Below are positions 1 through 54,263 of a stretch of 54,263 nt of DNA, piece after piece. How positions within the stretch are numbered: position 1 is the first letter of the stretch; each line of letters opens with the position of its first letter. The position numbers were made by a program, and so were the translations under genes. The stretch is from Acidimicrobiia bacterium. Lineage in GTDB: Bacteria > Actinomycetota > Acidimicrobiia > IMCC26256 > PALSA-610. The notes beneath the pieces are model-generated. The model was not told the origin of the DNA. It searched no databases and saw only the letters and a program-made list of their open reading frames with translations. The DNA lies in contig JADGOO010000037.1 of the NCBI GenBank assembly GCA_017882905.1, positions 1 to 54,263 of the forward strand. The letters run 5' to 3'.

Positions 1-221
1 CCGGCGCGGCAGCTCACTGCGCACCCATCTCGCTCCTCCGTCGCTCCTGAGCTGCTCCGCTCACGCTTGGCTTGCGCCTACTTCGTCCGGCGCGGCAGCT
101 CACTGCGCACCCATCTCGCTCCTCCGTCGCTCCTGAGCTGCTCCGCTCACGCCTGCCTTGCACCTACTTCGTCCGGCGCGCAGCTCACTGCGCCTTCTTT
201 GGCGGGCGCGGCAGCTCACAC
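1..221. repeat. 86-bp tandem direct repeat with degenerate partial copies
   Basis: Unit 1 (1-86) and unit 2 (87-172) differ at about three positions. A third truncated copy starts at 173 and a further fragment (GGCGCGGCAGCTCAC) lies near 205-218. Each unit carries CAGCTCA and, about 30 nt later, TGAGCTG, so each could fold as a REP-like hairpin. The array may continue left of the window. No convincing coding frame is seen; it is intergenic DNA upstream of flbD. Confidence 0.85.
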
Positions 222-241
222 GGTTCGGCCCGCCGAACCCT

Positions 242-268
242 TCACCGGCCCTGAGGCAGTGCCGATAG
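242..268 (+). promoter_or_regulatory. Candidate sigma-28 (FliA/WhiG-type) promoter for flbD-fliL
   Basis: TCACCGGC (242-249), an 11-nt gap and GCCGATAG (261-268) match the sigma-28 layout TAAA/TCAA-N15-GCCGATAA. The start codon of flbD is about 55 nt downstream of the expected transcription start. Four other sites with the same spacing precede motility genes in this window. Confidence 0.55.
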
Positions 269-330
269 AAGCACGTGAAGCGGCACGCCAGCACCCACAG
301 GACAGCCGCACCGGATCCAGGGACGGACCG

Positions 331-594
331 ATGATCACAGTCACACGACTCAATGGTGGCGCATTCGCGCTCAACCCCGATCTCATCGAGCGGGTGGAGC
401 AGACGCCCGACACGGTGGTCACGCTCGTCGACGGCACGAAGTACGTGGTGCGCGAGTCGGTCGAGGAGATCGTGTACCGAGTGCGCGAAGCGAAGGCGTC
501 AATCATTGCGCTCTCGCATTCGCTCGACCACGCCGAGCCCGGCACCAGCACCCGCGTGCTGCGCGTCGTGCCCGGCCCTGATCGGGAGCACTGA
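331..594 (+). CDS. flbD: Flagellar protein FlbD
   Basis: This 87-aa protein fits the small FlbD family found in flagellar operons of spirochaetes, Firmicutes and actinobacteria. The signature runs through the first 60 residues: MITVTRLNG at the N-terminus, NPDLIERVEQTPDTVV near residues 15-30, then a glycine-containing turn and VVRESVEEIV. The biochemical role of the family is poorly defined. The ATG at 331 was chosen because FlbD proteins begin M-I-x-x-T-R-L-N and a purine-rich stretch precedes it; the open frame runs further upstream into the repeats. The stop is 3 nt before fliL, so the two are probably co-transcribed. In many flagellar operons motA and motB lie between these genes; they are absent here. 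Confidence 0.9.
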   Translation: MITVTRLNGGAFALNPDLIERVEQTPDTVVTLVDGTKYVVRESVEEIVYRVREAKASIIALSHSLDHAEPGTSTRVLRVVPGPDREH

Positions 595-597
595 GTC

Positions 598-1266
598 ATG
601 GCGAAGGCCAAGGCCAAAGGCGGCGACGGCGACGGCGACGCCGAGCCGAAGAAGAAGAAGAAGCCGATCGTTCCGATCGTGGTGGTCGTGCTCGGCCTGC
701 TCGGCGCCAAGATGTTCCTGTTGAAGTCGCCGGCCCAGACGCCCGCCATGATCGACGCGGCGAAGAAGGTCGCGGCGCAGCAGCTCTACAACACGTGCGC
801 CTCGGCAAACCACAAGCCGACGTTGTCCGACGTGGTGTCGGGCAGCACGCCGATCGCTCCGACGACCACACCCGCCAAGGGCAGTGGCGCCGCGACCGAG
901 CGCGGTCTCCCGATGCAGCTCATCGCGACGCACTCCGAGGCCGCGGTTGCCGCGCCCATCGTCGCCGGCATGAGTCCCGTGCTCGAGCTCGACTCGGTCA
1001 CCGTGAACCTTCGCGACGGCCATTACCTGAAGGTGGGCCTGGCGCTGCAGCTCGCACCCGACGTCGACCCGACGGTCGCCAAGGACACCGGTCTCGGCGC
1101 CAAGGCGCTCGACATGGCCCTCGCGGCGCTCGCCAAGCACTCGATGGCCGAGCTCACGCCGCCGACCGAGCGCGACTCGATCAAGGACGACCTCGGCTTC
1201 CAGACCTGCCAGGCCTACGAAGCCAAGGTGCTCACGGTGTACTTCACCGAGTTCGTGATGCAATAG
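598..1266 (+). CDS. fliL: Flagellar basal body-associated protein FliL
   Basis: This 222-aa single-pass inner-membrane protein has a lysine-rich cytoplasmic N-terminus (residues 1-22, including KKKKKP), one hydrophobic segment at about 24-42 and a long extracytoplasmic domain. The last 100 residues carry the FliL-type pattern of a beta strand followed by YLKVGLALQL and a C-terminal VLTVYFTEFVMQ. FliL proteins surround the stator and stabilise torque generation. The alanine/threonine-rich stretch between the membrane helix and the conserved domain is longer than in E. coli FliL. It directly follows flbD with a 3-nt gap and faces a convergent gene ending at 1294. Confidence 0.85.
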   Translation: MAKAKAKGGDGDGDAEPKKKKKPIVPIVVVVLGLLGAKMFLLKSPAQTPAMIDAAKKVAAQQLYNTCASANHKPTLSDVVSGSTPIAPTTTPAKGSGAATERGLPMQLIATHSEAAVAAPIVAGMSPVLELDSVTVNLRDGHYLKVGLALQLAPDVDPTVAKDTGLGAKALDMALAALAKHSMAELTPPTERDSIKDDLGFQTCQAYEAKVLTVYFTEFVMQ

Positions 1267-1293
1267 GCACCACCACGAACCGCACGGCGAAGG

Positions 1294-1779
1294 TCAGCCG
1301 AGGTACAGCACGAGGCTGCCGGCGCCGTAGCCCTCGACGGCGACCTCGTAGGCGCGCCGTCCACGCGGCTGGCGCCACAGCTGCTTGAGCTCATCCGTCA
1401 GCTGGCCCGGGAGCACATGCACCGTTCCAAGGCGCAGGTGCTTCGTGAACTCGCAGTTGAGGCACGTCGCCATGACGTTCAGCACCTCTCGGAAGCCTTC
1501 GAGGCTCGCGTCGAGCACGATGCGCTTCTCGTTGGCTTCCTGCACCGACGCCGCGGCGGCCTCGACCAACGCACCGCCGACCGAGTTGGCCACTGCCGGG
1601 TCGGCGTAGCCGATCACCGCGAGCTGGCCGTCGTCGGTCACGTACTCGGCGAACACTCCGGTCGCGTCGCGCTCAGGGTCGGGGGCATGCGTGCGCTTGA
1701 CACGCGTCGGCGCCGACGCGAGGTCCCCGAGCAACGTCTCGATGGCGTGCTCGTCGGGAGCCGGATAGTTCGTGGCCAT
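1294..1779 (-). CDS. 161-aa CheC/CheX-like protein with ExxN motif, paired with CheY
   Basis: No named family is recognised with certainty. The 161-aa soluble protein is a clear paralogue of the 161-aa product at 23468-23953: both start with a helix containing LLGDL and end with Y-x-V-x-V-x-x-YGAG-x-L. Helix 80-105 contains E98-V-L-N101, the ExxN spacing used by CheC, CheX and FliY phosphatases to hydrolyse CheY-P, and the segment before it (VIGYADPAVANSVGGALVE) could match the strand-helix preceding that motif. I infer a divergent CheC/CheX-fold protein acting on the adjacent receiver. It starts 6 nt after the upstream cheY stop and is the last gene of the minus-strand operon. Confidence 0.6.
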   Translation of the reverse strand: MATNYPAPDEHAIETLLGDLASAPTRVKRTHAPDPERDATGVFAEYVTDDGQLAVIGYADPAVANSVGGALVEAAAASVQEANEKRIVLDASLEGFREVLNVMATCLNCEFTKHLRLGTVHVLPGQLTDELKQLWRQPRGRRAYEVAVEGYGAGSLVLYLG

Positions 1780-1785
1780 GATCTG

Positions 1786-2145
1786 CTACACGAACGGAGC
1801 GAGGCACCGCGTGAAGTCGTCGGCGCCGAACGGCTTCGTGATCATGAAGGCCGCTCCGGCGTCGAACGCCCGGTCCTTGAAATCGGGAGAGCTCTCGGAG
1901 GTCACGAAGCCCAGCGGCACCGTGACGCCCTCGGCGCGCAGCGCCTCGAGGAGCTCGATGCCGGTCATCTCCGGCATGTTCCAGTCGGACAGGACTACGT
2001 CGGGTGCCGCGGCGCGGATCGCTTCGAGCGCCTCGCGCCCGTTCTCGGCTTCGACGATCTCGCAACCTTCGAAGCCGGCCTGCGCGACATGGCGTTTCAC
2101 GATCATTCGCATCGCGCGACTGTCGTCAACGATCAAGATCTTCAT
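1786..2145 (-). CDS. cheY: Chemotaxis response regulator CheY
   Basis: This stand-alone receiver domain of 119 aa has all catalytic residues: the acidic pair D7-D8, phosphoacceptor D54 in SDWNMPEMTG, T82 in FVTSE and K104 in TKPF. CheY proteins are phosphorylated by CheA and carry the signal to the flagellar switch. The start overlaps the stop of the upstream cheX-like gene by 4 nt (ATGA at 2142-2145), implying translational coupling of receiver and phosphatase. It is one of three CheY-like proteins here; the one at 5449-5823 shares the DWNMP core. Which of them drives the switch cannot be told from sequence. Confidence 0.92.
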   Translation of the reverse strand: MKILIVDDSRAMRMIVKRHVAQAGFEGCEIVEAENGREALEAIRAAAPDVVLSDWNMPEMTGIELLEALRAEGVTVPLGFVTSESSPDFKDRAFDAGAAFMITKPFGADDFTRCLAPFV

Positions 2146-2627
2146 GCGATCACCGCTGCTTTGCTCGCGCGCTCGTAGATCTCCACGGAGAACACCGATG
2201 CGCCACGCTGATAGGTCACGCCGACCGCCGGAGTCGCCCCGGGGATCCCGAGCAACAAGTGCGACCCCTGCACCACGGTCGGCAGCGACAACGCTGTCGT
2301 GGCAGGGAGGAGCGGTTTCACATTGCCGGCGATCATGTTCGCGAGCTCGCCGAGTGCGTCGGCGAGCTCGTCGGCGGCCACACGGTCGACCTCGCAGCCG
2401 AACATCGCCGCGGCGGCTTCGTTGCCGATGCTCTCGTCGCAACCGATCACGAGCGCTCCCGACCACTCGCCGGTGAACTGCACCGAGGCGCCGATCGCAC
2501 AACGCGATGGCGTCACGTCGGAGACCGCATCGCGCGGCGCGATCTCACCGAGGTCGAGGCCGAGCATCATGCTCGTTGCTCCTTCGACGATCTCGGCGAG
2601 GTCGGGCTCACTCACGGTGACGTGCAC
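2142..2627 (-). CDS. cheX: CheX-type CheY-P phosphatase
   Basis: This 161-aa protein matches the CheC/CheX/FliY phosphatase fold. The catalytic helix 86-100 carries E94-L-A-N97 followed by MIAGNVKP, the family ExxN signature, and it is preceded by strands with the pattern FTGEWSGALVIGCD. CheX removes phosphate from CheY-P; no CheZ or separate CheC is seen here. The GTG start at 2627 is preceded by a strong AGGAGG six nt upstream. The stop overlaps the next cheY by 4 nt. An alternative call is a divergent CheC; the single ExxN motif and the length favour CheX. Confidence 0.75.
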   Translation of the reverse strand: MHVTVSEPDLAEIVEGATSMMLGLDLGEIAPRDAVSDVTPSRCAIGASVQFTGEWSGALVIGCDESIGNEAAAAMFGCEVDRVAADELADALGELANMIAGNVKPLLPATTALSLPTVVQGSHLLLGIPGATPAVGVTYQRGASVFSVEIYERASKAAVIA

Positions 2628-2654
2628 GTTTGGCCTCCTGGAAGGAATGGTCGG

Positions 2655-3428
2655 CTAGGTCGCCGGCTCGAAGATCTCACTGATGCGGATGGCGAACTCG
2701 TCGTCGACCACCACGATCTCGCCACGTGCGATCGGAGTGCCGTTCACGAGCACGTCGACCGGTTGGTTGGCGAGACGATCGAGGTCGATCACTGCGCCGG
2801 AACCAAGAGCCAGGACGTCGCGCACCGTCATACGGCAGCGCCCGATCTCCGCCGTGACGCCCATCTCGACGTCGGCGAGCACGAGCGGCGATTCTCCGGC
2901 CAGCATGATTCGGCCCGGCTGCGAGGTGCGACCACGGCCCGGCGTCGCGCGCGGCGCTGCTTCGGGCGCCTCATCGGCCGCGCCGAGGAACGCCACGAAG
3001 CACGCCACCGGCTGTGTGCCGTCGAGGATCGGGAACACGACCAGCTCGGCCGCGCCGGCCAACCAGTCGAGATCGCGTTCGAGCGCGCGCTGCACGTCGA
3101 GTCGCTGCGAGGCGACCGAGCCGAGCGTGACGGCCGCGGCTTCGAGACCGGGCCGGCACGCGCTGGAGAACATCTCGTCGGCCGCGGAGGCCTCGAGGGA
3201 TTCTCCGAACGCCGCGGTTGCGACGACGGCCACGCTGCCCGCCGCGACTCCGTCGCTGGTGAACGACATCACCACGACGCGCAGATGGTCGTCGCGGAGC
3301 ACGTCGTGGACCGAGGCGCGGGGCATTCCCACCGCGAGGATCGTGTCGGGTCCGAGCGCGTCCTCGAGCGCGGTCACGCAGGCCAGCGGCGCGCCTGGGT
3401 CGGCCAAGAGTGCGGGCGACAACGTCAT
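2655..3428 (-). CDS. FliN-family switch protein, second copy
   Basis: This 257-aa protein is a paralogue of the fliN product at 13441-14316. The last 80 residues form a SpoA (FliN/FliM C-terminal) domain: DVEMGVTAEIGR, MTVRDVLAL, GAVIDLDRLANQPVDVLV and NG-x-x-IARGEIVVVDDEFAIRI. The first 170 residues form a separate domain shared with the paralogue (ILAVGMP, then a strand-helix pattern and VVFPILDGTQPV), distantly like the CheC/FliY fold but without an ExxN motif. FliN builds the C-ring. The ATG at 3428 was chosen for its GGAGG and because the shared domain begins just after it; upstream residues of the open frame look non-coding. Its place inside a chemotaxis operon suggests a CheY-P-contacting or alternative C-ring subunit. 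Confidence 0.82.
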   Translation of the reverse strand: MTLSPALLADPGAPLACVTALEDALGPDTILAVGMPRASVHDVLRDDHLRVVVMSFTSDGVAAGSVAVVATAAFGESLEASAADEMFSSACRPGLEAAAVTLGSVASQRLDVQRALERDLDWLAGAAELVVFPILDGTQPVACFVAFLGAADEAPEAAPRATPGRGRTSQPGRIMLAGESPLVLADVEMGVTAEIGRCRMTVRDVLALGSGAVIDLDRLANQPVDVLVNGTPIARGEIVVVDDEFAIRISEIFEPAT

Positions 3429-3501
3429 TGGGAAGTTCCTCCAAGCCGACCATTCGTGAATCGGCACAGAACAAGGCTGGTTGAGAGGCAGATCGGGTGC
3501 A

Positions 3502-4317
3502 TCAGCGGGGCCGATACCAGATGGCGCGGCCTTCACGCTCCGTGACATAGCCGTCGTGGACGTTCGACAGGGTCTCGGCCGACCCGAGGAAGAGGTAGCC
3601 ATCGGGAGCGAGCACGCGCTTGATCCTGTCGAGCAAGGTGCGCCGTGTCGGCACGTCGAAGTAGATGAGCACGTTGCGCAGGAATACGACGTCGAAGCGG
3701 TCGAGCGTCGGCCAGGGCGCGATGAGGTTCAGCTGCGCGAAGTCGACCATCGCCCGGAGCTCCGGCTTGACCCGCCACGCCAGCCCGTCGCGATCGAAGT
3801 GCCGGCTGAGCATGTTCGCGGGGAGGCCCCGGTTCACCTCGAGCTGGGTGTAGCCCGCGGAGCGCGCCTTTTCGAGGACGGTCTCGGTGATGTCGGTCCC
3901 CCAGATCTTCGCGTCCCACCTGGCCATGTCGGGTATCTGTTCGCGCATCACCATCGCGATCGAGTACGCCTCCTGGCCGGTCGATGCGGCGGCGCTCCAC
4001 ACGCGCAGTCGGTGGGTCGCAGCCCTCGAGCGCGCGAGCGCGGGCAGTACCGCGTCGGCCAACCCGCCGAACGGGTGCACATCGCGAAAGAACGATGTCT
4101 CGTTCGTCGTGAGCGCTTCGACGACCTTCGTGCGCAGCTCCGGGGAGCCTCGACGCAGCTGGTCGACCACGGCACTGATGTCTTCGAGCCCGGCGGCCCG
4201 GGCGACCGGCGAAAGGCGCGCCTCGATCAAGTAGTTCTTGTTCTCGCCGAGCACGATCGCGGCTTCGCGCTTGATGAGCTCGCGCACGTAGAGGAGATCG
4301 GAGCTGGAAGCGGCCAT
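3502..4317 (-). CDS. cheR: Chemotaxis protein methyltransferase CheR
   Basis: CheR transfers methyl groups from S-adenosylmethionine to glutamates of chemoreceptors. The 271-aa product has the N-terminal helical domain (1-75), the TNETSFFRD loop, a SAM-binding motif reading VWSAAASTGQEAYSIAM, an acidic strand end (IWGTDI), and FLRNVLIYFD followed by YLFLGSAETL, all characteristic of CheR. The start at 4317 shares one base with the cheB stop (TGATG), so the long upstream open frame is not coding. No C-terminal receptor-tethering TPR region is present. Confidence 0.93.
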   Translation of the reverse strand: MAASSSDLLYVRELIKREAAIVLGENKNYLIEARLSPVARAAGLEDISAVVDQLRRGSPELRTKVVEALTTNETSFFRDVHPFGGLADAVLPALARSRAATHRLRVWSAAASTGQEAYSIAMVMREQIPDMARWDAKIWGTDITETVLEKARSAGYTQLEVNRGLPANMLSRHFDRDGLAWRVKPELRAMVDFAQLNLIAPWPTLDRFDVVFLRNVLIYFDVPTRRTLLDRIKRVLAPDGYLFLGSAETLSNVHDGYVTEREGRAIWYRPR

Positions 4318-5435
4318 CAGCTCGTCCTCGCGCGCAGCTCGGCCGGGCGAACGGTTGGGCGAACGGCCGGGCGGCCGATCGCGGTGCGGCGCACGAGCTC
4401 GGGCACGACCTCGGCGAGCGGCAACACGCGCTGGGCGAGACCGGCACGCACCACGGTGCCCGGCATCCCCCACACCACGCTGGTCTCTTCGTCCTGGGCG
4501 ATCACAAGACCACCCGCATCGGCGATCGCCTGTGCGCCACCCGACCCGTCGGTGCCCATGCCCGTGAGCACGAATCCACATACGTGCGAGCCGAACACGG
4601 CGACCGCCGAACGGAACAACGGATCGGCGGAAGGTCGACACGAGTGCTCAGGGGGCGCGTCGTTCAGCACGGTCACGACCTTCGTACCGACACGTGCCAC
4701 TTCGAGATGACGACCGCCGGGCGCGATGTAGACGTTGCCGGCAAGCACCGGCTCACCGGCGACGGCCTCGCGCACGTGCACGTTCGCGGCACGGTCGAGC
4801 CGCTCGGCGAGCAGCCGGGTGAACGTCGGCGGCATGTGTTGCACCACGAGGATCGGCACGCCGATCTCGCGAGGGATGGCCGGAACGATGTCTTCGAGCG
4901 CTCGGGGACCGCCGGTCGACACAGCCACGACGACGCAGTCGACGCGCTGCGCCTGGCGCGGCGCAGGCGAGGCGCCGCGCGGTCGCACCGCCGGGAGACC
5001 CGGTGCGCCGGGCGAGACACGGGCGGCGCGAGCGCCGAGGGCGAGCAGCTTCGGGATGAGCGAGCCGCGCACCTGCGCGCGCGCCCCGGTGAGGCCTCCC
5101 GGCCCACTGGGCTTGGCCACGAAGTCGGATGCGCCGAGCGAGAGCGCTTCGAGCGTGGCCGCACCACCCTCCACGGTCAGCGTGGAGAACATGACGATCG
5201 GCAGCCGCGGGTGCTCCCGGCGCAGCGCGGCGACCGCCTCGAGCCCGTTCATCACGGGCATCTCGACGTCGAGCGTCACCACATCGGGGCGCAGCTCGTT
5301 GGCGAGCTCGACGGCCCGACGGCCGTTCTCGGCGATCCCCACAACGCTCAGGCCGGGCTCGTTGTTGATCACGTCGGCGACCAGACGGCGGATGACGGCC
5401 GAGTCGTCGGTGACGAGCACCTTGATGTCTCTCAC
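4317..5435 (-). CDS. cheB: Protein-glutamate methylesterase CheB
   Basis: This 372-aa protein has the usual two CheB domains. The receiver (1-125) has the acidic pair D10-D11, phosphoacceptor D56 in TLDVEMPVMNG and K at FVAKP. An alanine/proline-rich linker joins it to the C-terminal methylesterase (about 165-350) with the serine in VVAVSTGGP, the histidine in VVQHMPP and the aspartate in LTGMGTDGS. CheB demethylates and deamidates receptors, opposing CheR, and is activated by CheA phosphorylation. It overlaps cheR by one base and lies 13 nt after cheY. CheD is not seen in the window. Confidence 0.94.
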   Translation of the reverse strand: MRDIKVLVTDDSAVIRRLVADVINNEPGLSVVGIAENGRRAVELANELRPDVVTLDVEMPVMNGLEAVAALRREHPRLPIVMFSTLTVEGGAATLEALSLGASDFVAKPSGPGGLTGARAQVRGSLIPKLLALGARAARVSPGAPGLPAVRPRGASPAPRQAQRVDCVVVAVSTGGPRALEDIVPAIPREIGVPILVVQHMPPTFTRLLAERLDRAANVHVREAVAGEPVLAGNVYIAPGGRHLEVARVGTKVVTVLNDAPPEHSCRPSADPLFRSAVAVFGSHVCGFVLTGMGTDGSGGAQAIADAGGLVIAQDEETSVVWGMPGTVVRAGLAQRVLPLAEVVPELVRRTAIGRPAVRPTVRPAELRARTS

Positions 5436-5448
5436 GGCTGCCTTGGCT

Positions 5449-5823
5449 CTAGGTGGCCGAGGCGCGCACGAGGGCGACCTTGTCGGCCAGCACTTGCGGG
5501 GTGAACGGCTTCATCACGTACTCATCGGCACCGGCAGCGAGCGCGGCGTCGATGCTTTCACTCGACGTCTCACTCGTCACCATGATCAAGGACATCGCCT
5601 CGTAACAACGCTCGCCGCGAACGGCCCGCACGAACTCCACGCCGGACATCACGGGCATGTTCCAGTCGACGAAGGCCACATCCGGAAGCGGCGCGGATTC
5701 GAGCGCTGTCAGGCCCTCGGCACCGTTGCCCGCTTCTGTGAACTCGTCGAAGCCGCATTCGAGGAGCGCGCGGCGCAAGATCATGCGCATCGCCCTCGAG
5801 TCGTCAACGATCAGCGCCCTCAC
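5449..5823 (-). CDS. cheY: Chemotaxis response regulator CheY
   Basis: This 124-aa stand-alone receiver has a complete catalytic set: D7-D8 in IVDDSRAMR, D53 in FVDWNMPVMSG, a threonine in MVTSET and a lysine in YVMKPF. The GTG at 5823 was chosen because GGAGG lies seven nt upstream; an in-frame ATG eight codons earlier would place that Shine-Dalgarno inside the gene. It follows the receptor gene by 88 nt and precedes cheB by 13 nt, a classical adaptation cluster. It is close in sequence to the receiver at 1786-2145, pointing to duplication. Confidence 0.9.
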   Translation of the reverse strand: MRALIVDDSRAMRMILRRALLECGFDEFTEAGNGAEGLTALESAPLPDVAFVDWNMPVMSGVEFVRAVRGERCYEAMSLIMVTSETSSESIDAALAAGADEYVMKPFTPQVLADKVALVRASAT

Positions 5824-5911
5824 CGATACCTCCGAGTAGCCGCCCACCGGCTCATCGAGCAGCCGATCGAGCGCGTTTCGTGTCTTGGTCCCTCACGGCG
5901 GTCCGTACTGC

Positions 5912-7468
5912 TCAGATCTCGAACTGTCCCACGAGCTCGCGCAGGCTGAGCGACATCGACGCGAGATCGCCGGCCGAAGCGAGGGTCTGACTCGCGCCTT
6001 GCGCGGCTTCTTGCGCGGCGGTCGCTACGCCAGTGATGCTGCGCGCGATCTCGGCCGTTCCGCTGGCCGCTTCGCTGATACTGCGGCCGATCTCGTTCGT
6101 GGTGACCGATTGCTCTTCCACCGCCGCCGCGATCGCGCTCTGGAGCGCATTGATGCGATCGATGATCGTCATGATCTCGCCGACCGATCCGATCGCCTGG
6201 CGAGTGTCGGCCTGGATGGTGGTGATCCGCTGCGAGATGTCCTCGGTGGCCCGCGTGGTGCTCGATGCGAGCTCCTTCACCTCGTTGGCGACCACCGCGA
6301 AGCCCTTGCCGGCATCGCCGGCCCGAGCGGCTTCGATCGTCGCGTTGAGCGCAAGCAGGTTCGTCTGCTCGGCGATCGATGTGATCACGCCCACAACGTT
6401 GCCGATCTCGGTGCTGCTGTGATCGAGCCGACCGATGTTGTCGTTCACCGTCTGCGCCATCGACGCGGCCTCGAGCGCCACACCGGCAGCGTCGCTCGCG
6501 CTCTTCGAGATCTCGTTGATGCTCGCCGAGAACTCCTCCACCGCGGCCGCGACCGTGTTCACGATCGCGCTGACCTGCTCGCTCGCGGCGGAGACCACAC
6601 CCGACTGCGTCGAGGTTTCTTCGGCGCTTCCGGCCATCTGATTGCTCACGGCCGAGAGCTCGTCGGACGCACCCGCGAGCGTCTGCACCGTGGCGTCGAT
6701 CGTGCCAAGGGCGTCACGCATCGCGCGCAGCGCAGTGTTGAGCGACGTGGCCATCTCGCCGATCTCGTCGTCCGAGGTGACATCCAGCTCGGTGGAGAGC
6801 TTGCGCTTTGCCACATCGCCGAGGAGCCCGACGGTCTTGCGCAACGGCACTGTGATGGACCGGCTGATCCGCCATCCGAGGAGCACCACGATGGCCGTGG
6901 CGATCAGGATGGCGACGACGATCTCACGCTTCGTGGTGTCGGCCGTGGCCTGCGAGGTTCGCGCGATCTGAGCGGCCTGATCCTGGAGATGCTTCGAGAG
7001 GGAATCGATCCTCGGCGTCACGTCGTTGAAGGCTTGTTGAAATGCATCGAGCGTGGTGTTCCCGGTCGCAGCCGTGTTCGCCGCGGCGACGAGCGCGGCA
7101 ATCGGCGCTTCGAGGTCACCTGCCTCCCGGCTCAACGCCGGTGACACATTGGCGGCCTTGACCTCGGCGACCTTGGCCACCAGCGTCGCTTGGTCGTCGT
7201 GGAGCGCCGCGATCGCCGGATCGTGCTGCGGCGTGCCGGCGTAGCGCTGCGCCATGAGCACATCGGACTGGACGTTGTCGTGCGACGCGTCGACCTCGGC
7301 CATCGCCGCCTGGCCGCTGTTGGCCGCTTCCACACCGCGCAGCCCGCTGCTCATCGAGTTCGTTCCGCGGGTGCCGACCACGCCGACCACGAGGCCGACG
7401 ACGAGCGCGAGCGCGCTCAGTGCCGCGAGCTTGCGAGCAACGGTCCAGCGCAGCTTGGTGAAGTTCAT
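5912..7468 (-). CDS. Methyl-accepting chemotaxis protein
   Basis: This 518-aa transmembrane receptor has a basic N-terminus and first membrane helix (about 10-33), an alanine-rich periplasmic helical sensor (about 35-180), a second membrane helix ([16 protein letters not shown]), a HAMP domain and a cytoplasmic coiled-coil. The signalling hairpin tip reads [18 protein letters not shown], nearly invariant in MCPs, followed by [15 protein letters not shown]. The ligand is unknown. No C-terminal CheR-tethering pentapeptide is present. The ATG at 7468 gives a normal inner-membrane start with GGAG upstream; the longer open frame upstream is antisense to cheA. It is the first gene of the minus-strand operon and has a sigma-28-like promoter at 7519-7545. 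Confidence 0.93.
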
Positions 7469-7518
7469 GTGATGCTCCGTCCACGGGCGGTCTCGACCGC
7501 CACTGAGATTCGGAGCCC

Positions 7519-7545
7519 TCATCGGAATCGCCGGTCTGCACCTGA
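7519..7545 (-). promoter_or_regulatory. Candidate sigma-28 promoter for the MCP-cheY-cheB-cheR operon
   Basis: Reading the minus strand, TCAGGTGC (7545-7538), an 11-nt gap and TCCGATGA (7526-7519) follow the layout of the flbD and flhA sites. The receptor start codon is about 50 nt further on. Confidence 0.5.
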
Positions 7546-7684
7546 GGGCTGCCGGTCGCCGTTGTTGGACGAGGCCATACTCGTTCAACGTCCTCAGCAA
7601 TGGCGTTCGGCCGACGATGAATCCGCCATCGAGTGCCGGTGGGGCACCGTCACGAAGCGCGCGGCGCGTGAGCTGAGGAGACCG

Positions 7685-10018
7685 ATGGACGAGGAGACCG
7701 ACGAGCTGCTCGCCGAGTTCCTGGTCGAGAGCTTCGAGAACCTGGATGAGATCGACCAGGACCTCGTGAGCCTCGAACAGACGCCCGATGCGACCGACAT
7801 CCTCCAGCGGATCTTCCGCGCGTTCCACACGATCAAGGGCACCTGCGGGTTCCTCGGATACGAGACGCTCGGCGCCGTCACCCACGCGGCGGAGACGCTG
7901 CTCGCGCGACTGCGCGACGGTGCGATGGCGTACGACGCCGAGGTCGCCAGCGCGCTCCTGCGGTCGACCGATGCCGTTCGTGAGCTGCTCACCGTGATCG
8001 AGCGCACGAAGGAAGAGGGTTCCGACGAGCACCTCGACCTGATCGCCGAGCTCCACCATCTGGCCGAGCGCACCGCCGCGCACGACGCGGCTCCTTCGAC
8101 CGACGTCCAGCTCCAGGCCGACGACGACGCCGAGCCGGGCCCCCGCCTCGGTGAGCTCCTCGTGGAGCGGGGCGTGACCACCGAGGCCGACGTCGCGATC
8201 GCGTTGGTCCGCCAGGCCGACCTCGGCGATCCTCGCCCGATCGGCGAAGTGCTCATCGACGCCGGCGCCGTCGACCCTGAAGACGTGCGCTCCGCGCTGT
8301 CGAGCCAGCAGCACACGCGCGCCGCCGACGCCACGCTACGCGTCGACGTGAGCCTGCTCGATTCGCTCGTCACGCTCGTGGGCGAGCTCGTGTTGACCCG
8401 CAACCAGATCCGCCGACTCACCGGCAACGACGGCGTCGACAGCACACTGGTGATCGCGGCCCAGCGGCTCAATGGCGTGACCGCCGAGCTCCAGTCGCAC
8501 GTGATGAAGACGCGCATGCAACCGATCGGCGCCGTGTGGTCGAAGCTGCCGCGCATCGTGCGCGATCTCGCCGTGCAGTGCGAGAAGGCGATCCGAGTCG
8601 ACATGCACGGTCAGGGAACGGAGCTCGACAAGGCGATCGTCGAAGCCATCCGCGACCCGCTCACGCACATGGTCCGCAACGCGGTCGACCATGGCATCGA
8701 ATCACCGGCAGAACGGGTCGCCGCCGGCAAGCCCGAGGAGGGCGTGCTCACGTTGCGTGCGTTCCACGAGAGCGGCAACGTGCACATCGAGATCGCCGAC
8801 GACGGTCGCGGCATCGACGTGACCAAGGTCAAGGCGAAGGCGGTGCGCCAACAGCTCATCACCGAAGACCAGGCCGCGCGGATGACGGACCGCGAAGCTG
8901 TGGATCTGGTCTTTCGGGCCGGCTTCTCGACCGCGGAAGCCGTGAGCAACCTGAGCGGACGCGGCGTGGGCATGGATGTGGTGCGCACCAACATCTCGCG
9001 CATCGGCGGCACCGTCGAATGCGACAACCACCCGGGTGCCGGGACCACGTTCAAGGTCAAGATCCCACTGACGCTCGCGATCGTGCCCGCGTTGATCACG
9101 CGTGGCGGCGGCGAACGATTCGCCGTGCCGCACGCCAACCTCGTGGAGCTCGTCGGCCTCGGCACCGAGTCGAGCCGCGCCATCGAGTCGGTGCAGGGCG
9201 CACCCGTCTACCGACTGCGCGACCGGATGCTGCCGATCGTGCACCTCAACGCGGAGCTGAACCTCACGCCGCCCGCGTCGGACACGCGCCGGAGCGCCGG
9301 CACGATCGTTGTCCTGCGGGCCGACGGTCATGAGTTCGGTCTCGTGGTCGACGAAGTGATCGACACCGAGGAGATCGTGGTCAAGCCCTTGCCGGCGCAC
9401 GTCGACGCCGTTCCCGTCTTCAGTGGGTGCACGGTGATGGGCGACGGTGACGTTGCGCTCATCCTCGACGTTCGCGGCATCGCCGAGGTCGCCGGCGTGC
9501 TCGATCCGGACGGCGCGGTCAACGCGAACGCGGAGACCACCACGACCGAATCCAACTCAACCGCCGACCCCGTGCTCATCGTGCGCGTCGACGCGACCAC
9601 GCGGGCTGCCCTCGCGCTCGACAACATCGAACGGCTCGAAGTGTTCGATCCGACGCGCGTGGAGCTCGCGGCCGGCCATCCGGTCGTGCAGTACCGAGGC
9701 GCGCTGCTCCCGTTGCTCGATCTCTCCGCCACAGTCGGAGCCGCAACACAACGCGATTCGAGCGACGAGCTCGTGGTCGTGGTGTACGCCGACGGCCACC
9801 GCTCGGTGGGCCTGGTGATCGAGCGCGTCGTCGACATCGTGGAAGAGCACACGACGAACTACGAGGTGCCGTACCGCTTCGGCGTCGTTGGTTCGACGAT
9901 CGTTCGAGGCGACGTCACCGACCTGATCGACGTCGCCGCACTCGTCGACGCGATGCCGGCATCGTTCGCAGCACTGGTGAACGGCGCGATCCAGCTGGAG
10001 GCAAGCGATGCAGTCTGA
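7685..10018 (+). CDS. cheA: Chemotaxis histidine kinase CheA with GspE-N-like domain and two CheW domains
   Basis: This 777-aa CheA begins with an HPt domain (1-105; phosphorylated H48 in [13 protein letters not shown]). Residues 152-210 form two repeated helical hairpins ([10 protein letters not shown]..., [11 protein letters not shown]...) resembling the N-terminal domain of GspE/PilB ATPases and occupy the place of the usual P2 domain. Then come the P3 dimerisation helices (about 217-285, [15 protein letters not shown]), the HATPase ([29 protein letters not shown]; about 325-465), and two CheW-like domains in tandem (about 465-605 and 625-770). CheA phosphorylates CheY and CheB on receptor signals. 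The ATG at 7685 starts the HPt directly; upstream frame is antisense to the MCP. The stop overlaps cheW by 11 nt. Confidence 0.93.
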
Positions 10019-10448
10019 ACGAACGCTGTGCACACTCCTGGTCGACGACCAGCTCTACGGCGTGGACGTGCTCCGCGTGCAGGAGATCATTGGCGAACAA
10101 CGGCTCACACCAGTGCCGCTGGCCAGCTCACGGGTGGTCGGCCTGTTGAACCTGCGCGGCGACATCGTGCCGGCGATCAGCTTGCGCGGCACGCTCGGAC
10201 TCGCGCCCGCCAAGCCCGGCACGAAGTGCGCGCACGTAGTCTTGCGCACCCGCGACGGCCTGGCCAGCGTGATCGTCGACGCGATCGGTGATGTGCTCGA
10301 AGCCGACGAAGCGCGGTTCGAGGAGCCGCCCGACACGTTGTCCGGCAGCTCGCGCGAGCTCGTCAGCGGAGTGCTCAAGCTCGATGACCGCCTCTTGCTC
10401 GAGCTCGACGTCGATCGCGTGCTCGCGGTCGATCGTCGCGCGGCCTGA
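10008..10448 (+). CDS. cheW: Chemotaxis coupling protein CheW
   Basis: This 146-aa CheW domain links receptors to CheA. It shows the two SH3-like sub-barrels: LCTLLVDDQLYGVDVLRVQ at the start, VPLASSRVVGLLNLRGDIVPAISL (split here by its conserved NLRG), and a second half with VVLRTRDGLASVIVDAIGDV and SGVLKLDDRLLLELDVD. It overlaps the cheA stop by 11 nt and precedes a receptor gene by 15 nt, so cheA, cheW and the second receptor are one transcription unit. Length is normal for the family. Confidence 0.92.
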   Translation: MQSERTLCTLLVDDQLYGVDVLRVQEIIGEQRLTPVPLASSRVVGLLNLRGDIVPAISLRGTLGLAPAKPGTKCAHVVLRTRDGLASVIVDAIGDVLEADEARFEEPPDTLSGSSRELVSGVLKLDDRLLLELDVDRVLAVDRRAA

Positions 10449-10463
10449 GAAACGGAATTCGAC

Positions 10464-12416
10464 ATGGAGAACGTCTTTCATCCCGCGGAACGGTTCATGG
10501 CCCGCTTCAACCTGGGCGTGAAGTTCATGGTGTTGGGCGCGATCCTCCTCGCACCACTGGCCTACGTCACGTGGCAGTACCGCAACGCCCGTGAGTACAA
10601 CGTTCGCATTGCGATCGACGAGCATCACGGCAACACCTACATGGCGCCCGCGATCGGGCTCTTCAGTGCCGAGGTCGACGCGCGCAGCGCCGCGGTGCGC
10701 GGCGCCGATCGCTCCGCGATCGATCAGGCGATCCACCAACAGGTAGCCGCGATCGACTCGATCGTGGCGCGCTACGCCAAGCAGTACACGAACGAGAAGT
10801 CGTGGGCCGCGGCGAAGCAGGCCTTGAGCGCCGCCCAGGCGGCCACCGGCGACCCGGCCGCGGTGTTCGCGCAATGGAACGCGGCCACGCTGGCGCTCTA
10901 CACCGACATCCAGACGGTGTCGGGCGGTTCGACGCTGGTGCTCGATCCGCAGCTCGACACGTACAACATGATGGACGCGAACACGAACCGCGCCCTGCTC
11001 GTGATGGACACCGGCGGCCAAGCGGCCGACTTCGCCACGATGGTGAGCCGCGGCCAGACTGCACGCTCCCAGGACGAGGTCATCCAGCTCGCCTCGCTGC
11101 AGAGCAACACCACCACGCCGCTCGGTGTGATCGACGGCGAGTACGACGCGGCCTACGGCGCCACCAAGTGGAACGGCCTGAAGGCGGCCGTCGATCCCAG
11201 CCGTCGCCGGCTCGACGCCTCGACCGGCGCGCTGGTGACCGCAGCCGGCGGCTTCCTCAAGCACGCCAAGACAGCCGACTTCGCCACGCTCGGCGCGGCG
11301 GTGCGCGCCGACGCATCGGCGCTCGCGGTCCACGGCATCCCGGCGCTCGATCGCCTCCTCGACCAGCGCATCACCGGCTTCCGCGGGCCCGAACACCGCG
11401 TGTACCTGGTGTTCAGCCTGTTCGTCGCGCTCGCCCTGTACCTGTTCGTTGCCATGATCCGCTCGGTGCGCAACGGGATGCGCCGAGTGCTCGGCGCGCT
11501 CGAGGCTGCGGCCGACGGTGACTTCACCGCCAAGGCCGACGTCGACACGAACGACGAGATCGGCGCGACGGCCCGGGCGATCGATCACATGCAGGAACGC
11601 GTGTGCGTGGCGATTGCCGACGTCGCCGAACGCGCCGAGGTCCTCGCGATCGCGGCGGGATCCGTGGCCGACGCGTCGGGCCGGATCGCCACCGCGGCGC
11701 AAGGCACAGCCGAAGAAGCGGCGCGCTCGGCCGAGCACGCCACCGCCGTCGGAGGCGATGTCGAGAGCGCCGAGGGTGGCACCAACCAGCTCGGTGCAGC
11801 CATCTCCGAGATCGCGCAGAGCGCGACCGCGGCAACCATCGTCGCCGGTGAGGCGGTCGAGACCACCCGATCGGCCGAGGCGACGATCTCGTCGCTCGCC
11901 CGGTCGTCGGCGGAGATCGACGACGTGATCGCGCTGATCACCACGATCGCCGACCAGACGAACCTGCTCGCCCTGAACGCCACGATCGAGGCGGCCCGCG
12001 CCGGCGAGGCCGGTCGCGGCTTCGCGGTGGTGGCCAACGAGGTCAAGGAGCTCGCGGCGCAGACTCAGCACGCGACCGACGGGGTCCGCCAGCGCGTCGC
12101 CGAGATCCAGTCCGACTCACAGGGCGCCGCCCGGTCGATCGCGCTCATCACCGACGTGGTCGACAAGGTGAGCAGCTACCAGACCACCATCTCGTCGGCC
12201 GTGGAGGAACAGACCGCCACGACCCACGAGATCGCGTCGACGTTCGAGCGGATCGTGCAGCGGAGCCGTGACATCGGCGAGGCCATCGACACGGTGGCGA
12301 GGCTCGCTCAGGCCACCGATGACGACTCCGCCGCGCTGACCGCCGACGCCGGGCGGCTGTCCGACGAGGCAGCCGGTCTGCGCGAGCTGATCTCGCGCTT
12401 TCGCGTCGCAGTCTGA
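10464..12416 (+). CDS. Methyl-accepting chemotaxis protein
   Basis: This 650-aa receptor has a first membrane helix at about 20-38 ([17 protein letters not shown]), a large helical extracytoplasmic sensor (about 40-310), a second helix near 312-332 ([19 protein letters not shown]), a HAMP domain with the [13 protein letters not shown] pattern, and an MCP signalling domain whose tip reads [18 protein letters not shown] followed by [15 protein letters not shown]. The sensor is much larger than in the receptor at 5912-7468, so a different ligand is likely. No terminal CheR-binding pentapeptide is seen. It follows cheW by 15 nt and precedes fliM by about 50-110 nt, depending on the fliM start. 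Confidence 0.93.
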
Positions 12417-12453
12417 GTCGACCCGAGCACCCCCGAAAGCGCTGCTCCTGCCC

Positions 12454-12480
12454 TCAGGTCGGCGTGGGGGCCGCCGATCG
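12454..12480 (+). promoter_or_regulatory. Candidate sigma-28 promoter within the operon, before fliM
   Basis: TCAGGTCG (12454-12461), an 11-nt gap and GCCGATCG (12473-12480) fit the same layout as the other candidate sigma-28 sites. Transcription would begin near 12487, which would exclude the longest fliM start (GTG 12464) for this transcript. Confidence 0.45.
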
Positions 12481-12487
12481 GGTGAGC

Positions 12488-13408
12488 GTGGCAACCGCGA
12501 CCAGCCGGAAAGGCGCAAAGCCGGGTGCGATGGCATTCGACTTCCGCCGGCCGAACAAGTTCAGCCGTGATCACGTCCGGGCCTTCCAGATCGTGCACGA
12601 GACCTTCGCCCGCCAGCTCTCGACAGTGCTGGCGACCACGCTCCGCGCGGTCGCGCACGTGACGCTGACCTCCGTCGAGCAGCTCACCTACGACGAGTAC
12701 GTGCGGTCGCTGCCGAACCCGTCGTACATGGTGATCCTGTCGCTGAACCCGCTTCCCGGCGCGGCCGTGCTGCAGCTTCCGCTTCCGATCGCGTTTGCGG
12801 CGATCGACCGGCTGCTCGGCGGTAGCGGCGACGCGCTGAGCCCGAAGCGTCCGCTCACCGAGATCGAGAGCAACCTGATGCGCGGCCTCGTCGGCCGGGC
12901 GCTGCGCGAGCTCGAGTACGCCTACGAGACGCTCGTGCGCGTCGAAGTCGAAGTCGTCCAACAAGAGTTCAACCCGCAGTTCGCGCAGATCGCCGCGCCG
13001 AGCGACATGGCCTTGGCCGTGAACTTCGAGACGCGCATCGGCGAGAAGCGCGGAACGTCGAGCATCTGCATCCCGCACACAACGATGCAGCCGGTGCTCG
13101 AGAGCCTCGCAAGTCAACAGCTCTTCGCCGACCGCTCGAGTCGCGACCCCTACGAGTGGGCGCGCGCGCTCGAAGAGGCGATCGGCGGCGTGTGCGTGGA
13201 GCTCGCGGTGCGGTTCGAATCGGTTGCGCTCGCGTCGCAGGAGATCATCGACCTGCAAGTGGGCGACATCGTTCCCCTCGAACACCCCGTCGACCAGCCG
13301 CTGACGGTCTCGGTCGGCGACGTGCCCTGCTACGAGGTCGTCACCGGTCGGCGCGGCAAGCGCCTCGCCGGACTCGTCGTCGGCAACCACACCACCAGAT
13401 TGCGCTGA
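12488..13408 (+). CDS. fliM: Flagellar motor switch protein FliM
   Basis: FliM forms the middle of the C-ring and normally receives CheY-P. The core is clear: FDFRRPNKFSRDHVRAFQIVHETFARQL, which I shorten to its FDFRRPNKFS start and HETFARQL end; then VEQLTYDEYVRSLPNP, DRLLGGSGD and the C-terminal SpoA-like domain (DIVPLEHPVDQPLTVSVGDVP). The conserved N-terminal CheY-binding peptide of the EIDALL type is absent, also when the frame is read back to 12419. The start is uncertain: GTG 12464, 12482 and 12488 and ATG 12530 are in frame. I list 12488 because a sigma-28-like box would start transcription there; none has a good Shine-Dalgarno. It is followed 32 nt later by fliN. Confidence 0.85.
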   Translation: MATATSRKGAKPGAMAFDFRRPNKFSRDHVRAFQIVHETFARQLSTVLATTLRAVAHVTLTSVEQLTYDEYVRSLPNPSYMVILSLNPLPGAAVLQLPLPIAFAAIDRLLGGSGDALSPKRPLTEIESNLMRGLVGRALRELEYAYETLVRVEVEVVQQEFNPQFAQIAAPSDMALAVNFETRIGEKRGTSSICIPHTTMQPVLESLASQQLFADRSSRDPYEWARALEEAIGGVCVELAVRFESVALASQEIIDLQVGDIVPLEHPVDQPLTVSVGDVPCYEVVTGRRGKRLAGLVVGNHTTRLR

Positions 13409-13440
13409 GGCGAAGCCGTGTCACGAGCAGTAGGAGCCAG

Positions 13441-14316
13441 ATGAGCATCATCGGCGAGCTGTCGAGCAACAACCAGGTCGCGATGGCCGTGGCCGCGGCG
13501 CTCGAACAGGCGATGGGCAGCGATGTCATCCTCGCTGTCGGCCTGCCGAAGAACGTGCCGCCGACCGTCGATCACCTCCCCGCGGGTGACGTGCGGGTCG
13601 TCACCGGCGAGATCGTCTCGGGTGCCGACGGTGGCGTGCACCTCGCGCTTTCGAGCGACCTGGCCCGTCTCCTCGAGCGGCGCGCCGACGACGAAGAGCT
13701 CACCACCGCACTCGGAGGCGTGTTCGACATCACCGCCACGGCGATGGCGCGCGTCGACGGCATCGACCTCGCGTTCGACGAGCCGATCGAGACGCCGGCC
13801 GACGAGCTCACCGCGCCGGCCGAGGCCGACCACCAGTTCCTCGTGTACCCCTTGCTCGACGGGACCGAGCGCATCGCCACACTGGTCATCGAGATCGGCG
13901 CGCCCATGAGCGCAGCCGACCCGATGGTCCCCGAGACGCCCCTGGTGCGTGGCGTGTCGGCAGTCGCCGCCGCGCCCGTTCCGCACCGCCCCCAGGTGCA
14001 GCCCGAGCACGTGAGCACCCACGAGTTCCCGCCGCTGCACGACACCGCCATCTCGCTCGTCGACCCGCGGCCGCTCTCGCTGCTGCACGACGTGGAGATG
14101 GGTGTGACCGCCGAGCTCGGACGCCGCCGCATGACGGTGCGCGACCTGCTCGGCCTGGCACCCGGCGCCGTGATCGAGCTCGACCGCGCGGCCGGCAGCC
14201 CCGTCGACGTGCTCGTGAACGGCACGCTGATCGCCCGCGGCGAAGTTGTCGTGATCGACGAAGAGTTCGGGATTCGCGTCTCGGAGATCGTCGCCGGCGG
14301 AGAAGTGACGGTCTGA
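13441..14316 (+). CDS. fliN: Flagellar motor switch protein FliN (long form)
   Basis: This 291-aa protein ends in a SpoA domain (about 210-290: LLHDVEMGVTAELGRRRMT, GAVIELDRAAGSPVDVLVNG, IARGEVVVIDEEFGIRVSE), the C-ring base subunit FliN. Ordinary FliN is about 100-140 aa; here some 170 extra N-terminal residues form a domain shared with the paralogue at 2655-3428, followed by a proline/valine-rich linker. The extra domain has an alternation of strands and helices that could be CheC/FliY-like, but the helix ELTTALGGVFDITATAM lacks the E and N of the ExxN motif. The ATG at 13441 has TAGGAG at a good distance. fliO follows after 4 nt. Confidence 0.88.
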   Translation: MSIIGELSSNNQVAMAVAAALEQAMGSDVILAVGLPKNVPPTVDHLPAGDVRVVTGEIVSGADGGVHLALSSDLARLLERRADDEELTTALGGVFDITATAMARVDGIDLAFDEPIETPADELTAPAEADHQFLVYPLLDGTERIATLVIEIGAPMSAADPMVPETPLVRGVSAVAAAPVPHRPQVQPEHVSTHEFPPLHDTAISLVDPRPLSLLHDVEMGVTAELGRRRMTVRDLLGLAPGAVIELDRAAGSPVDVLVNGTLIARGEVVVIDEEFGIRVSEIVAGGEVTV

Positions 14317-14320
14317 GCTC

Positions 14321-14734
14321 ATGATCGACGGCGCACTCATGGTGCGGTTCGTGGTGTCACTCGCGATCGTGATCGGGCTGATGGTCTTGCTCGCGGCGGC
14401 GCTGCGAAAGCGCGGCATCGTCGTGGGTGCGCCCGGCGGTGGCCGGCGGCTCTCGAACGGCGTGCAAGTGGAGCTGCTCGCCCGGCGTGCGCTCGGACGC
14501 AGCGCGCAGATCGCGGTGGTCCGCACTGCCGGGCACACGCTCGTGCTCGGCGTGACCGATCACCAGATCACGATGCTCACCGAGATCGAAGGTCAACAAG
14601 TCGACCTCGACGCGATGCAGGCAATGACGGCAGGGGGCCAAGGGACGGCCTTCTCGGACGCGGCGCTCGGCCGCTCTGGTCCGGCATGGAAGACGATGCT
14701 CGACGGCATGCGGGAACGCACCGTTCGTCGCTGA
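14321..14734 (+). CDS. fliO: Flagellar biosynthesis protein FliO
   Basis: FliO is a small membrane protein that helps assemble the FliP ring of the flagellar export gate. This 137-aa product has one N-terminal membrane helix (about 9-28, FVVSLAIVIGLMVLLAAAL), then a cytoplasmic domain with the family pattern VQVELLARRALGRSAQIAVVRTAGHTLVLGVT (two strands around L-G-R-x-x-x-I-x-V-V). The C-terminal 40 residues are variable. It lies 4 nt after fliN and 29 nt before fliP. Confidence 0.85.
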   Translation: MIDGALMVRFVVSLAIVIGLMVLLAAALRKRGIVVGAPGGGRRLSNGVQVELLARRALGRSAQIAVVRTAGHTLVLGVTDHQITMLTEIEGQQVDLDAMQAMTAGGQGTAFSDAALGRSGPAWKTMLDGMRERTVRR

Positions 14735-14763
14735 GCATCACCCGGCGCGCCTGGAGGCCCGCC

Positions 14764-15684
14764 ATGCCTGACCACCACACCGCTTCGACTCCTCGCCACG
14801 CGCGCCGCTTCGCCCGTTCGCTCCTGCTGCTCGGACTGATGAGCGCCATCGCGGGCTTCGTCATCACGATGCTCGCCTCGACACCCGCCGGTGCGTTCGT
14901 GACGGCGCCGCTCGCGCCCGCCACACCGAACGCGCCCGTCGTCGCGCTCCCCCAGCTGCCCACGTCACCCACCACCAGCGACCCGGGCAAGGCAACGATC
15001 TCGTTCAACGTCCCGAACCTCGACGGCACCACCGACAAGGGCGCGGCGGCCAAGAAGGCGCCGGGCCAGAGCGTGCTCATCATCTTGTTGCTGACCGTGA
15101 TCGCGGTCGCTCCGGCGCTGCTGATGATGGTCACGAGCTTCACGCGCATCGTGATCGTGTTGTCGCTCACGCGCAACGCGCTCGGCCTGCAGTCGATCCC
15201 ACCGAACCAGGTCGTGGTCGGTCTCGCACTGTTCCTCTCGCTCTTCGTGATGGCGCCCACGCTCACCAAGGTGAACGACGTGGGCTTGCAGCCGTTGCTC
15301 AAGGGCGACAAGACCTTTCAGCAGGCGTGGGACGCCGCGCAGAAGCCGCTGAAGGAGTTCATGCTCAAAGAGACGCGTCGCGGCGAGCTCAACCTGTTCA
15401 TCAAGGCGAGCCACGCGCACATCCCCAAGCGTCCTGAAGACGTGAGCATTGCCACGCTCGTGCCGGCGTTCGTGCTGTCGGAGATCAAGACGGCGTTCAT
15501 CATCGGCTTCGTGGTGTTCGTGCCGTTCTTGATCATCGACCTCGTGGTCAGCTCGACGCTGATGTCGATGGGCATGTTCATGCTCCCACCTGTTCTGGTT
15601 TCGCTGCCGTTCAAGCTCCTGCTGTTCGTGATGGTCGACGGGTGGGGGCTCGTCGTCCGCTCCCTTGTCACTTCGTTCCATTAG
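14764..15684 (+). CDS. fliP: Flagellar export gate protein FliP
   Basis: FliP forms the pentameric core of the flagellar type III export gate. The 306-aa protein has a basic N-terminus with a signal-like helix (about 19-43), an alanine/proline-rich stretch, and then the FliP family core: a membrane helix, TSFTRIVIVLSLTRNALGLQ, IPPNQVVVGLALFLSLFVM, a soluble segment, and the C-terminal pair FIIGFVVFVPFLIIDLVVS and MLPPVLVSLPFKLLLFVMVDGW. It is about 60 residues longer than E. coli FliP because of the N-terminal region. The ATG at 14764 is preceded by GGAGG. Confidence 0.94.
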   Translation: MPDHHTASTPRHARRFARSLLLLGLMSAIAGFVITMLASTPAGAFVTAPLAPATPNAPVVALPQLPTSPTTSDPGKATISFNVPNLDGTTDKGAAAKKAPGQSVLIILLLTVIAVAPALLMMVTSFTRIVIVLSLTRNALGLQSIPPNQVVVGLALFLSLFVMAPTLTKVNDVGLQPLLKGDKTFQQAWDAAQKPLKEFMLKETRRGELNLFIKASHAHIPKRPEDVSIATLVPAFVLSEIKTAFIIGFVVFVPFLIIDLVVSSTLMSMGMFMLPPVLVSLPFKLLLFVMVDGWGLVVRSLVTSFH

Positions 15685-15747
15685 CGCCTACCGGTCCACG
15701 CCATCTGCCCTGCCGTCGACGCCATCCCCGCACTTCGAGAGGTTCTC

Positions 15748-16017
15748 GTGACCGACAGTTCTGTCACCCAGATCGCCATCCAGTCGATCCTGCTCGCCAC
15801 GAAGCTGGCCGGCCCGATCCTCATCGTGTCGCTGCTCATCGGGCTCGGCGTGGGACTGCTGCAATCGGCGACGCAGATCCAGGAGCAGACGCTCACGTTC
15901 GTGCCGAAGCTCGTGGGCATCGCGCTCGTGATCGTGTTGGCCGGCAACTGGATGCTCGCCCAGATCACCGGGTTCACCCACAACTTGTTCGACATGGTGC
16001 CGCACCTCATCGGCTGA
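15748..16017 (+). CDS. fliQ: Flagellar export gate protein FliQ
   Basis: This 89-aa protein has two membrane helices (about 16-38 and 54-74) connected by the conserved loop SATQIQEQTLTFVPK, diagnostic of FliQ. FliQ joins FliP and FliR in the export gate. GTG at 15748 follows GAGAGG. It lies 63 nt after fliP and 66 nt before fliR. Confidence 0.93.
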   Translation: MTDSSVTQIAIQSILLATKLAGPILIVSLLIGLGVGLLQSATQIQEQTLTFVPKLVGIALVIVLAGNWMLAQITGFTHNLFDMVPHLIG

Positions 16018-16083
16018 CGGGACCGCTCCCATCATCTGGTCCTCTTCCGCGCCCGACGCCGTCACTGTTCAGGACACACACCC

Positions 16084-16836
16084 ATGCAGATCTCCGTCGA
16101 TGCCGCTGTCGTCACAGCGTTCGCACTGGTGTTGGTCCGCGCCACGGTGTTCGTGTTCATCGCACCACCGTTCAACACGAATGCCATCCCGGTGTCGGTG
16201 AAGGCCGGCCTGGCGGCCGCGCTCTCGCTCGCGATCGCGCCGACGGTGCCGGCCACGACGCTCTCGCTCGACACCGGACCGTTCGTGGGCGCACTCGTCA
16301 CGCAGGCGCTGGTTGGCCTCGCCATGGCGCTCACCATGCTGATGTTGCTCGCCGCCGTGCAGAGTGCCGGATCCATCATCGACGTGTTCGCGGGCTATTC
16401 GCTCGCCGCGCTGTACGACCCGCTGTCGGGCAACCAGACATCGATCTTCGGGCGCTTCTACCAGCTGCTCGCAACCACACTGCTGTTCGCGTCGAACGGC
16501 CACTTGCTCATCGCGCGTGGCTTCATGGAATCGTTCCGTGCCGTGCCGGCCTCGGCGTACGACCCAGCGTCTGTTGCCCACATGCTCACGCTGAACTTCG
16601 GACGGCTCTTCGTTGCCGCGCTCGAGATCGCCGGACCGGTGGTGGCATGCCTGTTCCTCGCCGAGCTCTCGATGGGCCTCCTCGCTCGCGCGGCGCCGGC
16701 GCTCAACGTGTTCGCGCTCGCGTTCCCCGTGCGCGTGGGCGTGACGCTGCTCGTCGTGGCGCTCGCGCTCCCATTGCTCACTCCTGCGGTGACGAACCTC
16801 GTCAACGAGGGCGTGCGGGTGATGGTCGGGGGCTGA
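16084..16836 (+). CDS. fliR: Flagellar export gate protein FliR
   Basis: This 250-aa polytopic membrane protein has the FliR arrangement: an N-terminal helix, the RATVFVFIAPPFNTNAIPVSVKAGLA segment (conserved P-x-F and K-x-x-L), several long helices, and a C-terminal region with RAAPALNVFALAFPVRVGVTLLV, in which P-A-x-N-V-F is the family signature. FliR completes the FliPQR channel of the export gate. It sits 6 nt before flhB. Confidence 0.93.
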   Translation: MQISVDAAVVTAFALVLVRATVFVFIAPPFNTNAIPVSVKAGLAAALSLAIAPTVPATTLSLDTGPFVGALVTQALVGLAMALTMLMLLAAVQSAGSIIDVFAGYSLAALYDPLSGNQTSIFGRFYQLLATTLLFASNGHLLIARGFMESFRAVPASAYDPASVAHMLTLNFGRLFVAALEIAGPVVACLFLAELSMGLLARAAPALNVFALAFPVRVGVTLLVVALALPLLTPAVTNLVNEGVRVMVGG

Positions 16837-16842
16837 TCCGGC

Positions 16843-17973
16843 GTGGCGGGCGGCGCAGACAAGTCACAGAAGACCGAGAAGCCCACCGCGCGCCGCAAGA
16901 AGGAACAGCGCGAGAAGGGCCAGATCGCCAAGTCGCCCGAGCTCGTCACGTGGACGAGCGTGCTGCTCTCCACGGTGCTCTTGCAGACCACGGTGTCGCG
17001 CGGTGCCTCGACGTTCCGCCCGATGCTCGACCAGATGGGCCAGCTGATCGCCAAGCCGAGCGAGCCGCGAGCCGGCGCGTTCTTCGGGCATGCCATCGCA
17101 CAAGGCGCGCTCGTCGCCGCGCCGCTCGTGCTCGGCCTGATGCTCCTCAGCATCGTGGTGAACCTCGGTCAGGTGGGACTGAAACCTTCGAGCAAGCGGC
17201 TCAAGCCCCAGTTCAGCCGGCTCAACGTGCTCAAGGGCTTGAAGCGCATGGGAAGCCCGAACGCGTGGTGGGAGCTGGCCAAGGCACTGATCAAGGTGAC
17301 CGTGCTCGCGGCGATCGTCTACCCCACGGTCGCGTCGATGGCGAAAACGGTCGCCACCCAAGGAGGCTCCCTCTTCTGGATCGCCGGCGAGGTCGCCCAG
17401 ACCGCCATCACCGTCATGCGCAACATCGCCGCCATCGGCCTCGTGATCGCCGGCATCGACTACATCGTGCAGCGCCGCCGCGTGAACAAAGACATGATGA
17501 TGACGAAGCAAGAAGTGCTCGATGAGCACAAGCAGCACGAAGGCGACCCGCGCGTCCGTCAGGCGATCCGCTCTCGCCAACAGGCGGTCAGCCGCAACCG
17601 GATGATCGGCATGGTGTCACGGGCCGACGTCGTCGTGGTCAACCCGACCCACTACGCCGTGGCGTTGCGCTACGAGTCGGCACGAGGCGCGCCCGAGGTG
17701 CTCGCCAAAGGCGCCGACCACCTCGCGGCGCGCATCCGCCTCGAAGCCACGCGCAACAACGTGCCGATCGTTCACGAACCCGCGCTCACTCGTGCGCTGT
17801 ACAAGGCCGTGCCGGTGGGTGCGCGCATCCCGATGGAGCTGTACGAAGCCGTCGCGCATCTGCTCGCGTTCGTGTTCGCGCTCCGCGCCCGGGGTCGCGC
17901 CGACGGGTACCACGAGTTCGGTCGGCCGCTCGTGCAAGACCCGCCGGCGCCGAAGCCCGTCAGCGTTGCATGA
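16843..17973 (+). CDS. flhB: Flagellar export switch protein FlhB
   Basis: FlhB controls export substrate specificity through self-cleavage. The 376-aa product has the lysine-rich N-terminus (KTEKPTARRKKEQREKGQ), four membrane helices in the first 220 residues, and the cytoplasmic domain with the autocleavage motif N267-P-T-H followed by YAVALRYE. The C-terminus carries the expected LAKGADHLAARIR and IPMELYEAVAHLLAFVFALR. GTG at 16843 follows fliR closely. The last 14 nt overlap, convergently, the ArsR-family gene on the other strand, so the flagellar operon appears interrupted here before flhA. Confidence 0.95.
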   Translation: MAGGADKSQKTEKPTARRKKEQREKGQIAKSPELVTWTSVLLSTVLLQTTVSRGASTFRPMLDQMGQLIAKPSEPRAGAFFGHAIAQGALVAAPLVLGLMLLSIVVNLGQVGLKPSSKRLKPQFSRLNVLKGLKRMGSPNAWWELAKALIKVTVLAAIVYPTVASMAKTVATQGGSLFWIAGEVAQTAITVMRNIAAIGLVIAGIDYIVQRRRVNKDMMMTKQEVLDEHKQHEGDPRVRQAIRSRQQAVSRNRMIGMVSRADVVVVNPTHYAVALRYESARGAPEVLAKGADHLAARIRLEATRNNVPIVHEPALTRALYKAVPVGARIPMELYEAVAHLLAFVFALRARGRADGYHEFGRPLVQDPPAPKPVSVA

Positions 17974-18292
17974 GGGTGCGCAGTCGTGCGAGGCGTTCGT
18001 CCCACTCCGCACCGACCACACCCATCCACTCGGCCGCGTCGCGCAGTGGTTCGGGCGTGAACCGGTAGACCACGCGGCGACCGTCGCGCTCGCCGGTGAC
18101 GAGACCAGCGGCTTCGAGCACGCCGAGGTGCTTCACGATCGCTTGGCGGCTCACTGGCGCGCGCACGGCGAGCTCGCTCGCCGTGGCCGGGTGATGCGCC
18201 AGCTGGTCGACGACGGCGCGGCGGGTACCGTCGGCGAGCGCGGTGAACACCGCGTCGAGGCGCGGGTCGGGTCTAGGTGCGCGCGAGGGCAC
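17960..18292 (-). CDS. ArsR-family transcriptional regulator
   Basis: This 110-aa winged-helix repressor shows the ArsR pattern: LDAVFTALADGTRRAVVDQLA, then ATASELAVRAPVSRQAIVKHLGVLEAAGLV with the recognition helix SRQAIVKHL, and a wing ERDGRRVVYRF. No metal-binding cysteines are visible, so it is of the type that accompanies SRPBCC proteins rather than a metal sensor. The GTG at 18292 was chosen because residues before it look non-coding; it overlaps the end of the upstream SRPBCC gene by about 20 nt, implying coupling. It probably controls its own operon through the palindrome at 18666-18687. Confidence 0.88.
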   Translation of the reverse strand: MPSRAPRPDPRLDAVFTALADGTRRAVVDQLAHHPATASELAVRAPVSRQAIVKHLGVLEAAGLVTGERDGRRVVYRFTPEPLRDAAEWMGVVGAEWDERLARLRTLMQR

Positions 18293-18650
18293 GGAACCGC
18301 GACCGATCAGCCGGCGCCGACGGCAGCCAGTCGAGCGCGAGCGTGGTCTCGGTGACGCGCAGCACCGTCTCGTCGCCGTCGGGTTCGAGGCGGAGCTCCA
18401 CGGCCGACGGGGCACGATCACCGTGCACCGGCGCCCAGGTGAACGAGAGGCGTGTGGCGGGCTCGACCACGTGGACCACGCCGATGCGCTCGTCGCCGTT
18501 GGCGTCGACCACGCGCAAACGGCCTCCCGGGCGGGCGTCGAACTCCACCTCGGCGTCGAACCAGGCGCTGAGGCCGGCCGGATCGGTGAGCAGCGGCCAG
18601 AGCTCGTCGGCGGCCGCCGCGAAGCGCTCGGTTCGTTCGATCGTCGTCAT
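18273..18650 (-). CDS. SRPBCC (AHSA1/START-like) domain protein
   Basis: The 125-aa product is a single hydrophobic-cavity domain of the AHSA1-like SRPBCC superfamily: ERTERFAAAADELWPLLTD at the start, LSAWFDAEVEFDARPGGRL, a central EPATRLSFTWAP and a C-terminal TVLRVTETTL. Such proteins often form a unit with an ArsR regulator, as here; their ligands are usually unknown. The ATG at 18650 has a clear GGGAGG. It is transcribed away from the ClpP-like gene, from which it is separated by a 68-nt control region. Confidence 0.88.
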   Translation of the reverse strand: MTTIERTERFAAAADELWPLLTDPAGLSAWFDAEVEFDARPGGRLRVVDANGDERIGVVHVVEPATRLSFTWAPVHGDRAPSAVELRLEPDGDETVLRVTETTLALDWLPSAPADRSRFRALART

Positions 18651-18665
18651 CCGGCCTCCCAAAGA

Positions 18666-18687
18666 TGTGCAACCCAAGTATTGCACA
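18666..18687. promoter_or_regulatory. Palindromic operator candidate TGTGCAA-N8-TTGCACA
   Basis: The two 7-nt arms (18666-18672 and 18681-18687) are a perfect inverted repeat; another TTGCACA lies at 18725-18731. The palindrome covers an extended -10 candidate for the minus-strand SRPBCC-arsR unit (TGCAATACT on the minus strand) and the -35 (TTGCAC, 18681-18686) of the divergent ClpP-like gene. An ArsR dimer bound here could block both promoters. Confidence 0.55.
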
Positions 18688-18710
18688 TGCGTCCCCGACG
18701 CGCGGATAAT
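18681..18710 (+). promoter_or_regulatory. Promoter of the ClpP-like gene; transcript probably leaderless
   Basis: TTGCAC (18681-18686), an 18-nt spacer and GATAAT (18705-18710). Only 8 nt separate the -10 from the ATG at 18719, so transcription should start at or within about 2 nt of the start codon. Confidence 0.6.
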
Positions 18711-18718
18711 CTGCAACC

Positions 18719-19327
18719 ATGCAGTTGCACATGGAGACCCAAGACGCGCCCGCGGCCTCGCCCCTCGCGCCGAACACGCTCGAGACCGAAGTCGTCAAGA
18801 TGCTGCTCGACCAGCGGCGGGTGATGCTCACCGGCGAGGTCACCGACGCGCTCGCGCACATGGTGTGCGCGCAGCTGCTCGTGGCCGCGCAACGCGCCGA
18901 CGCCGACCACCCGGTCGTGTTGATCATCAACTCGCCGGGCGGCAGCGTCGACGCCGGATTCGCGATCTACGACACGATGCAGACGCTGGGCGTACCGGTG
19001 GCGACGGTGTGCGTGGGCATCGCCGCGTCGATGGGCCAGTTCCTGTTGTGCGGCGGCACGCCCGGCTTGCGCTACGCACACCGCCACGCGCAGATCCTGA
19101 TGCATCAACCGCACGGCGCCGTGCAGGGCTTCGCCACTGACATCCGCATCCACGCTGACCACTTCGGTCGCCGCCGCCGGTTGATGGCCGAGCTCACGGC
19201 CAAGCACACCGGCCAGTCGGTCGACCAGGTGGAAGCCGACGCCGACCGCGACCACTGGTTCGACGCCGACGAAGCCCTCGCGTACGGCATGGTCGACCAT
19301 CTCGTCGACGGCCCCCTCGACCTCTAA
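18719..19327 (+). CDS. ClpP-family serine protease
   Basis: This 202-aa protein is a ClpP peptidase, the proteolytic ring of ATP-dependent Clp proteases. The catalytic triad is intact: serine in GIAASMGQFLL, histidine in LMHQPHGA and aspartate in DRDHWFDADEA. The INSPGGSVDAGFAIYDTM oligomerisation segment is also present. It stands alone, without clpX or a second clpP, between flhB and flhA, and shares a control region with the SRPBCC-arsR unit, so it is likely an accessory paralogue rather than the housekeeping copy. An in-frame ATG 12 nt downstream is a possible alternative start. Confidence 0.9.
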   Translation: MQLHMETQDAPAASPLAPNTLETEVVKMLLDQRRVMLTGEVTDALAHMVCAQLLVAAQRADADHPVVLIINSPGGSVDAGFAIYDTMQTLGVPVATVCVGIAASMGQFLLCGGTPGLRYAHRHAQILMHQPHGAVQGFATDIRIHADHFGRRRRLMAELTAKHTGQSVDQVEADADRDHWFDADEALAYGMVDHLVDGPLDL

Positions 19328-19417
19328 GACCCGAACCGACTGGCAGCGCGCGCGCTCCGCGCTCGGATGCCACCCACCGTCCCCAGTATTCACCACGCTG
19401 CGTGGCGAGTAGGGCAC

Positions 19418-19444
19418 TCAACTCCGGGGCGCATAGGCCGATCA
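19418..19444 (+). promoter_or_regulatory. Candidate sigma-28 promoter for flhA
   Basis: TCAACTCC (19418-19425), an 11-nt gap and GCCGATCA (19437-19444) are the best sigma-28 match in the window. Transcription would begin near 19451, which excludes the upstream in-frame ATG at 19367 and supports the GTG at 19514. Confidence 0.65.
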
Positions 19445-19513
19445 GACCATGCGCTCTTCGGACGGGGCGCGCTCGCACGCCACGGATTGGCCGGCACCTC
19501 GTCTGAGGCTTCG

Positions 19514-21586
19514 GTGGACTCGAGTCGCATCGGACAGATCGCCATCCCTGGGGCGATCGTCGGCATCGTGGTGATGATGGTCGTGCCGTTGCCGGCCGCC
19601 ATCCTCGACCTGCTGCTCGTCGCGAACATCGCGCTGGCCACACTCGCGTTGCTGAGCAGCATGTTCACGACACGCGTTCTCGACTTTTCGATCTTCCCTT
19701 CGTTCCTCCTGATCGCAACGCTGTTCCGGCTCGCGCTGAACGTCAGTGTCACGCGGCTCGTGCTGCTGAACGGCTACGCGGGCAACGTCATCGAGAGCTT
19801 CGGCCACTTCGTGGTCGGAGGCTCGGTGGTCGTCGGCCTCGTGATCTTCCTCATCCTCATCGTGATCCAGTTCATCGTGATCACGAACGGTGCCGGGCGT
19901 GTCGCCGAGGTCGCGGCCCGCTTCACTCTCGACGCGATGCCCGGCAAGCAGATGGCCATCGATGCCGACCTCAACGCCGGTGTCATCGACGAGTTCGAAG
20001 CCAAGCGACGCCGCAAGGAGATCGCCGACGAAGCCGACTTCTACGGAGCGATGGACGGCGCGTCCAAGTTCGTGAAGGGCGACGCGATCGCGGCGATCGT
20101 GATCGTGCTCATCAACCTCGTCGGCGGCTTCGTCGTCGGCATCGTGCAGAAGCACATGAGCTTCGGCGATGCGATCCAGCACTACTCGCTGCTCACCGTG
20201 GGTGACGGTCTCGTCGCGCAGATCCCGGCGTTGCTCATCTCGCTGTCGAGTGGTCTGATCGTGACCCGTGCCGCGACCGACAGCGACCTCGGCACCGACC
20301 TGCTGGCCCAGTTCACGAGCCACAAGCGCACCCTGCAGCTCGCGGGCGGCGCAATCGGTTCGTTGGCGATCGTGCCCGGACTGCCGAAGCCGCCGTTCAT
20401 CGTGATCGGCGGTCTGCTGCTGGTGCTCGCGTCACGGCTGCCGTCCGAAGCCGAGCGCGTCGCCCGCGAAGCCGAAGAAGCGCAGCGCAGCGTCGCTGAT
20501 GCCGAAGCAGCCGCGAACCGACCCGACTCGCCCGAGCAGATCGCGCACGACATGCGCGTCGAGCCGCTCGAGCTCGAGATCGCTTACGACCTCATCGACC
20601 TCGTCGACGCCACGCACGGCGGCGACCTGCTCGACCGCGTGCGCGCGCTACGGCGCAAGCTGGCGCTCGAGCTCGGAGTGGTGATCCCGCTCGTGCGCAC
20701 CCGCGACAACCTCGACCTGCCGGCCCACACCTACGCGATCCGCGTGCACGGCGTGGAGATCGGCCGCGGTGAGGCGCCTCCCGGACACGTGCTCGTGCTC
20801 GGCGACGGCGACGGCGGCGCGCGCCTTCCTGGGATGCAGACGCACGAGCCGGTGTTCGGCCTACCGGCCACGTGGGTGCCGCTCGAGTTCCGCCACCAAG
20901 CCGAAGTGCTCGGGGCGACGGTCGTGGACCGGGCGTCGGTCATCACCACGCACCTCGCCGAGGTCGTGCGCCGCTACGCTTCGCGGCTCTTGTCGCGCCA
21001 AGACGTGAAGACACTCGTCGACATCGTGAAGCAGACCGACCCGGTCGTCATCGACGAGATCAACGGCGCGGGCATCACCCACGGGGAGATTCAGCGGGTG
21101 CTCCAACAGCTCCTCGACGAGAGTGTCGGCATCCGCGACCTCGTACCGATCTTCGAAGTGATCTCGGAACGCGCTCGCGTCACCAAAGACCCCGAAGCAC
21201 TCGCCGAAGCGGTGCGCACTGCACTTGGTCCGGCGATCTCCGCGGCCCACGCACGCGACGGCAAGCTCCCGGTGATCACGCTCGAGCCCGTGATCGAACA
21301 CGCCCTCGCCGACGCATTGCGCCACGGCGACCATGGTTCCTACCTCGCGCTCGACCCCGGGTTCGCCGAGCAGCTCGCGCGGTCGATCGCCGAACAGGCC
21401 GAGACTGCCGAGATGCGCGGCATCGAGCCGGTGTTCGTGTGCGCGCAGCAGCTGCGAGCTTCGATCCGGCGCCTGCTGCGCGGTGTCGCGCCCCGCCTTC
21501 CCGTCCTCGCCTACACGGAGCTCGGTAACCAGCTCGAGCTCGAGACCCTTGCGGTGGTGAACATTGTCCAGCCAGCGACGCTTTGA
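19514..21586 (+). CDS. flhA: Flagellar export gate protein FlhA
   Basis: FlhA is the large export-gate component that docks chaperone-substrate complexes. The product, 690 aa from the chosen start, has eight predicted membrane helices in the first 300 residues, the FHIPEP region (RFTLDAMPGKQMAIDADLNAG and ADFYGAMDGASKFVKGDA), and the large C-terminal cytoplasmic domain with LVDIVKQTDPVVIDE and GLAPRLPVLAYTEL-like residues (GVAPRLPVLAYTEL). The open frame extends to 19367, but a sigma-28-like promoter lies at 19418-19444 and GAGG precedes the GTG at 19514. It overlaps the flhF-like gene by 23 nt. Confidence 0.94.
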   Translation: MDSSRIGQIAIPGAIVGIVVMMVVPLPAAILDLLLVANIALATLALLSSMFTTRVLDFSIFPSFLLIATLFRLALNVSVTRLVLLNGYAGNVIESFGHFVVGGSVVVGLVIFLILIVIQFIVITNGAGRVAEVAARFTLDAMPGKQMAIDADLNAGVIDEFEAKRRRKEIADEADFYGAMDGASKFVKGDAIAAIVIVLINLVGGFVVGIVQKHMSFGDAIQHYSLLTVGDGLVAQIPALLISLSSGLIVTRAATDSDLGTDLLAQFTSHKRTLQLAGGAIGSLAIVPGLPKPPFIVIGGLLLVLASRLPSEAERVAREAEEAQRSVADAEAAANRPDSPEQIAHDMRVEPLELEIAYDLIDLVDATHGGDLLDRVRALRRKLALELGVVIPLVRTRDNLDLPAHTYAIRVHGVEIGRGEAPPGHVLVLGDGDGGARLPGMQTHEPVFGLPATWVPLEFRHQAEVLGATVVDRASVITTHLAEVVRRYASRLLSRQDVKTLVDIVKQTDPVVIDEINGAGITHGEIQRVLQQLLDESVGIRDLVPIFEVISERARVTKDPEALAEAVRTALGPAISAAHARDGKLPVITLEPVIEHALADALRHGDHGSYLALDPGFAEQLARSIAEQAETAEMRGIEPVFVCAQQLRASIRRLLRGVAPRLPVLAYTELGNQLELETLAVVNIVQPATL

Positions 21587-23033
21587 GGGCCCCGTTCTCG
21601 AGGATCTCCTCGAGCGCGTGCGCCACGAGACGGGCGAAGGTGCGCGCATCGTCGCGGCCAACCGCGTCCGCCGCGGCGGCCTCGGTGGCTTCTTCGCGCG
21701 CGAGCACTTCGAAGTGGTGGTCGACGAGACGGAGGTCGAAGCGCCGGAGGAGTCGCGGTCGCGCCGCGCTCGCCGCACGGCGACCAAGACGCGCAGCGCC
21801 AAGGGTCGCAGCGCGACGAACAACGACAACGACATCGACAGCGACGTCCTCATCGCCGAGCGCGTCGACGAGCCGGTACGATCGCTCGGTTCGAAGGCCG
21901 CGGCATCGGTGCTCGATCTGGTGGATGCGACGAATGACGAGGAGCGCCACCACAACCTCGTGGATCTGACCCGGTCGGAGCGCGTTCCGGTTCGCCGTCG
22001 TGTCGACCTCGACGACGAGCCTGTCGGCTTCGACGACCTGCGCGATGTCGATCTCCACGACGATCTCCACGACGATGTCGACGACTACGAGGTTGCCGTC
22101 ATCGACGATGACGACGATGCGCCCACGCTCGTCACCGACCGTCCCGACCGCTTCCACGAGATCCTCGAGCGCTTGGCCGGCGCCGTCGAGAGCGACGCCG
22201 AGCTCGACGAGCTGCAGCGGGTCGACTCGCGTGAGCTGATCGAGAGCATCGGGCGGCGTGGCCGCACACCCGAGGCGCCCGAGGTTCCGATCGTGCCTCG
22301 CGTCCCGAGCGACGAGTCGCGCGCCACGAGCACGCCGGGCTTCGTGCCGCTGCGCGTCACGCGTGCCGCTCGCGCGATCGAGGTGATCGAGCGCCCCGAG
22401 AACGTGCTGTTCCGCCTGGGTGTTCCTGCCCGTTTCGTGCCGCGCGGCATGTCGGGCACGCAGCTGCGCGGCGCGCTCATCGACTCGCTGTCGAAGCTGC
22501 CGTCGCCCGCGCTGCTCCCCGAGACGAACGGCATCGTGATCGCGGTGGTCGGTGTGGGTGCCCGCCCCGTCATGCTCGCCCGTGCGCTCGCGGCCGAGCA
22601 CTTCCTCGACCCCGACAACGTGGTGCTCGCCACCGAGACCGAGCTCGGTGACGGGGTGCCGTCGTGGCTGCAGATCAACGACGCACCCACTGCGCAGGAG
22701 CGGCGGCGCAGTTGGCGGCGACGCGACCACACCACGTTCGTGGCCGTGTCGGTTCCGGCCGCCAGTGCCGACAGCTGGGCCCGTGGCGTGCTCGACGGTC
22801 TCGAACCCACGCAGGTGTGGGGCATCGCGCACGCGGCCTGGAAGCCCGAAGACATCGACGGTTGGGGAGCGCGGCTCGGCGGCTTCGATGTGCTCGCGCT
22901 CGAGAACCTGGCCGACACCGTGAGCCCGGCGGCCGCGCTCACGCTCGACCTGCCCATCGGCCGACTCGACGGCGCGCCGGCAACTCCCCTGCGGTGGGCC
23001 GACCTGTTGCTCGACCGGATGACCCAGCAATGA
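21564..23033 (+). CDS. FlhF-like protein with degenerate GTPase domain
   Basis: This 489-aa protein occupies the flhF position after flhA. Residues 5-50 match the FlhF N-terminal pattern (LEDLLERVRHETGEGARIV, RRGGLGGFFAREHFEVVV). A long acidic, low-complexity middle follows (about 55-210). The C-terminal third (about 270-489) resembles an SRP-type GTPase core, but where the P-loop GPTGVGKTT is expected, near residues 328-338, it reads VVGVGARPVML, with no Walker A lysine. FlhF is an SRP-type GTPase that positions flagella at the pole; this version probably cannot bind nucleotide normally. FlhF assignment is by position and N-domain, so moderate. Confidence 0.65.
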   Translation: MSSQRRFEGPVLEDLLERVRHETGEGARIVAANRVRRGGLGGFFAREHFEVVVDETEVEAPEESRSRRARRTATKTRSAKGRSATNNDNDIDSDVLIAERVDEPVRSLGSKAAASVLDLVDATNDEERHHNLVDLTRSERVPVRRRVDLDDEPVGFDDLRDVDLHDDLHDDVDDYEVAVIDDDDDAPTLVTDRPDRFHEILERLAGAVESDAELDELQRVDSRELIESIGRRGRTPEAPEVPIVPRVPSDESRATSTPGFVPLRVTRAARAIEVIERPENVLFRLGVPARFVPRGMSGTQLRGALIDSLSKLPSPALLPETNGIVIAVVGVGARPVMLARALAAEHFLDPDNVVLATETELGDGVPSWLQINDAPTAQERRRSWRRRDHTTFVAVSVPAASADSWARGVLDGLEPTQVWGIAHAAWKPEDIDGWGARLGGFDVLALENLADTVSPAAALTLDLPIGRLDGAPATPLRWADLLLDRMTQQ

Positions 23034-23461
23034 GCACGGGTGAACGGCCGCCGCACGTCGACCCGCAACTCCTCTTCGGCATCAGCTTGCTCGCGGGTCT
23101 TGCGCTCTCGGCGCAGGCCCTCAACGGCGCCATGCACGGCGACGTCGACATCACGGTCGCCGGTCTGCGTCTGCTGGTCGCGATCGCATTCTCGTGGGCC
23201 GCGATCTACGGGATCACCGCCATGTTCGCCAGCTTCTCCGCGCACGTCGACCAGGCTGCGCGCGACACGGCCGAACGACCCGACACGCCGCGACGACGGG
23301 CGACCGATCTTGCGGGCGGTGTGGCCCCGACCGCGATCGACGTGCCGAGCACAGCGACCAATGCACCCAATCCGATCGACGCGGCGTTGCCCACGCCACC
23401 GGCGCTCGCGACCGGCTTGGCAGCACTCGGCGCCGCCAACAACGAGGCGTCGGCCGCCTGA
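23030..23461 (+). CDS. Small two-helix membrane protein of unknown function
   Basis: The family is not recognised. The 143-aa product has two hydrophobic segments (about 15-32, FGISLLAGLALSAQALN; about 45-66, LRLLVAIAFSWAAIYGITAM) and a charged then alanine/proline/threonine-rich C-terminal tail that is probably disordered. Its ATG overlaps the stop of the flhF-like gene by 4 nt (ATGA at 23030-23033), so it is translationally coupled to the flagellar operon and likely has a motility-related role. It ends 6 nt before a convergent gene. Confidence 0.75.
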   Translation: MSTGERPPHVDPQLLFGISLLAGLALSAQALNGAMHGDVDITVAGLRLLVAIAFSWAAIYGITAMFASFSAHVDQAARDTAERPDTPRRRATDLAGGVAPTAIDVPSTATNAPNPIDAALPTPPALATGLAALGAANNEASAA

Positions 23462-23467
23462 GCTCGC

Positions 23468-23953
23468 TCAGCCGACGAGGATCGCGAGCTTGCCCGCGCC
23501 GTACTCGTCGACGGTCACGTCGTAGTCACGCCGTGCCGCAGGCTCACGCACGAACGCGTTCGTGGCGTCGGGCAGCTCGCTCGTGGTCGTCTGCACCTCG
23601 TGCCAACGCAACGGAGCGAAGTCCTCGTGGTTGAACAACCGCGCGGCGACCTTGACGATCTCGCTGAGGTTCTCGAGGTTCTGCGCGTCGACCTGGCCCG
23701 ACTTCACGGCTTGTTCCACTGCGGTCGGCGCGACCATCGTCAGGGCGGCGCCGAGCGCGTTCGACAGGCGCAGGTCGGTGATGCACATCGCCCCGACACC
23801 GCCGTCGTCGTCGCGGTAGTCGGCCATCACCGCGGCCGTCTCGGGCTCGAGCACGAGCGGGTCGCCGGCGACCACGGTCACCGAGCGGCCCAGCAGGTCG
23901 CCGAGGAGCTCGCGGATGGCTTCCGCCTTCGGAAACGGGTGCGTGGTGGGCAT
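23468..23953 (-). CDS. 161-aa CheC/CheX-like paralogue lacking the motif asparagine
   Basis: This 161-aa soluble protein is a paralogue of the product at 1294-1779, with identical length, LLGDL near the N-terminus and YGAGKLAILVG at the C-terminus. At the positions equivalent to E98-V-L-N101 of the paralogue it has E98-I-V-K101, so the asparagine needed by CheC/CheX-type phosphatases is replaced by lysine. If the fold assignment holds, this copy would bind a receiver without dephosphorylating it. As in the first locus it lies downstream of a CheY-like gene, here with an 89-nt gap. Function is otherwise unknown. Confidence 0.6.
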   Translation of the reverse strand: MPTTHPFPKAEAIRELLGDLLGRSVTVVAGDPLVLEPETAAVMADYRDDDGGVGAMCITDLRLSNALGAALTMVAPTAVEQAVKSGQVDAQNLENLSEIVKVAARLFNHEDFAPLRWHEVQTTTSELPDATNAFVREPAARRDYDVTVDEYGAGKLAILVG

Positions 23954-24042
23954 TGTCTCGAACTTCGGACCGTCGACGGCTCACCTTGAGCGCGACCGCG
24001 CGCGGTCTGTGGCCCGACGGTCAGGAGATCAGCGGCGCGAGA

Positions 24043-24426
24043 TCAGCGCCGGGCGCCCACGTGGGCGAGCGCTTCCACGAGCGCAGCTCGCGTGAAGGGC
24101 TTCGTCACGCAGTCATCGGCGCCGGCCGCCGCGGTCGCCTGCCCCGTGCCGGCGGGCGCAGTCGCAGTCGTGAGCATGACCACCGCCACGTGACCGGCAC
24201 CGTCGCGTTCGCGTACCGCCTGCGCGAGGTCGGCGCTGTCGGCGTCGGCGAGGTTGTCGTCGAGGAGGGCCAGCTGCGGGAGATCGGCCGCCCCGCAGGC
24301 GGCGAGGCTGTCGAGCGCGCTCTGGGCCGTCGGTGCCTCGATCACGTCGTCGTAGCCGCACTCGTGCAGCACGCGCTTGAGGACCGTCCGCATCGCCTTG
24401 GAGCTGTCGACGACCATCGCACGCAT
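24043..24426 (-). CDS. Divergent CheY-like receiver protein
   Basis: This 127-aa stand-alone receiver keeps the phosphoacceptor (D56 in LALLDDN), a threonine (near 86-87) and the lysine (K109 in VTKPF), but the acidic pair reads D7-S8 instead of D-D, and the usual MP-x-M-x-G after the phosphorylation site is missing. The second acidic residue normally holds Mg2+, so phosphorylation may be weak. The N-terminal helix (SSKAMRTVLKRVLHECGYDD) is clearly related to the receiver at 5449-5823. A sigma-28-like promoter precedes it at 24476-24502, placing it in the motility regulon with the 161-aa protein downstream. Confidence 0.82.
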   Translation of the reverse strand: MRAMVVDSSKAMRTVLKRVLHECGYDDVIEAPTAQSALDSLAACGAADLPQLALLDDNLADADSADLAQAVRERDGAGHVAVVMLTTATAPAGTGQATAAAGADDCVTKPFTRAALVEALAHVGARR

Positions 24427-24475
24427 GTCGCTGCCTCGCGGGCTTCCCGGTCGCGCCGGCGCGCGCCTGGCCTCT

Positions 24476-24502
24476 GAGTCGGCCGCGACGAGACGGAGTT
24501 GA
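24476..24502 (-). promoter_or_regulatory. Candidate sigma-28 promoter for the third CheY-like gene
   Basis: On the minus strand TCAACTCC (24502-24495), an 11-nt gap and GCCGACTC (24483-24476). The -35 octamer is identical to that of the flhA site. The start codon is 50 nt downstream. Confidence 0.5.
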
Positions 24503-24533
24503 GCGCCGCGGCAGATTGGTCCTGCCGCGGCGC
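24503..24533. terminator. 12-bp perfect hairpin, probable terminator of the phosphoesterase gene
   Basis: GCGCCGCGGCAG (24503-24514) and its exact reverse complement (24522-24533) flank a 7-nt loop. It begins 12 nt beyond the phosphoesterase stop codon. There is no T-run on either side, so it may act as an L-shaped actinobacterial-type terminator or only as an insulating stem. Confidence 0.55.
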
Positions 24534-24545
24534 CCACATCCGCTG

Positions 24546-26144
24546 CTAAGGGGCGATCTCGCCGGTGTTCGGATCCAGGGTGACCGCAGGCGTAGTGCCC
24601 TGCGGGTTCGTGAGCGCCGCGGTGAGCAGCTGCGGCGACGAGGCGTCGAACGAGCCGCCGCCGAGGCGACCGAGTTTCCAGTTGTCCTCGATGAAGCGCA
24701 GGATCGACGTCTGCGTGGTGCGGTGGTGGTCGATCATGTTCGCCTTCACCCATGGGGAGATGAGCAGGAGGGGAAGGCGAGGCCCGACACCACAGCGGTC
24801 CTCGGTGGGTGTCGGCGCAGTCGCACCGCACATGCCCGCGCCGGTCAGCGCGTCGGACGGTGCCGCCGACGGGCTCGCGATACCGCCGAACGCATGGTCG
24901 TAGAAGCCGTCGCTGTCGTCGTAGGAGACCACCACGAGCGTGTTCTTCCACTCCGGCGTGTGCTCGAGACGATTGACCGTGTCAACGAGGAACTGCTGCT
25001 CATCGATCGGGTCGGAGTAGCCGGCGTGACCGTCTTGGTATCCGGAGGCCTTGAGGAAGCTCACCGCGGGCATCGTGCCGTGCGCGACCGACGCCCAGAA
25101 GTCGGTGAGGTCGTACTGGTGTTTCGCACGGTCCGACTTGCCGATCGCGGCCACGTTCGTGGGCGGCACGTGATGCGGGTTGGCGGTGGAGGCGAAGTAC
25201 TGGAAGGGCTCGTGATGCGGGATGTAGTCGCTCTTGGTACCCCACTGACCCGTTCCGCCGATCGCCGCGCCGATGCTGTGCGCGTTGGCGCAGCCCGTTG
25301 CCTTGTTGGCCGTGGGGTCGTAGCCGGCGAAGCCGCCTTCGAACCAGCCCCACGTGACTCGTCGCTCGTTGAGCAGGTCGCCCACGTTGCGGCCGGTGAG
25401 CTGCACGGCATCACGCGTGGTGCAGTCGTCACCGAGTGGCTGCGGGTCGCCGATGACGGTCTTGTTCTCGACTTCGCCGGTGAGATCAAAGCCGGCGCTG
25501 CTGTTGTCCTTGACCACGCGCGCCGTGTTGCCGACGACGAGGTTGAGGGCGCCGGGCGTCGACGGCCCGAACGTGGTGGCGTACGAGCTGTCGCTCATCG
25601 CGAAGTGCTGCGCGTAGTTCCACACGGCCGTCACGCTGTTGCCGTCGTAGTAGTTCATGACCATGTTGGGGTTGCAGGGCACTCCGGTCGGGTCGGTGCC
25701 ACCGCTCGTGCCCACGGTCGACACGAACTGATCCATCGCACCATGGTCGAAGGCCTGCTGCTCGGGCCCGTAGTCGTGGTTCTGGTCGCAGGTGAGGAGC
25801 TGGTTCGTCACCTGCGGATCGAGACGCTGCGGGTTCGAGCCGTTCGGGTTCGCGGCGAGCAACGCCGGGTGGGTGAGGAAGTTGTTCGCGCTCGGCGTTC
25901 CGGGCGCGGCATTGAACGCCGACTCACCGGCGAAGTTCGCGGCCTTCGGGTACGTGCCGAAGTAGTGATCGAACGAGACGTTCTCCTGAAAGATCACCAC
26001 GACGTGCTTGATGGGCGTAGCGGTTGCGCCGGCGGACGGAGCGCCCGTTGCGGCGCCGAGGCCAGTAGTGAGCGCGGCAAACGTCGCGCACGCGGACAGG
26101 ACGGCAGGTACGGCGAGTCGTCGCCGTCGAAGCTTCGATGACAT
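24546..26144 (-). CDS. Secreted phosphoesterase (phospholipase C / acid phosphatase family)
   Basis: This 532-aa exported protein has an N-terminal signal peptide (SSKLRRRRLAV then a hydrophobic stretch ending near residue 40). The mature part starts with the family signature HVVVIFQENVSFDHYFGTYP and contains the later active-site-type blocks YDDSDGFYDHAFGG and GPRLPLLLISPWVK, as in the alkaline-phosphatase-superfamily phosphoesterase family of PlcC and AcpA. Such enzymes release phosphate or cleave phospholipid head groups outside the membrane. The ATG at 26144 was chosen because it opens the signal peptide and CACACT lies 6 nt upstream as a leaderless -10. The substrate is not evident. Confidence 0.88.
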   Translation of the reverse strand: MSSKLRRRRLAVPAVLSACATFAALTTGLGAATGAPSAGATATPIKHVVVIFQENVSFDHYFGTYPKAANFAGESAFNAAPGTPSANNFLTHPALLAANPNGSNPQRLDPQVTNQLLTCDQNHDYGPEQQAFDHGAMDQFVSTVGTSGGTDPTGVPCNPNMVMNYYDGNSVTAVWNYAQHFAMSDSSYATTFGPSTPGALNLVVGNTARVVKDNSSAGFDLTGEVENKTVIGDPQPLGDDCTTRDAVQLTGRNVGDLLNERRVTWGWFEGGFAGYDPTANKATGCANAHSIGAAIGGTGQWGTKSDYIPHHEPFQYFASTANPHHVPPTNVAAIGKSDRAKHQYDLTDFWASVAHGTMPAVSFLKASGYQDGHAGYSDPIDEQQFLVDTVNRLEHTPEWKNTLVVVSYDDSDGFYDHAFGGIASPSAAPSDALTGAGMCGATAPTPTEDRCGVGPRLPLLLISPWVKANMIDHHRTTQTSILRFIEDNWKLGRLGGGSFDASSPQLLTAALTNPQGTTPAVTLDPNTGEIAP

Positions 26145-26150
26145 GCGCGC

Positions 26151-26156
26151 AGTGTG
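26151..26156 (-). promoter_or_regulatory. -10 box for the phosphoesterase gene (leaderless start)
   Basis: CACACT on the minus strand, 6 nt before the ATG. No clear -35 is visible. Confidence 0.35.
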
Positions 26157-26329
26157 CGCGTCGGGTCTGGCATCCAGATGGCGCGCAACGACAATGACGG
26201 TGAACATCGCGTCGCGTGCGAGCAACACGCCGTTGGGCACGCGTTGACGATGCCGTCGAGGGCGGACCGACACGGCACTCGGGCCGCGGCGGTAGCGTTC
26301 GAGGCCCGGTCACGATGGAAGAGGCGACC

Positions 26330-26878
26330 ATGAGTGAGATCTCGCAGCGCTTCGCACGGTTGTCCGACGCCTTCGGCGCGAAGGTGGCGGCGGTGCCGCC
26401 GGAACGTTGGAGCAACCCATCGCCCGACGCAGGCTGGACCGCACGCGACGTGGTGCGGCACATGGTCGCGAACCAAGGGCTGTTCCTCGGCCTCATCCAC
26501 GAGCAGCCCGACGAGGTGCCGTCGGTCGACGACGACCCGGTCGGGGCGTGGAAGGGGGCGAGCGCTCAGGTGCTGCACGTCCTCGAAGATCCGCAACGGG
26601 CCGACGCCGAGTTCGACGGCTTCTTCGGTCGCAGCACGTTCGCCGAGGCAGTTGACCGCTTCGTCAACTTCGATCTCGTGGTCCACACCTGGGACCTCTC
26701 GCGGGCCACCGGCATCGACGAGCGACTCGATCCCGACGACGTGGCACGCGTGCGCAAGCAGGCCGAAGGCTTCGGCGAGATGCTGCGCAGCCCCCAGGTG
26801 TGCGGGCCCGCCGTGGAACCACCGCCCGGCGCCGACGCACAGACCGAGCTGCTCGCGTTCCTCGGCCGGCGCGTCTGA
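26330..26878 (+). CDS. TIGR03086-like / maleylpyruvate isomerase N-domain protein
   Basis: This 182-aa protein belongs to the actinobacterial DinB-like fold family with mycothiol-dependent maleylpyruvate isomerase N-terminal domains. Visible signatures are FARLSDAFGAKVAAVPPERW, GWTARDVVRHMVANQGLF with a histidine that typically binds metal, and FDLVVHTWDLSRATG near residue 120 carrying the second histidine. Members are often annotated as metal-binding proteins; the reaction is unknown. The ATG at 26330 follows GGAAGAGG. It converges on the next gene, with only 3 nt between the two stop codons. Confidence 0.82.
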   Translation: MSEISQRFARLSDAFGAKVAAVPPERWSNPSPDAGWTARDVVRHMVANQGLFLGLIHEQPDEVPSVDDDPVGAWKGASAQVLHVLEDPQRADAEFDGFFGRSTFAEAVDRFVNFDLVVHTWDLSRATGIDERLDPDDVARVRKQAEGFGEMLRSPQVCGPAVEPPPGADAQTELLAFLGRRV

Positions 26879-26881
26879 ACG

Positions 26882-27889
26882 TCAGCTCGCCGGTACGGCC
26901 ACGATCACCATGTAGGTGGTGCCCCGGCCGGTTGCCACATCGATGTTCGTCGTCGGGTCGCCGGCATGGCGCGCGCCGACCACGTACGACTGGATCTGCC
27001 ACACGCCGAGATCACGGCTTCCCTTCGCCGTGAGCCCGTTCGATCGTGGCGCGTCCTGCAGCTTCCGCAGGTACGCGACCGTGAGCGCGCCCGCATCACC
27101 GTCGAGGCGCACGACGTACACCTGGCGACCGGTGATCGGGTTCTCCGACGCGTGGACCACGAACGCGCTCCCGAGCAGGACCTGAACGCCGGCGCCGAAC
27201 CACGCCGTGTCGAGCGGTGCACCGACAGTTGGGAGCGCCTTGAACCGCGGCCGGTCCGGACTCGCGAACGACACCGCCTGCTTGCACGCCGAAGGCGCAT
27301 CACACGCGTCGTTCGCACGGCTGTAGGCGAAGCGCACGGTGAGCAACGCGGCGGGGCTCGCGGCGGCACCGCCGTACGACAGCTCGAAGTAGACGGCGCC
27401 ACCCGGCAGCGGCACCGAGTTCGCGGCCGAAACCCCCGCTGGGCGGTCGGGACCGCGGTGCAGATCGCCCCGGCAGAACGCATGACCCTGCACGCTCTCA
27501 CAGCTCTGGATGCCGCCCGAGTAACCCACGTGTCGCGCCTGGGCGACGAAGTCGTCGAGCACCGTGTCGGGCGCGCCATCGACGACGATGAGCGCCGTCC
27601 ACGACGCGCTCGCGCCGGGCACCGGCGCGCTGATCGGCGGCAACGGCAGCGAAGCCAGGTAGTTGCCCGGGAGCACGGGGCCCGCGAGCGTGGCGCCGCG
27701 CGGCACGACCAACCCGTCACGCAGCGGGCTACCGGGCCCGTGCGCCTCGTTGGCCGGTATCGGATTCGCGCCCGACGGACGACCGCCCGAGCTGCCGCTG
27801 GAACACGCCGCGGCCGCGAGCAGCGTGCCGACCAGCGCCGCGATGGCGCGTCGTCGCGTCCGATGCACCTCGCCCGCGCGCCGCCCCAC
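26882..27889 (-). CDS. Secreted lipoprotein of unknown function
   Basis: The product, 335 aa from the chosen GTG, has an arginine-rich N-terminus (RRAGEVHRTRRRA), a hydrophobic segment and a lipobox AAAC followed by SSGSSGG, typical of a lipidated exported protein. The mature part contains four cysteines and repeated beta-strand-like segments, with no family I can name. GTG 27889 was chosen because CATCAT lies 7 nt upstream as a possible -10; GTG 27868 is the alternative. It is divergent from the gene at 27956. Confidence 0.7.
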   Translation of the reverse strand: MGRRAGEVHRTRRRAIAALVGTLLAAAACSSGSSGGRPSGANPIPANEAHGPGSPLRDGLVVPRGATLAGPVLPGNYLASLPLPPISAPVPGASASWTALIVVDGAPDTVLDDFVAQARHVGYSGGIQSCESVQGHAFCRGDLHRGPDRPAGVSAANSVPLPGGAVYFELSYGGAAASPAALLTVRFAYSRANDACDAPSACKQAVSFASPDRPRFKALPTVGAPLDTAWFGAGVQVLLGSAFVVHASENPITGRQVYVVRLDGDAGALTVAYLRKLQDAPRSNGLTAKGSRDLGVWQIQSYVVGARHAGDPTTNIDVATGRGTTYMVIVAVPAS

Positions 27890-27941
27890 GCCTCCAATGA
27901 TGGTGCACGACGCGCTCCCACCGCATGCCGGCGGCGCCCAG

Positions 27942-27947
27942 TAACGT
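27942..27947 (+). promoter_or_regulatory. -10 box for the gene at 27956
   Basis: TAACGT lies 8 nt before the ATG, so the transcript is probably leaderless or nearly so. Confidence 0.45.
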
Positions 27948-27955
27948 CGAGCGGC

Positions 27956-28312
27956 ATGGCCGGGCGCGCCGACGATGAGCTCACGCAGGCCTTCGCGCGA
28001 CTCGGGCGCGACACCGCGAACCAGCGCGACACGCTCGAATCGCTCGTGAAGCTGCTGCGCAAACGTCTCGGTGTGGGTGCAGTCCGCGTGTCGCGTCGCG
28101 GGCTTTGGGGTTTCGGCAAGCTCGAGAGCGCCACCTTCGTCGTGGGCGACCACAGCTACAGCGTGACCATCAGCGGCGGCAAGGTCGTGGCGCGCATCGC
28201 GGACGCCGTCGGCGGCGTGGGGCTGAGCCACCAGCCGATCGGCTGGGACGACTGGGTGCACACACTCGTCGCGGAGATCGACGCGACCATCGCGCAGAAC
28301 CCGGAGCCGTAG
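27956..28312 (+). CDS. Hypothetical protein, 118 aa
   Basis: No family is recognised. The protein has an amphipathic N-terminal helix (about 5-40, DDELTQAFARLGRDTANQRD... LVKLLRKRLG) and a C-terminal part that looks like a small beta-rich domain with TFVVGDHSYSVTISGGKVVARIAD, ending in a helix with VHTLVAEIDATIAQ. It is not hydrophobic and has no signal peptide. The ATG at 27956 is supported by a TAACGT box 8 nt upstream. The next gene begins 59 nt later on the same strand with its own Shine-Dalgarno. Confidence 0.65.
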   Translation: MAGRADDELTQAFARLGRDTANQRDTLESLVKLLRKRLGVGAVRVSRRGLWGFGKLESATFVVGDHSYSVTISGGKVVARIADAVGGVGLSHQPIGWDDWVHTLVAEIDATIAQNPEP

Positions 28313-28371
28313 CAGGCACATGAATCGGCGGCGTGTCGTCGCGCCGCCTCGACCCCCGATCAGGAGCTCAG

Positions 28372-29172
28372 ATGCAACCGCCGACCTTGCCGCCGGAAGC
28401 CGCCCGCCGCCTCGCCGACACGGCCGGCGGTGCGGCCGACAAGGCGTTCACGTCAGACCTGAGCGTCGATGAGTTCGTGGTGCTGCAACAAGCCGGGTTC
28501 GAACCGCTCGGCGTCGTGGTCGGCACGAGCATCTACCACGTGGGCATCCAGGTCGGGCGCTGGAACCAGAACCAGGAGCTGACGGTGCTCACGCAGGCGA
28601 TGTACGAGGCGCGCACCGCGGCGATGAATCGCATGCTCCTCGAAGCCCACACGTTGAACGCCGACGGCGTCACGGGCGTGCGCCTCGAGCTGAAGATGTA
28701 CGCGTGGGGTCAAGAGGTGCTGGAGTTCGCGGCAACAGGCGCGGCGGTGCGATTCAGCGCCGAGCCGAACAGCCTGCGGGCGCCGTCGGGCTGGCCGTTC
28801 ACCTCTGACGTCTCTGCACGCGAGTTCTATCTGCTGCACCAGGCGGGCTACGTGCCGGTCTCGATGGTGATGGGCACGTGCGTGTACCACATCGCCCACC
28901 AGAGCATCCTGAAGTCGATCGGTCAGGTTGGCCGCAACCAGGAGATGGAGCTGTTCACGGCGGGCATCTACGAGGCGCGCGAGCTCGCCCTCGGTCGCAT
29001 GCAGGCCGAGGCCGATGCCTGCGCGGCGCGGGGCGTGGTGGGCGTCGACGTGCAGATCTCGAATCACGTGTGGGGTGAGCACGCCACCGAGTTCTTCTCG
29101 ATCGGCACGGCCATCCGACCCCACGGTCAACCGACCTCGATGGAGAAGCCGGCCCTCGTCTTCGACGTCTGA
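28372..29172 (+). CDS. Tandem UPF0145 (YbjQ-like) domain protein
   Basis: The 266-aa protein holds two copies of a domain resembling YbjQ/UPF0145. Copy 1 is about 25-130 (FTSDLSVDEFVVLQQAGFEPLG, GTSIYHVG, then YEARTAAMNRMLLEA and GVTGVRLELK). Copy 2 is about 140-250 (FTSDVSAREFYLLHQAGYVPV, GTCVYHIA, then YEARELALGRMQAEA and GVVGVDVQIS). YbjQ proteins form pentameric rings and their role is unresolved. The conserved A-x-x-x-G-V-x-G-V block is present in both. The ATG at 28372 follows CAGGAGCTCAG. Confidence 0.82.
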   Translation: MQPPTLPPEAARRLADTAGGAADKAFTSDLSVDEFVVLQQAGFEPLGVVVGTSIYHVGIQVGRWNQNQELTVLTQAMYEARTAAMNRMLLEAHTLNADGVTGVRLELKMYAWGQEVLEFAATGAAVRFSAEPNSLRAPSGWPFTSDVSAREFYLLHQAGYVPVSMVMGTCVYHIAHQSILKSIGQVGRNQEMELFTAGIYEARELALGRMQAEADACAARGVVGVDVQISNHVWGEHATEFFSIGTAIRPHGQPTSMEKPALVFDV

Positions 29173-29377
29173 CAGCGCAGCTGCGGGCGGGGGCGAAACC
29201 CGACGTCGCACGCGGTTGTTGATGTGTCGCGTTCGGCGTATGTTGCGCGCAACACGAGAGACAGGGGGCTAACCCCGCTCGGCGTCACGTCGAACGGCTG
29301 CCCCCACGTCGGGCTGGCCCTCTCGCTGGATTGAGCGTCGCACTGGCGCGGCGCCGTCGATGAGCAGGGGAGCACCG

Positions 29378-31135
29378 ATGACCAGGTCCGACAGCTCGAA
29401 GCCGCGCCCGTCGCGTCGGCAGTTCCTGGGTGGTGTCGGCGTCGCCGGCGCGGCCGCGGTGGCCACATCGGTCACGGGCATCGACGCGATATCGGCCCTC
29501 ACGGATCCGGCCGCCGCCGCACACGGACCCGGTGCGCCCGGCGCGCCGGCGAACAGCGCACTGTTCGGCCGGCTGTTCCCGTCGCTGCCGCCGTTCGCGA
29601 GCGCGACCGACACGGTGCGTGCTGCACTCGTCGAGGTGGGCGCGCAGGGCGGCATCATGGACGCGCGCGACGACCTCACCGCCGGCCCGAAGCGCCTCAT
29701 CATCGACCCGACGGTGAACGGGAACCCCACGGCGACCGACGCCTACGGATCGAATCCCGACAACCCCACGATGACCGCCGGCTCCACGTTCGTGGGCCAG
29801 TTCACCGACCACGACATCACGTTCGACCAGACGTCACAGCTCGGCGTTCCGCAAGATCCGCTCGCATCGCCGAACACGAGAACCCCGGCACTCGATCTCG
29901 ACTCCGTCTTCGGCGGCGGCCCGGCGCACCGGCCTGATCTGTACGTGACGAACAGCGACGGCACCGTCGGCCCGAAGCTGAAGATCGGCGTAGGCGCGAA
30001 GCACGAAGACGTACCGCGCGTCGACAACGGCGACGGCACGTACAGCGCGTTGCTGGGCGACCCGCGCAACGACGAGAACGTGATCATCGCCGGGCTGCAC
30101 GCCGGTCACATCATGTTCTACAACCGGGTGATCGACGATCTCGCGCACTTCGATGTGCGCCGGTTCCCGTCGGCGGCCAAGCAAGGCAGCGTGGCCCACG
30201 GCTACTTGCAGTTCCTGCTCGCTCGCGAGATCACGTTGTGGCACTACCAGTGGTTGCTCGTGCACGAGCATCTGCCGCAGATCGTCGGCCAGGCGATGGT
30301 CGACGATGTGCTCACGAACGGCAACAAGCTCTACCGGCCGCCGCGCAACGACGCGTTCATGCCGATCGAGTTCGGCGGTGCCGCATACCGCTTCGGCCAC
30401 AGCATGGTGCGCCCCTCATACCGGGCGAACTTCACGAGTGGCGCCGGTGACAGCACCGACCCGGCAGCGAACCCGTTCTTCGCGCTTGTGTTCGACCCCA
30501 CGCAACCCAACTTCAGCGGTCCGGTCAACAGCGATCGCGACGACCTGCTCGGCGGCTATCCCGCGGCCCGGCGCTACATCGGCTGGCAGACGTTCTTCGA
30601 TCTCGGCGACGGTCAGGTGAAGCCGAACAAGAAGATCGACACCACGATCTCGAGCGTGCTGTTCACGTTGCCGTTGCCTGCGATCGCGCCGCACACGCAG
30701 ACCGCGCCGACCGTGCTCCCGCAGCGCAACCTGCTCCGCCAGCTCACGTGGGGGCTGCCGTCGGGTCAGGCCGTCGCGGCCGCGATGGGTGCCACGCCAC
30801 TCACCGCCTCCGACCTCAGCCAGATCGGCAGCGTGTACGCACCCTTCGCCACGAGCACACCACTCTGGTACTACGTGCTCGCCGAAGCGAAGATCGCGGC
30901 CGGTGGCCTGCACCTCGGTCCGGTCGGCGGGCGCATCGTGGCCGAGACGCTGATCGGGCTGCTGCGCGCCGACCCCACGAGCTACCTCAACGTGTACCCG
31001 CGCTTCCGTCCGTTCCTCGGCACCGACCTCGTGATGGGATCCACGCCGAACACGGGGATCACCGGCGACCGCAGCTACACCCGCGCCCACTTCCTCTACT
31101 ACGCGGGCGCAGTACAACCAGGCCTCTACCGGTAG
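29378..31135 (+). CDS. Tat-exported haem peroxidase (animal-type family)
   Basis: This 585-aa protein starts with a twin-arginine signal (SRRQFLGG, residues about 12-19, then an alanine-rich hydrophobic stretch to about 48). The mature part carries animal-haem-peroxidase signatures: FVGQFTDHDITFD, with the distal histidine (and an aspartate that can attach haem), NRVIDDLAHF-type helices with a long ITLWHYQWLLVHEHLPQIVG, and the proximal region AYRFGHSMVRPSY. Such enzymes oxidise halides or phenols with H2O2; the substrate here is unknown. ATG 29378 was chosen over 29360 because AGGGGAG lies just upstream of it. Confidence 0.88.
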   Translation: MTRSDSSKPRPSRRQFLGGVGVAGAAAVATSVTGIDAISALTDPAAAAHGPGAPGAPANSALFGRLFPSLPPFASATDTVRAALVEVGAQGGIMDARDDLTAGPKRLIIDPTVNGNPTATDAYGSNPDNPTMTAGSTFVGQFTDHDITFDQTSQLGVPQDPLASPNTRTPALDLDSVFGGGPAHRPDLYVTNSDGTVGPKLKIGVGAKHEDVPRVDNGDGTYSALLGDPRNDENVIIAGLHAGHIMFYNRVIDDLAHFDVRRFPSAAKQGSVAHGYLQFLLAREITLWHYQWLLVHEHLPQIVGQAMVDDVLTNGNKLYRPPRNDAFMPIEFGGAAYRFGHSMVRPSYRANFTSGAGDSTDPAANPFFALVFDPTQPNFSGPVNSDRDDLLGGYPAARRYIGWQTFFDLGDGQVKPNKKIDTTISSVLFTLPLPAIAPHTQTAPTVLPQRNLLRQLTWGLPSGQAVAAAMGATPLTASDLSQIGSVYAPFATSTPLWYYVLAEAKIAAGGLHLGPVGGRIVAETLIGLLRADPTSYLNVYPRFRPFLGTDLVMGSTPNTGITGDRSYTRAHFLYYAGAVQPGLYR

Positions 31136-31162
31136 GGCGGCGCGGCGAGCCAGACTGCCACC

Positions 31163-31621
31163 GTGCAGATCAGGATCGTGGCGAACGGTCAACATCCCGA
31201 CGCGGTGGCGGCGCTGCTCGCCGAGCTCCCCGAATGGTTCGGCATCGAAGCCGCCAACCACGCCTACGTGGAGGAAGCGCGCTCGCTGCCGACCGTTGTA
31301 GCGATCCACGACGCGCAGGTCGTCGGCGCGTGCCTCGTGCGGCGTCACTTTCCCGAAGCCGCCGAGATCGAGCTGCTCGCGGTGCGATCGTCGCATCACC
31401 GCCACGGAATCGGACGGCAGATCCTCGAGCGCGTCGAGGCCGACGCGCGAGCCCACGGAGTCGAGCTCCTCCAAGTGAAGACACTCGGCCCGTCGGCCCA
31501 ATACGAGCCCTACGAGCGGACTCGCCGCTTCTACCGCGCTGTCGGCTTCCTGCCGCTCGAGGAGCACCTGCACCTCTGGGCGAACGACCCGTGCCTCGTG
31601 ATGGTCAAGCCGCTCGCCTGA
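31163..31621 (+). CDS. GNAT-family N-acetyltransferase
   Basis: This 152-aa protein has the GNAT fold: a strand ending VVAIHDAQVVGACLV, IELLAVRSSHHRHGIGRQILERVEADA, in which the R-x-x-G-I-G acetyl-CoA loop is clear, and a C-terminal TRRFYRAVGFLPLEE. The substrate cannot be read from the sequence. The GTG at 31163 has CAGACT 6 nt upstream, consistent with leaderless transcription. It ends about 45 nt before the left tRNA-Lys-derived repeat. Confidence 0.87.
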   Translation: MQIRIVANGQHPDAVAALLAELPEWFGIEAANHAYVEEARSLPTVVAIHDAQVVGACLVRRHFPEAAEIELLAVRSSHHRHGIGRQILERVEADARAHGVELLQVKTLGPSAQYEPYERTRRFYRAVGFLPLEEHLHLWANDPCLVMVKPLA

Positions 31622-31667
31622 CCCGCCGCGTCAGGGCCGCCGGCGGGCAACGAACTCAGCAGTCGTG

Positions 31668-31710
31668 GTGGGCCGCCTGGGGCTCGAACCCAGAACCTGC
31701 GGATTAAAAG
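31668..31710 (-). repeat. 3' part of tRNA-Lys duplicated: possible distal attachment site
   Basis: Forty-three nt are identical to 33911-33953, the 3' part of the intact tRNA-Lys gene (acceptor 3' strand, T arm and anticodon loop). The sequence then diverges and the 5' acceptor strand is missing, so no functional tRNA is encoded. The arrangement is that left by a tyrosine recombinase integrating in a tRNA gene. Confidence 0.75.
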
Positions 31711-32078
31711 CGCATTATGCGCAGTTTGCGCCATTCACTCAGGCCTCTGAACTGGGCTTTTGCGTTTCGCGGGTTCCGGTGATTCCGGTTCGCGCCACGC
31801 GTTCCGGCGATTTCGTTGGATGACTCGTTGGATAGTTCGCGAGTCGCGACCACAGCAACGGCACGGGTTGGTGCCGCTGCGCGCGAGGTCGAAACCGAAC
31901 GTGGTCCACGCGGTGTGCGCGGTGCACGCCTTCGCTGCCCGCGCGGGTGTCGCGGCCACGCCACGCGGCACGGCGACCGCCGAGGCCGCGCACGTCACCG
32001 CCACCGCCACCGCCGACGCCACCCTCACTTGCCCGCCGCCCACGGGACAAACGGTACACACCGCCCCGCCGCCCCTCG

Positions 32079-32123
32079 ACCTGCGTCCGAAACTCTCACT
32101 CGCTGAGAGTTTCGGACGCAGGT
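32079..32123. repeat. Perfect 20-bp inverted repeat with 5-nt loop
   Basis: The left arm (32079-32098, starting ACCTGCGTCC) and right arm (32104-32123) are exact reverse complements around CTCGC. No T-run follows. It may be a terminator, a mobile-element or REP-type palindrome, or a recombination site. Confidence 0.85.
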
Positions 32124-32171
32124 TCGCCGGTGGTGGTCGTGGCGGCGGCAGCGCGCGATGGCCCGCACGTG

Positions 32172-32177
32172 TACCGT
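32172..32177 (+). promoter_or_regulatory. -10 box for the aldo/keto reductase
   Basis: TACCGT lies 6 nt before the GTG at 32184, suggesting a leaderless transcript. Confidence 0.4.
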
Positions 32178-32183
32178 CGTGGC

Positions 32184-33209
32184 GTGGCGTACCAGCCGGC
32201 CGGCGACCGCTACGACACCATGGTGTACCGCCGCTGCGGGCGCAGCGGCCTGCAGCTGCCCGCGGTCTCGCTCGGCCTGTGGCAGAACTTCGGGGCCGAG
32301 CGCCCGCTTGAGACGAGCCGTGAGATCCTGCTGCGCGCGTTCGACCTCGGGGTCACGCACTTCGACCTCGCGAACAACTACGGCCCGCCGTACGGCACCG
32401 CCGAGGAGACGTTCGGCCAGGTGCTGCGCACCGACCTCGGCGCGTACCGCGACGAGCTCGTCATCTCGACGAAGGCCGGCTACGACATGTGGCCGGGGCC
32501 GTACGGCAACTGGGGCTCGCGCAAGTACCTGCTCGCCAGCCTCGACCAGAGCCTCCGGCGCATGGGCGTCGACTACGTCGACATCTTCTACTCCCACCGC
32601 GTCGACCCCGACACGCCGGTCGAAGAGACGCTCGGCGCGCTCGACACCGCGGTGCGGCAGGGCAAGGCCCTCTACGCAGGGATCTCCTCGTACTCGGCGC
32701 CACGCACACGCGACGCGGCGACGATCCTGCGCGAGCTCGGCACGCCGCTGCTGATCCACCAGCCGTCGTACTCGATGTTCAACCGCTGGATCGAGGGCGG
32801 CCTGCTCGACGCGCTGGAGGAGACCGGCGCCGGGTGCATCGTCTTCTCGCCGCTCGCGCAGGGGCTGCTCACCGACCGCTACCTCGACGGCATCCCGCAG
32901 GATTCGCGCGGCGCGCAGCACGGCACGATGCTGCCGGAGTTCCTCGACGACGCCAACCTCGCGCGCGTCCGGGCGTTGAACGACATCGCGGCCCGGCGCG
33001 GCCAGTCACTCGCGCAACTCGCGATCGCCTGGGTGTTGCGCGACCCGCGCGTGACCTCGGCGCTGATCGGCGCGAGCAGCGTCCGCCAACTCGAGGCCAA
33101 CCTCGGCGCGCTCGCGAACCTCGCGCTGTCGGACGACGAGCTCACCGAGATCGACCGCTCCGCGATCGACTCGGGTATCAATCTCTGGGAGCCGTCGAGC
33201 CGGGCGTGA
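32184..33209 (+). CDS. Aldo/keto reductase (YghZ / L-glyceraldehyde-3-phosphate reductase type)
   Basis: This 341-aa NADPH-dependent reductase has the YghZ-type N-terminus (AYQPAGDRYDTMVYRRCGRS) and SLGLWQNFG. Catalytic residues of the family are visible: D and Y in HFDLANNYGPPYG, K in STKAGYDMWPG and H in FYSHRVDPDTP. The cofactor end is LIGASSVRQLEANLGAL. YghZ reduces L-glyceraldehyde 3-phosphate and methylglyoxal. GTG 32184 was chosen since the family starts at this point and a -10-like TACCGT lies 6 nt upstream. The gene lies between the two tRNA-Lys repeats and may be cargo of an integrated element. Confidence 0.9.
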   Translation: MAYQPAGDRYDTMVYRRCGRSGLQLPAVSLGLWQNFGAERPLETSREILLRAFDLGVTHFDLANNYGPPYGTAEETFGQVLRTDLGAYRDELVISTKAGYDMWPGPYGNWGSRKYLLASLDQSLRRMGVDYVDIFYSHRVDPDTPVEETLGALDTAVRQGKALYAGISSYSAPRTRDAATILRELGTPLLIHQPSYSMFNRWIEGGLLDALEETGAGCIVFSPLAQGLLTDRYLDGIPQDSRGAQHGTMLPEFLDDANLARVRALNDIAARRGQSLAQLAIAWVLRDPRVTSALIGASSVRQLEANLGALANLALSDDELTEIDRSAIDSGINLWEPSSRA

Positions 33210-33249
33210 CGCCGCCCGAACCCGCACTGCGCGTGCGTGTCGGACTCGC

Positions 33250-33759
33250 GCCGTATTTCGTCACGGCTACGAGCCGAGCCGGGCGACGTCCCGCCCGGCG
33301 CATCGCCGCCCCAACCCGGCGTCGGGTTCTGCTCGAAGTGCGTGTCGTAAGCGCTCTGCGGCTTCCCGCCGACATCGATCGTGATCGTCGAGTCGGAGTC
33401 GAGCGGCACGTTCGCGGTGACCTCGGCGCCCGAGCCGCCCGGGTTGGGGCTGTACCACTCAGGCGTGCCCCCATGGCCGTCGGCGCCGGCGGCGACCACG
33501 TACGCGCCGAGCACGCCGTCGGGCACGGTGACGGTCTGCGACGCGCCGGTGTAGGAGACCGTCACCGGCCCGTCGTCGTCGGCGCCCGCGGGGTCGGCGA
33601 GGCGAATCCGGCGAGAGCGACCAGCGCGACGCAACCGAGCGCGCCGGCACCGAACCGGCGGGCGCGCCGATGCCTCGACACCTCCGAGGGACCACGCGAC
33701 GCGGCACCGCCGCGCGGATCTGCGGGGAACGACGATGGTGTGCGACGTGCGTGAGTCAT
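33250..33759 (-). pseudogene. Broken gene for a secreted glycine-rich protein
   Basis: From the ATG at 33759 one frame encodes a basic N-terminus and signal-like helix (RRFGAGALGCVALVALAGFA). It stops at about 33562, while another frame continues with strand-rich sequence (VTVSYTGASQTVTVPDGV, then GSGAEVTANVPLDSDSTITI and DVGG) resembling a surface glycine-rich domain. One missing base near 33595-33605 would rejoin them. Similarity to a protein fades near 33250, so the gene also appears truncated next to the aldo/keto reductase. The stretch 33210-33911 holds nothing else I can support. Confidence 0.5.
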
Positions 33760-33910
33760 GCCCGCATCGTGCGGGCGGTCGGCCGCCGAGTCCCTATGGC
33801 GTGGCCCGAGTCCTGCGGCGGGCCCGCAACCCTGGAGTGGCAGGTGATGGCGAGGCCGAACCGACGCCGGACCCTAGGTCGCCCGTTGGCGCCGTCGGAA
33901 CGGCGCCGCA

Positions 33911-33953
33911 GTGGGCCGCCTGGGGCTCGAACCCAGAACCTGCGGATTAAAAG
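33911..33953. repeat. Proximal copy of the 43-nt tRNA-Lys repeat (possible attachment core)
   Basis: Identical in sequence and orientation to 31668-31710; here it is part of the intact tRNA-Lys gene. Confidence 0.7.
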
Positions 33954-33984
33954 TCCGATGCGCTGCCAGTTGCGCCAGCGGCCC
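33912..33984 (-). tRNA. tRNA-Lys (anticodon TTT)
   Basis: On the minus strand the 73-nt gene starts GGGCCGC and ends GCGGCCC plus A, closing the acceptor stem. The anticodon loop is CTTTTAA and the T arm contains GGTTCGAGCC. CCA is not encoded. Its 3' 42 nt are part of the 43-nt repeat also found at 31668-31710. Confidence 0.93.
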
Positions 33985-34061
33985 GTTGATCGGTCACACG
34001 CTAGGAGATCGCCACAGCGCGATTCACCGCCAAAGCGCCGGCCGCGTCGAGGCGTTCGCGA

Positions 34062-35108
34062 TCACGGCCAGAACGCGTGCGCGATCCGGTCGATCCGGGG
34101 CGGGTACGCGACCACGTCGGTGCTGTCGACGAACTGGTCGATGGCGCCGGGCCAGCCGAGCTCGCGCAGCGGCGTCGATTCGAGGCAGGCGAGCGCGAAG
34201 CGATCCGAATCGAGCACGGTGAACGGGCGGACATAGAAGGGGCGTACGGTCGGGTCGAGCGGCTCCACGATGCCGAGGGCGTTGAAGCGCCGTGCGACCG
34301 CTTCGAACGCGGCGCCGAGGTGCTGCTCACGCTCCGACCACTCGCTCGCCGCGAGCGCGCCCCGCAGCACCGGCGCCAGCTCCGTGCCACAGGCCAGCCG
34401 AGCGAACGCGGTACCCAACCACTTGCTGTACGGCGCGTACTCGCGCGCGACCAGGAAGCACAGCTTCATGAGGTCGCGCACGAGCCGCGCCGCGACGACC
34501 GCCGAACCGAGGTCGTCGCCCACCTGCGCGCACCGCCCCGCGAACGCCTCTTCCTGGGCGAGTCGGTGCCACTGGCACGCGAGCGCGTAGCGCCAAACCT
34601 CGTCGGGGTACCACGTGAGCGCGGCGCGCACCGCCGACAGCTCACCGAAGCCGTCTTCGAACACGGCGCCGCCGACCAACGAGCGCAGCTCCTGCGTCGG
34701 CACGCGCAACCACGACGCCGCGGTGACCTCACCCCGTGGGTCGACGCCGAGCCACGCGCCGAAGAGGTCACCGACCGAGGTCACCATCACCTGATGGCGA
34801 GCCGGCTGGTTGTCGCGGCCGACGAAGCGCGTGGGGTACCCGCGGAACGTGTCGGGCAGCTCATCGTCGATCCGCTGCACGAGCTGCGTCCGCGCGTCGG
34901 CGCCCACCTCGTCGCGCACGAACAGGAAGACACGCGGTCCCCAGCCATGATCGGTCGACTGCTCGGTGTCGAAGCCGAGCACGTCGGAGCCGTAGCCGAT
35001 CAGCGCCGCCGCGCGCTCGGCGGCCGGCACGACGTGATCGACGATCGGCGCGACCACCTCGAACCAGTAGCTGCGGGCGAGCTCCACACCGGGCACGAAC
35101 CGAGGCAC
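34062..35108 (-). CDS. DUF4037 domain protein
   Basis: The 348-aa protein has the DUF4037 arrangement: VPGVELARSYWFEVVAPIVD, then GYGSDVLGFDTEQSTDHGWG, which carries the G-S...D-x-D-type nucleotidyltransferase-like signature, followed by an alpha-helical C-terminal half with YPDEVWRYALACQW and LMKLCFLVAREYAPYSKWLG. The family is thought to be related to nucleotidyltransferases; substrates are unknown. GTG 35108 was chosen because TACCCT lies 7 nt upstream; the frame is open to 35171. It ends 77 nt before tRNA-Lys on the same strand. Confidence 0.8.
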   Translation of the reverse strand: MPRFVPGVELARSYWFEVVAPIVDHVVPAAERAAALIGYGSDVLGFDTEQSTDHGWGPRVFLFVRDEVGADARTQLVQRIDDELPDTFRGYPTRFVGRDNQPARHQVMVTSVGDLFGAWLGVDPRGEVTAASWLRVPTQELRSLVGGAVFEDGFGELSAVRAALTWYPDEVWRYALACQWHRLAQEEAFAGRCAQVGDDLGSAVVAARLVRDLMKLCFLVAREYAPYSKWLGTAFARLACGTELAPVLRGALAASEWSEREQHLGAAFEAVARRFNALGIVEPLDPTVRPFYVRPFTVLDSDRFALACLESTPLRELGWPGAIDQFVDSTDVVAYPPRIDRIAHAFWP

Positions 35109-35115
35109 GGTTCGC

Positions 35116-35121
35116 AGGGTA
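35116..35121 (-). promoter_or_regulatory. -10 box for the DUF4037 gene
   Basis: TACCCT on the minus strand, 7 nt before the GTG start. Confidence 0.4.
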
Positions 35122-35229
35122 CGCAGCCGCCGTACAGTGTCGGTGCGCTCCGGTGCCTGGTGGGCCAACACCTGGTGCCGGAGTCGCTTCGCGAAGCGGA
35201 CGAGTCGCGGCGCGGTGGCGCCGCCACGC

Positions 35230-36312
35230 TCATCCCGCGACCACGGCCGTGGTGTGCGAGGCGGCCGACCGGCGCAGGGCGTCGAGCACCTCCATCGCGG
35301 CCACGCCGTCGGCCAGGGTGGCCGGGGCCGGCCCGAGCGGCGGCGCGGTCCCTTCGATCCGGGCCCGGAAGTGCTCGGCCAGCCGCGTGTAGGGGCCGAG
35401 GTCGAGCCCGTGTCCGGTCATCTGCTCGTACGTTGTGCCGAGCAGCTCGCGGGGCGGCGCGGTCGCCGCCGGCACCTCGAGCTCGGGCGGCACCGCCACC
35501 GTGCGCACCCCGGCCGCGTCGGCCACCTTCACGACCGCGCCGAGGCCCTCGATCCATGCGGTGCCGAGCGATCCCACCACCCGCGTCTCCACGAGAAAGG
35601 CTCCTCGGTCCGAAGGCGTGCTCTGCATCACCGCGGCCGCACCCGATCGCAGCGTGGCGTACACGAGGAAGCCGTCGTCGGCCGACCAGTCGCGCGGCGT
35701 CACGTGCAGCAACGAGGCGTTCACCGACGCGATCTCGCCGAGCGTCACGCGCACTTGATCGATGATCTGCGAGCCGTGTGCGGTGAGCCACCCGCCGCCT
35801 TGGTCGGCGTGGCGCCACCATTCGGGAACTTCGCTCACGGCGTCGGCGAGCATCGGCACGTGCAGCAGGAACAGCGCGATACGTGGGTCGCCGATGGAGC
35901 CGTCGGCGACGGTGCGCGCGAGCAATGCCTGGCCGGTATCGAAGCGGAACTCGGTACCGAGGAGGTGCACCACACCAGCCGAATCGGCCGCGGCCAGGAG
36001 GTCACGCGCTTCGCGCGCATCGCGCGCCAGGGGCTTCTCACACAGCACGTGGCGGCCCGCCGCGAGGGCCTCGCGTAGCAGTGACGCGTGGGTGTTGGGC
36101 GGCGTGGCGACGGTCACCGCGTCGACGCCGTCGATGGCGAGCGCGGCGCGCAGCGTCGTGCAGGGATGCGCCACATCCATGACCTTGGCGCGCGCCGCGG
36201 TCTTGTCGGCATCGCGACCCACGAGCGCGAGCACGTCGAACCCCGCGGCACGCAGGGCGCGTACGTGCGTGAGGCAACCGAAGCCGGTGCCGACGACGGC
36301 GACGCCCGTCAC
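35230..36312 (-). CDS. Gfo/Idh/MocA-family dehydrogenase, copy 2
   Basis: This 360-aa NAD(P)-dependent oxidoreductase has the N-terminal Rossmann motif VAVVGTGFGCLTHVRALRAA, VTVATPPNTHA, and the family catalytic lysine in CEKPLARDA. The C-terminal alpha/beta domain contains GGGWLTAHGSQIIDQVR, where a histidine acts in many members. Substrates are usually sugars, inositols or trans-dihydrodiols. It is a close paralogue of the gene upstream (36309-37391), with the same length and GFGCLTHVRALRAAGF shared exactly, so the two arose by tandem duplication. It overlaps that gene by 4 nt (ATGA). Confidence 0.9.
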   Translation of the reverse strand: MTGVAVVGTGFGCLTHVRALRAAGFDVLALVGRDADKTAARAKVMDVAHPCTTLRAALAIDGVDAVTVATPPNTHASLLREALAAGRHVLCEKPLARDAREARDLLAAADSAGVVHLLGTEFRFDTGQALLARTVADGSIGDPRIALFLLHVPMLADAVSEVPEWWRHADQGGGWLTAHGSQIIDQVRVTLGEIASVNASLLHVTPRDWSADDGFLVYATLRSGAAAVMQSTPSDRGAFLVETRVVGSLGTAWIEGLGAVVKVADAAGVRTVAVPPELEVPAATAPPRELLGTTYEQMTGHGLDLGPYTRLAEHFRARIEGTAPPLGPAPATLADGVAAMEVLDALRRSAASHTTAVVAG

Positions 36313-37391
36313 GCGTCGACCGCGATCTGCGCGCTCCCGGCCGCGGCCGAGGCCCGGATGGCGTCGAGCACGGCCATGTTGGCGACACCGTCGGCGAACG
36401 TCGCGGGCTGCGGCCCGCCGGGAGGCGCCGTACCGTCGATACGGGCCCGAAAGTGCTCCATGAGGCGCGAGTACGGCCCATAGTCGATGCCGAACGCATG
36501 CAGCATGTCGTACTCGCTCACCAAGAGGTCGGCAGGCGGCGCCGACGGCTCCGCCACACGCAGCTCGTCACGCATCGCGATCTCGCGGGTGCCGTGCTCG
36601 TCGGCGACCTGCACGCGATCGCCCTCGGCCCATGCCGTGCCCAGGGTGCCGACGACACGCGTCACGAACAACATCGGTCCCCGATCGGCCGCCGTGGCCT
36701 GCATCACGCCGACGACGCCCGACGCGCCGCGGAAGTGCACCACATAGGAGTCTTCGGCCGTCCAGGCGCGTTCGACCACGCGTGGGAGTGCGGCGCTCAC
36801 CGCCGTGATCTCGCCCAGCATCGTGCGCACGTGGTCGATCACGTGCGGGGCATGCGCGCCGAGCCACCCGCCGCCTGCGCCCGCGTCGGACCACCAATCA
36901 GGCACCTCCGCCGTGGCGGCCGCGAGGAGCGGGATGTGCAGCACCAGCGTCACGAGTCGCGGTTCGCCGATCGTGCCATCGCGCACGACCTCGGTGAGCA
37001 GTGCCTGACCCGGCATGAAGCGCATCTCCGCGCCGAGCAGGTGCACCACCCCGGCTCGCTCCGCGGCCGCCAGCAGCGTTCGGGCCTCGGCCGCGTCGCG
37101 CGTGAACGGCTTCTCGCACACCACGTGCTTGCCCGCGGCGATCGCTTCGCGCGCGATCGCGGCATGCGTGTGCGGCGGCGTCGCGATCGTGACGGCGTCG
37201 ACACCCGAGAGCGCGAGCGCGTCGCCGAGCACAGTGCACGCGTGCGGGATCTCGAAGCGTGCGGCGCGCGAGGCGGTCTTGGCGGGATCGCGTCCTACCA
37301 GCGCCACCACCTCGAAGCCGGCGGCTCGCAGCGCACGGACGTGCGTGAGGCACCCGAATCCAGAGCCGACCACTGCGGCGCCGATCGTCAT
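36309..37391 (-). CDS. Gfo/Idh/MocA-family dehydrogenase, copy 1
   Basis: This 360-aa paralogue of the downstream gene has the Rossmann loop GAAVVGSGFGCLTHVRALRAA, VTIATPPHTHA, CEKPFTRDA with the catalytic lysine, and GGGWLGAHAPHVIDHVR. The differences lie mainly in the substrate domain. The ATG at 37391 overlaps the stop of the carboxymuconolactone-decarboxylase-like gene by 4 nt; an in-frame ATG 9 nt earlier is less likely. Two paralogous dehydrogenases in one operon could act as a heteromer or take successive or alternative substrates. Confidence 0.9.
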   Translation of the reverse strand: MTIGAAVVGSGFGCLTHVRALRAAGFEVVALVGRDPAKTASRAARFEIPHACTVLGDALALSGVDAVTIATPPHTHAAIAREAIAAGKHVVCEKPFTRDAAEARTLLAAAERAGVVHLLGAEMRFMPGQALLTEVVRDGTIGEPRLVTLVLHIPLLAAATAEVPDWWSDAGAGGGWLGAHAPHVIDHVRTMLGEITAVSAALPRVVERAWTAEDSYVVHFRGASGVVGVMQATAADRGPMLFVTRVVGTLGTAWAEGDRVQVADEHGTREIAMRDELRVAEPSAPPADLLVSEYDMLHAFGIDYGPYSRLMEHFRARIDGTAPPGGPQPATFADGVANMAVLDAIRASAAAGSAQIAVDA

Positions 37392-37936
37392 CGCGTCCAT
37401 CCTGTCGATCCATCGGGTGCGTCGATCCCGGCGGCGTTCGCCACCATCGACAGCATCGTGTACTGCCCCACCACGAAGAGCATCTCGACGAGCGCCTGCG
37501 GCTCGAAATGCGCCGACAGCTCGCGCCACGTGGCGTCGCTCACCGTGGTGGTCGCGTGGAGCTCGTCGGCCGCGCGCAGCAGCGCGGCTTCGGGCCCGGT
37601 CCACGCCGTCGCATCGATGTCGCCCGCGACGGCGGCGATCTCGTGCTCAGCCAAGCCCGCGGCGCGCGCGTACTCCACGTGCTCGGCCCATTCGAACTCG
37701 CTGGCGCACCGCCAGGCCACCCGCAATGCGAGGAGCTCGTGGTCTCGATGCGGCAGCACACCGTTGAGCGCGAGCGCGGCCGCCCAACCGAGGAAGGGCG
37801 CCAAGAGGTCGGGTTGGCGAGCGAGCACCGCCATGGTCGCGGCGGGCTCGCGCCCAGGCGGCGCGATCAGCGGCAGCAGCTCGGCCACGTCGCCTCGCAG
37901 CTCACCGGGATCGGGTACCGCGATGCGAGCGATCAC
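37388..37936 (-). CDS. Carboxymuconolactone decarboxylase-family protein
   Basis: This 182-aa protein has the helical CMD/AhpD-like fold: ATMAVLARQPDLLAPFLGWAAAL, then HELLALRVAWRCASEFEWAEHVEYARAAGL, which is the signature helix, and LVEMLFVVGQYTMLSMVANAAG at the end. The redox-active C-x-x-C of AhpD is not present (one cysteine, then SEFEWAEH), so a peroxidase role is unlikely; many such proteins are uncharacterised decarboxylase-like enzymes. It overlaps both neighbours by 4 nt. Confidence 0.85.
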   Translation of the reverse strand: MIARIAVPDPGELRGDVAELLPLIAPPGREPAATMAVLARQPDLLAPFLGWAAALALNGVLPHRDHELLALRVAWRCASEFEWAEHVEYARAAGLAEHEIAAVAGDIDATAWTGPEAALLRAADELHATTTVSDATWRELSAHFEPQALVEMLFVVGQYTMLSMVANAAGIDAPDGSTGWTR

Positions 37937-38904
37937 AGACCTACCTCCGTGGTCGAAGCGGGCGGCGCGAGCGCGGCACGCACCGCGGGGATCACCTCGT
38001 CGCCGAGGCGGACGATCTGGGCACGCGCCGCGGCCGGCGTCACCCCGGGCACGTGCACACGCAAGTTCAACGCGTCGGCACCGGCGGCACGCGCCGCCGC
38101 AACGAGGCGATCGACCACTTCGGTGGCGTCGGTCGACTGGGCCATCTCGTCGGCACCCCAGTGCGCAGGCGCCGCGCCCGGCGCATAGCTGCGATACACG
38201 TTCACCTGGTGCTCCACCTCGGCGCGCGGCGCGTCACCGACCCACGCCCGGCGCACGAGCACGCACGGACCGGCGCCGCCGGCACTTCGGTAGGCATCGA
38301 CGAGCTCGCGACAGCGAGCGGGAGTGACGAGCGAGTCGAACAGGAGCCCGCAGCCGATGCGCGCCGCGCGCCGCACTGCGGTCACGCTGGCCGCGGCGCT
38401 GAGCACCGGCACGGGATGTTCGCGGCACCGCGCGATCGCAGGATCGGCGGCGAGCGGGCCGACGGCTCGCCCTCCGAGCAGCGCAGCAACCTGAACGAGT
38501 CCGGCCGTGAAGCGCGCGGTCAGGTCGTCCATCGTGAGCTGCATCACGTCGAAGTCGAGCGCCAACGCGCCCGCCGCAACCCCGAGCCCCACGCGACCGG
38601 GGAACCGGGCGTCGAGCCAGGCGATCTCTTCGGCCACGAGCGCAGCCGGTCGCAACGGCAACAGCAACGGGCACGGCGCGGCCCACGCGGTCGGCATCGC
38701 GTCGAGGAGGAAGCCGGCAAGCTGCAGCGGATTCGGGAGGTAGCCGGCGAAGCCACCGTGATGCTCGCTGGTCATCACGCCGTCGAACCCGTGCTCCGCG
38801 GCGAGCGCGGCCTGGGCGCGCAGCTCAGCGATGATCGACACGGCATCGAGGTCGCCGTGGGGGTAGCTGCGGAACGAGATCGAACCCGGCGCGAAGGCGC
38901 GCAT
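37933..38904 (-). CDS. Luciferase-like (LLM class) flavin-dependent oxidoreductase
   Basis: The 323-aa protein has the bacterial luciferase-like TIM barrel: AALAAEHGFDGVMTSEHHGG, PLRPAALVAEEIAWLDARFPGRVGLGVAAG, and a C-terminal GADALNLRVHVPGVTP. Family members use reduced flavin (FMNH2 or F420) to oxidise or reduce small organic molecules; F420-dependent members are frequent in actinobacteria. The SEHHGG and barrel-end glycine motifs support cofactor binding, but FMN versus F420 cannot be decided. It follows the cupin gene by 19 nt and overlaps the next gene by 4 nt. Confidence 0.87.
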   Translation of the reverse strand: MRAFAPGSISFRSYPHGDLDAVSIIAELRAQAALAAEHGFDGVMTSEHHGGFAGYLPNPLQLAGFLLDAMPTAWAAPCPLLLPLRPAALVAEEIAWLDARFPGRVGLGVAAGALALDFDVMQLTMDDLTARFTAGLVQVAALLGGRAVGPLAADPAIARCREHPVPVLSAAASVTAVRRAARIGCGLLFDSLVTPARCRELVDAYRSAGGAGPCVLVRRAWVGDAPRAEVEHQVNVYRSYAPGAAPAHWGADEMAQSTDATEVVDRLVAAARAAGADALNLRVHVPGVTPAAARAQIVRLGDEVIPAVRAALAPPASTTEVGL

Positions 38905-38923
38905 CAGCGGAGGCGCGCACGCA

Positions 38924-39379
38924 TCAGCTGCGCGCGTCTTGCACGAACTCGGGCAGCTCGATCGGCGGATTCGGAAGCTGCTGCACGTTGCGCGCCGCGA
39001 GGAAGCGCGCGTAGCCCGCTTCATCGGCCGGGAACGAGCGCGGGTCGCCCATCATCACCTCGAAGAGCACCACTCCGTTCGGTCCGGCGACGAACGGCCC
39101 GAACGTGTCTCCGTGGTCGAGCGCGATGTGTGTGCCCGCGGTGCAGTGCACGTCGCCGCACATCATGTCGCCCTCGAGCACGAACACGATGTGGTCGCTG
39201 TTGTGGCCGTGCGGCTGCACGATCATGCCCGGGTCCCAGCGGGCGTAGAGCGAGAGGTAGCGCGGCGAGAACTCGAGCCAGCGCTCCCACACCGACGCGG
39301 TGTGATCGCCGTGCTGCTGGCGCCGGCACTCCTGCCAAGTGTGATCGTCGAGATGCGTGAAACGCGGGCTTGCCGCCAT
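38924..39379 (-). CDS. Cupin-fold protein
   Basis: This 151-aa protein is a single-domain cupin. The two motifs are visible as QPHGHNSDHIVFVLEGDM (histidines and glutamate for metal) and, after GTHIALDHGDTFGPF, the second strand block. Cupins include dioxygenases, isomerases and sugar-binding proteins. The ATG at 39379 is preceded by AGGGGAGAG. It is the first gene of a five-gene minus-strand operon and is divergent from the GH43-like lipoprotein gene at 39511. Confidence 0.85.
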   Translation of the reverse strand: MAASPRFTHLDDHTWQECRRQQHGDHTASVWERWLEFSPRYLSLYARWDPGMIVQPHGHNSDHIVFVLEGDMMCGDVHCTAGTHIALDHGDTFGPFVAGPNGVVLFEVMMGDPRSFPADEAGYARFLAARNVQQLPNPPIELPEFVQDARS

Positions 39380-39510
39380 GGCGCGTGCTCTCCCCTGCGA
39401 GTGTCGTGAGCGTGCGAGACAGTATCGAGGAGAGCCTCGTCGGGCCACCGCCGCCGATGGCGTGTGCACTGGCTTGACCGCGCGGGCGCGGCGCGGCGCA
39501 CGATGGAGCG

Positions 39511-40599
39511 ATGACGGCTCGCGGCGCAGTGCTCGTCGCAGTGCTCGCGCTCGCGGCGTGCAGCAGCGGTTCGAAGCCCGTCGGCCAGACGACCGGCCCC
39601 GGAGCGCGGTCGTCGTCGCCGACGACCGAGCCGGCGACGACGACCACCGTCGCAGCACCCGGCATCCCCTGGACCCGGGTGCACAACCCGATCTATGGCG
39701 ACACCGACTTCGCCACCAAGGATCCCGCGCTGGTCGCGGCGGGCGGTGATTGGGTCGCGCTGTTCTCCCGTGTGGATCAGCACGGTTCGTGGCGCATCGG
39801 CATCGCTCGGAGTCGCGACCTGCTCACCTGGTCGACCGAGACCGTGATGCCGCACGACCCCGCCACTCAGGGCGAAGCCTCACCGGATGTGGTGAAGGCA
39901 CCCGACGGAAGCTTCGTGGTCACGTACCAATCGTTCGTGCACGATCGCGCGGGCGGTCTCGCCAAGCTCTACGCGCGCACCACCACCGACTTCCGCACCT
40001 TCTCCGCACCGATCCGTCTGCTCGCGAACGTCCACAACGCGCCGGCCGACCGCCTGATCGATCCGGCCGTCGCGTACTCGCCGGCCGGCCTGATGCTCGG
40101 CTACAAGGTCGGCACGACCGACGCCGGCTCGGTGCAGCACTTCGAGATGGCACGTTCCACCAGCGGCAAGCTCACGGGCCCGTGGCAGATCGTGGGGCAA
40201 CCGAACATCCGTGTGTACGGCGACACGATCGAGAACTACCAGCTCTTCGTGGTCGACGGCGACCAGTACCTGCTCGCAACGAGCAACCTGCTCGACCGCC
40301 CGGAGCTGTTCCGGCTCACGGGCAACCGATCGAAAGCCTCCGGCTGGCTCACGTGGTCATCAGCGCGTGAGCTGCAGGTCCCCAAGGAAGCGTGGAACAC
40401 GGGCACGGGTGTCACGGGCGCGAGCTACGAGCACGCGAACTGCGCGTTCCTCGTGGGCGCCGACCGCCAACCCGACGGCTGGTTCTACTTGGTGTACGCC
40501 GACTCGTCGGAGGTCTCGGCCTTCGGCGGTTCCGGGCACGCCAAGCTCGCGTTGGCACGCAGCACCGATCTCGTTCACTGGTCGGTCCCGCCACACTGA
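39511..40599 (+). CDS. Lipoprotein with GH43/GH32-like five-bladed propeller
   Basis: The 362-aa product has a short signal peptide with lipobox LAAC at about residue 16, followed by a serine/threonine-rich linker. The rest shows repeated blade-like segments of glycosidase clans F/J: NPIYGDTDFATKDPALV near the start, SRDLLTWS, EASPDVVKAPDGSFVVTYQ, LIDPAVAYSP, LFVVDGDQYLLATS and a final RSTDLVHWS. The acidic residues in KDPALV and SPDVV sit where GH43 catalytic residues are expected. It probably binds or cleaves a glycan at the cell surface; the substrate is unknown. Confidence 0.8.
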   Translation: MTARGAVLVAVLALAACSSGSKPVGQTTGPGARSSSPTTEPATTTTVAAPGIPWTRVHNPIYGDTDFATKDPALVAAGGDWVALFSRVDQHGSWRIGIARSRDLLTWSTETVMPHDPATQGEASPDVVKAPDGSFVVTYQSFVHDRAGGLAKLYARTTTDFRTFSAPIRLLANVHNAPADRLIDPAVAYSPAGLMLGYKVGTTDAGSVQHFEMARSTSGKLTGPWQIVGQPNIRVYGDTIENYQLFVVDGDQYLLATSNLLDRPELFRLTGNRSKASGWLTWSSARELQVPKEAWNTGTGVTGASYEHANCAFLVGADRQPDGWFYLVYADSSEVSAFGGSGHAKLALARSTDLVHWSVPPH

Positions 40600-40678
40600 G
40601 CCGAGCACCAACGGTGCAATGTGATCCACAAGCTCGCGCCAGGCGAACACCTCAGGCACACATCACAAGGGGGTCGCC

Positions 40679-40969
40679 ATGGCATTCGGGATCGCACTCA
40701 TCTTCGACGACGTGACCGAGCAGCACTACTGGGCAGTCAACGACAAGCTCGGCATCAATCGCGACGGCAGCGGCGATTGGCCGGAGGGGATGCTCACACA
40801 CGCCGGCGGACCTACCGCGAACGGATGGATCGTGATGGAGACCTGGGCATCGAAGGCCGACCACGAACGGTTCATGGCGACGCGCCTCGGAGCTGCGCTG
40901 GTCGCGGTCGGCGTGCCCGAGCCCGTGCAAGTGGTCGAGAGCGAGCTCGTCAACGCCCATATGCGCTAG
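40679..40969 (+). CDS. Small dimeric alpha/beta-barrel-like protein
   Basis: This 96-aa protein has the pattern of a ferredoxin-like (ABM/DUF) fold: strand GIALIFDDVTEQHYWAVN, a helix, GWIVMETWASKADHERFMATRLG and a final strand VVESELVNAH. Proteins of this kind are small enzymes or binding proteins of unknown role. The ATG follows AAGGGGGTC. No operon partner is obvious, as the next gene starts 83 nt later with its own Shine-Dalgarno. Confidence 0.72.
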   Translation: MAFGIALIFDDVTEQHYWAVNDKLGINRDGSGDWPEGMLTHAGGPTANGWIVMETWASKADHERFMATRLGAALVAVGVPEPVQVVESELVNAHMR

Positions 40970-41052
40970 CTCTGGGCGGTGCACGCCGCGCGCACGCTGC
41001 GGCGCGACGTACAGTCTGCGCGCATCGATCCCCGCATCTCGGAGGTTGCGCC

Positions 41053-41673
41053 GTGACGGACACTGCCCAGGCGCTCACACCCGCGGAAGCGCACGCGCTC
41101 GGTGGACCGCCCGGTGGCGGTGTCCGCCCGCAGATCGTTCCGGTGCGAGGGCTGCCCATCGTGGCGCTCGTCGTCGCGTTCGTGATCTACGCCATCGCAA
41201 GCAACTCCCTGTGGGCGCTCGTGTTCTGCCACGTGGTCGGCGGCGGGCTCTGGACGGGCATCGACCTGTTCGTGGGGCTCGTGATCGGCCCGATCATCGG
41301 TCGACTCTCCATCCCGGCGCGCGCCGAGTTCAGCGCGCGCTTCATGCCGAAGATGGTGATCATCATGCCGGTTGTCGTGCTCATGACGTTGGCGGCCGGT
41401 TTCCAGCTCGCGCTGAAGCTGGGCAATCTCGAACCGTCGAGCCCGAATCATGCATGGCTGATCGTGTCGATGGTGGTGGTCGGCATCATGGCGGTGATCG
41501 CGCTCGGCGTGCTCGAGCCGGCGAACATCGCCGTCTTGTTCGAGATGCGCAAGCCGCAGCCGAACGGCGAGCTGATCGGCAAGCTCATGCAGCGGTTCGT
41601 CTACACGGCGGGGATCACGGGGGCGATGCAGATCGCCACGCTGGTCATCATGACCCGGGTGGCATCCCGATGA
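41053..41673 (+). CDS. Integral membrane protein
   Basis: This 206-aa protein has a proline-rich N-terminus followed by about five membrane helices (PIVALVVAFVIYAIAS; FCHVVGGGLWTGIDLFVGLVIG; MVIIMPVVVLMTLAAGFQLAL; IVSMVVVGIMAVIALGVL; and a C-terminal helix). The buried histidine in FCHVVGGGLW could bind haem, as in CopD- or DUF2269-like proteins, but this is weak. The GTG at 41053 has GGAGGT. It overlaps the following membrane gene by 4 nt (ATGA). Confidence 0.72.
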   Translation: MTDTAQALTPAEAHALGGPPGGGVRPQIVPVRGLPIVALVVAFVIYAIASNSLWALVFCHVVGGGLWTGIDLFVGLVIGPIIGRLSIPARAEFSARFMPKMVIIMPVVVLMTLAAGFQLALKLGNLEPSSPNHAWLIVSMVVVGIMAVIALGVLEPANIAVLFEMRKPQPNGELIGKLMQRFVYTAGITGAMQIATLVIMTRVASR

Positions 41674-42113
41674 GCACGGTCACCGCACCCGCCGCGACCG
41701 GCGCAGGGACGGCGGCGCGGGCCGTACCCCCCGTCGCGGAGCTCGCAACCGCGTCGCTCGCGCTGATCGTCGTGGGCGGCGTCGTGATGGCGGCGTACGT
41801 TCCGCGCAAGCCGCCACTCGCGCTGCCGTCGGTGTTGCTCGCCCTCGGCGCCTTGCTCACGTTGACCGGCGTGGTGCTGCTCGCCCGGCTGCGCGACTTC
41901 GCGTTCGAAAAGTTCTTCCTCGTGGCGAAGTGGGCGCTGCTCGCCTACGTGATCTCTGCGGGCATGATCGAGTTCGCGTTCGTGAAGAACCACACGCGCG
42001 GCGGCCCCTTGGTCGTGGTCACGCTGATGCTCGTGACGTTCGCCGTCGACATCCCGATCATCATCGCCTTCACCGTCGCACGCTTCGCGCGAGGCAACGC
42101 AACCTCGGGATGA
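41670..42113 (+). CDS. Four-helix membrane protein coupled to its neighbour
   Basis: This 147-aa protein has four predicted membrane helices (ATASLALIVVGGVVMAAYV; LALPSVLLALGALLTLTGVVLLA; FLVAKWALLAYVISAGMIEFAF; LVVVTLMLVTFAVDIPIIIAF). No family is recognised. Its start codon overlaps the stop of the preceding membrane protein gene, so the two probably form a complex. It converges with the FAD oxidoreductase gene 16 nt away. Confidence 0.7.
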   Translation: MSTVTAPAATGAGTAARAVPPVAELATASLALIVVGGVVMAAYVPRKPPLALPSVLLALGALLTLTGVVLLARLRDFAFEKFFLVAKWALLAYVISAGMIEFAFVKNHTRGGPLVVVTLMLVTFAVDIPIIIAFTVARFARGNATSG

Positions 42114-42129
42114 CGCGAGCGCGGCGCCG

Positions 42130-44598
42130 CTACGACTTGATGCGCTCCATCTTCGGGTCGTAGAGCGGGCTCAGCGACACCGTGGCCGGCACGAGACGGC
42201 CCGCGACGTCGACCATCCAGTCGCCGCTGTCGACGTACGCCCGGTCGATCGGCTCGTCGGCTTCCACCATCGCGAGGCCGACGGCACCGCCGAGTGTGAA
42301 GCCGTACGACGCAGCCCGCACGTAACCGACGGCGCGACCGTTGCGGTGCACCACTTCGGCATGGAAGAGCAACGGATCGGGGTCGCGGAGCAGCACCTGC
42401 ACCATGCGCTTCATCAGCGGTCCTTGCGCCTTGCGGGCAAGCACCGCGTCGCGGCCGATGAAGCCACCGGCCTTGTCGAGCGCGACGGCGAAGCCGAGGC
42501 CGGCCTCGAGCACGGAGTCGGTGTTGTCGATGTCGTGGCCGTAGTCGCGATACGCCTTCTCCATGCGCAGGCTCGCGAGTGCCTTGAGCCCCGCATGGCG
42601 CAGCCCGACGGCATCGCCGGCCGCGACGAGGCGTTCGTACACGTGCACGGCTTGCTCGGTCGGCACGTAGAGCTCGTAGCCGAGCTCGCCGAGATACGTG
42701 ATCCGAATGCAGAGGACACGCGCGAATCCGATGTCGATCTCGTGCGCGTCGCGGTACGCGAACGATTCGTTCGACAGGTCGGCCGACGACACCGCCGACA
42801 TCAGCGCGCGCGAACGCGGTCCCTGTACGTTGATCTGCGCGTAGGCACCCGTAAGATCGCTCACGTGCACGCCGGCCGCGCCGGTCGCCTCACCCACGTG
42901 ACGGCGCAACCACGTGAGCACATGGCGGTGCGCGGTGTCGGAAGCCACGACCCAGAAGCGGTCGCGGTCGAGCTTCGTGACCGTGAGGTCGGCCTCGATC
43001 GTGCCTCGGTCGTTGAGCCACTGCGTGTAGGTGATGCGACCGGCATCGCCGTCGACGTCGTTCGCCGAGACCTGCTGCAGGAGCTTGCCCGCGTCGGCTC
43101 CTTCCACGAGCAGCTTCGTCATGAACGACATGTCCATGAGGATCACGCCCTCGCGCGCCGCACGGTGCTCGGCCTCCCAAGTGCCGAACCACGTGGGCCG
43201 TCCCCACGACAGCGCGCCAGGGTCGGGCGTGGTGCCGGCGGGCGCATACCAGTCGGCGCCTTCCCACCCGCTCACGTCGCGGAAGTGGGCGCCGTGCGCG
43301 GCGAGGCGATCGTGCAGCGGCGAACGCTTGGCGCCGCGCGCGGTGGTCATGGCGCGGAACGGGTAGTGGCACTGGTACACCATGCCGAGCGATTCGACGG
43401 TGCGCGTGCGCCGGTACTCCGGCGTCGCCTGGTAGGTGTGCAGCCGGTCGATGTTGAAGCCGGTCACATCGACATCGGGTTGCCCGTCGACGATCCAATG
43501 CGCGAGCACGCGACCGATGCCACCGCCGGTGAGGATGCCGATCGAGTTGAGCCCTGCAGCCACGAAGTAGTTGCGCAGCTCGGGCGCCTCGCCGACCACC
43601 GGTTGCAGATCGGCGGTGAAGCTCTCGGGCCCGCAGAAGAACGTGCGCACGCCCACCTCGGCCGTGATGGGCACCCGGCCCATGGCGCGCTCCACGTAGG
43701 GCGCCATGCGATCCCAATCGGGTTCGATCGAACCGAACGAGAAGTCGTCGGGCACACCATCCACGTGCCATGGCGCGCACAACGGTTCGAAGAGACCGAT
43801 CATCAGCCCCCCGGTCTCTTCGCGGTAGTAGCCGTAGCTCGACGGATCTTCGATCACGGGCCACTCGCGATCGATGCCCGGGATCTGATCGGTGATCAGG
43901 TAGTAGTGCTCGGCGGCTTGCAACGGCACGTTCACGCCGCACGCAGCACCGAGCTGGCGGCCCCAGATCCCGGCGCAGTTCACGACGTACTCGCACTCGA
44001 TGTCGCCGGCGGTGGTGTGCACGCCGGTCACCGCCCCGGCGGAGCGCCGCACACCGGTCACCGCCACGCCCTCGACGATGGTGACGCCCTGCATGCGCGC
44101 GCCCCGAGCCAACGACATCGTCACGTCGGCCGGGTTGGCGCGGCCGTCGCCCGGTACGTAGAAGCCGGCGAGCAGGTCGTCGGTGCGCGCCATCGGGAAC
44201 AGGTCGGCGACCTCGCCCGGAGAGATCTCGTGCACGTCGACCCCGCAGAAGCGGTTGAAGGCCGCGACCCGCCGGTACTCCTCGAGCCGGTCGGCGTCGG
44301 CGGCGAGCTCGATGAAACCCACGGGCTTGAACCCGGTCGCGAGCCCGGTCTCGCGCTCGAGCCCGGCGTAGAGATCGCGCGTGTACCGGCGCATCGAGGT
44401 GGAGGTCTCCGACGTGGAACCGAAGGTGACCATCAGGCCGGCCGAGTGCCAGGTGGTGCCGGAGGTGAGCTGGTCACGCTCGAGGAGCACGACGTCGCGC
44501 CAGCCGGCGTGGGCGAGGTGGTAGGCGACCGAGCAGCCGATCACGCCGCCGCCGACCACCACGACGCGGGCGCGCGTGGGGAGCGACGATGACGACAT
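42130..44598 (-). CDS. FAD-dependent oxidoreductase with GcvT-like domains (dimethylglycine/sarcosine dehydrogenase type)
   Basis: The 822-aa protein has two halves. Residues about 10-430 form a DAO-type FAD domain (VVVVGGGVIGCSVAYHLAHAG; the histidine in GTTWHSAGLM is the covalent FAD site in dimethylglycine dehydrogenases; GGGIGRVLAHWIVDG near the end). Residues about 440-815 form aminomethyltransferase-like domains (GcvT; MDMSFMTKLLVEGADA, LGELGYELYVPTE, ALASLRMEKAYRDYG), which transfer the released one-carbon unit to tetrahydrofolate. The likely substrate is an N-methylated glycine derivative. A TAGGCT box 6 nt before the ATG supports the start. Confidence 0.88.
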   Translation of the reverse strand: MSSSSLPTRARVVVVGGGVIGCSVAYHLAHAGWRDVVLLERDQLTSGTTWHSAGLMVTFGSTSETSTSMRRYTRDLYAGLERETGLATGFKPVGFIELAADADRLEEYRRVAAFNRFCGVDVHEISPGEVADLFPMARTDDLLAGFYVPGDGRANPADVTMSLARGARMQGVTIVEGVAVTGVRRSAGAVTGVHTTAGDIECEYVVNCAGIWGRQLGAACGVNVPLQAAEHYYLITDQIPGIDREWPVIEDPSSYGYYREETGGLMIGLFEPLCAPWHVDGVPDDFSFGSIEPDWDRMAPYVERAMGRVPITAEVGVRTFFCGPESFTADLQPVVGEAPELRNYFVAAGLNSIGILTGGGIGRVLAHWIVDGQPDVDVTGFNIDRLHTYQATPEYRRTRTVESLGMVYQCHYPFRAMTTARGAKRSPLHDRLAAHGAHFRDVSGWEGADWYAPAGTTPDPGALSWGRPTWFGTWEAEHRAAREGVILMDMSFMTKLLVEGADAGKLLQQVSANDVDGDAGRITYTQWLNDRGTIEADLTVTKLDRDRFWVVASDTAHRHVLTWLRRHVGEATGAAGVHVSDLTGAYAQINVQGPRSRALMSAVSSADLSNESFAYRDAHEIDIGFARVLCIRITYLGELGYELYVPTEQAVHVYERLVAAGDAVGLRHAGLKALASLRMEKAYRDYGHDIDNTDSVLEAGLGFAVALDKAGGFIGRDAVLARKAQGPLMKRMVQVLLRDPDPLLFHAEVVHRNGRAVGYVRAASYGFTLGGAVGLAMVEADEPIDRAYVDSGDWMVDVAGRLVPATVSLSPLYDPKMERIKS

Positions 44599-44604
44599 GG
44601 CCGG

Positions 44605-44610
44605 AGCCTA
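44605..44610 (-). promoter_or_regulatory. -10 box for the FAD oxidoreductase (leaderless)
   Basis: TAGGCT on the minus strand, 6 nt before the ATG at 44598. Confidence 0.5.
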
Positions 44611-44620
44611 AGAGCCCCGG

Positions 44621-45055
44621 TCAGGTGCAGTGCTCGGCAGCCCAGTCGTCGAGTGGCGCACGGGCCGCCTGCGCGTCGGCGAACTTGTGCTGCTCGACCG
44701 CCGAGCGCAGCACCTCGACGGGGCGGCGCAGGCTCGCCGGGCCGCTGCTCGCGATGGCGTCGAGGGTGTGGGTGTAGGCGGCCACCGCCACCCGGAGCGC
44801 CGCGTCGAAGCGCACGGGGTCGCTGAGCGGCACGTTCACGAGGGGTTGGGCCGCGAGCGGCAGTCGTCGGATCTGGGCGCACGTGGCGCGCGTCGCGGCG
44901 GCCGACACGGTGGCCGACACACCGGTGGCTCCGGAGCCGACGGTGCTGCCACTGCTGCTGCCGCTGCACGCGGCGCCGAGCAGCACGGCGGCGGCGATGG
45001 ACAGCCCGCCCACGACCCGTCGTGCGGCGCGGCGATCTCCTCGCCCCTCCAGCAC
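44621..45055 (-). CDS. Small secreted lipoprotein
   Basis: The 144-aa product has an arginine-rich N-terminus (RGDRRAARR), a hydrophobic helix and a lipobox GAAC followed by SGSSSG. The mature part has two cysteines (CAQIRR and the terminal EHC) and is helical, with no recognisable family. GTG 45055 was chosen because TACCGT lies 6 nt upstream, consistent with other genes here; the open frame extends into the tRNA-Glu region and is not coding there. Confidence 0.68.
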   Translation of the reverse strand: MLEGRGDRRAARRVVGGLSIAAAVLLGAACSGSSSGSTVGSGATGVSATVSAAATRATCAQIRRLPLAAQPLVNVPLSDPVRFDAALRVAVAAYTHTLDAIASSGPASLRRPVEVLRSAVEQHKFADAQAARAPLDDWAAEHCT

Positions 45056-45061
45056 ACCCAA

Positions 45062-45067
45062 ACGGTA
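45062..45067 (-). promoter_or_regulatory. -10 box for the small lipoprotein gene (leaderless)
   Basis: TACCGT on the minus strand, 6 nt before the GTG at 45055. Confidence 0.4.
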
Positions 45068-45109
45068 GCGCCGCACGTCGACCCAGACGGGTCCGGCGAC
45101 GCCCTTTGC

Positions 45110-45115
45110 TACGAT
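45110..45115 (+). promoter_or_regulatory. -10 box for the tRNA cluster
   Basis: TACGAT, about 24 nt before tRNA-Glu. No convincing -35 is seen. Confidence 0.35.
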
Positions 45116-45139
45116 GCGCGGGTCTTCTTCGGAGCACGA

Positions 45140-45215
45140 GCCCCCATCGTCTAGTGGCCTAGGACACCGCCCTTTCACGGCGGCAACGGGGATTCGAACT
45201 CCCCTGGGGGTGCCA
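45140..45215 (+). tRNA. tRNA-Glu (anticodon TTC)
   Basis: The acceptor 5' strand is GCCCCCA and the 3' strand TGGGGGT, then G and an encoded CCA. The anticodon loop contains CTTTCAC and the T arm GATTCGAAC. It is first of three tRNA genes within 235 nt. Confidence 0.95.
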
Positions 45216-45218
45216 CAA

Positions 45219-45293
45219 GGTCCTGTGGTGCAGTTTGGAGTGCACGCCGCCCTGTCAAGGCGGAGGCCGCGGGTTCAAATCCCGTCAGGACCG
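45219..45293 (+). tRNA. tRNA-Asp (anticodon GTC)
   Basis: Acceptor strands are GGTCCTG and CAGGACC with discriminator G; the anticodon loop is CTGTCAA and the T arm GGTTCAAATC. CCA is not encoded. It begins 3 nt after tRNA-Glu. Confidence 0.95.
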
Positions 45294-45297
45294 CTTC

Positions 45298-45373
45298 GGC
45301 CGGGTAGCTCAGTCGGCAGAGCGCGCGCCTGAAAAGCGCGAGGTCACCGGATCGACGCCGGTCCCGGCCACCA
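45298..45373 (+). tRNA. tRNA-Phe (anticodon GAA)
   Basis: Acceptor strands are GGCCGGG and CCCGGCC, discriminator A, encoded CCA. The anticodon loop is CTGAAAA. The T loop reads ATCGACG, slightly unusual. It begins 4 nt after tRNA-Asp, so the three are one transcript. Confidence 0.94.
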
Positions 45374-45522
45374 CGAACGCCCTGGTCCGGGGGGAGGCAG
45401 CACCGGCCTCACCCTCGACCTCGGCGCCGAGGCGCGCCCAGCTCGGCGCAGGCGCGGCGACAGCTTGATGAGGATCGAGGCGTGGCGACCCGGGGCGGAC
45501 CGGGCCGCACGCACACCTCGAT

Positions 45523-45735
45523 TCAGACGATCTGGCCCTCTTCGACCTGCGCCAGGAACTGGCGGACCTCGCTGGCCCGGAATCGGCGGTGACCGCCGAG
45601 GGTTCGGATCGCGGAGATCTTGCCGGCCCGCGCCCAGCGCGTCACCGTCTTGGGATTCACTCGGAACATCGCCGCGACCTCCGAGGGGGTCAACAGCGCG
45701 TCGTCTTCATTGGGCTGGTGTTCGGACCGGTTCAC
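45523..45735 (-). CDS. bldC: BldC-type MerR-like DNA-binding protein
   Basis: This 70-aa protein is almost entirely the MerR-like winged helix of BldC: LLTPSEVAAMFRVNPKTVTRWARAG with the recognition helix PKTVTRW, then the wing IRTLGGHRRFR and a short C-terminal helix. In Streptomyces BldC binds DNA cooperatively and times differentiation; in non-sporulating actinobacteria its role is less known. GTG 45735 was selected because it gives the expected family length; a weak GGGAGA precedes it. It is not in an operon. Confidence 0.9.
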   Translation of the reverse strand: MNRSEHQPNEDDALLTPSEVAAMFRVNPKTVTRWARAGKISAIRTLGGHRRFRASEVRQFLAQVEEGQIV

Positions 45736-45946
45736 TTGCTCATGTCTCCCGGTTGTCTCGTGCCAAGCACCGGGACTGGTGATGCCTGGCATTCGTGCCA
45801 CCCGTTCCCCTTCGTCCGATAGTAGCCCGAGGTGCGACGAAGGGGGCGGATAGGGACACTTCACCACGAGGCGGCATCAGCGCGCCACGGGGAAGCGCGT
45901 TTCTTGGCCGAAAACCGACGCAACGACGCGAACGACTCGACGTTCG

Positions 45947-45952
45947 TACACT
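45947..45952 (+). promoter_or_regulatory. -10 box for parA (leaderless)
   Basis: TACACT lies 6 nt before the ATG at 45959. No good -35 is visible. Confidence 0.4.
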
Positions 45953-45958
45953 GCAGGC

Positions 45959-46705
45959 ATGACGCGAGTCGTCGCGGTGGCCAACCAAAAAGGCGGCGTC
46001 GCCAAGACGACCACGACCCACACGCTCGGACTGGCGCTCGCCCGCGCCGGGCGACGGGTCCTGCTCGTCGACCTGGATCCGCAGGCGTGCTTGACGTTCT
46101 CGCTCGGGCTCGACCCCGACGCGATCTCGATGTCGTTGCACGACGTCATCACCGGCCGCAACAAGGCGGCCGAGGTGATCATCTCGCTCGAGACGCTCGA
46201 CGTGCTGCCCGCCACCATCGAGCTCGCCGGCGCCGAGCTCGCGCTCATGGCGCGCACCGGCCGCGAACACGCGCTCGCACGGGCGCTCGAACCGGTGCGC
46301 GACCGCTACGACTTCGTGCTGATCGACTGCGCGCCGTCGCTCGGCGTGCTCACCGTGAACGGGCTCACGGCGGCCGACGAGGTGCTCATCCCGTTGCAGT
46401 GCGAGGCACTGTCGCACCGCGGGGTCGTGCAGCTGCTCGACACGATCAACGACGTGCGCCAGTTCACGAACCCGAACCTGCGCGTGCTGGGCGTGATCGC
46501 CACGATGTTCGACGGCCGCACCCGCCACGCTCGCGAGGTGCTCGACGACGTGCGCGAACGATTCGGGCTACCGGTGCTCGATCCGCCGGTGCCCAAGTCG
46601 GTGCGCTTCGCCGAGGCGCCGTCGCACGGGCGCAGCATCCTCGAGCACGCACCGGGCTCACCGGGCGCGCTCGCCTACGAAGCCCTCGCCGCCCAGCTGC
46701 TCTAG
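45959..46705 (+). CDS. ParA-family ATPase (orphan)
   Basis: This 248-aa protein is a ParA/Soj-type partitioning ATPase. It has the deviant Walker A with signature lysine (NQKGGVAKTTTTHTLG, residues about 9-24), Walker A' region LLVDLDPQACLTFSLG and Walker B FVLIDCAPSLGVLT. The switch and C-terminal blocks (LIPLQCEALSHRGVVQLLDTI, PKSVRFAEAPSHGRSILEH) are those of chromosomal ParA. No parB or centromere-like array is seen beside it, so its cargo is unknown. It lacks the N-terminal extension of plasmid ParAs. Confidence 0.88.
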   Translation: MTRVVAVANQKGGVAKTTTTHTLGLALARAGRRVLLVDLDPQACLTFSLGLDPDAISMSLHDVITGRNKAAEVIISLETLDVLPATIELAGAELALMARTGREHALARALEPVRDRYDFVLIDCAPSLGVLTVNGLTAADEVLIPLQCEALSHRGVVQLLDTINDVRQFTNPNLRVLGVIATMFDGRTRHAREVLDDVRERFGLPVLDPPVPKSVRFAEAPSHGRSILEHAPGSPGALAYEALAAQLL

Positions 46706-46706
46706 A

Positions 46707-47762
46707 TCAGGTCGTGATGTGGGTGGCGCCGTGGCCGGCGGTGATCTCGCCCACGACCCAGGCGTCGTGACCGTGGGCGCGCAGCTCATCCACGGTGTGC
46801 AGCTCCTCGCCGCGCGGCACGACCACCAACATGCCGAGTCCCATGTTGAACACGTGGAGCATCTCGTCGTCGGCGACACCGCCGTCGCGCTGGATCTCCT
46901 CGAAGATGCGCGGCTCTTCCCACCGCCCGCGCGTCACGACCGCGTCGCAGTCGTCGGGGAGCACACGCGCCAGGTTGTCGGGGATGCCACCCCCCGTCAC
47001 GTGCGCGAACGCGTGCACGTCGACGCGCCGACCCAGGGCGAGCATCGCCTTCGCGTAGATCACGCTCGGCCGCAACAGCTCCTCGCCGAGCGTGTGGTGA
47101 GCGCCGGGCCATGCGGCGTCGTCGAGCTTGCGATGGGCCCGCTGGAGCAGCGCGCGGCGGGCCAACGAATAGCCGTTGCAGCGCAATCCCGGGCTCGCGA
47201 TACCTACGACACGATCGCCCGCGCGCACGCGGCGGGGTAGCAACGCGTCGCGCTCCACGACGCCCACACAGAAGCCCACGAGATCGAACTCGCCGGGCTC
47301 GAGCAGGCCGGGGTGCTCCGACATCTCGCCGCCGAGGAGCGCGCAACCCGCTTGACGGCAGCCGTCGGCGGCGCCCGAGACGATCGCCTCGACCTCCTCG
47401 GGAACGAGCTTGCCGATCGATAGGTAGTCGAGGAAGAACAGCGGCTCGGCGCCCTGCACGGCCACGTCGTCGGCCGACATCGCCACGAGGTCGATCCCGA
47501 TGGTGTCGAGCCGGCCGGTGAGCTGCGCGATCTTCGACTTCGTGCCGACACCGTCGGTCGACGACACGAGGAGCGGTTCGCGGAAGCGCTTCCAGTCGAG
47601 TGCGAACAGGCCCCCGAAACCACCGATGTCGCCGACGACCTCGGGCCGGAACGTGGTGCGCACGTGGTGCTTGATGAGCTCGACGGCCTTCTCGCCCGCG
47701 GCGATGTCGACCCCCGCCGCCGAGTACGTCAGCCCCGGCTCCTCGGTGGCGTCGCGGCTCAT
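46707..47762 (-). CDS. purM: Phosphoribosylformylglycinamidine cyclo-ligase PurM
   Basis: PurM (AIR synthetase) closes the imidazole ring using ATP. The 351-aa protein has YSAAGVDIAAGEKAVELIK, the substrate loop GGFGGLFAL, VSSTDGVGTKSKIA, DLVAMSADDVAVQGAEPLFFLDY, GGEMSEHPG and HVTGGGIPDNLARVLP, all diagnostic. The ATG at 47762 overlaps the purF stop by 4 nt (47759-47762), so purF-purM are coupled. It ends 1 nt after the convergent parA stop. Confidence 0.96.
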   Translation of the reverse strand: MSRDATEEPGLTYSAAGVDIAAGEKAVELIKHHVRTTFRPEVVGDIGGFGGLFALDWKRFREPLLVSSTDGVGTKSKIAQLTGRLDTIGIDLVAMSADDVAVQGAEPLFFLDYLSIGKLVPEEVEAIVSGAADGCRQAGCALLGGEMSEHPGLLEPGEFDLVGFCVGVVERDALLPRRVRAGDRVVGIASPGLRCNGYSLARRALLQRAHRKLDDAAWPGAHHTLGEELLRPSVIYAKAMLALGRRVDVHAFAHVTGGGIPDNLARVLPDDCDAVVTRGRWEEPRIFEEIQRDGGVADDEMLHVFNMGLGMLVVVPRGEELHTVDELRAHGHDAWVVGEITAGHGATHITT

Positions 47763-49216
47763 CCGATGCGCAAATCGATCTCGGCGTCGGACTCGAGCAC
47801 GAACTTCGTGTCGACGTCCGGGACCGCGACCGGGTAGTCGCCCGAGAAGCACGCGGTGCAGAACGCCTCACTCGGCGCGCCCGTGGCCGTGAGGAGCCGA
47901 TCGAGATCGAGGTACGCGAGCGAGTCGACACCGAGGTAATCAGAGATCTCACCGACCGACATGTCGGCCGCGAGGAGATCCGAGCGCTTGCCCGTGTCGA
48001 GCCCGTAGAAGCAGGGCCAACGGTACGGCGGCGACGACACGCGGAAATGCACCTCGGTCGCGCCCGACGCGCGCAGCATCGCGATGATCTGGCGCGTGGT
48101 GGTACCGCGCACGATCGAGTCTTCGACCACTACGAGACGCTTGCCGCGGATGTTCGACGGCAACGGGTTCAACTTGATGCGCACGTTGTTGCCGCGCGTC
48201 TTCTGATCGGGGTTGATGAACGTGCGGCCCACATAGCGGTTCTTCACGAACCCGTCGCCGTACGGGATGCCGCTCTCGAGTGCGAAGCCTTGCGCGGCCG
48301 GAACCCCCGACTCCGGGACGGGCATCACCATGTCGGCGTCGACGGGCGCCTGGCGGGCAAGCTCCTCGCCCATGCGCTGGCGCGCCGAGTGCACGCTCTG
48401 CCCGTAGAGGTTCGTGTCGGGGCGCGCGATGTAGACGAACTCGAACACGCACAGCTTCGGCGTGGGCTCCGCGTAGCGGATCGAGCGCAAGCCGCTCGCG
48501 TCGATCGCGATCAGCTCGCCCGGCTCGACCTCGCGCAAGAAGTGCGCGCCCACGATGTCGAGTGCGGCCGACTCGCTCGCGAGCACCCAACCGCCGTCGA
48601 CGCGCCCGAGCACGAGCGGGCGGATTCCATGCGGGTCGCGAACACCGAACACGTGGGCTTCGTCCATGAGGACGAGCGAGAACGCGCCTTCGAGCCGCGG
48701 CAGCACTTTCAGGAGCGCCTGTTCGAGGTCGCGCCCGTCGCTGCGCAGCGCGTCGTCGTACTCGCGCGCGAGCAGCTCGCCGATGAGCTCGGAGTCGGTG
48801 GTGGAGTCGAGGGTTGCGTCGTTCGGGTCGAAGATGCCGGGCAGCTGGCCGAGCTCGTCGCTCAGCTGGGCGGTGTTCGTGAGGTTGCCGTTGTGCGCGA
48901 TGGCGAAGCCGGCGTCACCGACCGGGCGGTACACCGGCTGCGCGTTGCGCCAGTTGCTCGACCCGGTGGTGGAGTAGCGCACGTGGCCGATCGCGAGGTG
49001 GCCGTCGAGGGGTGCGAGGCGGCGCTCGTCGAACACCTGGGTGACGAGGCCCATGTCCTTGACCACGGTGGTGGTGACACCCTCGCTGCACGCGATGCCG
49101 GCCGACTCCTGGCCGCGGTGCTGCAGCGCGTAGAGACCGAGATAGGTGAGCTGGGCCACCTCGTTGCCGGGCTGGTAGATCCCGAAGACCCCACAGGCGT
49201 CGCGCGCGTCTGCCAT
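47759..49216 (-). CDS. purF: Amidophosphoribosyltransferase PurF
   Basis: PurF makes phosphoribosylamine from PRPP and glutamine, the first committed step of purine synthesis. The 485-aa product starts MADARDA-C8-GVFG: the seven-residue propeptide is removed to expose the catalytic cysteine. The glutaminase domain includes ALQHRGQESAGI; the phosphoribosyltransferase domain has the PRPP loop VVVEDSIVRGTTTRQ. Cysteines in LCVFEFVYIARP and FCTACFSGDYP fit the FeS-cluster type, as in Bacillus subtilis. The start at 49216 is supported by GATACT 9 nt upstream. It is divergent from cysC. Confidence 0.96.
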   Translation of the reverse strand: MADARDACGVFGIYQPGNEVAQLTYLGLYALQHRGQESAGIACSEGVTTTVVKDMGLVTQVFDERRLAPLDGHLAIGHVRYSTTGSSNWRNAQPVYRPVGDAGFAIAHNGNLTNTAQLSDELGQLPGIFDPNDATLDSTTDSELIGELLAREYDDALRSDGRDLEQALLKVLPRLEGAFSLVLMDEAHVFGVRDPHGIRPLVLGRVDGGWVLASESAALDIVGAHFLREVEPGELIAIDASGLRSIRYAEPTPKLCVFEFVYIARPDTNLYGQSVHSARQRMGEELARQAPVDADMVMPVPESGVPAAQGFALESGIPYGDGFVKNRYVGRTFINPDQKTRGNNVRIKLNPLPSNIRGKRLVVVEDSIVRGTTTRQIIAMLRASGATEVHFRVSSPPYRWPCFYGLDTGKRSDLLAADMSVGEISDYLGVDSLAYLDLDRLLTATGAPSEAFCTACFSGDYPVAVPDVDTKFVLESDAEIDLRIG

Positions 49217-49261
49217 CCGGCTATCAGTATCGCAGACTCCGGGCGCCGCTCCGACACCGCG

Positions 49262-49267
49262 TAGCCT
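49262..49267 (+). promoter_or_regulatory. -10 box for cysC
   Basis: TAGCCT lies 9 nt before the ATG at 49277; the leader would be 0-3 nt. The divergent purF -10 (GATACT, minus strand, 49231-49226) lies 31 nt away. Confidence 0.4.
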
Positions 49268-49276
49268 CACGGCTCG

Positions 49277-49813
<537 letters not shown>

Positions 49814-49828
49814 GCTGGCCCACGCCGC

Positions 49829-52117
49829 TTACGGGCGGGTGACGGCGGGGAGCGCCTCGCGCCAGGCGTGCTCGGCCGCGGCGACGCCCACGTCGAGCGC
49901 GCCCGTGAACACGAGCCGGTCGCCGCCGGCCCGACCGAGCACGTACGCCGGCACGCCTGCCGCGCCGGCCCGGGCGAGCACGGCCTGCGCCGCGTCGGGC
50001 GCGACCGCCACCACGACCCGGTTCGCCGACTCCGAGAAGCACCACTCGGCGGGTGTGAGCGACGCCGTCGACGCCGGGTCGACCACGCAGCCCGAGCCCG
50101 ACGCGAAGGCCATCTCGGCAAGGGCCACGGCGAGACCACCGTCGGCGCAATCGTGCACGGCGTGCACCGTGCCGCCGGCCACGAGCCCGGCGACGAGACC
50201 GTGGAGCGCGGCCGCCGCATCGAGGTCGGCCTGCGGTGGCGTGCCACCCCGGAGGCCATGCACGACGGCCGCCCACTCGCTGCCGCCGAGCTCGGCGAGC
50301 GTGTCGCCGAGCACCACGATCGTGTCGCCATCGCGCCAGTCGAGCCCCGGCGGCCGGCTGGAGAGGTCGTCGATCACGCCGACCACGCCGACCACCGGAG
50401 TCGGGTCGATGTCGTCGTCGCCGCTCGCGTTGTAGAAGCTGACGTTGCCGCCGATCACCGGGAACCCGAGGGCGTGACATGCCTCGCTGATGCCGTCGAT
50501 CGCCTCCGACAGCTGCCACATCACGCCGGGTCGCTCGGGGTTGCCGAAGTTGAGGCAGTTCACGAGCGCGAGCGAGCGCGCTCCCGCGCACGCCACGTTG
50601 CGGGCCGCTTCCATCACCGCGAGGCGGGCACCCGTGCGCGGATCGAGCGCACAGAACCGCGCCTTGCCGTCGGTGGCGAGCGCGAGGCCGCGCTGCGTGC
50701 CTTCGAGGCGCAGCACCGTGGCGTCGCCGCCCGGACCTCGCACCGTGTTGAGGAAGAGCTGGTGGTCGTACTGGCGCCAGATCCACGACTTGTCGGCGAT
50801 CGTGGGCGTGGCGAGGAGGGCGAGCAGCTCGCCGCCCAGGTCGGTGCCGGCCGGGAACTTCGCGCGCAGCAACGTGGCCGGATCATCGGCGCGGCGGGCG
50901 TCGAGGTCGTCGGGGCGGGCCACCGGGCGCTCGTACACAGGCCCGTCGCCGAGGCTGCCCGCGGGCACGTCGGCCACGACCGGCGCGTCGCTCGACGCGG
51001 CGCGGGGCGTGTCACCCCGGGGCGGCGTGGGGTTGGCGCCCGGCACGCCGACCGCGTCGAAGAGGTTGTCGTACACGCGGAAGCGCCCGGTGCCCGTGAC
51101 CCGGCCGACCACCGTGGCGCGCACCTCCCACCGGGCCGCGACGGCGAGCACCGCGTCGAGCTGGTCGGGCTGCACGATGGCGAGCATCCGCTCCTGGCTT
51201 TCGGAGGTCATCACCTCGACCGCGTTCATGCCCGGCTCGCGCCGGCTGACGCGCGCGATGTCGACATCCATGCCCACTTCGGCCTTGGCTGCCGTCTCGC
51301 TCGCCGCACACGACAAGCCCGCCGCGCCGAGGTCTTGCACGCCCACCACGAGCTTCTGCTCGTAGAGCTCGAGGCAGGCCTCGATGAGGCGCTTCTCCTC
51401 GTAGGGGTCGCCCACCTGGACGCTCGGCCGCTTCGTCTGCGCACCCGCTTCGAACGACGCCGACGCGAGCACCGACGCGCCGCCGATGCCATCGCGACCG
51501 GTGCCGCTGCCGAGCAGCACGGCGAGGTTGCCCGGTTCGCCCGCCACCGCGAGCACGAGGTCTTCGTGGCGCAACAGGCCCAGGCACAGCACGTTCACGA
51601 GCGGGTTGCCGCGGTAGCAGTCGTCGAACACGGCCTCGCCGCCGACGGTGGGCACGCCGACCGAGTTGCCGTAGCCGCTGATGCCCGAGACCACGCCCTC
51701 GAAGAGGTAGCGGGTGCGGGCATCGTCGAGGTTGCCGAAGCGCAACGGGTCCATCAACGCGATGGGCCGCGCGCCCATCGAGAAGATGTCGCGAATGATG
51801 CCGCCGACGCCAGTGGCCGCGCCCTGGTATGGCTCGACGGCGCTCGGGTGGTTGTGCGACTCGATGCGCACCGCGACCGCGAGGCCGTCGCCGACATCGA
51901 TCACGCCGGCGCCTTCGCCCGGCCCCACGAGCACCCACGGCGCTTCGGTGGGCAGGCGGCGCAGGTGCACCTTCGACGACTTGTACGAGCAGTGCTCGCT
52001 CCACATCACGGAGTACATCGCGAGCTCGAGATCCGACGGCTCACGACCGAGCTCGGCGATGACCGCCTCGAGCTCCTCATCGGTCATCCCGAGCTGACGA
52101 TGGCGTGGCTCGCTCAC
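49829..52117 (-). CDS. purL: Phosphoribosylformylglycinamidine synthase large subunit PurL
   Basis: Small-type PurL (762 aa) forms FGAM from FGAR with ammonia delivered by PurQ, bridged by PurS. Diagnostic blocks are ELAMYSVMWSEHCSYKSSK near the N-terminus, VRIESHNHPSAVEPYQGAAT, GGIIRDIFSMGARPIA, GDPYEEKRLIEA and GGNVSFYN, plus a C-terminal VHDCADGGLAVALAEMA. The GTG at 52117 gives the conserved start SEPRHRQLGMTDEEL; TAGGCT lies 7 nt upstream, implying a leaderless transcript. An ATG at 52087 is a weaker choice. purQ and purS are separated from it by the gene at 52266. Confidence 0.96.
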   Translation of the reverse strand: MSEPRHRQLGMTDEELEAVIAELGREPSDLELAMYSVMWSEHCSYKSSKVHLRRLPTEAPWVLVGPGEGAGVIDVGDGLAVAVRIESHNHPSAVEPYQGAATGVGGIIRDIFSMGARPIALMDPLRFGNLDDARTRYLFEGVVSGISGYGNSVGVPTVGGEAVFDDCYRGNPLVNVLCLGLLRHEDLVLAVAGEPGNLAVLLGSGTGRDGIGGASVLASASFEAGAQTKRPSVQVGDPYEEKRLIEACLELYEQKLVVGVQDLGAAGLSCAASETAAKAEVGMDVDIARVSRREPGMNAVEVMTSESQERMLAIVQPDQLDAVLAVAARWEVRATVVGRVTGTGRFRVYDNLFDAVGVPGANPTPPRGDTPRAASSDAPVVADVPAGSLGDGPVYERPVARPDDLDARRADDPATLLRAKFPAGTDLGGELLALLATPTIADKSWIWRQYDHQLFLNTVRGPGGDATVLRLEGTQRGLALATDGKARFCALDPRTGARLAVMEAARNVACAGARSLALVNCLNFGNPERPGVMWQLSEAIDGISEACHALGFPVIGGNVSFYNASGDDDIDPTPVVGVVGVIDDLSSRPPGLDWRDGDTIVVLGDTLAELGGSEWAAVVHGLRGGTPPQADLDAAAALHGLVAGLVAGGTVHAVHDCADGGLAVALAEMAFASGSGCVVDPASTASLTPAEWCFSESANRVVVAVAPDAAQAVLARAGAAGVPAYVLGRAGGDRLVFTGALDVGVAAAEHAWREALPAVTRP

Positions 52118-52124
52118 CGCGTCG

Positions 52125-52130
52125 AGCCTA
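52125..52130 (-). promoter_or_regulatory. -10 box for purL (leaderless)
   Basis: TAGGCT on the minus strand, 7 nt before the GTG at 52117. Confidence 0.5.
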
Positions 52131-52265
52131 CCGATGTGCTCCGCCGATCGACCAAGGAACGGCGCACCTCCTCGAGGCACTTCGCGCCGGGATTCACGAA
52201 GAAGGTCGTCGCTACAATCCGCCAAGAGGCACCCGAAGCATTTCGCAAGACCTCCAGGAGCACGC

Positions 52266-52673
52266 GTGGCGAACAATCCGAAGAAGCGCACCATGAGCGA
52301 CGACCACAAAGCCGCATTGGCTTCAGGTCGCGCACAAGGCAAGGCCATCGGCGAATACCTCGACGCGGTTGCGGCGAACAAGCCGAAGCGGGGCCGCAAG
52401 CGCACCGCCGATTCGGTGAAGCGTCAGCTCGAAGACGTGGAGAGCAAGCTCACGTCGGCGAGCGGTACGGCTCGAGTCGAGCTGGCGCAACGAAGGCGCG
52501 ACCTCGAGGTGGAGCTGGCCGGCATGAACGCATCGCCCGATCTCTCCAAGCTCGAAGCCGAGTTCGTGCAGCACGCCAAGGAGTTCGCGGCCCGCAAAGG
52601 TGTCAGCTACGCCGCATTCCGCGAGGTCGGGGTACCCGCCGACGTGCTCGCCAAGGCCGGCATCAGCCGGTAG
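52266..52673 (+). CDS. Basic, coiled-coil-like small protein
   Basis: No function is recognised. The 135-aa protein starts ANNPKKRTMSDDHKAALASGR, then has KPKRGRKRTADSVKRQL, a lysine/arginine patch like a DNA- or RNA-binding tail. Residues about 60-110 form a probable coiled coil (VESKLTSASGTARVELAQRRRDLEVE), and the end (GVSYAAFREVGVPADVLAKAGI) looks like a small helical motif. It could be a nucleoid-associated protein. The GTG at 52266 follows AGGAG. It is transcribed opposite to purL and purQ. Confidence 0.75.
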   Translation: MANNPKKRTMSDDHKAALASGRAQGKAIGEYLDAVAANKPKRGRKRTADSVKRQLEDVESKLTSASGTARVELAQRRRDLEVELAGMNASPDLSKLEAEFVQHAKEFAARKGVSYAAFREVGVPADVLAKAGISR

Positions 52674-52712
52674 CCCACTGGGCGCCGGTCAGCGACGCGG
52701 CCAGGCGGGGCG

Positions 52713-53396
52713 TCAGGCGACGGGCACGGGCGCACCGGCCGCCACGAGCAACGACCGCAGGAGCACCACTCCGTCGGCCGAGCCCACCAGCGGATCGCCG
52801 GCCCGCTCCGGGTGCGGCATCAGACCCACCACGTTGCGGGCGTCGTTGCAGATGCCGGCGATGTCGTCGAGGCTCCCGTTCGGATTCTCGACGTAGCGCA
52901 GCACCACCCGTTCATCGGCCTGCAGCGCGGCGAGCATGCGGTCGTCGCACACGTAGTTGCCTTCGAAGTGGTTGATCGGGATGCGTAGCTCGGCGCCCTG
53001 CACACATTGATTGGTGAGTGCGGATCCGGTCGTCTCGACGCGAACAACCACGTCGGTGCACAAGAACTTGAGGCCCGCGTTCTTCTGCAACGCGCCGGGG
53101 AGCATGCGCGCTTCGGTGAGCACTTGAAAGCCGTTGCAGATGCCCAGGACCGGGCCGCCCGCATCGGCGAATTCGCGCACCGCGCGCATCACCGGCGAGA
53201 ACTGTGCAATCGCCCCCGTGCGCAGGTAATCGCCGTGTGCGAAGCCGCCGGGGAGGATCACCGCGTCGACCCCACGTACGGTGTCGTCGCCGTGCCAGAG
53301 CGTCTCGGCTTCGGCGCCGACCTGCTCGACACCGCGCATCGCGTCGAGCTCGCAGTTCGACCCCGGGAAGAGCACGACGCCGACGCGAACCGTCAT
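52713..53396 (-). CDS. purQ: Phosphoribosylformylglycinamidine synthase glutaminase subunit PurQ
   Basis: PurQ is the class I glutamine amidotransferase of FGAM synthase. The 227-aa protein has VGVVLFPGSNCELDAM at the start, LPGGFAHGDYLRTGAIA, the nucleophile cysteine in GPVLGICNGFQVLTEA and the histidine/glutamate pair in GLMPHPERA. IPINHFEGNYVC fits the PurQ-specific segment. Its ATG at 53396 overlaps the purS stop by 4 nt. Confidence 0.96.
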   Translation of the reverse strand: MTVRVGVVLFPGSNCELDAMRGVEQVGAEAETLWHGDDTVRGVDAVILPGGFAHGDYLRTGAIAQFSPVMRAVREFADAGGPVLGICNGFQVLTEARMLPGALQKNAGLKFLCTDVVVRVETTGSALTNQCVQGAELRIPINHFEGNYVCDDRMLAALQADERVVLRYVENPNGSLDDIAGICNDARNVVGLMPHPERAGDPLVGSADGVVLLRSLLVAAGAPVPVA

Positions 53397-53656
53397 GCTT
53401 CGACGAGCTCCTCGACCGTGATCTCGTAGTGCTCGATCACCGGGTTGGCGAGGATGCGCTCGCACATCTCGGCCACCTGGAGCTCGGCGGCGGCCGCGTC
53501 GGGCGCCTCGAGCACGAGGCGGATCGTCTTGCCGATGTGCACCGCGGCCACGTTCGTGAAGCCGAGCGCCGGAAGCGCCCGCTCCACCGTGGCGCCCTGC
53601 GGGTCGGCGATGCCGGGCAGGTGGGAGACCTCGATGCGCGCCGCGAACATCGTCAT
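53393..53656 (-). CDS. purS: Phosphoribosylformylglycinamidine synthase subunit PurS
   Basis: This 87-aa protein bridges PurL and PurQ. It has the PurS pattern: ARIEVSHLPGIADPQGATVERALPALGF, shown here by its parts GIADPQG and ALPALGF, then HIGKTIRLVLEA and MCERILANPVIEHYEI. A TAGACT box 7 nt before the ATG at 53656 suggests a leaderless purS-purQ transcript. It overlaps purQ by 4 nt. Confidence 0.95.
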   Translation of the reverse strand: MTMFAARIEVSHLPGIADPQGATVERALPALGFTNVAAVHIGKTIRLVLEAPDAAAAELQVAEMCERILANPVIEHYEITVEELVEA

Positions 53657-53663
53657 TGGCCGA

Positions 53664-53669
53664 AGTCTA
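53664..53669 (-). promoter_or_regulatory. -10 box for purS-purQ (leaderless)
   Basis: TAGACT on the minus strand, 7 nt before the ATG at 53656. Confidence 0.5.
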
Positions 53670-53714
53670 CGGCGACGATCGGGGCCTCATGCCCCATGGG
53701 GCGCGAGGCGCCAG

Positions 53715-54263
53715 TCAGTCGTCGGGGCAGAACCAGTCGTCGAAGTCGAGGCCGGTGATCGTCTCGTAGGCCTCCACGTACTTCGAGCGCGTGTTCGAGA
53801 TCACGTCGGCCGGCAGGTTCGGGCCCGGCGGTTCCTTGTTCCAGCCCGTCGACTCGATGTAGTCGCGCACGTATTGCTTGTCGAAGCTCGGTGGCGCGTG
53901 CCCCGGCTCGTAGCGATCGGCCGGCCAGTAGCGCGACGAGTCGGGCGTCATGCACTCGTCGATGAGCAACAGCTCGCCGTCGAGGTCGCCGAACTCGAAC
54001 TTCGTGTCGGCCAGGATCACGCCGCGACTCTGCGCGTGGCGCGCACCCAGCTCGTAGAGCCGCACCGACAAGTCGCGCGCCTGCTCGTAACGCGGCGCGC
54101 CCACGAGCTCGACGGCTTCTGCGGCCGACAACGGCATGTCGTGTCCGGCATCCGCCTTCGTCGAGGGCGTGAACAGCGGTTCCGGCAGACGATCGGCTTC
54201 CTGCATGCCGGTCGGTGCGGCAAAGCCACAGACGGTGCCCCGCTCTTGGTACTCCTTCCACGC
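53715..54263 (-). CDS. purC: SAICAR synthetase PurC, 5' end beyond window
   Basis: PurC (phosphoribosylaminoimidazole-succinocarboxamide synthase) joins CAIR and aspartate. The window holds the last 182 codons, with no start codon at the expected place. Present blocks are AWKEYQERGTVCGF, LPEPLFTPSTKADAGHDMPLS, ILADTKFEFGDLDGELLLIDE and TPDSSRYWPADRY, then SFDKQYVRDYIESTGWN, which are diagnostic for PurC. It lies 58 nt upstream of purS on the same strand. Confidence 0.95.
   Translation of the reverse strand, partial: AWKEYQERGTVCGFAAPTGMQEADRLPEPLFTPSTKADAGHDMPLSAAEAVELVGAPRYEQARDLSVRLYELGARHAQSRGVILADTKFEFGDLDGELLLIDECMTPDSSRYWPADRYEPGHAPPSFDKQYVRDYIESTGWNKEPPGPNLPADVISNTRSKYVEAYETITGLDFDDWFCPDD

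Follow-up and report, generated by a model that had tools for sequence, protein, structure and literature searches.

The window, by which we mean the whole 54,263-nucleotide stretch of Acidimicrobiia DNA that was analyzed, carries a set of chemotaxis genes at 1294-10018 and a gene for the flagellar switch protein FliM further on:

1294-1779, minus strand: P0001, a 161-aa CheX-superfamily member of a new family, with E98-V-L-N101 intact
1786-2145, minus strand: CheY1 receiver, 119 aa (PF00072, 2.2e-26), belonging to the CheY1 clade
2142-2627, minus strand: genuine CheX (PF13690, 4e-18)
2655-3602, minus strand: FliN-like protein with a long N-terminal region and FliMN_C at its C-terminus; start uncertain
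3502-4317, minus strand: CheR, from similarity to relatives; start inferred from the conserved N-terminus
4317-5435, minus strand: CheB (PF01339, PF00072)
5449-5847, minus strand: CheY2, the second receiver of the che operon
7190-10018, plus strand: CheA open frame with two CheW domains, an F5-type kinase; the true start lies inside the frame
12464-13408, plus strand: FliM, without the N-terminal LSQxEIDALL CheY-binding peptide

The genes for CheX, CheY1 and P0001 close an operon-like series whose other members are cheY2, cheB, cheR and the FliN-like gene. The sequence-only reading of this DNA had described a complete CheY followed by a 161-aa protein with E98-xx-N101 at 1294-2145, and both the residues and the coordinates were right: CheY1 keeps every key residue (DD, D, T, K), the gap between it and P0001 is 6 bp, and P0001 has a proline at N101+23. 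What that reading had missed is the genuine CheX directly upstream of CheY1 (motif GELANMIAGN, in a D-x3-E-x2-N pattern); since its gene and the start of CheY1 overlap by 4 bp, module 1 is to be read as cheX-cheY-161aa. The chemosensory system was typed as F5 from a CheA with two CheW domains, following the definition given in the available sections of a survey of actinobacterial flagella (PMC10746217); these same sections list CheX and CheY as components in the F1/F5 models and make no mention of the 161-aa protein. The FliN-like protein at 2655-3602 has about 240 unannotated N-terminal residues and is additional to the FliN located after FliM.

A second receiver and 161-aa protein, module 2, are encoded at 23468-24426:

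21564-23461, plus strand: FlhF-like protein and the short membrane-protein gene that follows it; in relatives, these neighbours are conserved and convergent to the family gene
23468-23953, minus strand: P0004, the second family member, 161 aa, with E98-I-V-K101 (N101 changed to K, P124 to T)
24043-24426, minus strand: module 2 receiver, 127 aa (PF00072, 6.4e-15), from the CheY2 lineage

This pair, too, had been described correctly, as a CheY-like D-S receiver followed by a 161-aa protein with E98-xx-K101, in the same gene order and orientation as module 1 (both on the minus strand). In the receiver, V-D-S-S replaces V-D-D-S, and with D-S as its acidic pair the residue set of an active CheY is not complete; the phospho-acceptor D, the T and the K are kept. 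The gap between the receiver and P0004 is 89 bp. As had been proposed, P0001 and P0004 are paralogues (34% identity over the full length, E=7e-25), and a search of the genome for further family members found none besides these two.

Neither P0001 and P0004 nor the other members matched a relevant Pfam or NCBIfam model or any PDB sequence, and the earlier impression that no such family had been described holds for these three collections. PF13690 was matched by 0 of 29 family members at E<=1, BLASTP of P0001 against CheX gave E=0.13, and phmmer and profile searches of the PDB with the family returned nothing relevant. Pfam hits of the 161-aa proteins such as Leptin were set aside as chance matches. 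AlphaFold models built from an alignment of 29 rows had pLDDT values of 94.0 (P0001) and 92.2 (P0004), and at E<=0.001 the PDB structures matched by either model were exclusively CheC, CheX, FliY or FliM, with moderate TM-scores of 0.4-0.68; the FliM middle domain (4gc8, 5x0z) and FliY (4hyn) were among the top matches. A structure prediction compared with CheX, CheC and FliY had been set beforehand as a test able to refute the CheC/CheX assignment, and the fold that it returned is that of CheC/CheX/FliY/FliM.

Profile-profile comparison gave the link that sequence searches of Pfam and the PDB did not. The family profile aligned with a profile of 31 CheX sequences at an hhalign score of 42.9 (E 1.8e-6), with ExxN placed on ExxN, whereas 60 column-shuffled CheX profiles reached at most 15.6, the reversed CheX profile 13.6, and eleven other chemotaxis or flagellar families from the same genomes at most 14.0. 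Because the score is far above all of these controls, remote homology to CheX is well supported; no profile-profile match was obtained with FliM, whose profile comprised 3 sequences only. These data indicate that the 161-aa family is an unannotated branch of the CheC/CheX/FliY superfamily, homologous to CheX with the motif in register, and the proposal that ExxN is the CheC/CheX motif is borne out by this alignment with the CheX active site. The YGAG-x-L C-terminus, by contrast, is not the separate novelty it was taken for: this YGxGxL end makes up a conserved turn linking the final two strands.

Across the family, E98 is kept in 41 of 42 members and N101 in 40 of 42, which places both among the most conserved positions and takes the ExxN observation beyond chance. 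An acidic residue stands four positions before the glutamate in 36/42 members, resembling the D-x3-E-x2-N of CheX. An extension of the motif to N-x22-P was exact in close relatives, yet it occurred in 23/42 overall and was therefore dropped as a criterion. The exceptions to the motif are P0004 (N to K) and the copy in genome G050 (E to G, N to D), and both of these stand apart from CheY1. The G050 gene (locus L055, 9976-10455), in which both ExxN residues are changed, directly follows a FliN-like gene that is a relative of the one at 2655-3602; FliM and CheW were looked for in G050 and neither was detected. A phosphoesterase neighbour seemingly common to G050 and module 2 was rejected, as the identity was about 33% over part of the gene.

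The family was found in 28 of 395 Acidimicrobiia genomes, after removal of one false hit (G120, E 5e-4, in a peptidase-like frame), and FliM was present in 26 of these 28 compared with 35 of the 367 family-negative genomes (p=1e-21). In a sample of the phylum, 15 of 397 genomes carried the family and all 15 had FliM. The family's presence goes with flagella. A contig scan with the P0001 sequence alone gave no matches; with the family alignment A5 it gave eight loci, mostly from Nitriliruptoraceae and Egibacter/Egibacteraceae MAGs. All members so far come from Actinomycetota, the phylum to which the search was nearly confined. A survey of neighbourhoods, which had been suggested as a check, showed homologues beside receiver genes almost without exception: nearly every locus surveyed, in Acidimicrobiia and in other actinobacterial classes, has a CheY1-type receiver beside the family gene or fused to it, cheX adjoins the two in most loci, and the order cheR-cheX-cheY1-family recurs in other actinobacterial families sampled. 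Frames that fuse a receiver to the family domain occur in six genomes (G317, G394, G288, G202, G343 and G255), with the receiver confirmed by Pfam in four of them. In G331, which additionally encodes an ordinary FliM, the family domain precedes FliM in a single open frame right after cheX and cheY1. The best explanation of these associations is that the family is a component of the actinobacterial flagellar (F5-type) chemosensory system.

Among known proteins, CheX (PF13690) shares with the family the predicted fold, a single ExxN on a long helix, profile homology and a gene beside cheY; however, the family has no sequence match to PF13690 or to any CheX in the PDB, a true CheX is encoded in P0001's own operon, and family members are in places fused to a receiver or FliM. 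CheC (PF04509) likewise has the superfamily fold and ExxN, but it has two such motifs where the family has one; the first helix of the family (10-20) is without ExxN, and there is no PF04509 match. The family also belongs to an F5-type system, whereas F1 is the type marked by CheC and CheD in the available sections of the survey (PMC10746217). FliY, the C-ring phosphatase that joins a CheC-like domain to a FliN domain, is similar in fold (4hyn) and in its flagellar association, and one family member is fused to FliM; unlike FliY, the family protein is a stand-alone 161 aa with one ExxN and no FliMN_C/FliN domain.

In CheX, the glutamate and the asparagine of ExxN are both needed for dephosphorylation (PMC3510030, PMC3035606). 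By analogy, we infer that P0001 binds CheY1-P, and it probably dephosphorylates CheY1-P as well. P0001 would recognize the phosphorylated form of CheY1, the product of the adjoining gene, and would insert the helix bearing E98 and N101 into the CheY1 active site; there, as in CheX, the partner of E98 would be the receiver lysine and N101 would hold a water in position, so that P0001 would dephosphorylate CheY1-P in parallel with the genuine CheX encoded in that operon. P0004, from which the amide is gone, is probably inactive judging by its residues. We lean, with modest confidence, towards the whole of this proposal, namely that P0001 is a second CheX-type protein that binds and dephosphorylates CheY1-P and that P0004 is at most a binding protein. 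It should be noted that a second phosphatase needs a reason, because a CheX with an intact motif is already encoded in the same operon, and that FliM middle domains, which are not phosphatases, rank among the best fold matches. The FliM middle domain is not known to carry an ExxN.

The presence of CheX in the same operon also raises the alternative that the family protein acts on CheX and not on CheY-P, for example by forming a heterodimer with, or by inhibiting, the CheX whose gene lies two genes away. CheX proteins dimerize, as seen in solved structures, and the family and CheX are alike in fold and length and are mostly encoded close together. Such a role would not require conservation of ExxN, however; the fusions, to receivers and to FliM, speak rather for the receiver and the switch as targets, and no CheX was seen nearby in the loci of G345, G206, G355 and G255. 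We consider it very unlikely.

CheY-P acts on the motor in the main output step of chemotaxis, which is thought to go through the N-terminal peptide of FliM. A peptide of the LSQxEIDALL type was found in 0 of 39 FliM loci in family-positive genomes and in 27 of 60 in family-negative genomes (Fisher p=8e-8). Outside the window's own order, phylogeny confounds this correlation, since most of the genomes with the peptide come from other families and probably have other chemosensory types. Looser forms of the peptide, which the pattern did not count, occur in a few family-negative genomes, and the contrast is therefore, if anything, understated. None of the genomes sampled has both the family and the FliM peptide. 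The contrast holds inside the order of the window, in which G057 carries the peptide and is without the family. In G060, which has chemotaxis genes, neither the peptide nor a family member was found. In that genome (locus L190, 1335-2887), a CheY2-like receiver and CheX adjoin FliM.

A second role for the family, the docking of CheY1-P at the switch, is possible in view of three features: the structural similarity to FliM and FliY, the fusion with FliM and the absence of the FliM peptide. FliY is both a part of the C-ring and a phosphatase, and the phosphatase and docking roles need not be mutually exclusive. In a stronger form, the family protein would be mainly a docking adaptor that binds CheY1-P, carries the signal to the flagellar switch and replaces the missing FliM peptide, with any phosphatase activity secondary, as with FliY in the C ring. 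The peptide distribution, including G057, is in line with this, as are the family domain at the front of FliM in G331, the high rank of the FliM middle domain and FliY in the structure comparison, and the G050 locus, in which the FliN-like gene is the chemotaxis or flagellar gene beside the family gene; the receiver fusions would make the family an output domain. On the other hand, both catalytic-type residues are strictly conserved, as would be expected of chemistry beyond docking, the peptide correlation has the phylogenetic confounding described above, and G060 has chemotaxis genes with neither peptide nor family, so that we regard a mainly adaptor function as conceivable but doubtful. A possible functional analogy, with no homology claimed, is CheF, a separate protein that would link CheY-P to a motor lacking the FliM peptide; the available part of its source describes it as an adaptor that in archaea connects CheY with the archaellum (PMC6718144). 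That this family serves as the receptor for CheY-P in the flagellar motor of Actinobacteria, with FliM having lost its CheY-binding peptide and a CheX-fold protein, either free or fused to the receiver or to FliM, having taken on the reading of the signal at the switch and perhaps its erasure, is a speculation to which we give little weight. The sampled family-positive Acidimicrobiia and Nitriliruptoria-type genomes have a FliM without the peptide and an unannotated CheX-fold protein beside CheY, and the route by which CheY reaches the motor there becomes a concrete, testable question. A family unrecognized by Pfam and NCBIfam is now added, with P0004 as a natural catalytic-residue variant.

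The origin of module 2 was addressed by synteny and phylogeny. In six relatives (loci L056, L057, L058, L059, L062 and L063), the che cluster ends with the family gene and faces flhA-flhF in convergent orientation, and P0004 occupies the place of that gene in the same orientation. In the family tree, P0004 clusters with the orthologues from four of the six syntenic relatives (support 96/92), while P0001 pairs with the G050 copy (100/99) and next with the module 1 copy of G048 (94/91), a related genome that has the module 2 arrangement. P0004 stands at the ancestral flhA-flhF site as the positional orthologue of the gene found in the relatives. In the receiver tree, the module 2 receiver and its G048 counterpart form a clade (96/95) that lies outside CheY1 (100/100) on the CheY2 side, the exact root of the clade being uncertain because of long branches (1.25 and 2.52). 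Because the two modules have receivers from different CheY subfamilies, they are not simple mutual copies, and module 2 is not a second module 1. A simple reading is that the old cluster lost cheB-cheR-cheX-cheY1, leaving cheY2 and the family gene. Module 2 would then be the remainder of an ancestral che cluster next to flhA-flhF, in which P0004 kept the fold and lost the catalytic asparagine and now lies beside a fast-evolving, CheY2-derived receiver with a putatively damaged metal site.

The sequence-only reading had instead taken module 2 for a duplicate of module 1 in which both partners lost their chemistry together, giving a phosphorylation-independent binding switch. N101K and the D-S receiver do occur in one genome, and the P0004 frame is open, with strong codon bias and the structural positions of the family kept; however, the different clades of the two receivers and the grouping of P0004, but not P0001, with syntenic orthologues speak against a duplicate. 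The G048 pair, moreover, retains ExxN, and its receiver has instead lost the T, replaced by A, so that joint loss in both partners is no rule and is seen only in the genome of the window, where a passively decaying remnant would explain it equally well. The duplication account is not supported by these results and is, in our view, quite unlikely; a binding-only switch is possible for P0004 alone, in one genome.

Whether the remnant retains a function is a separate matter. It might be a functionless, decaying relic, left behind by the relocation of the che operon to its current site next to fliL. In position it matches the cluster of the relatives reduced to its two ends, cheY2 and the family gene, without cheB-cheR-cheX-cheY1, and the receivers sit on the long branches given above. 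Against this, the arrangement is retained in two genera (G000 and G048), and P0004 has no stop codons, high GC3, a confidently predicted fold and a moderate branch of 0.37. A relic is thus a serious candidate, although we hold it to fall short of an even chance.

Two further features of the flagellar cluster were observed. In the FlhF-like protein (21564-23033, plus strand), the FlhF N-terminal region is present and is accompanied by a 'GVGARPVMLARALA' stretch without a P-loop, and its relatives look similar; Pfam gave no SRP54 GTPase match for this protein, which is possibly a pseudo-GTPase FlhF. A ClpP-type protease gene (18719-19327, plus strand) is flanked by flhB and flhA inside the cluster.

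Follow-up and report, generated by a model that had tools for sequence, protein, structure and literature searches.

The window, a 54,263-nucleotide stretch of an Acidimicrobiia genome, carries a set of chemotaxis genes together with fliM and two separately placed fliN genes. In order of position, the features are:

1294 to 1779, minus strand: UNKa, from an unnamed family resembling CheX, in which ExxN is conserved (here REVLN)
1786 to 2145, minus strand: CheY2, a receiver of the UNK-linked type, lacking Tyr at the position equivalent to E. coli 106
2142 to 2627, minus strand: CheX (PF13690), with ExxN present (GELAN)
2655 to 3428, minus strand: FliN1, 257 aa; predicted dead CheC/CheX-like N-domain at about 2949 to 3428, SpoA at about 2670 to 2879 (residues 184 to 253)
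3502 to 4641, minus strand: CheR, which probably begins further inside the ORF, at about 4310
4317 to 5435, minus strand: CheB
5449 to 5847, minus strand: CheY1, CheB-linked and canonical, with Tyr at 106
7190 to 10018, plus strand: CheA, with two CheW domains (an F5 signature); its true start is probably further in
10008 to 10448, plus strand: CheW
12464 to 13408, plus strand: FliM, with a GTG start at 12464 or 12482 and without an N-terminal CheY-docking peptide
13441 to 14316, plus strand: FliN2, 291 aa; predicted dead CheC/CheX-like N-domain at about 13441 to 13910, then a linker, then SpoA at 14080 to 14292 (residues 214 to 284)
23468 to 23953, minus strand: UNKb, a second UNK family copy, with ExxN changed to ExxK
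24043 to 24426, minus strand: CheY3, degenerate (DD to DS)

The extra CheW domain of CheA and the A-W gene order assign this chemosensory system to the F5 class, as defined in section 8 of PMC10746217. No CheC was found in the genome by PF04509. SpoA domains number exactly three genome-wide, those of FliN1, FliN2 and a single-copy FliM. The FliN2 gene lies directly behind that of FliM, while FliN1, a second FliN unpaired with FliM, sits in the che operon after cheR and at the head of the order FliN1-CheX-CheY2-UNKa.

The sequence-only reading had described two FliN paralogues that share a large N-terminal extension, and we found both genes at those positions with a common N-domain. The C-terminal SpoA domain of each copy exceeds the 84.05-bit cutoff of the NCBIfam FliN model TIGR02480 (97.4 and 98.9 bits). 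The extension had been put at about 170 residues, which is close: 183 residues precede SpoA in FliN1 and 213 in FliN2, of which some 150 to 157 are folded and the remainder is linker. The N-domains are 30% identical, and in a FliN2 search the N-terminal part of FliN1 alone gives a match (residues 13 to 167, E = 1.2e-8, 33% identity); judged from these alignments, the likeness exceeds chance. Ahead of SpoA, a linker motif (F..[LIMFY] or [YL]P.L) is enriched, with 84 of 157 observed against 17.5 expected, and is uninformative.

FliN1 is an old, fast-evolving duplicate, and it forms a clade with three copies from genus g3 (bootstrap, 99). Three g3 MAGs that have no CheW (G002, G008 and G013) carry FliN1-type copies as well, evidence against FliN1 serving chemotaxis alone. 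A linkage of FliN1-type genes to PilZ was considered and dropped, as it was present at only one of the three g3 loci (L057).

AlphaFold2 models of the two N-domains have pLDDT values of 90 and 93, which rules out disordered extensions. In Foldseek and VIA searches, good matches to these models came only from CheX, CheC, FliY and FliM middle domains; with VIA, each model had 27 entries above Z 7, all of them from these four families, and the next entry was at Z 3.8. The best structural match of both was the CheX phosphatase 1squ (Z 14.4, rmsd 2.7, 137 aligned; Z 13.2, rmsd 2.9, 135 aligned), in which the E and N of the motif are catalytic; here both residues are missing and a SpoA domain is fused. 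The models also matched the CheX chain of the Borrelia CheX-CheY-BeF3 complex 3hzh (Z 13.2, rmsd 3.0, 138 aligned; Z 13.1, rmsd 2.9, 135 aligned) and Thermotoga maritima FliY 4hyn (Z 10.8, rmsd 3.9, 152 aligned; Z 10.2, rmsd 3.6, 143 aligned). In the alignments, the ExxN position reads GES-MN in FliY, C-RPGL in FliN1 and GGVFD in FliN2, so the motif is absent from both N-domains, and the equivalent of the ExxN-bearing helix of CheX is not conserved. FliN1 and FliN2 are thus FliN subunits bearing a dead FliY-like domain, the fold being predicted from models and the loss of ExxN read from alignments. The earlier proposal of a CheC/FliY-like fold devoid of ExxN is borne out by this comparison, the N-domains being neither disordered nor unrelated to receiver-binding folds.

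Like the FliY proteins of Bacillus subtilis and T. maritima, FliN1 and FliN2 combine a CheC-fold N-domain with SpoA, in a setting that includes a gene adjoining fliM. Unlike them, both lack ExxN and the N-terminal CheY-docking EIDALL peptide of the B. subtilis type, and both fall under the FliY equivalog cutoff (NF005995; 84.9 and 103.2 against 218 bits). At the same locus, an order-mate (G017) encodes a genuine FliY, which carries two helices with ExxN. According to excerpts of PMC6946799, the FliY proteins of Campylobacter, Helicobacter and Leptospira have no phosphatase active sites and coexist with a second FliN; there, however, the partner FliN has no dead domain, whereas here both copies bear one and one of them lies in a che operon. 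Caulobacter crescentus also has a second FliN paralogue, FssF, for which the authors, in the excerpted text of PMC11580411, proposed a subfunctionalization into assembly and switching. FssF has 103 residues, while FliN1 has a CheC-like domain and a che operon location instead.

The first step of motor switching is held to be the binding of CheY-P to the N-terminal peptide of FliM. That FliM has no such docking site here, as had been supposed, held up: an EIDALL-type N terminus is absent in every upstream frame, and the DNA pattern Q..EID.LL has zero matches across the genome. In a wider comparison, all 29 CheD-positive genomes keep the peptide and 39 of 41 CheD-negative genomes are without it, the two exceptions being chemotactic genomes that retain it; this correlation is strongly clustered by descent, and its CheD set covered 24 of the 27 Acidimicrobiia genomes with at least two CheW matches, omitting G303, G348 and G354 (all less than 80% complete). 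Loss of the FliM peptide therefore correlates with the published switch from an F1 to an F5 chemosensory system. Our literature search found no description of a peptide-less FliM in Actinobacteria, nor of the UNK family; excerpts of PMC10746217 name FliM twice.

Neither Pfam nor NCBIfam has an entry for UNK, whose gene adjoins that of FliN1 both in the window and in G002. None of 15 members matched PF13690, and a PDB profile search with the family gave no matches. Against the CheX profile, HHalign gave a weak match (E = 5e-4, probability 31%) with ExxN aligned on ExxN, while six null controls against CheX all had E values of 0.15 or more. ExxN is kept in 14 of the 15 rows of the family alignment. 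CheY lies directly upstream of UNK in 40 of 41 cases, six of which are CheY-UNK fusions, and a single UNK-FliM fusion (G331, a MAG) has UNK at the FliM N terminus, in the place of the lost peptide. Of the 39 chemotactic genomes without the peptide, 33 have UNK and six do not, whereas none of the six peptide-bearing genomes tested has it; G017, which keeps the peptide, is without UNK. Among 21 flagellates that have no CheW, UNK is present in 4, and two of these genomes (G206 and G255) are well assembled. UNK is a candidate link between CheY-P and the motor, either as an adaptor or as a phosphatase bound at the switch.

On balance, we lean toward an explanation in which FliN1 and FliN2 are both C-ring subunits built like FliY, with a CheC/CheX-fold domain that has lost ExxN, a linker and SpoA. 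Being conserved and encoded beside the only FliM, FliN2 most likely provides the structural subunit of the ring. FliN1 would most likely join that ring in smaller numbers, as a signal-facing subunit that acts like Caulobacter FssF. The N-domain would descend from an ancestral FliY of the phosphatase type, as a vestige that now probably serves in packing or partner binding, and would not generally substitute for the docking peptide of FliM. This peptide would have been lost where the chemosensory system went from F1 to F5, and CheY-P would more likely reach the motor through UNK or through a site common to F5 rings, such as the FliN SpoA domain or the FliM middle domain.

In Bacillus, FliY is a CheY-P phosphatase held at the switch. 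UNK might similarly be a second CheY-P phosphatase, beside CheX, with CheY-P docking at the SpoA domain of FliN or the middle domain of FliM, a serious contender that we hold to be slightly less than an even prospect. The conserved ExxN, the weak profile match and the CheX neighborhood all point this way, as does the direct CheY-FliN contact reported in E. coli (Sarkar 2010, as cited in excerpts of PMC7534056 and PMC11580411). However, CheX is already present in most such loci, and this explanation alone does not account for UNK tracking peptide-less FliM. That complementary distribution, together with the fusions to CheY and FliM and the position beside FliN1, favors a more tentative alternative, in which UNK is the CheY-P adaptor of F5 motors, bound by a CheY-family receiver and itself docked on the C-ring in the role of the FliM peptide. 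Against it, the near-invariant ExxN suggests catalysis rather than docking, the peptide-bearing sample is small, six peptide-less chemotactic genomes manage without UNK, and the FliM fusion was seen once, in a MAG. More speculatively still, in F5-type peptide-less actinobacteria UNK with its dedicated CheY could couple CheY-P to the C-ring, FliN1 being the ring subunit for that module; if UNK does act in this way, it would constitute a new connection between chemotaxis and the flagellar motor.

It had also been proposed that the N-domain itself could stand in for the missing docking site; that of FliN1 and/or FliN2 would then bind CheY-P without hydrolyzing it. The CheX fold (including the match to the CheY-bound chain of 3hzh), the peptide-less FliM and the che operon location of FliN1 are in its favor. 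Most of the genomes compared are MAGs, and N-domain classes were assigned by a length and hydrophobicity rule, with L063 and L069 set by hand to "extended," G348 and G332 unscored, and the FliM-like ORFs of L098, L123 and L110 and genome G062 omitted. In a pooled comparison at 90% completeness or more, the N-domain was commoner with any CheW than with none (23/36 versus 5/17; P = 0.037, uncorrected for kinship), which leans toward docking, but a strict chemotaxis comparison was not significant (16/26 versus 10/22; P = 0.38). Moreover, among the 39 peptide-less chemotactic CheD-negative actinobacterial genomes, 22 of the 38 in which FliN was read have a short FliN without the N-domain, and the domain is retained in flagellates without CheW. 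Across eight independent contrasts of chemotaxis on the tree, the N-domain changes in one and is unchanged in seven; the FliM tree was a quick one with long branches. Together with the unconserved ExxN-bearing helix, these results leave N-domain docking unsupported as a general explanation and, in our judgment, unlikely, though docking in this one lineage alone is possible. A further suggestion, that FliN1 and FliN2 form alternative C-rings, found no support and is very doubtful: the two SpoA copies are intact and their genes separately placed and divergently oriented, but there is a single FliM, and the dual FliN/FliY precedents in excerpts of PMC6946799 (Campylobacter FliY and FliN) and PMC11580411 (Caulobacter FliN and FssF) are mixed rings, so that we rejected it as the default.

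The peptide-less actinobacterial clade is a large one that includes Cellulomonas, Cellulosimicrobium, Phycicoccus, Mobilicoccus and Acidithrix; in those of its members that are chemotactic, the encoded pathways remain complete. The route of CheY-P to a peptide-less motor is therefore now testable, the candidate sites being UNK, the FliN N-domain and the FliM/FliN core. Species exist that are without one or another of these three.

The genome that contains the window (4.36 Mb in 259 contigs) encodes exactly three SpoA domains, namely, those of FliM and of two FliN paralogues. The FliN alignment, used as a query, retrieved named neighbours from Acidimicrobiia and other Actinomycetota. The genes concerned are the following:

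13441-14316, plus strand: FliN2, after fliM
2655-3428, minus strand: FliN1, after cheR and before cheX
2142-2627, minus strand: CheX, behind FliN1
1786-2145, minus strand: second CheY, behind FliN1
1294-1779, minus strand: UNKa, behind FliN1, one of an unnamed ExxN protein family (UNK)

Pfam, NCBIfam, and PDB sequence searches matched the SpoA halves of both FliN proteins alone and left their N-parts undetected. These N-parts are homologous to each other (E 1.2e-8 across residues 13-167), so that the common domain proposed in the sequence-only reading stands. AlphaFold2 models (FliN2, 24 aligned sequences, pLDDT 93.4, pTM 0.86; FliN1, 12 aligned sequences, pLDDT 90.0, pTM 0.85) confirm the CheC/FliY-like fold which that reading had guessed: every Foldseek hit with an E value of 0.001 or below (36 for FliN2 and 18 for FliN1) and every VIA-align match above Z 7 (27 for each model) is of the CheX, CheC, FliY, or FliM type. 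The top VIA-align match was CheX 1squ (FliN2, Z 14.4, rmsd 2.7, 137 aligned; FliN1, Z 13.2, rmsd 2.9, 135 aligned). CheC 1xkr gave Z 12.7, rmsd 3.5, 154 aligned and Z 11.8, rmsd 3.6, 148 aligned, respectively, and Thermotoga maritima FliY 4hyn gave Z 10.8, rmsd 3.9, 152 aligned and Z 10.2, rmsd 3.6, 143 aligned; the best unrelated entry reached Z 3.8 with either model. As anticipated, the catalytic ExxN motif of the CheC/CheX/FliY phosphatases has been lost: the ExxN helix of an actinobacterial FliY (SALGESMNQMMG) aligns with SSACRPGL in FliN1, FliN2 reads TTALGGVFDIT there, and neither E nor N is conserved across the family alignment. The CheX of FliN1's operon retains GELAN. In the order-mate G017, the corresponding locus (L068, 4245-6366) encodes a true FliY that bears two ExxN helices, together with a FliM whose docking peptide is intact (LSQTEIDALL). 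This genome has neither CheD nor UNK.

The docking peptide, the EIDALL-type CheY-binding peptide at the FliM N terminus, was present in 1 of 62 FliM ORFs in the class survey. On named contigs it is missing from FliM of Cellulomonas, Cellulosimicrobium, Phycicoccus, and Mobilicoccus and retained in one FliM from Thermoleophilia. In a quick, long-branched FliM tree of 159 rows, one 121-row clade (SH-aLRT 96) holds 118 sequences without the peptide, 2 with degenerate forms, and 1 with it. The remnants EIDSLI (L181, 3078-4454) and EIEGLI (G452, L276) lie inside the peptide-less clade, which suggests that the peptide was lost more than once. Its loss is tied to CheD: among 70 chemotactic genomes, which are not independent and whose counts reflect few evolutionary events, it is kept in all 29 with CheD (26 full, 3 degenerate) and absent in 39 of the 41 without (exceptions, G397 and G017). 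Section 8 of PMC10746217 describes CheD as a marker of F1 chemosensory systems and an F1-to-F5 switch in the lineage of Acidimicrobiia, Nitriliruptoria, and Actinomycetia. The window's system is F5-like, since its CheA carries two CheW domains.

The suggestion that the N-domain substitutes for the docking peptide found no support as a general rule. FliN was readable in 38 of the 39 peptide-less chemotactic genomes, and it is extended in 16 and short in 22; therefore, most function without the domain. In Acidimicrobiia, extended FliN occurs in 16/26 genomes with at least two CheW matches versus 10/22 with none (p 0.38), or 12/22 versus 5/17 at completeness of at least 90% (p 0.19). At that completeness, pooling any CheW against none (23/36 versus 5/17, p 0.037, ignoring kinship) leans the opposite way, the domain being commoner with chemotaxis. 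On the tree, the domain requires 2 changes and chemotaxis 9, and the domain differs in one of eight independent chemotaxis contrasts.

Five genomes (G004, G200, G206, G272, and G298) have flagellar export genes and no CheW at all, and thus apparently bear flagella without chemotaxis. In the flagellated families f24 and f26, the single CheW domain lies within a CheA-sized frame of 600-900 aa; neither a separate CheW nor CheX was found, nor was UNK in the nine tested.

UNK itself matches no Pfam or NCBIfam family. Of 15 aligned rows, 14 retain E98 and N101, and the remaining one comes from G002, which lacks CheW. The UNK profile gives a weak match to CheX (E 5e-4, probability 31%) in which the two ExxN motifs coincide; six null profiles, reversed or shuffled, scored no better than E 0.15 against CheX. 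UNK is present in 39 of 80 genomes searched. It occurs in 33 of the 39 chemotactic genomes that lack the peptide, in 4 of 21 flagellates that have no CheW, and in none of six peptide-bearing genomes (G017 and five CheD-positive ones; the search left out 24 further CheD-positive genomes and G397). When the neighbours of all 41 matches were inspected, 40 had a same-strand CheY upstream, with CheX in between in seven; in the exception, G002, UNK lies directly 3' of FliN1. Six are single-ORF CheY-UNK fusions (G317, G202, G288, G394, G255, and G343), and in G331 UNK is fused to the N terminus of a FliM, behind CheX and CheY. We infer that UNK is an adaptor or switch-bound phosphatase. The G331 fusion (L345, 1626-3182) lies in a che locus and gives that genome a second FliM gene, and G007 has two UNK genes, each with ExxN. 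None of the 41 rows of UNK-linked CheYs (one locus appearing twice) has a Tyr where E. coli CheY has Tyr106, and five have Phe; the window's CheB-linked CheY1 has Tyr there. A second UNK/CheY pair (23468-23953 and 24043-24426) adjoins the window's flagellar cluster; with ExxN changed to ExxK and DS as the CheY acid pair, it is decaying.

A direct CheY-FliN contact was reportedly described in E. coli by Sarkar in 2010, and such a contact would offer a candidate site common to all these rings. At least two FliN-type genes occur in twelve genomes of the class survey. FliN1 (branch length, 1.52, long, versus 0.43 for FliN2) clusters with copies from a sister genus (G002, G008, and G013; bootstrap, 99). 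These three genomes have no CheW match and their FliN1-type copies lie outside che operons; therefore, chemotaxis alone cannot be FliN1's role everywhere. Caulobacter FssF, according to PMC11580411 a second FliN required for switching and dispensable for assembly, is the best functional precedent for FliN1. Rather than the alternative C-rings first envisaged, we favour a mixed ring, in which FliN2 would be the structural subunit and FliN1 may, by analogy, be an FssF-like signalling subunit.

At locus L057 (5373-8458) of G002, which has no CheW, ApbE, PilZ, FliN1-type, and UNK genes are consecutive; neither ApbE nor PilZ is present at the two remaining sister-genus loci. In G002 L170, where neither FliM nor a second FliN was found, an FlhA without its first 103 model positions is joined at about 13600 to the flgK/flgL/fliW/csrA region, and this flagellar cluster reflects either a deletion or a misassembly.

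Follow-up and report, generated by a model that had tools for sequence, protein, structure and literature searches.

A candidate c-di-GMP-binding MshEN domain between P1 and P3 of the chemotaxis kinase CheA in an Acidimicrobiia bacterium

The second messenger c-di-GMP decides between swimming and settling. To our knowledge, its known routes into chemotaxis all run via adaptors, receptors or the motor. As the accessible accounts describe it, MapZ feeds c-di-GMP into chemotaxis, as the CheA site proposed here would, but it does so as a PilZ-based adaptor on a methyltransferase; PilZ-bearing chemoreceptors (Cbp1) likewise bring c-di-GMP into chemotaxis, through the PilZ domain of the receptor instead of one in the kinase.

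Wang et al. defined the MshEN motif as RLGxx(LVI)(LVI)xxG(LVI)(LVI)xxxxLxxxLxxQ, present in two 24-residue copies with a short spacer (PMC5013675, accessible text). In MshE of V. cholerae (PDB 5htl), the domain is N-terminal on a pilus ATPase. PilF of T. thermophilus carries three tandem GSPII domains on its ATPase. It is reported in the available part of PMC11731258 that GSPII-B, with Lys/Leu at the Arg positions, binds c-di-GMP at 6 nM and that binding is abolished when both of its Gln are changed, and that GSPII-C, which departs from the consensus solely by a Pro at position 1 of motif II, binds with an affinity of about 500 nM, close to that of MshEN. GSPII-A, which is without both Gln, was described as non-binding (PMC12002112, accessible text). 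An isolated 64-residue helical subdomain was said to give NMR fingerprints that closely resemble those of the full domain (PMC12207366, accessible text).

The MshEN domain was mentioned together with CheA in one sentence of Wang et al. 2016, which names the same domain pair and, in the accessible text, offers neither a position nor a pocket analysis, and nothing on distribution or function (PMC5013675). No other statement of an MshEN-CheA fusion was found in the literature searched, so far as its texts are accessible, and, subscription papers and supplements aside, no experimental report on a CheA with MshEN or with direct c-di-GMP binding was found. A 2023 survey of CheA architectures, in its accessible part, describes CheAs without P2 as common and calls P2-less linkers unstructured in AlphaFold models; the words MshEN, T2SS, GSPII and c-di-GMP are all absent from its main text (PMC10782961). 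The kind of domain is already known, and what is new here is its spread, its all-or-nothing conservation and its CheA-type GDxR spacer.

The window, a stretch of 54,263 nucleotides from an Acidimicrobiia bacterium (contig JADGOO010000037.1), encodes a CheA of 777 amino acids at 7685..10018 (+) with the order P1 - MshEN - P3 - P4 - P5 - second CheW domain (translation and Pfam). The P1/Hpt domain (residues 7-99, 7703..7981, +; PF01627, E 2.1e-14) holds the phospho-acceptor motif HTIKG with His48 (7826-7828, +), which is invariant across 15 aligned CheAs. A low-confidence and probably flexible linker (about residues 132-153, 8078..8143, +) and the MshEN domain (residues 154-208, 8144..8308, +) are followed by the P3 dimerisation domain (H-kinase_dim, residues 216-276, 8330..8512, +; PF02895 and AlphaFold2 model), the P4 ATP-binding kinase domain (HATPase_c, residues 323-463, 8651..9073, +; PF02518, E 6.8e-19) and P5, the first CheW-like domain (residues 470-600, 9092..9484, +; PF01584, E 2.7e-37, in two stretches). 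The second of these Pfam stretches marks a second CheW-like domain at about residues 628-755 (9566..9949, +), with bounds taken from the model, in which strands span 628-748; by eye, such a domain after P5 is apparently present in several relatives too. The Hpt domain with its phospho-His, H-kinase_dim, HATPase_c, CheW and the located kinase motifs identify the protein as a CheA histidine kinase, and a genome-wide search with a CheA query gave it as the sole strong CheA match in its own genome.

The segment between P1 and P3 is a 55-residue tandem of MshEN/GSPII motifs. The NCBIfam model NF053729.1 (cyclic di-GMP-binding, MshE-related) matched residues 154-208 above its cut-off of 38 bits, scoring 42.5 bits for the full-length protein, 46.3 bits for the excised piece and 45.3 bits in the genome search; some CheA homologues fell under this cut-off (L034 with 33.0 bits, the CheA of genome G005 with 34.0 bits). 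When the excised piece was compared with PDB sequences by phmmer, T. thermophilus PilF came top (E 1e-10), followed by PilB ATPases (E 4e-4 to 9e-4) and MshE (0.0036). As judged from these sequence comparisons, the MshEN/GSPII match is well beyond chance. Pfam gave nothing above cut-off between P1 and P3, the best being DUF4388 with 16.2 bits against a cut-off of 25, so a scan with Pfam only would overlook the domain. The first-pass annotation had read residues 152-210, from base 8138, as two repeated GspE/MshE-type hairpins. Its coordinates were right, since residue 152 starts at 8138, and the hairpins were borne out as two 24-residue repeats with a 7-residue spacer and a predicted four-helix fold. 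The profile search that it had proposed returned neither a standard P2 nor an empty region, and gave an MshEN-type domain that the sequence search and the predicted fold confirmed.

Motif I (residues 154-177, 8144..8215, +; borders of both motifs after PMC5013675) has Arg154, Leu155, Gly156, Val170, Leu174 and Gln177 at its six ligand positions; R, L, G, L and Q of the consensus are kept and Val replaces Leu at position 17. The spacer ADLGDPR (7 residues, 178-184, 8216..8236, +) bears the CheA-type GDxR signature. Motif II (residues 185-208, 8237..8308, +) has Pro185, Ile186, Gly187, Val201, Leu205 and Gln208, with Glu188 at position 4; G, L and Q are kept, Ile and Val replace Leu, and Pro replaces Arg. 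Both motifs therefore hold Gly3 and Gln24 (Gly156 and Gln177, Gly187 and Gln208), and position 1, where Arg or Lys/Leu is expected, is Arg154 in motif I and Pro185 in motif II. The tandem motif is present with the deviations Thr165, Pro185, Ile186, Ala195, Val at position 17 of both motifs and a spacer of 7; Thr165 occupies position 12 of motif I, for which Wang et al. call for a hydrophobic residue in their relaxed motif.

Like MshE, the CheA domain has two 24-residue motifs in a four-helix bundle (predicted for CheA), Gly3 and Gln24 in each motif, and an Arg at the head of motif I (PMC5013675, accessible text). It differs in that it lies inside CheA, in having a spacer of 7 and Pro185 where MshE has a spacer of 5 and Arg38, and in the absence of the C-terminal MshEN subdomain, which provides one aspartate contact in MshE; the C-terminal subdomain of PilF GSPII-B is absent as well. 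PilF GSPII-C is the best sequence match; like the window CheA, it has a 7-residue spacer and a Pro as the first residue of motif II. Pro185 was considered as proof of lost binding, a reading that was dropped for two reasons: GSPII-C binds with Pro at the same position, and the non-CheA controls described below have Pro at motif II position 1 more often than any other residue (30/71). The affinity may be low, since Pro185 stands for Arg and Ile and Val stand for Leu at motif II positions 2 and 17; by analogy with GSPII-C, it is probably sub-micromolar.

The excised insert was folded by AlphaFold2 with 32 relatives and gave a model of four helices with a mean pLDDT of 83.9, a four-helix bundle superposable on c-di-GMP-bound structures. 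In Foldseek, rows 1-17 were all N-domains of MshE, PilF or PilB, and c-di-GMP-bound structures led. Against c-di-GMP-bound MshE (5htl) and PilF GSPII-B (8pdk and mutants), TMq was 0.76-0.79 and the rmsd mostly 1.1-1.3 Å over 58-59 columns; no Foldseek row reached E <= 0.001, the best being 4.6e-3 for this small helical domain. The best VIA-align Z was 10.5, followed by XpsE (7.9), apo PilF (6.8) and GSPII-A (3.7), with 4.5 for the best unrelated chain, all on a scale where values below about 13 can reflect a common arrangement of helical bundles. For the predicted model, the ligand-bound family members are well clear of unrelated chains in this score. The full-length AlphaFold2 model (mean pLDDT 73.1) has low confidence between P1 and the bundle (pLDDT below 50 at residues 132-151) and over about 10 residues before P3 (212-221), and it places the start of a P3 helix at residue 222, some 10 residues past the bundle; its pTM of 0.36 means that its interdomain geometry is not reliable.

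The linkers of related CheAs were scored for the tandem motif by the hydrophobic core, positions 10 and 20, and Gly3; positions 1 and 24 were left unused to avoid circularity. From 143 loci with a core match, the removal of four short matches (L058, L091, L102, L138) and of duplicates left 127 CheAs, and 126 were scored, as L163 is truncated at a contig end; for L066 the scored piece was not its linker, which itself shows no motif. The score was 11.7 or higher in 35 of the 127, including the window CheA, and 10.0 or lower in 91, with one unscorable, and these counts, like those of the class and phylum scans, give no prevalence because most loci were found with insert-containing queries. Both motifs end in Gln in all 35 domain-bearing CheAs, in two of which (L151, L152) motif II is one residue shorter. 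In 33 of these CheAs both motifs have the full 24 residues; all 33 agree at Gly3 and Gln24 in each motif and at Glu4 and Leu6 in motif II, and position 1 is variable (R, K, L, S, P, H, N, A or Q). Gly3 of both motifs is constant in 35/35, but Gly3 and the hydrophobic positions were used in the selecting score, so a fair test is possible only with Gln and position 1. In both motifs, most polar positions apart from the ligand Gln vary among the CheA domains.

For comparison, 71 non-CheA MshEN domains from the same class and the window genome, mostly in reading frames of pilus-ATPase size, were taken as controls. They comprise 29 newly fetched matches, 40 rows (every second lower-scoring one, down to about 38 bits) and two domains of the window genome, L001 and L003; the set under-represents weaker domains, and only L001 and L003, both PilB-type ATPases, were examined as whole proteins. 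Both Gln are kept in 35/35 CheA domains against 32/71 controls (Fisher p 1e-9). The difference held after clustering at 70% identity (28/28 against 22/52, p 3e-8) and at 50% identity (10/10 against 6/16, p 0.003). The fold can therefore do without these residues, which CheA retains. Both Gly3 are kept in 52 of the 71 controls. A degraded insert was not found among the 126 scored CheAs, in which the domain is either absent or has both Gln; CheAs with a decayed insert would still be recruited via P1 and P3, as the 91 insert-less ones were. The first-pass annotation had raised a link to c-di-GMP as possible, and this link is strengthened by the retention of both ligand Gln in all 35 CheAs found to bear the domain.

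As for the two ATPases of the window genome, L003 (G000:C42:16514-16666) has a decayed MshEN of 26.4 bits, with motif I lacking its final Gln, and L001 reaches 70 bits with a motif II that ends in Arg. The signature GDxR directly precedes motif II in 24 of the 35 CheA domains and in none of the 71 non-CheA domains; it is absent from the Gemmatimonadota, one planctomycete and a short-spacer group (L153-L159). This mark may reflect one ancestral acquisition. In six CheAs from one family of the phylum (L154-L159), a single residue lies between the MshEN motifs, against 5 in MshE.

Within the same order, the domain is present in the CheAs L005, L006, L007, L008, L010 and L011, and a low-complexity linker takes its place in L009 and L013 and, in the same class, in L012; by eye, the linker of insert-less CheAs looks low-complexity at that place. 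A search of genome contigs across phyla gave at least 80 loci. Among the matches listed, the 11 best-scoring loci (L034-L044) all carry the domain; by record titles, they are four Acidobacteriota (two Terriglobia, two 'Acidobacteria'), three Gemmatimonadota, one Planctomycetota, one 'uncultured actinobacterium', one Acidimicrobiaceae and one 'Proteobacteria' MAG. NF053729 matched 11 of the 77 scannable CheA N-halves at E <= 0.01, again among the matches listed. The scan of the class (296 genomes) added L127, and that of the phylum (296 genomes) added L143 and L145-L159. The 35 domain-bearing CheAs span at least five phyla by record titles. As 91 of the 126 scored CheAs lack the domain, a c-di-GMP input would be dispensable.

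On a quick-method tree of P3-P4 with 125 rows (L066 and L163 excluded), presence and absence of the domain require at least 19 changes on the best tree, of which at least 5 are forced by starred branches. Shuffled labels gave a mean of 30.8 changes, and none of 500 shuffles was as low as 19. Domain presence is clustered on this tree, and the domain was gained or lost several times among CheAs. The tree is weakly resolved, with 32 of 122 inner branches starred, so origins are uncountable on it and a single origin is neither shown nor excluded.

The gene cheA belongs to a chemotaxis cluster that also encodes CheW, CheR, CheB and CheX, together with two chemoreceptors, two CheY-like receivers and a FliN-like protein. 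Downstream are cheW (10008..10448, +; PF01584, E 1.1e-29) and a chemoreceptor with HAMP and MCPsignal (10464..12416, +; Pfam). On the opposite strand lie a second chemoreceptor of the same composition (5912..7468, -, start approximate; Pfam), a CheY-like receiver (5449..5847, -; PF00072), cheB (4317..5435, -; PF01339 and PF00072), cheR (3502..4329, -, start approximate; PF01739, E 2.5e-57), the phosphatase gene cheX (2142..2627, -; PF13690, E 4e-18) and a second CheY-like receiver (1786..2145, -, start approximate; PF00072, E 2.2e-26). Flagellar export genes, named by eye from translations, adjoin the cluster.

Some other genes of this region were observed. A 161-aa protein at 1297-1779 (-), between the CheY-like gene and a gene FliL-like by eye, has no Pfam match at E <= 0.01. 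Two FliN-like proteins at 2658-3602 (-), which matches FliMN_C in Pfam, and 13156-14316 (+) have long N-terminal parts and, by eye, closely similar C-terminal domains. The export genes are unusually interrupted at 17960-19327, where frames that by eye resemble an ArsR-type regulator, an SRPBCC-type protein and a ClpP-like protease separate the FlhB-like frame from the FlhA-like one.

The window genome has 35 GGDEF, 21 EAL and 2 PilZ matches. GGDEF genes occur in 38/38 further genomes, 23 with the domain in CheA and 15 with a CheA lacking a detected domain; the presence of GGDEF is therefore permissive and not diagnostic, and its use as evidence was dropped.

The fold of P2 differs from the MshEN fold. 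Between P1 and P3 of the window CheA, Pfam gave no P2 or CheY-binding match at E <= 1, in agreement with the earlier remark that P2 is not seen. The same remark placed the insert 'in place of P2', which stands as a matter of position between P1 and P3, where the likeness to the P2/CheY-binding domain, a separate family, ends. As an evolutionary replacement it does not stand: among the matches listed, none of the 77 related CheA N-halves, with or without the insert, had a Pfam P2/CheY-binding match at E <= 0.01. The idea that the insert is a P2 substitute was dropped, as P2 is missing in both kinds of relatives.

The NF053729 match, the fold, the 35/35 Gln and the GSPII-C-like Pro185 together make a working c-di-GMP input built into CheA the most likely explanation, one that we hold to be probable, with binding, direction and coupling all inferred. 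Alternatively, the bundle could dock CheY, CheB, a PilZ protein or some other partner and act as a P2-like tether that is nucleotide-free, as degenerate secretion-ATPase N-domains may be. Its position is that of P2 in E. coli CheA, its fold is that of the PilZ-bound N-domain of X. citri PilB (7lkm, 7lkn and 7lko are among the matches), and the genome has 2 PilZ matches. However, docking leaves the invariant ligand Gln unexplained while most other polar positions vary, and the related CheAs that lack both insert and P2 give no sign that a P2 substitute is needed; we consider this reading unlikely.

More doubtful still is a pocket for another cyclic dinucleotide, for example 3',3'-cGAMP or c-di-AMP, or for a linear dinucleotide. 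The departures from classical MshEN at position 1 and at some hydrophobic positions, together with the CheA-specific spacer type with its GDxR, would suit such a ligand. On the other side, MshE showed no detectable c-di-AMP binding and weaker binding of cGAMP (PMC5013675, accessible text), Gly3, whose backbone reads a guanine edge, is kept throughout the CheA domains (although it is part of the selecting score), and the genome has many GGDEF matches. It is very improbable that the domain is a vestigial or purely structural spacer between P1 and P3 without a regulatory role. Many related CheAs do have low-complexity linkers instead of the domain, but a neutral spacer is expected to decay, whereas the scored CheAs held no decayed copy and the ligand Gln are invariant across at least five phyla.

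In the favoured reading, in which the domain is a c-di-GMP input, one c-di-GMP would lie across both motifs with one guanine per motif. Gln177 and Gln208 would hold the ribose-phosphate, and Gly156 and Gly187, each with the next residue, would read the guanine edges. About 10 residues link the bundle to P3, and about 20, probably flexible, link it to P1, so ligand binding would alter the access of P1 to P4 or the seating of the P3/P4 dimer in the receptor array. At the cellular levels that MshEN domains sense, c-di-GMP would alter the contacts of the bundle with the P1 tether or the P3 helices. These contacts would set the level of CheA autophosphorylation or of transfer to CheY, and CheY-P at the motor would shift. 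In this way, the c-di-GMP pool would act directly on flagellar switching, with no separate PilZ adaptor in between.

We further propose, with the balance about even, that CheA itself is a c-di-GMP receptor in a broad, uncatalogued and mostly GDxR-marked group of CheAs, in which the messenger gates the kinase directly and the domain either disappears entirely or retains an intact pocket. By record titles, this group would take in Actinomycetota, Acidobacteriota, Gemmatimonadota, Planctomycetota and a proteobacterial MAG. If true, a c-di-GMP site in CheA would let the messenger act on the kinase directly, and it would supply a sensor domain to an enzyme described, in the accessible text of PMC10782961, as being without one. 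It would also give a reason why a stretch that is blank in Pfam is so well conserved.
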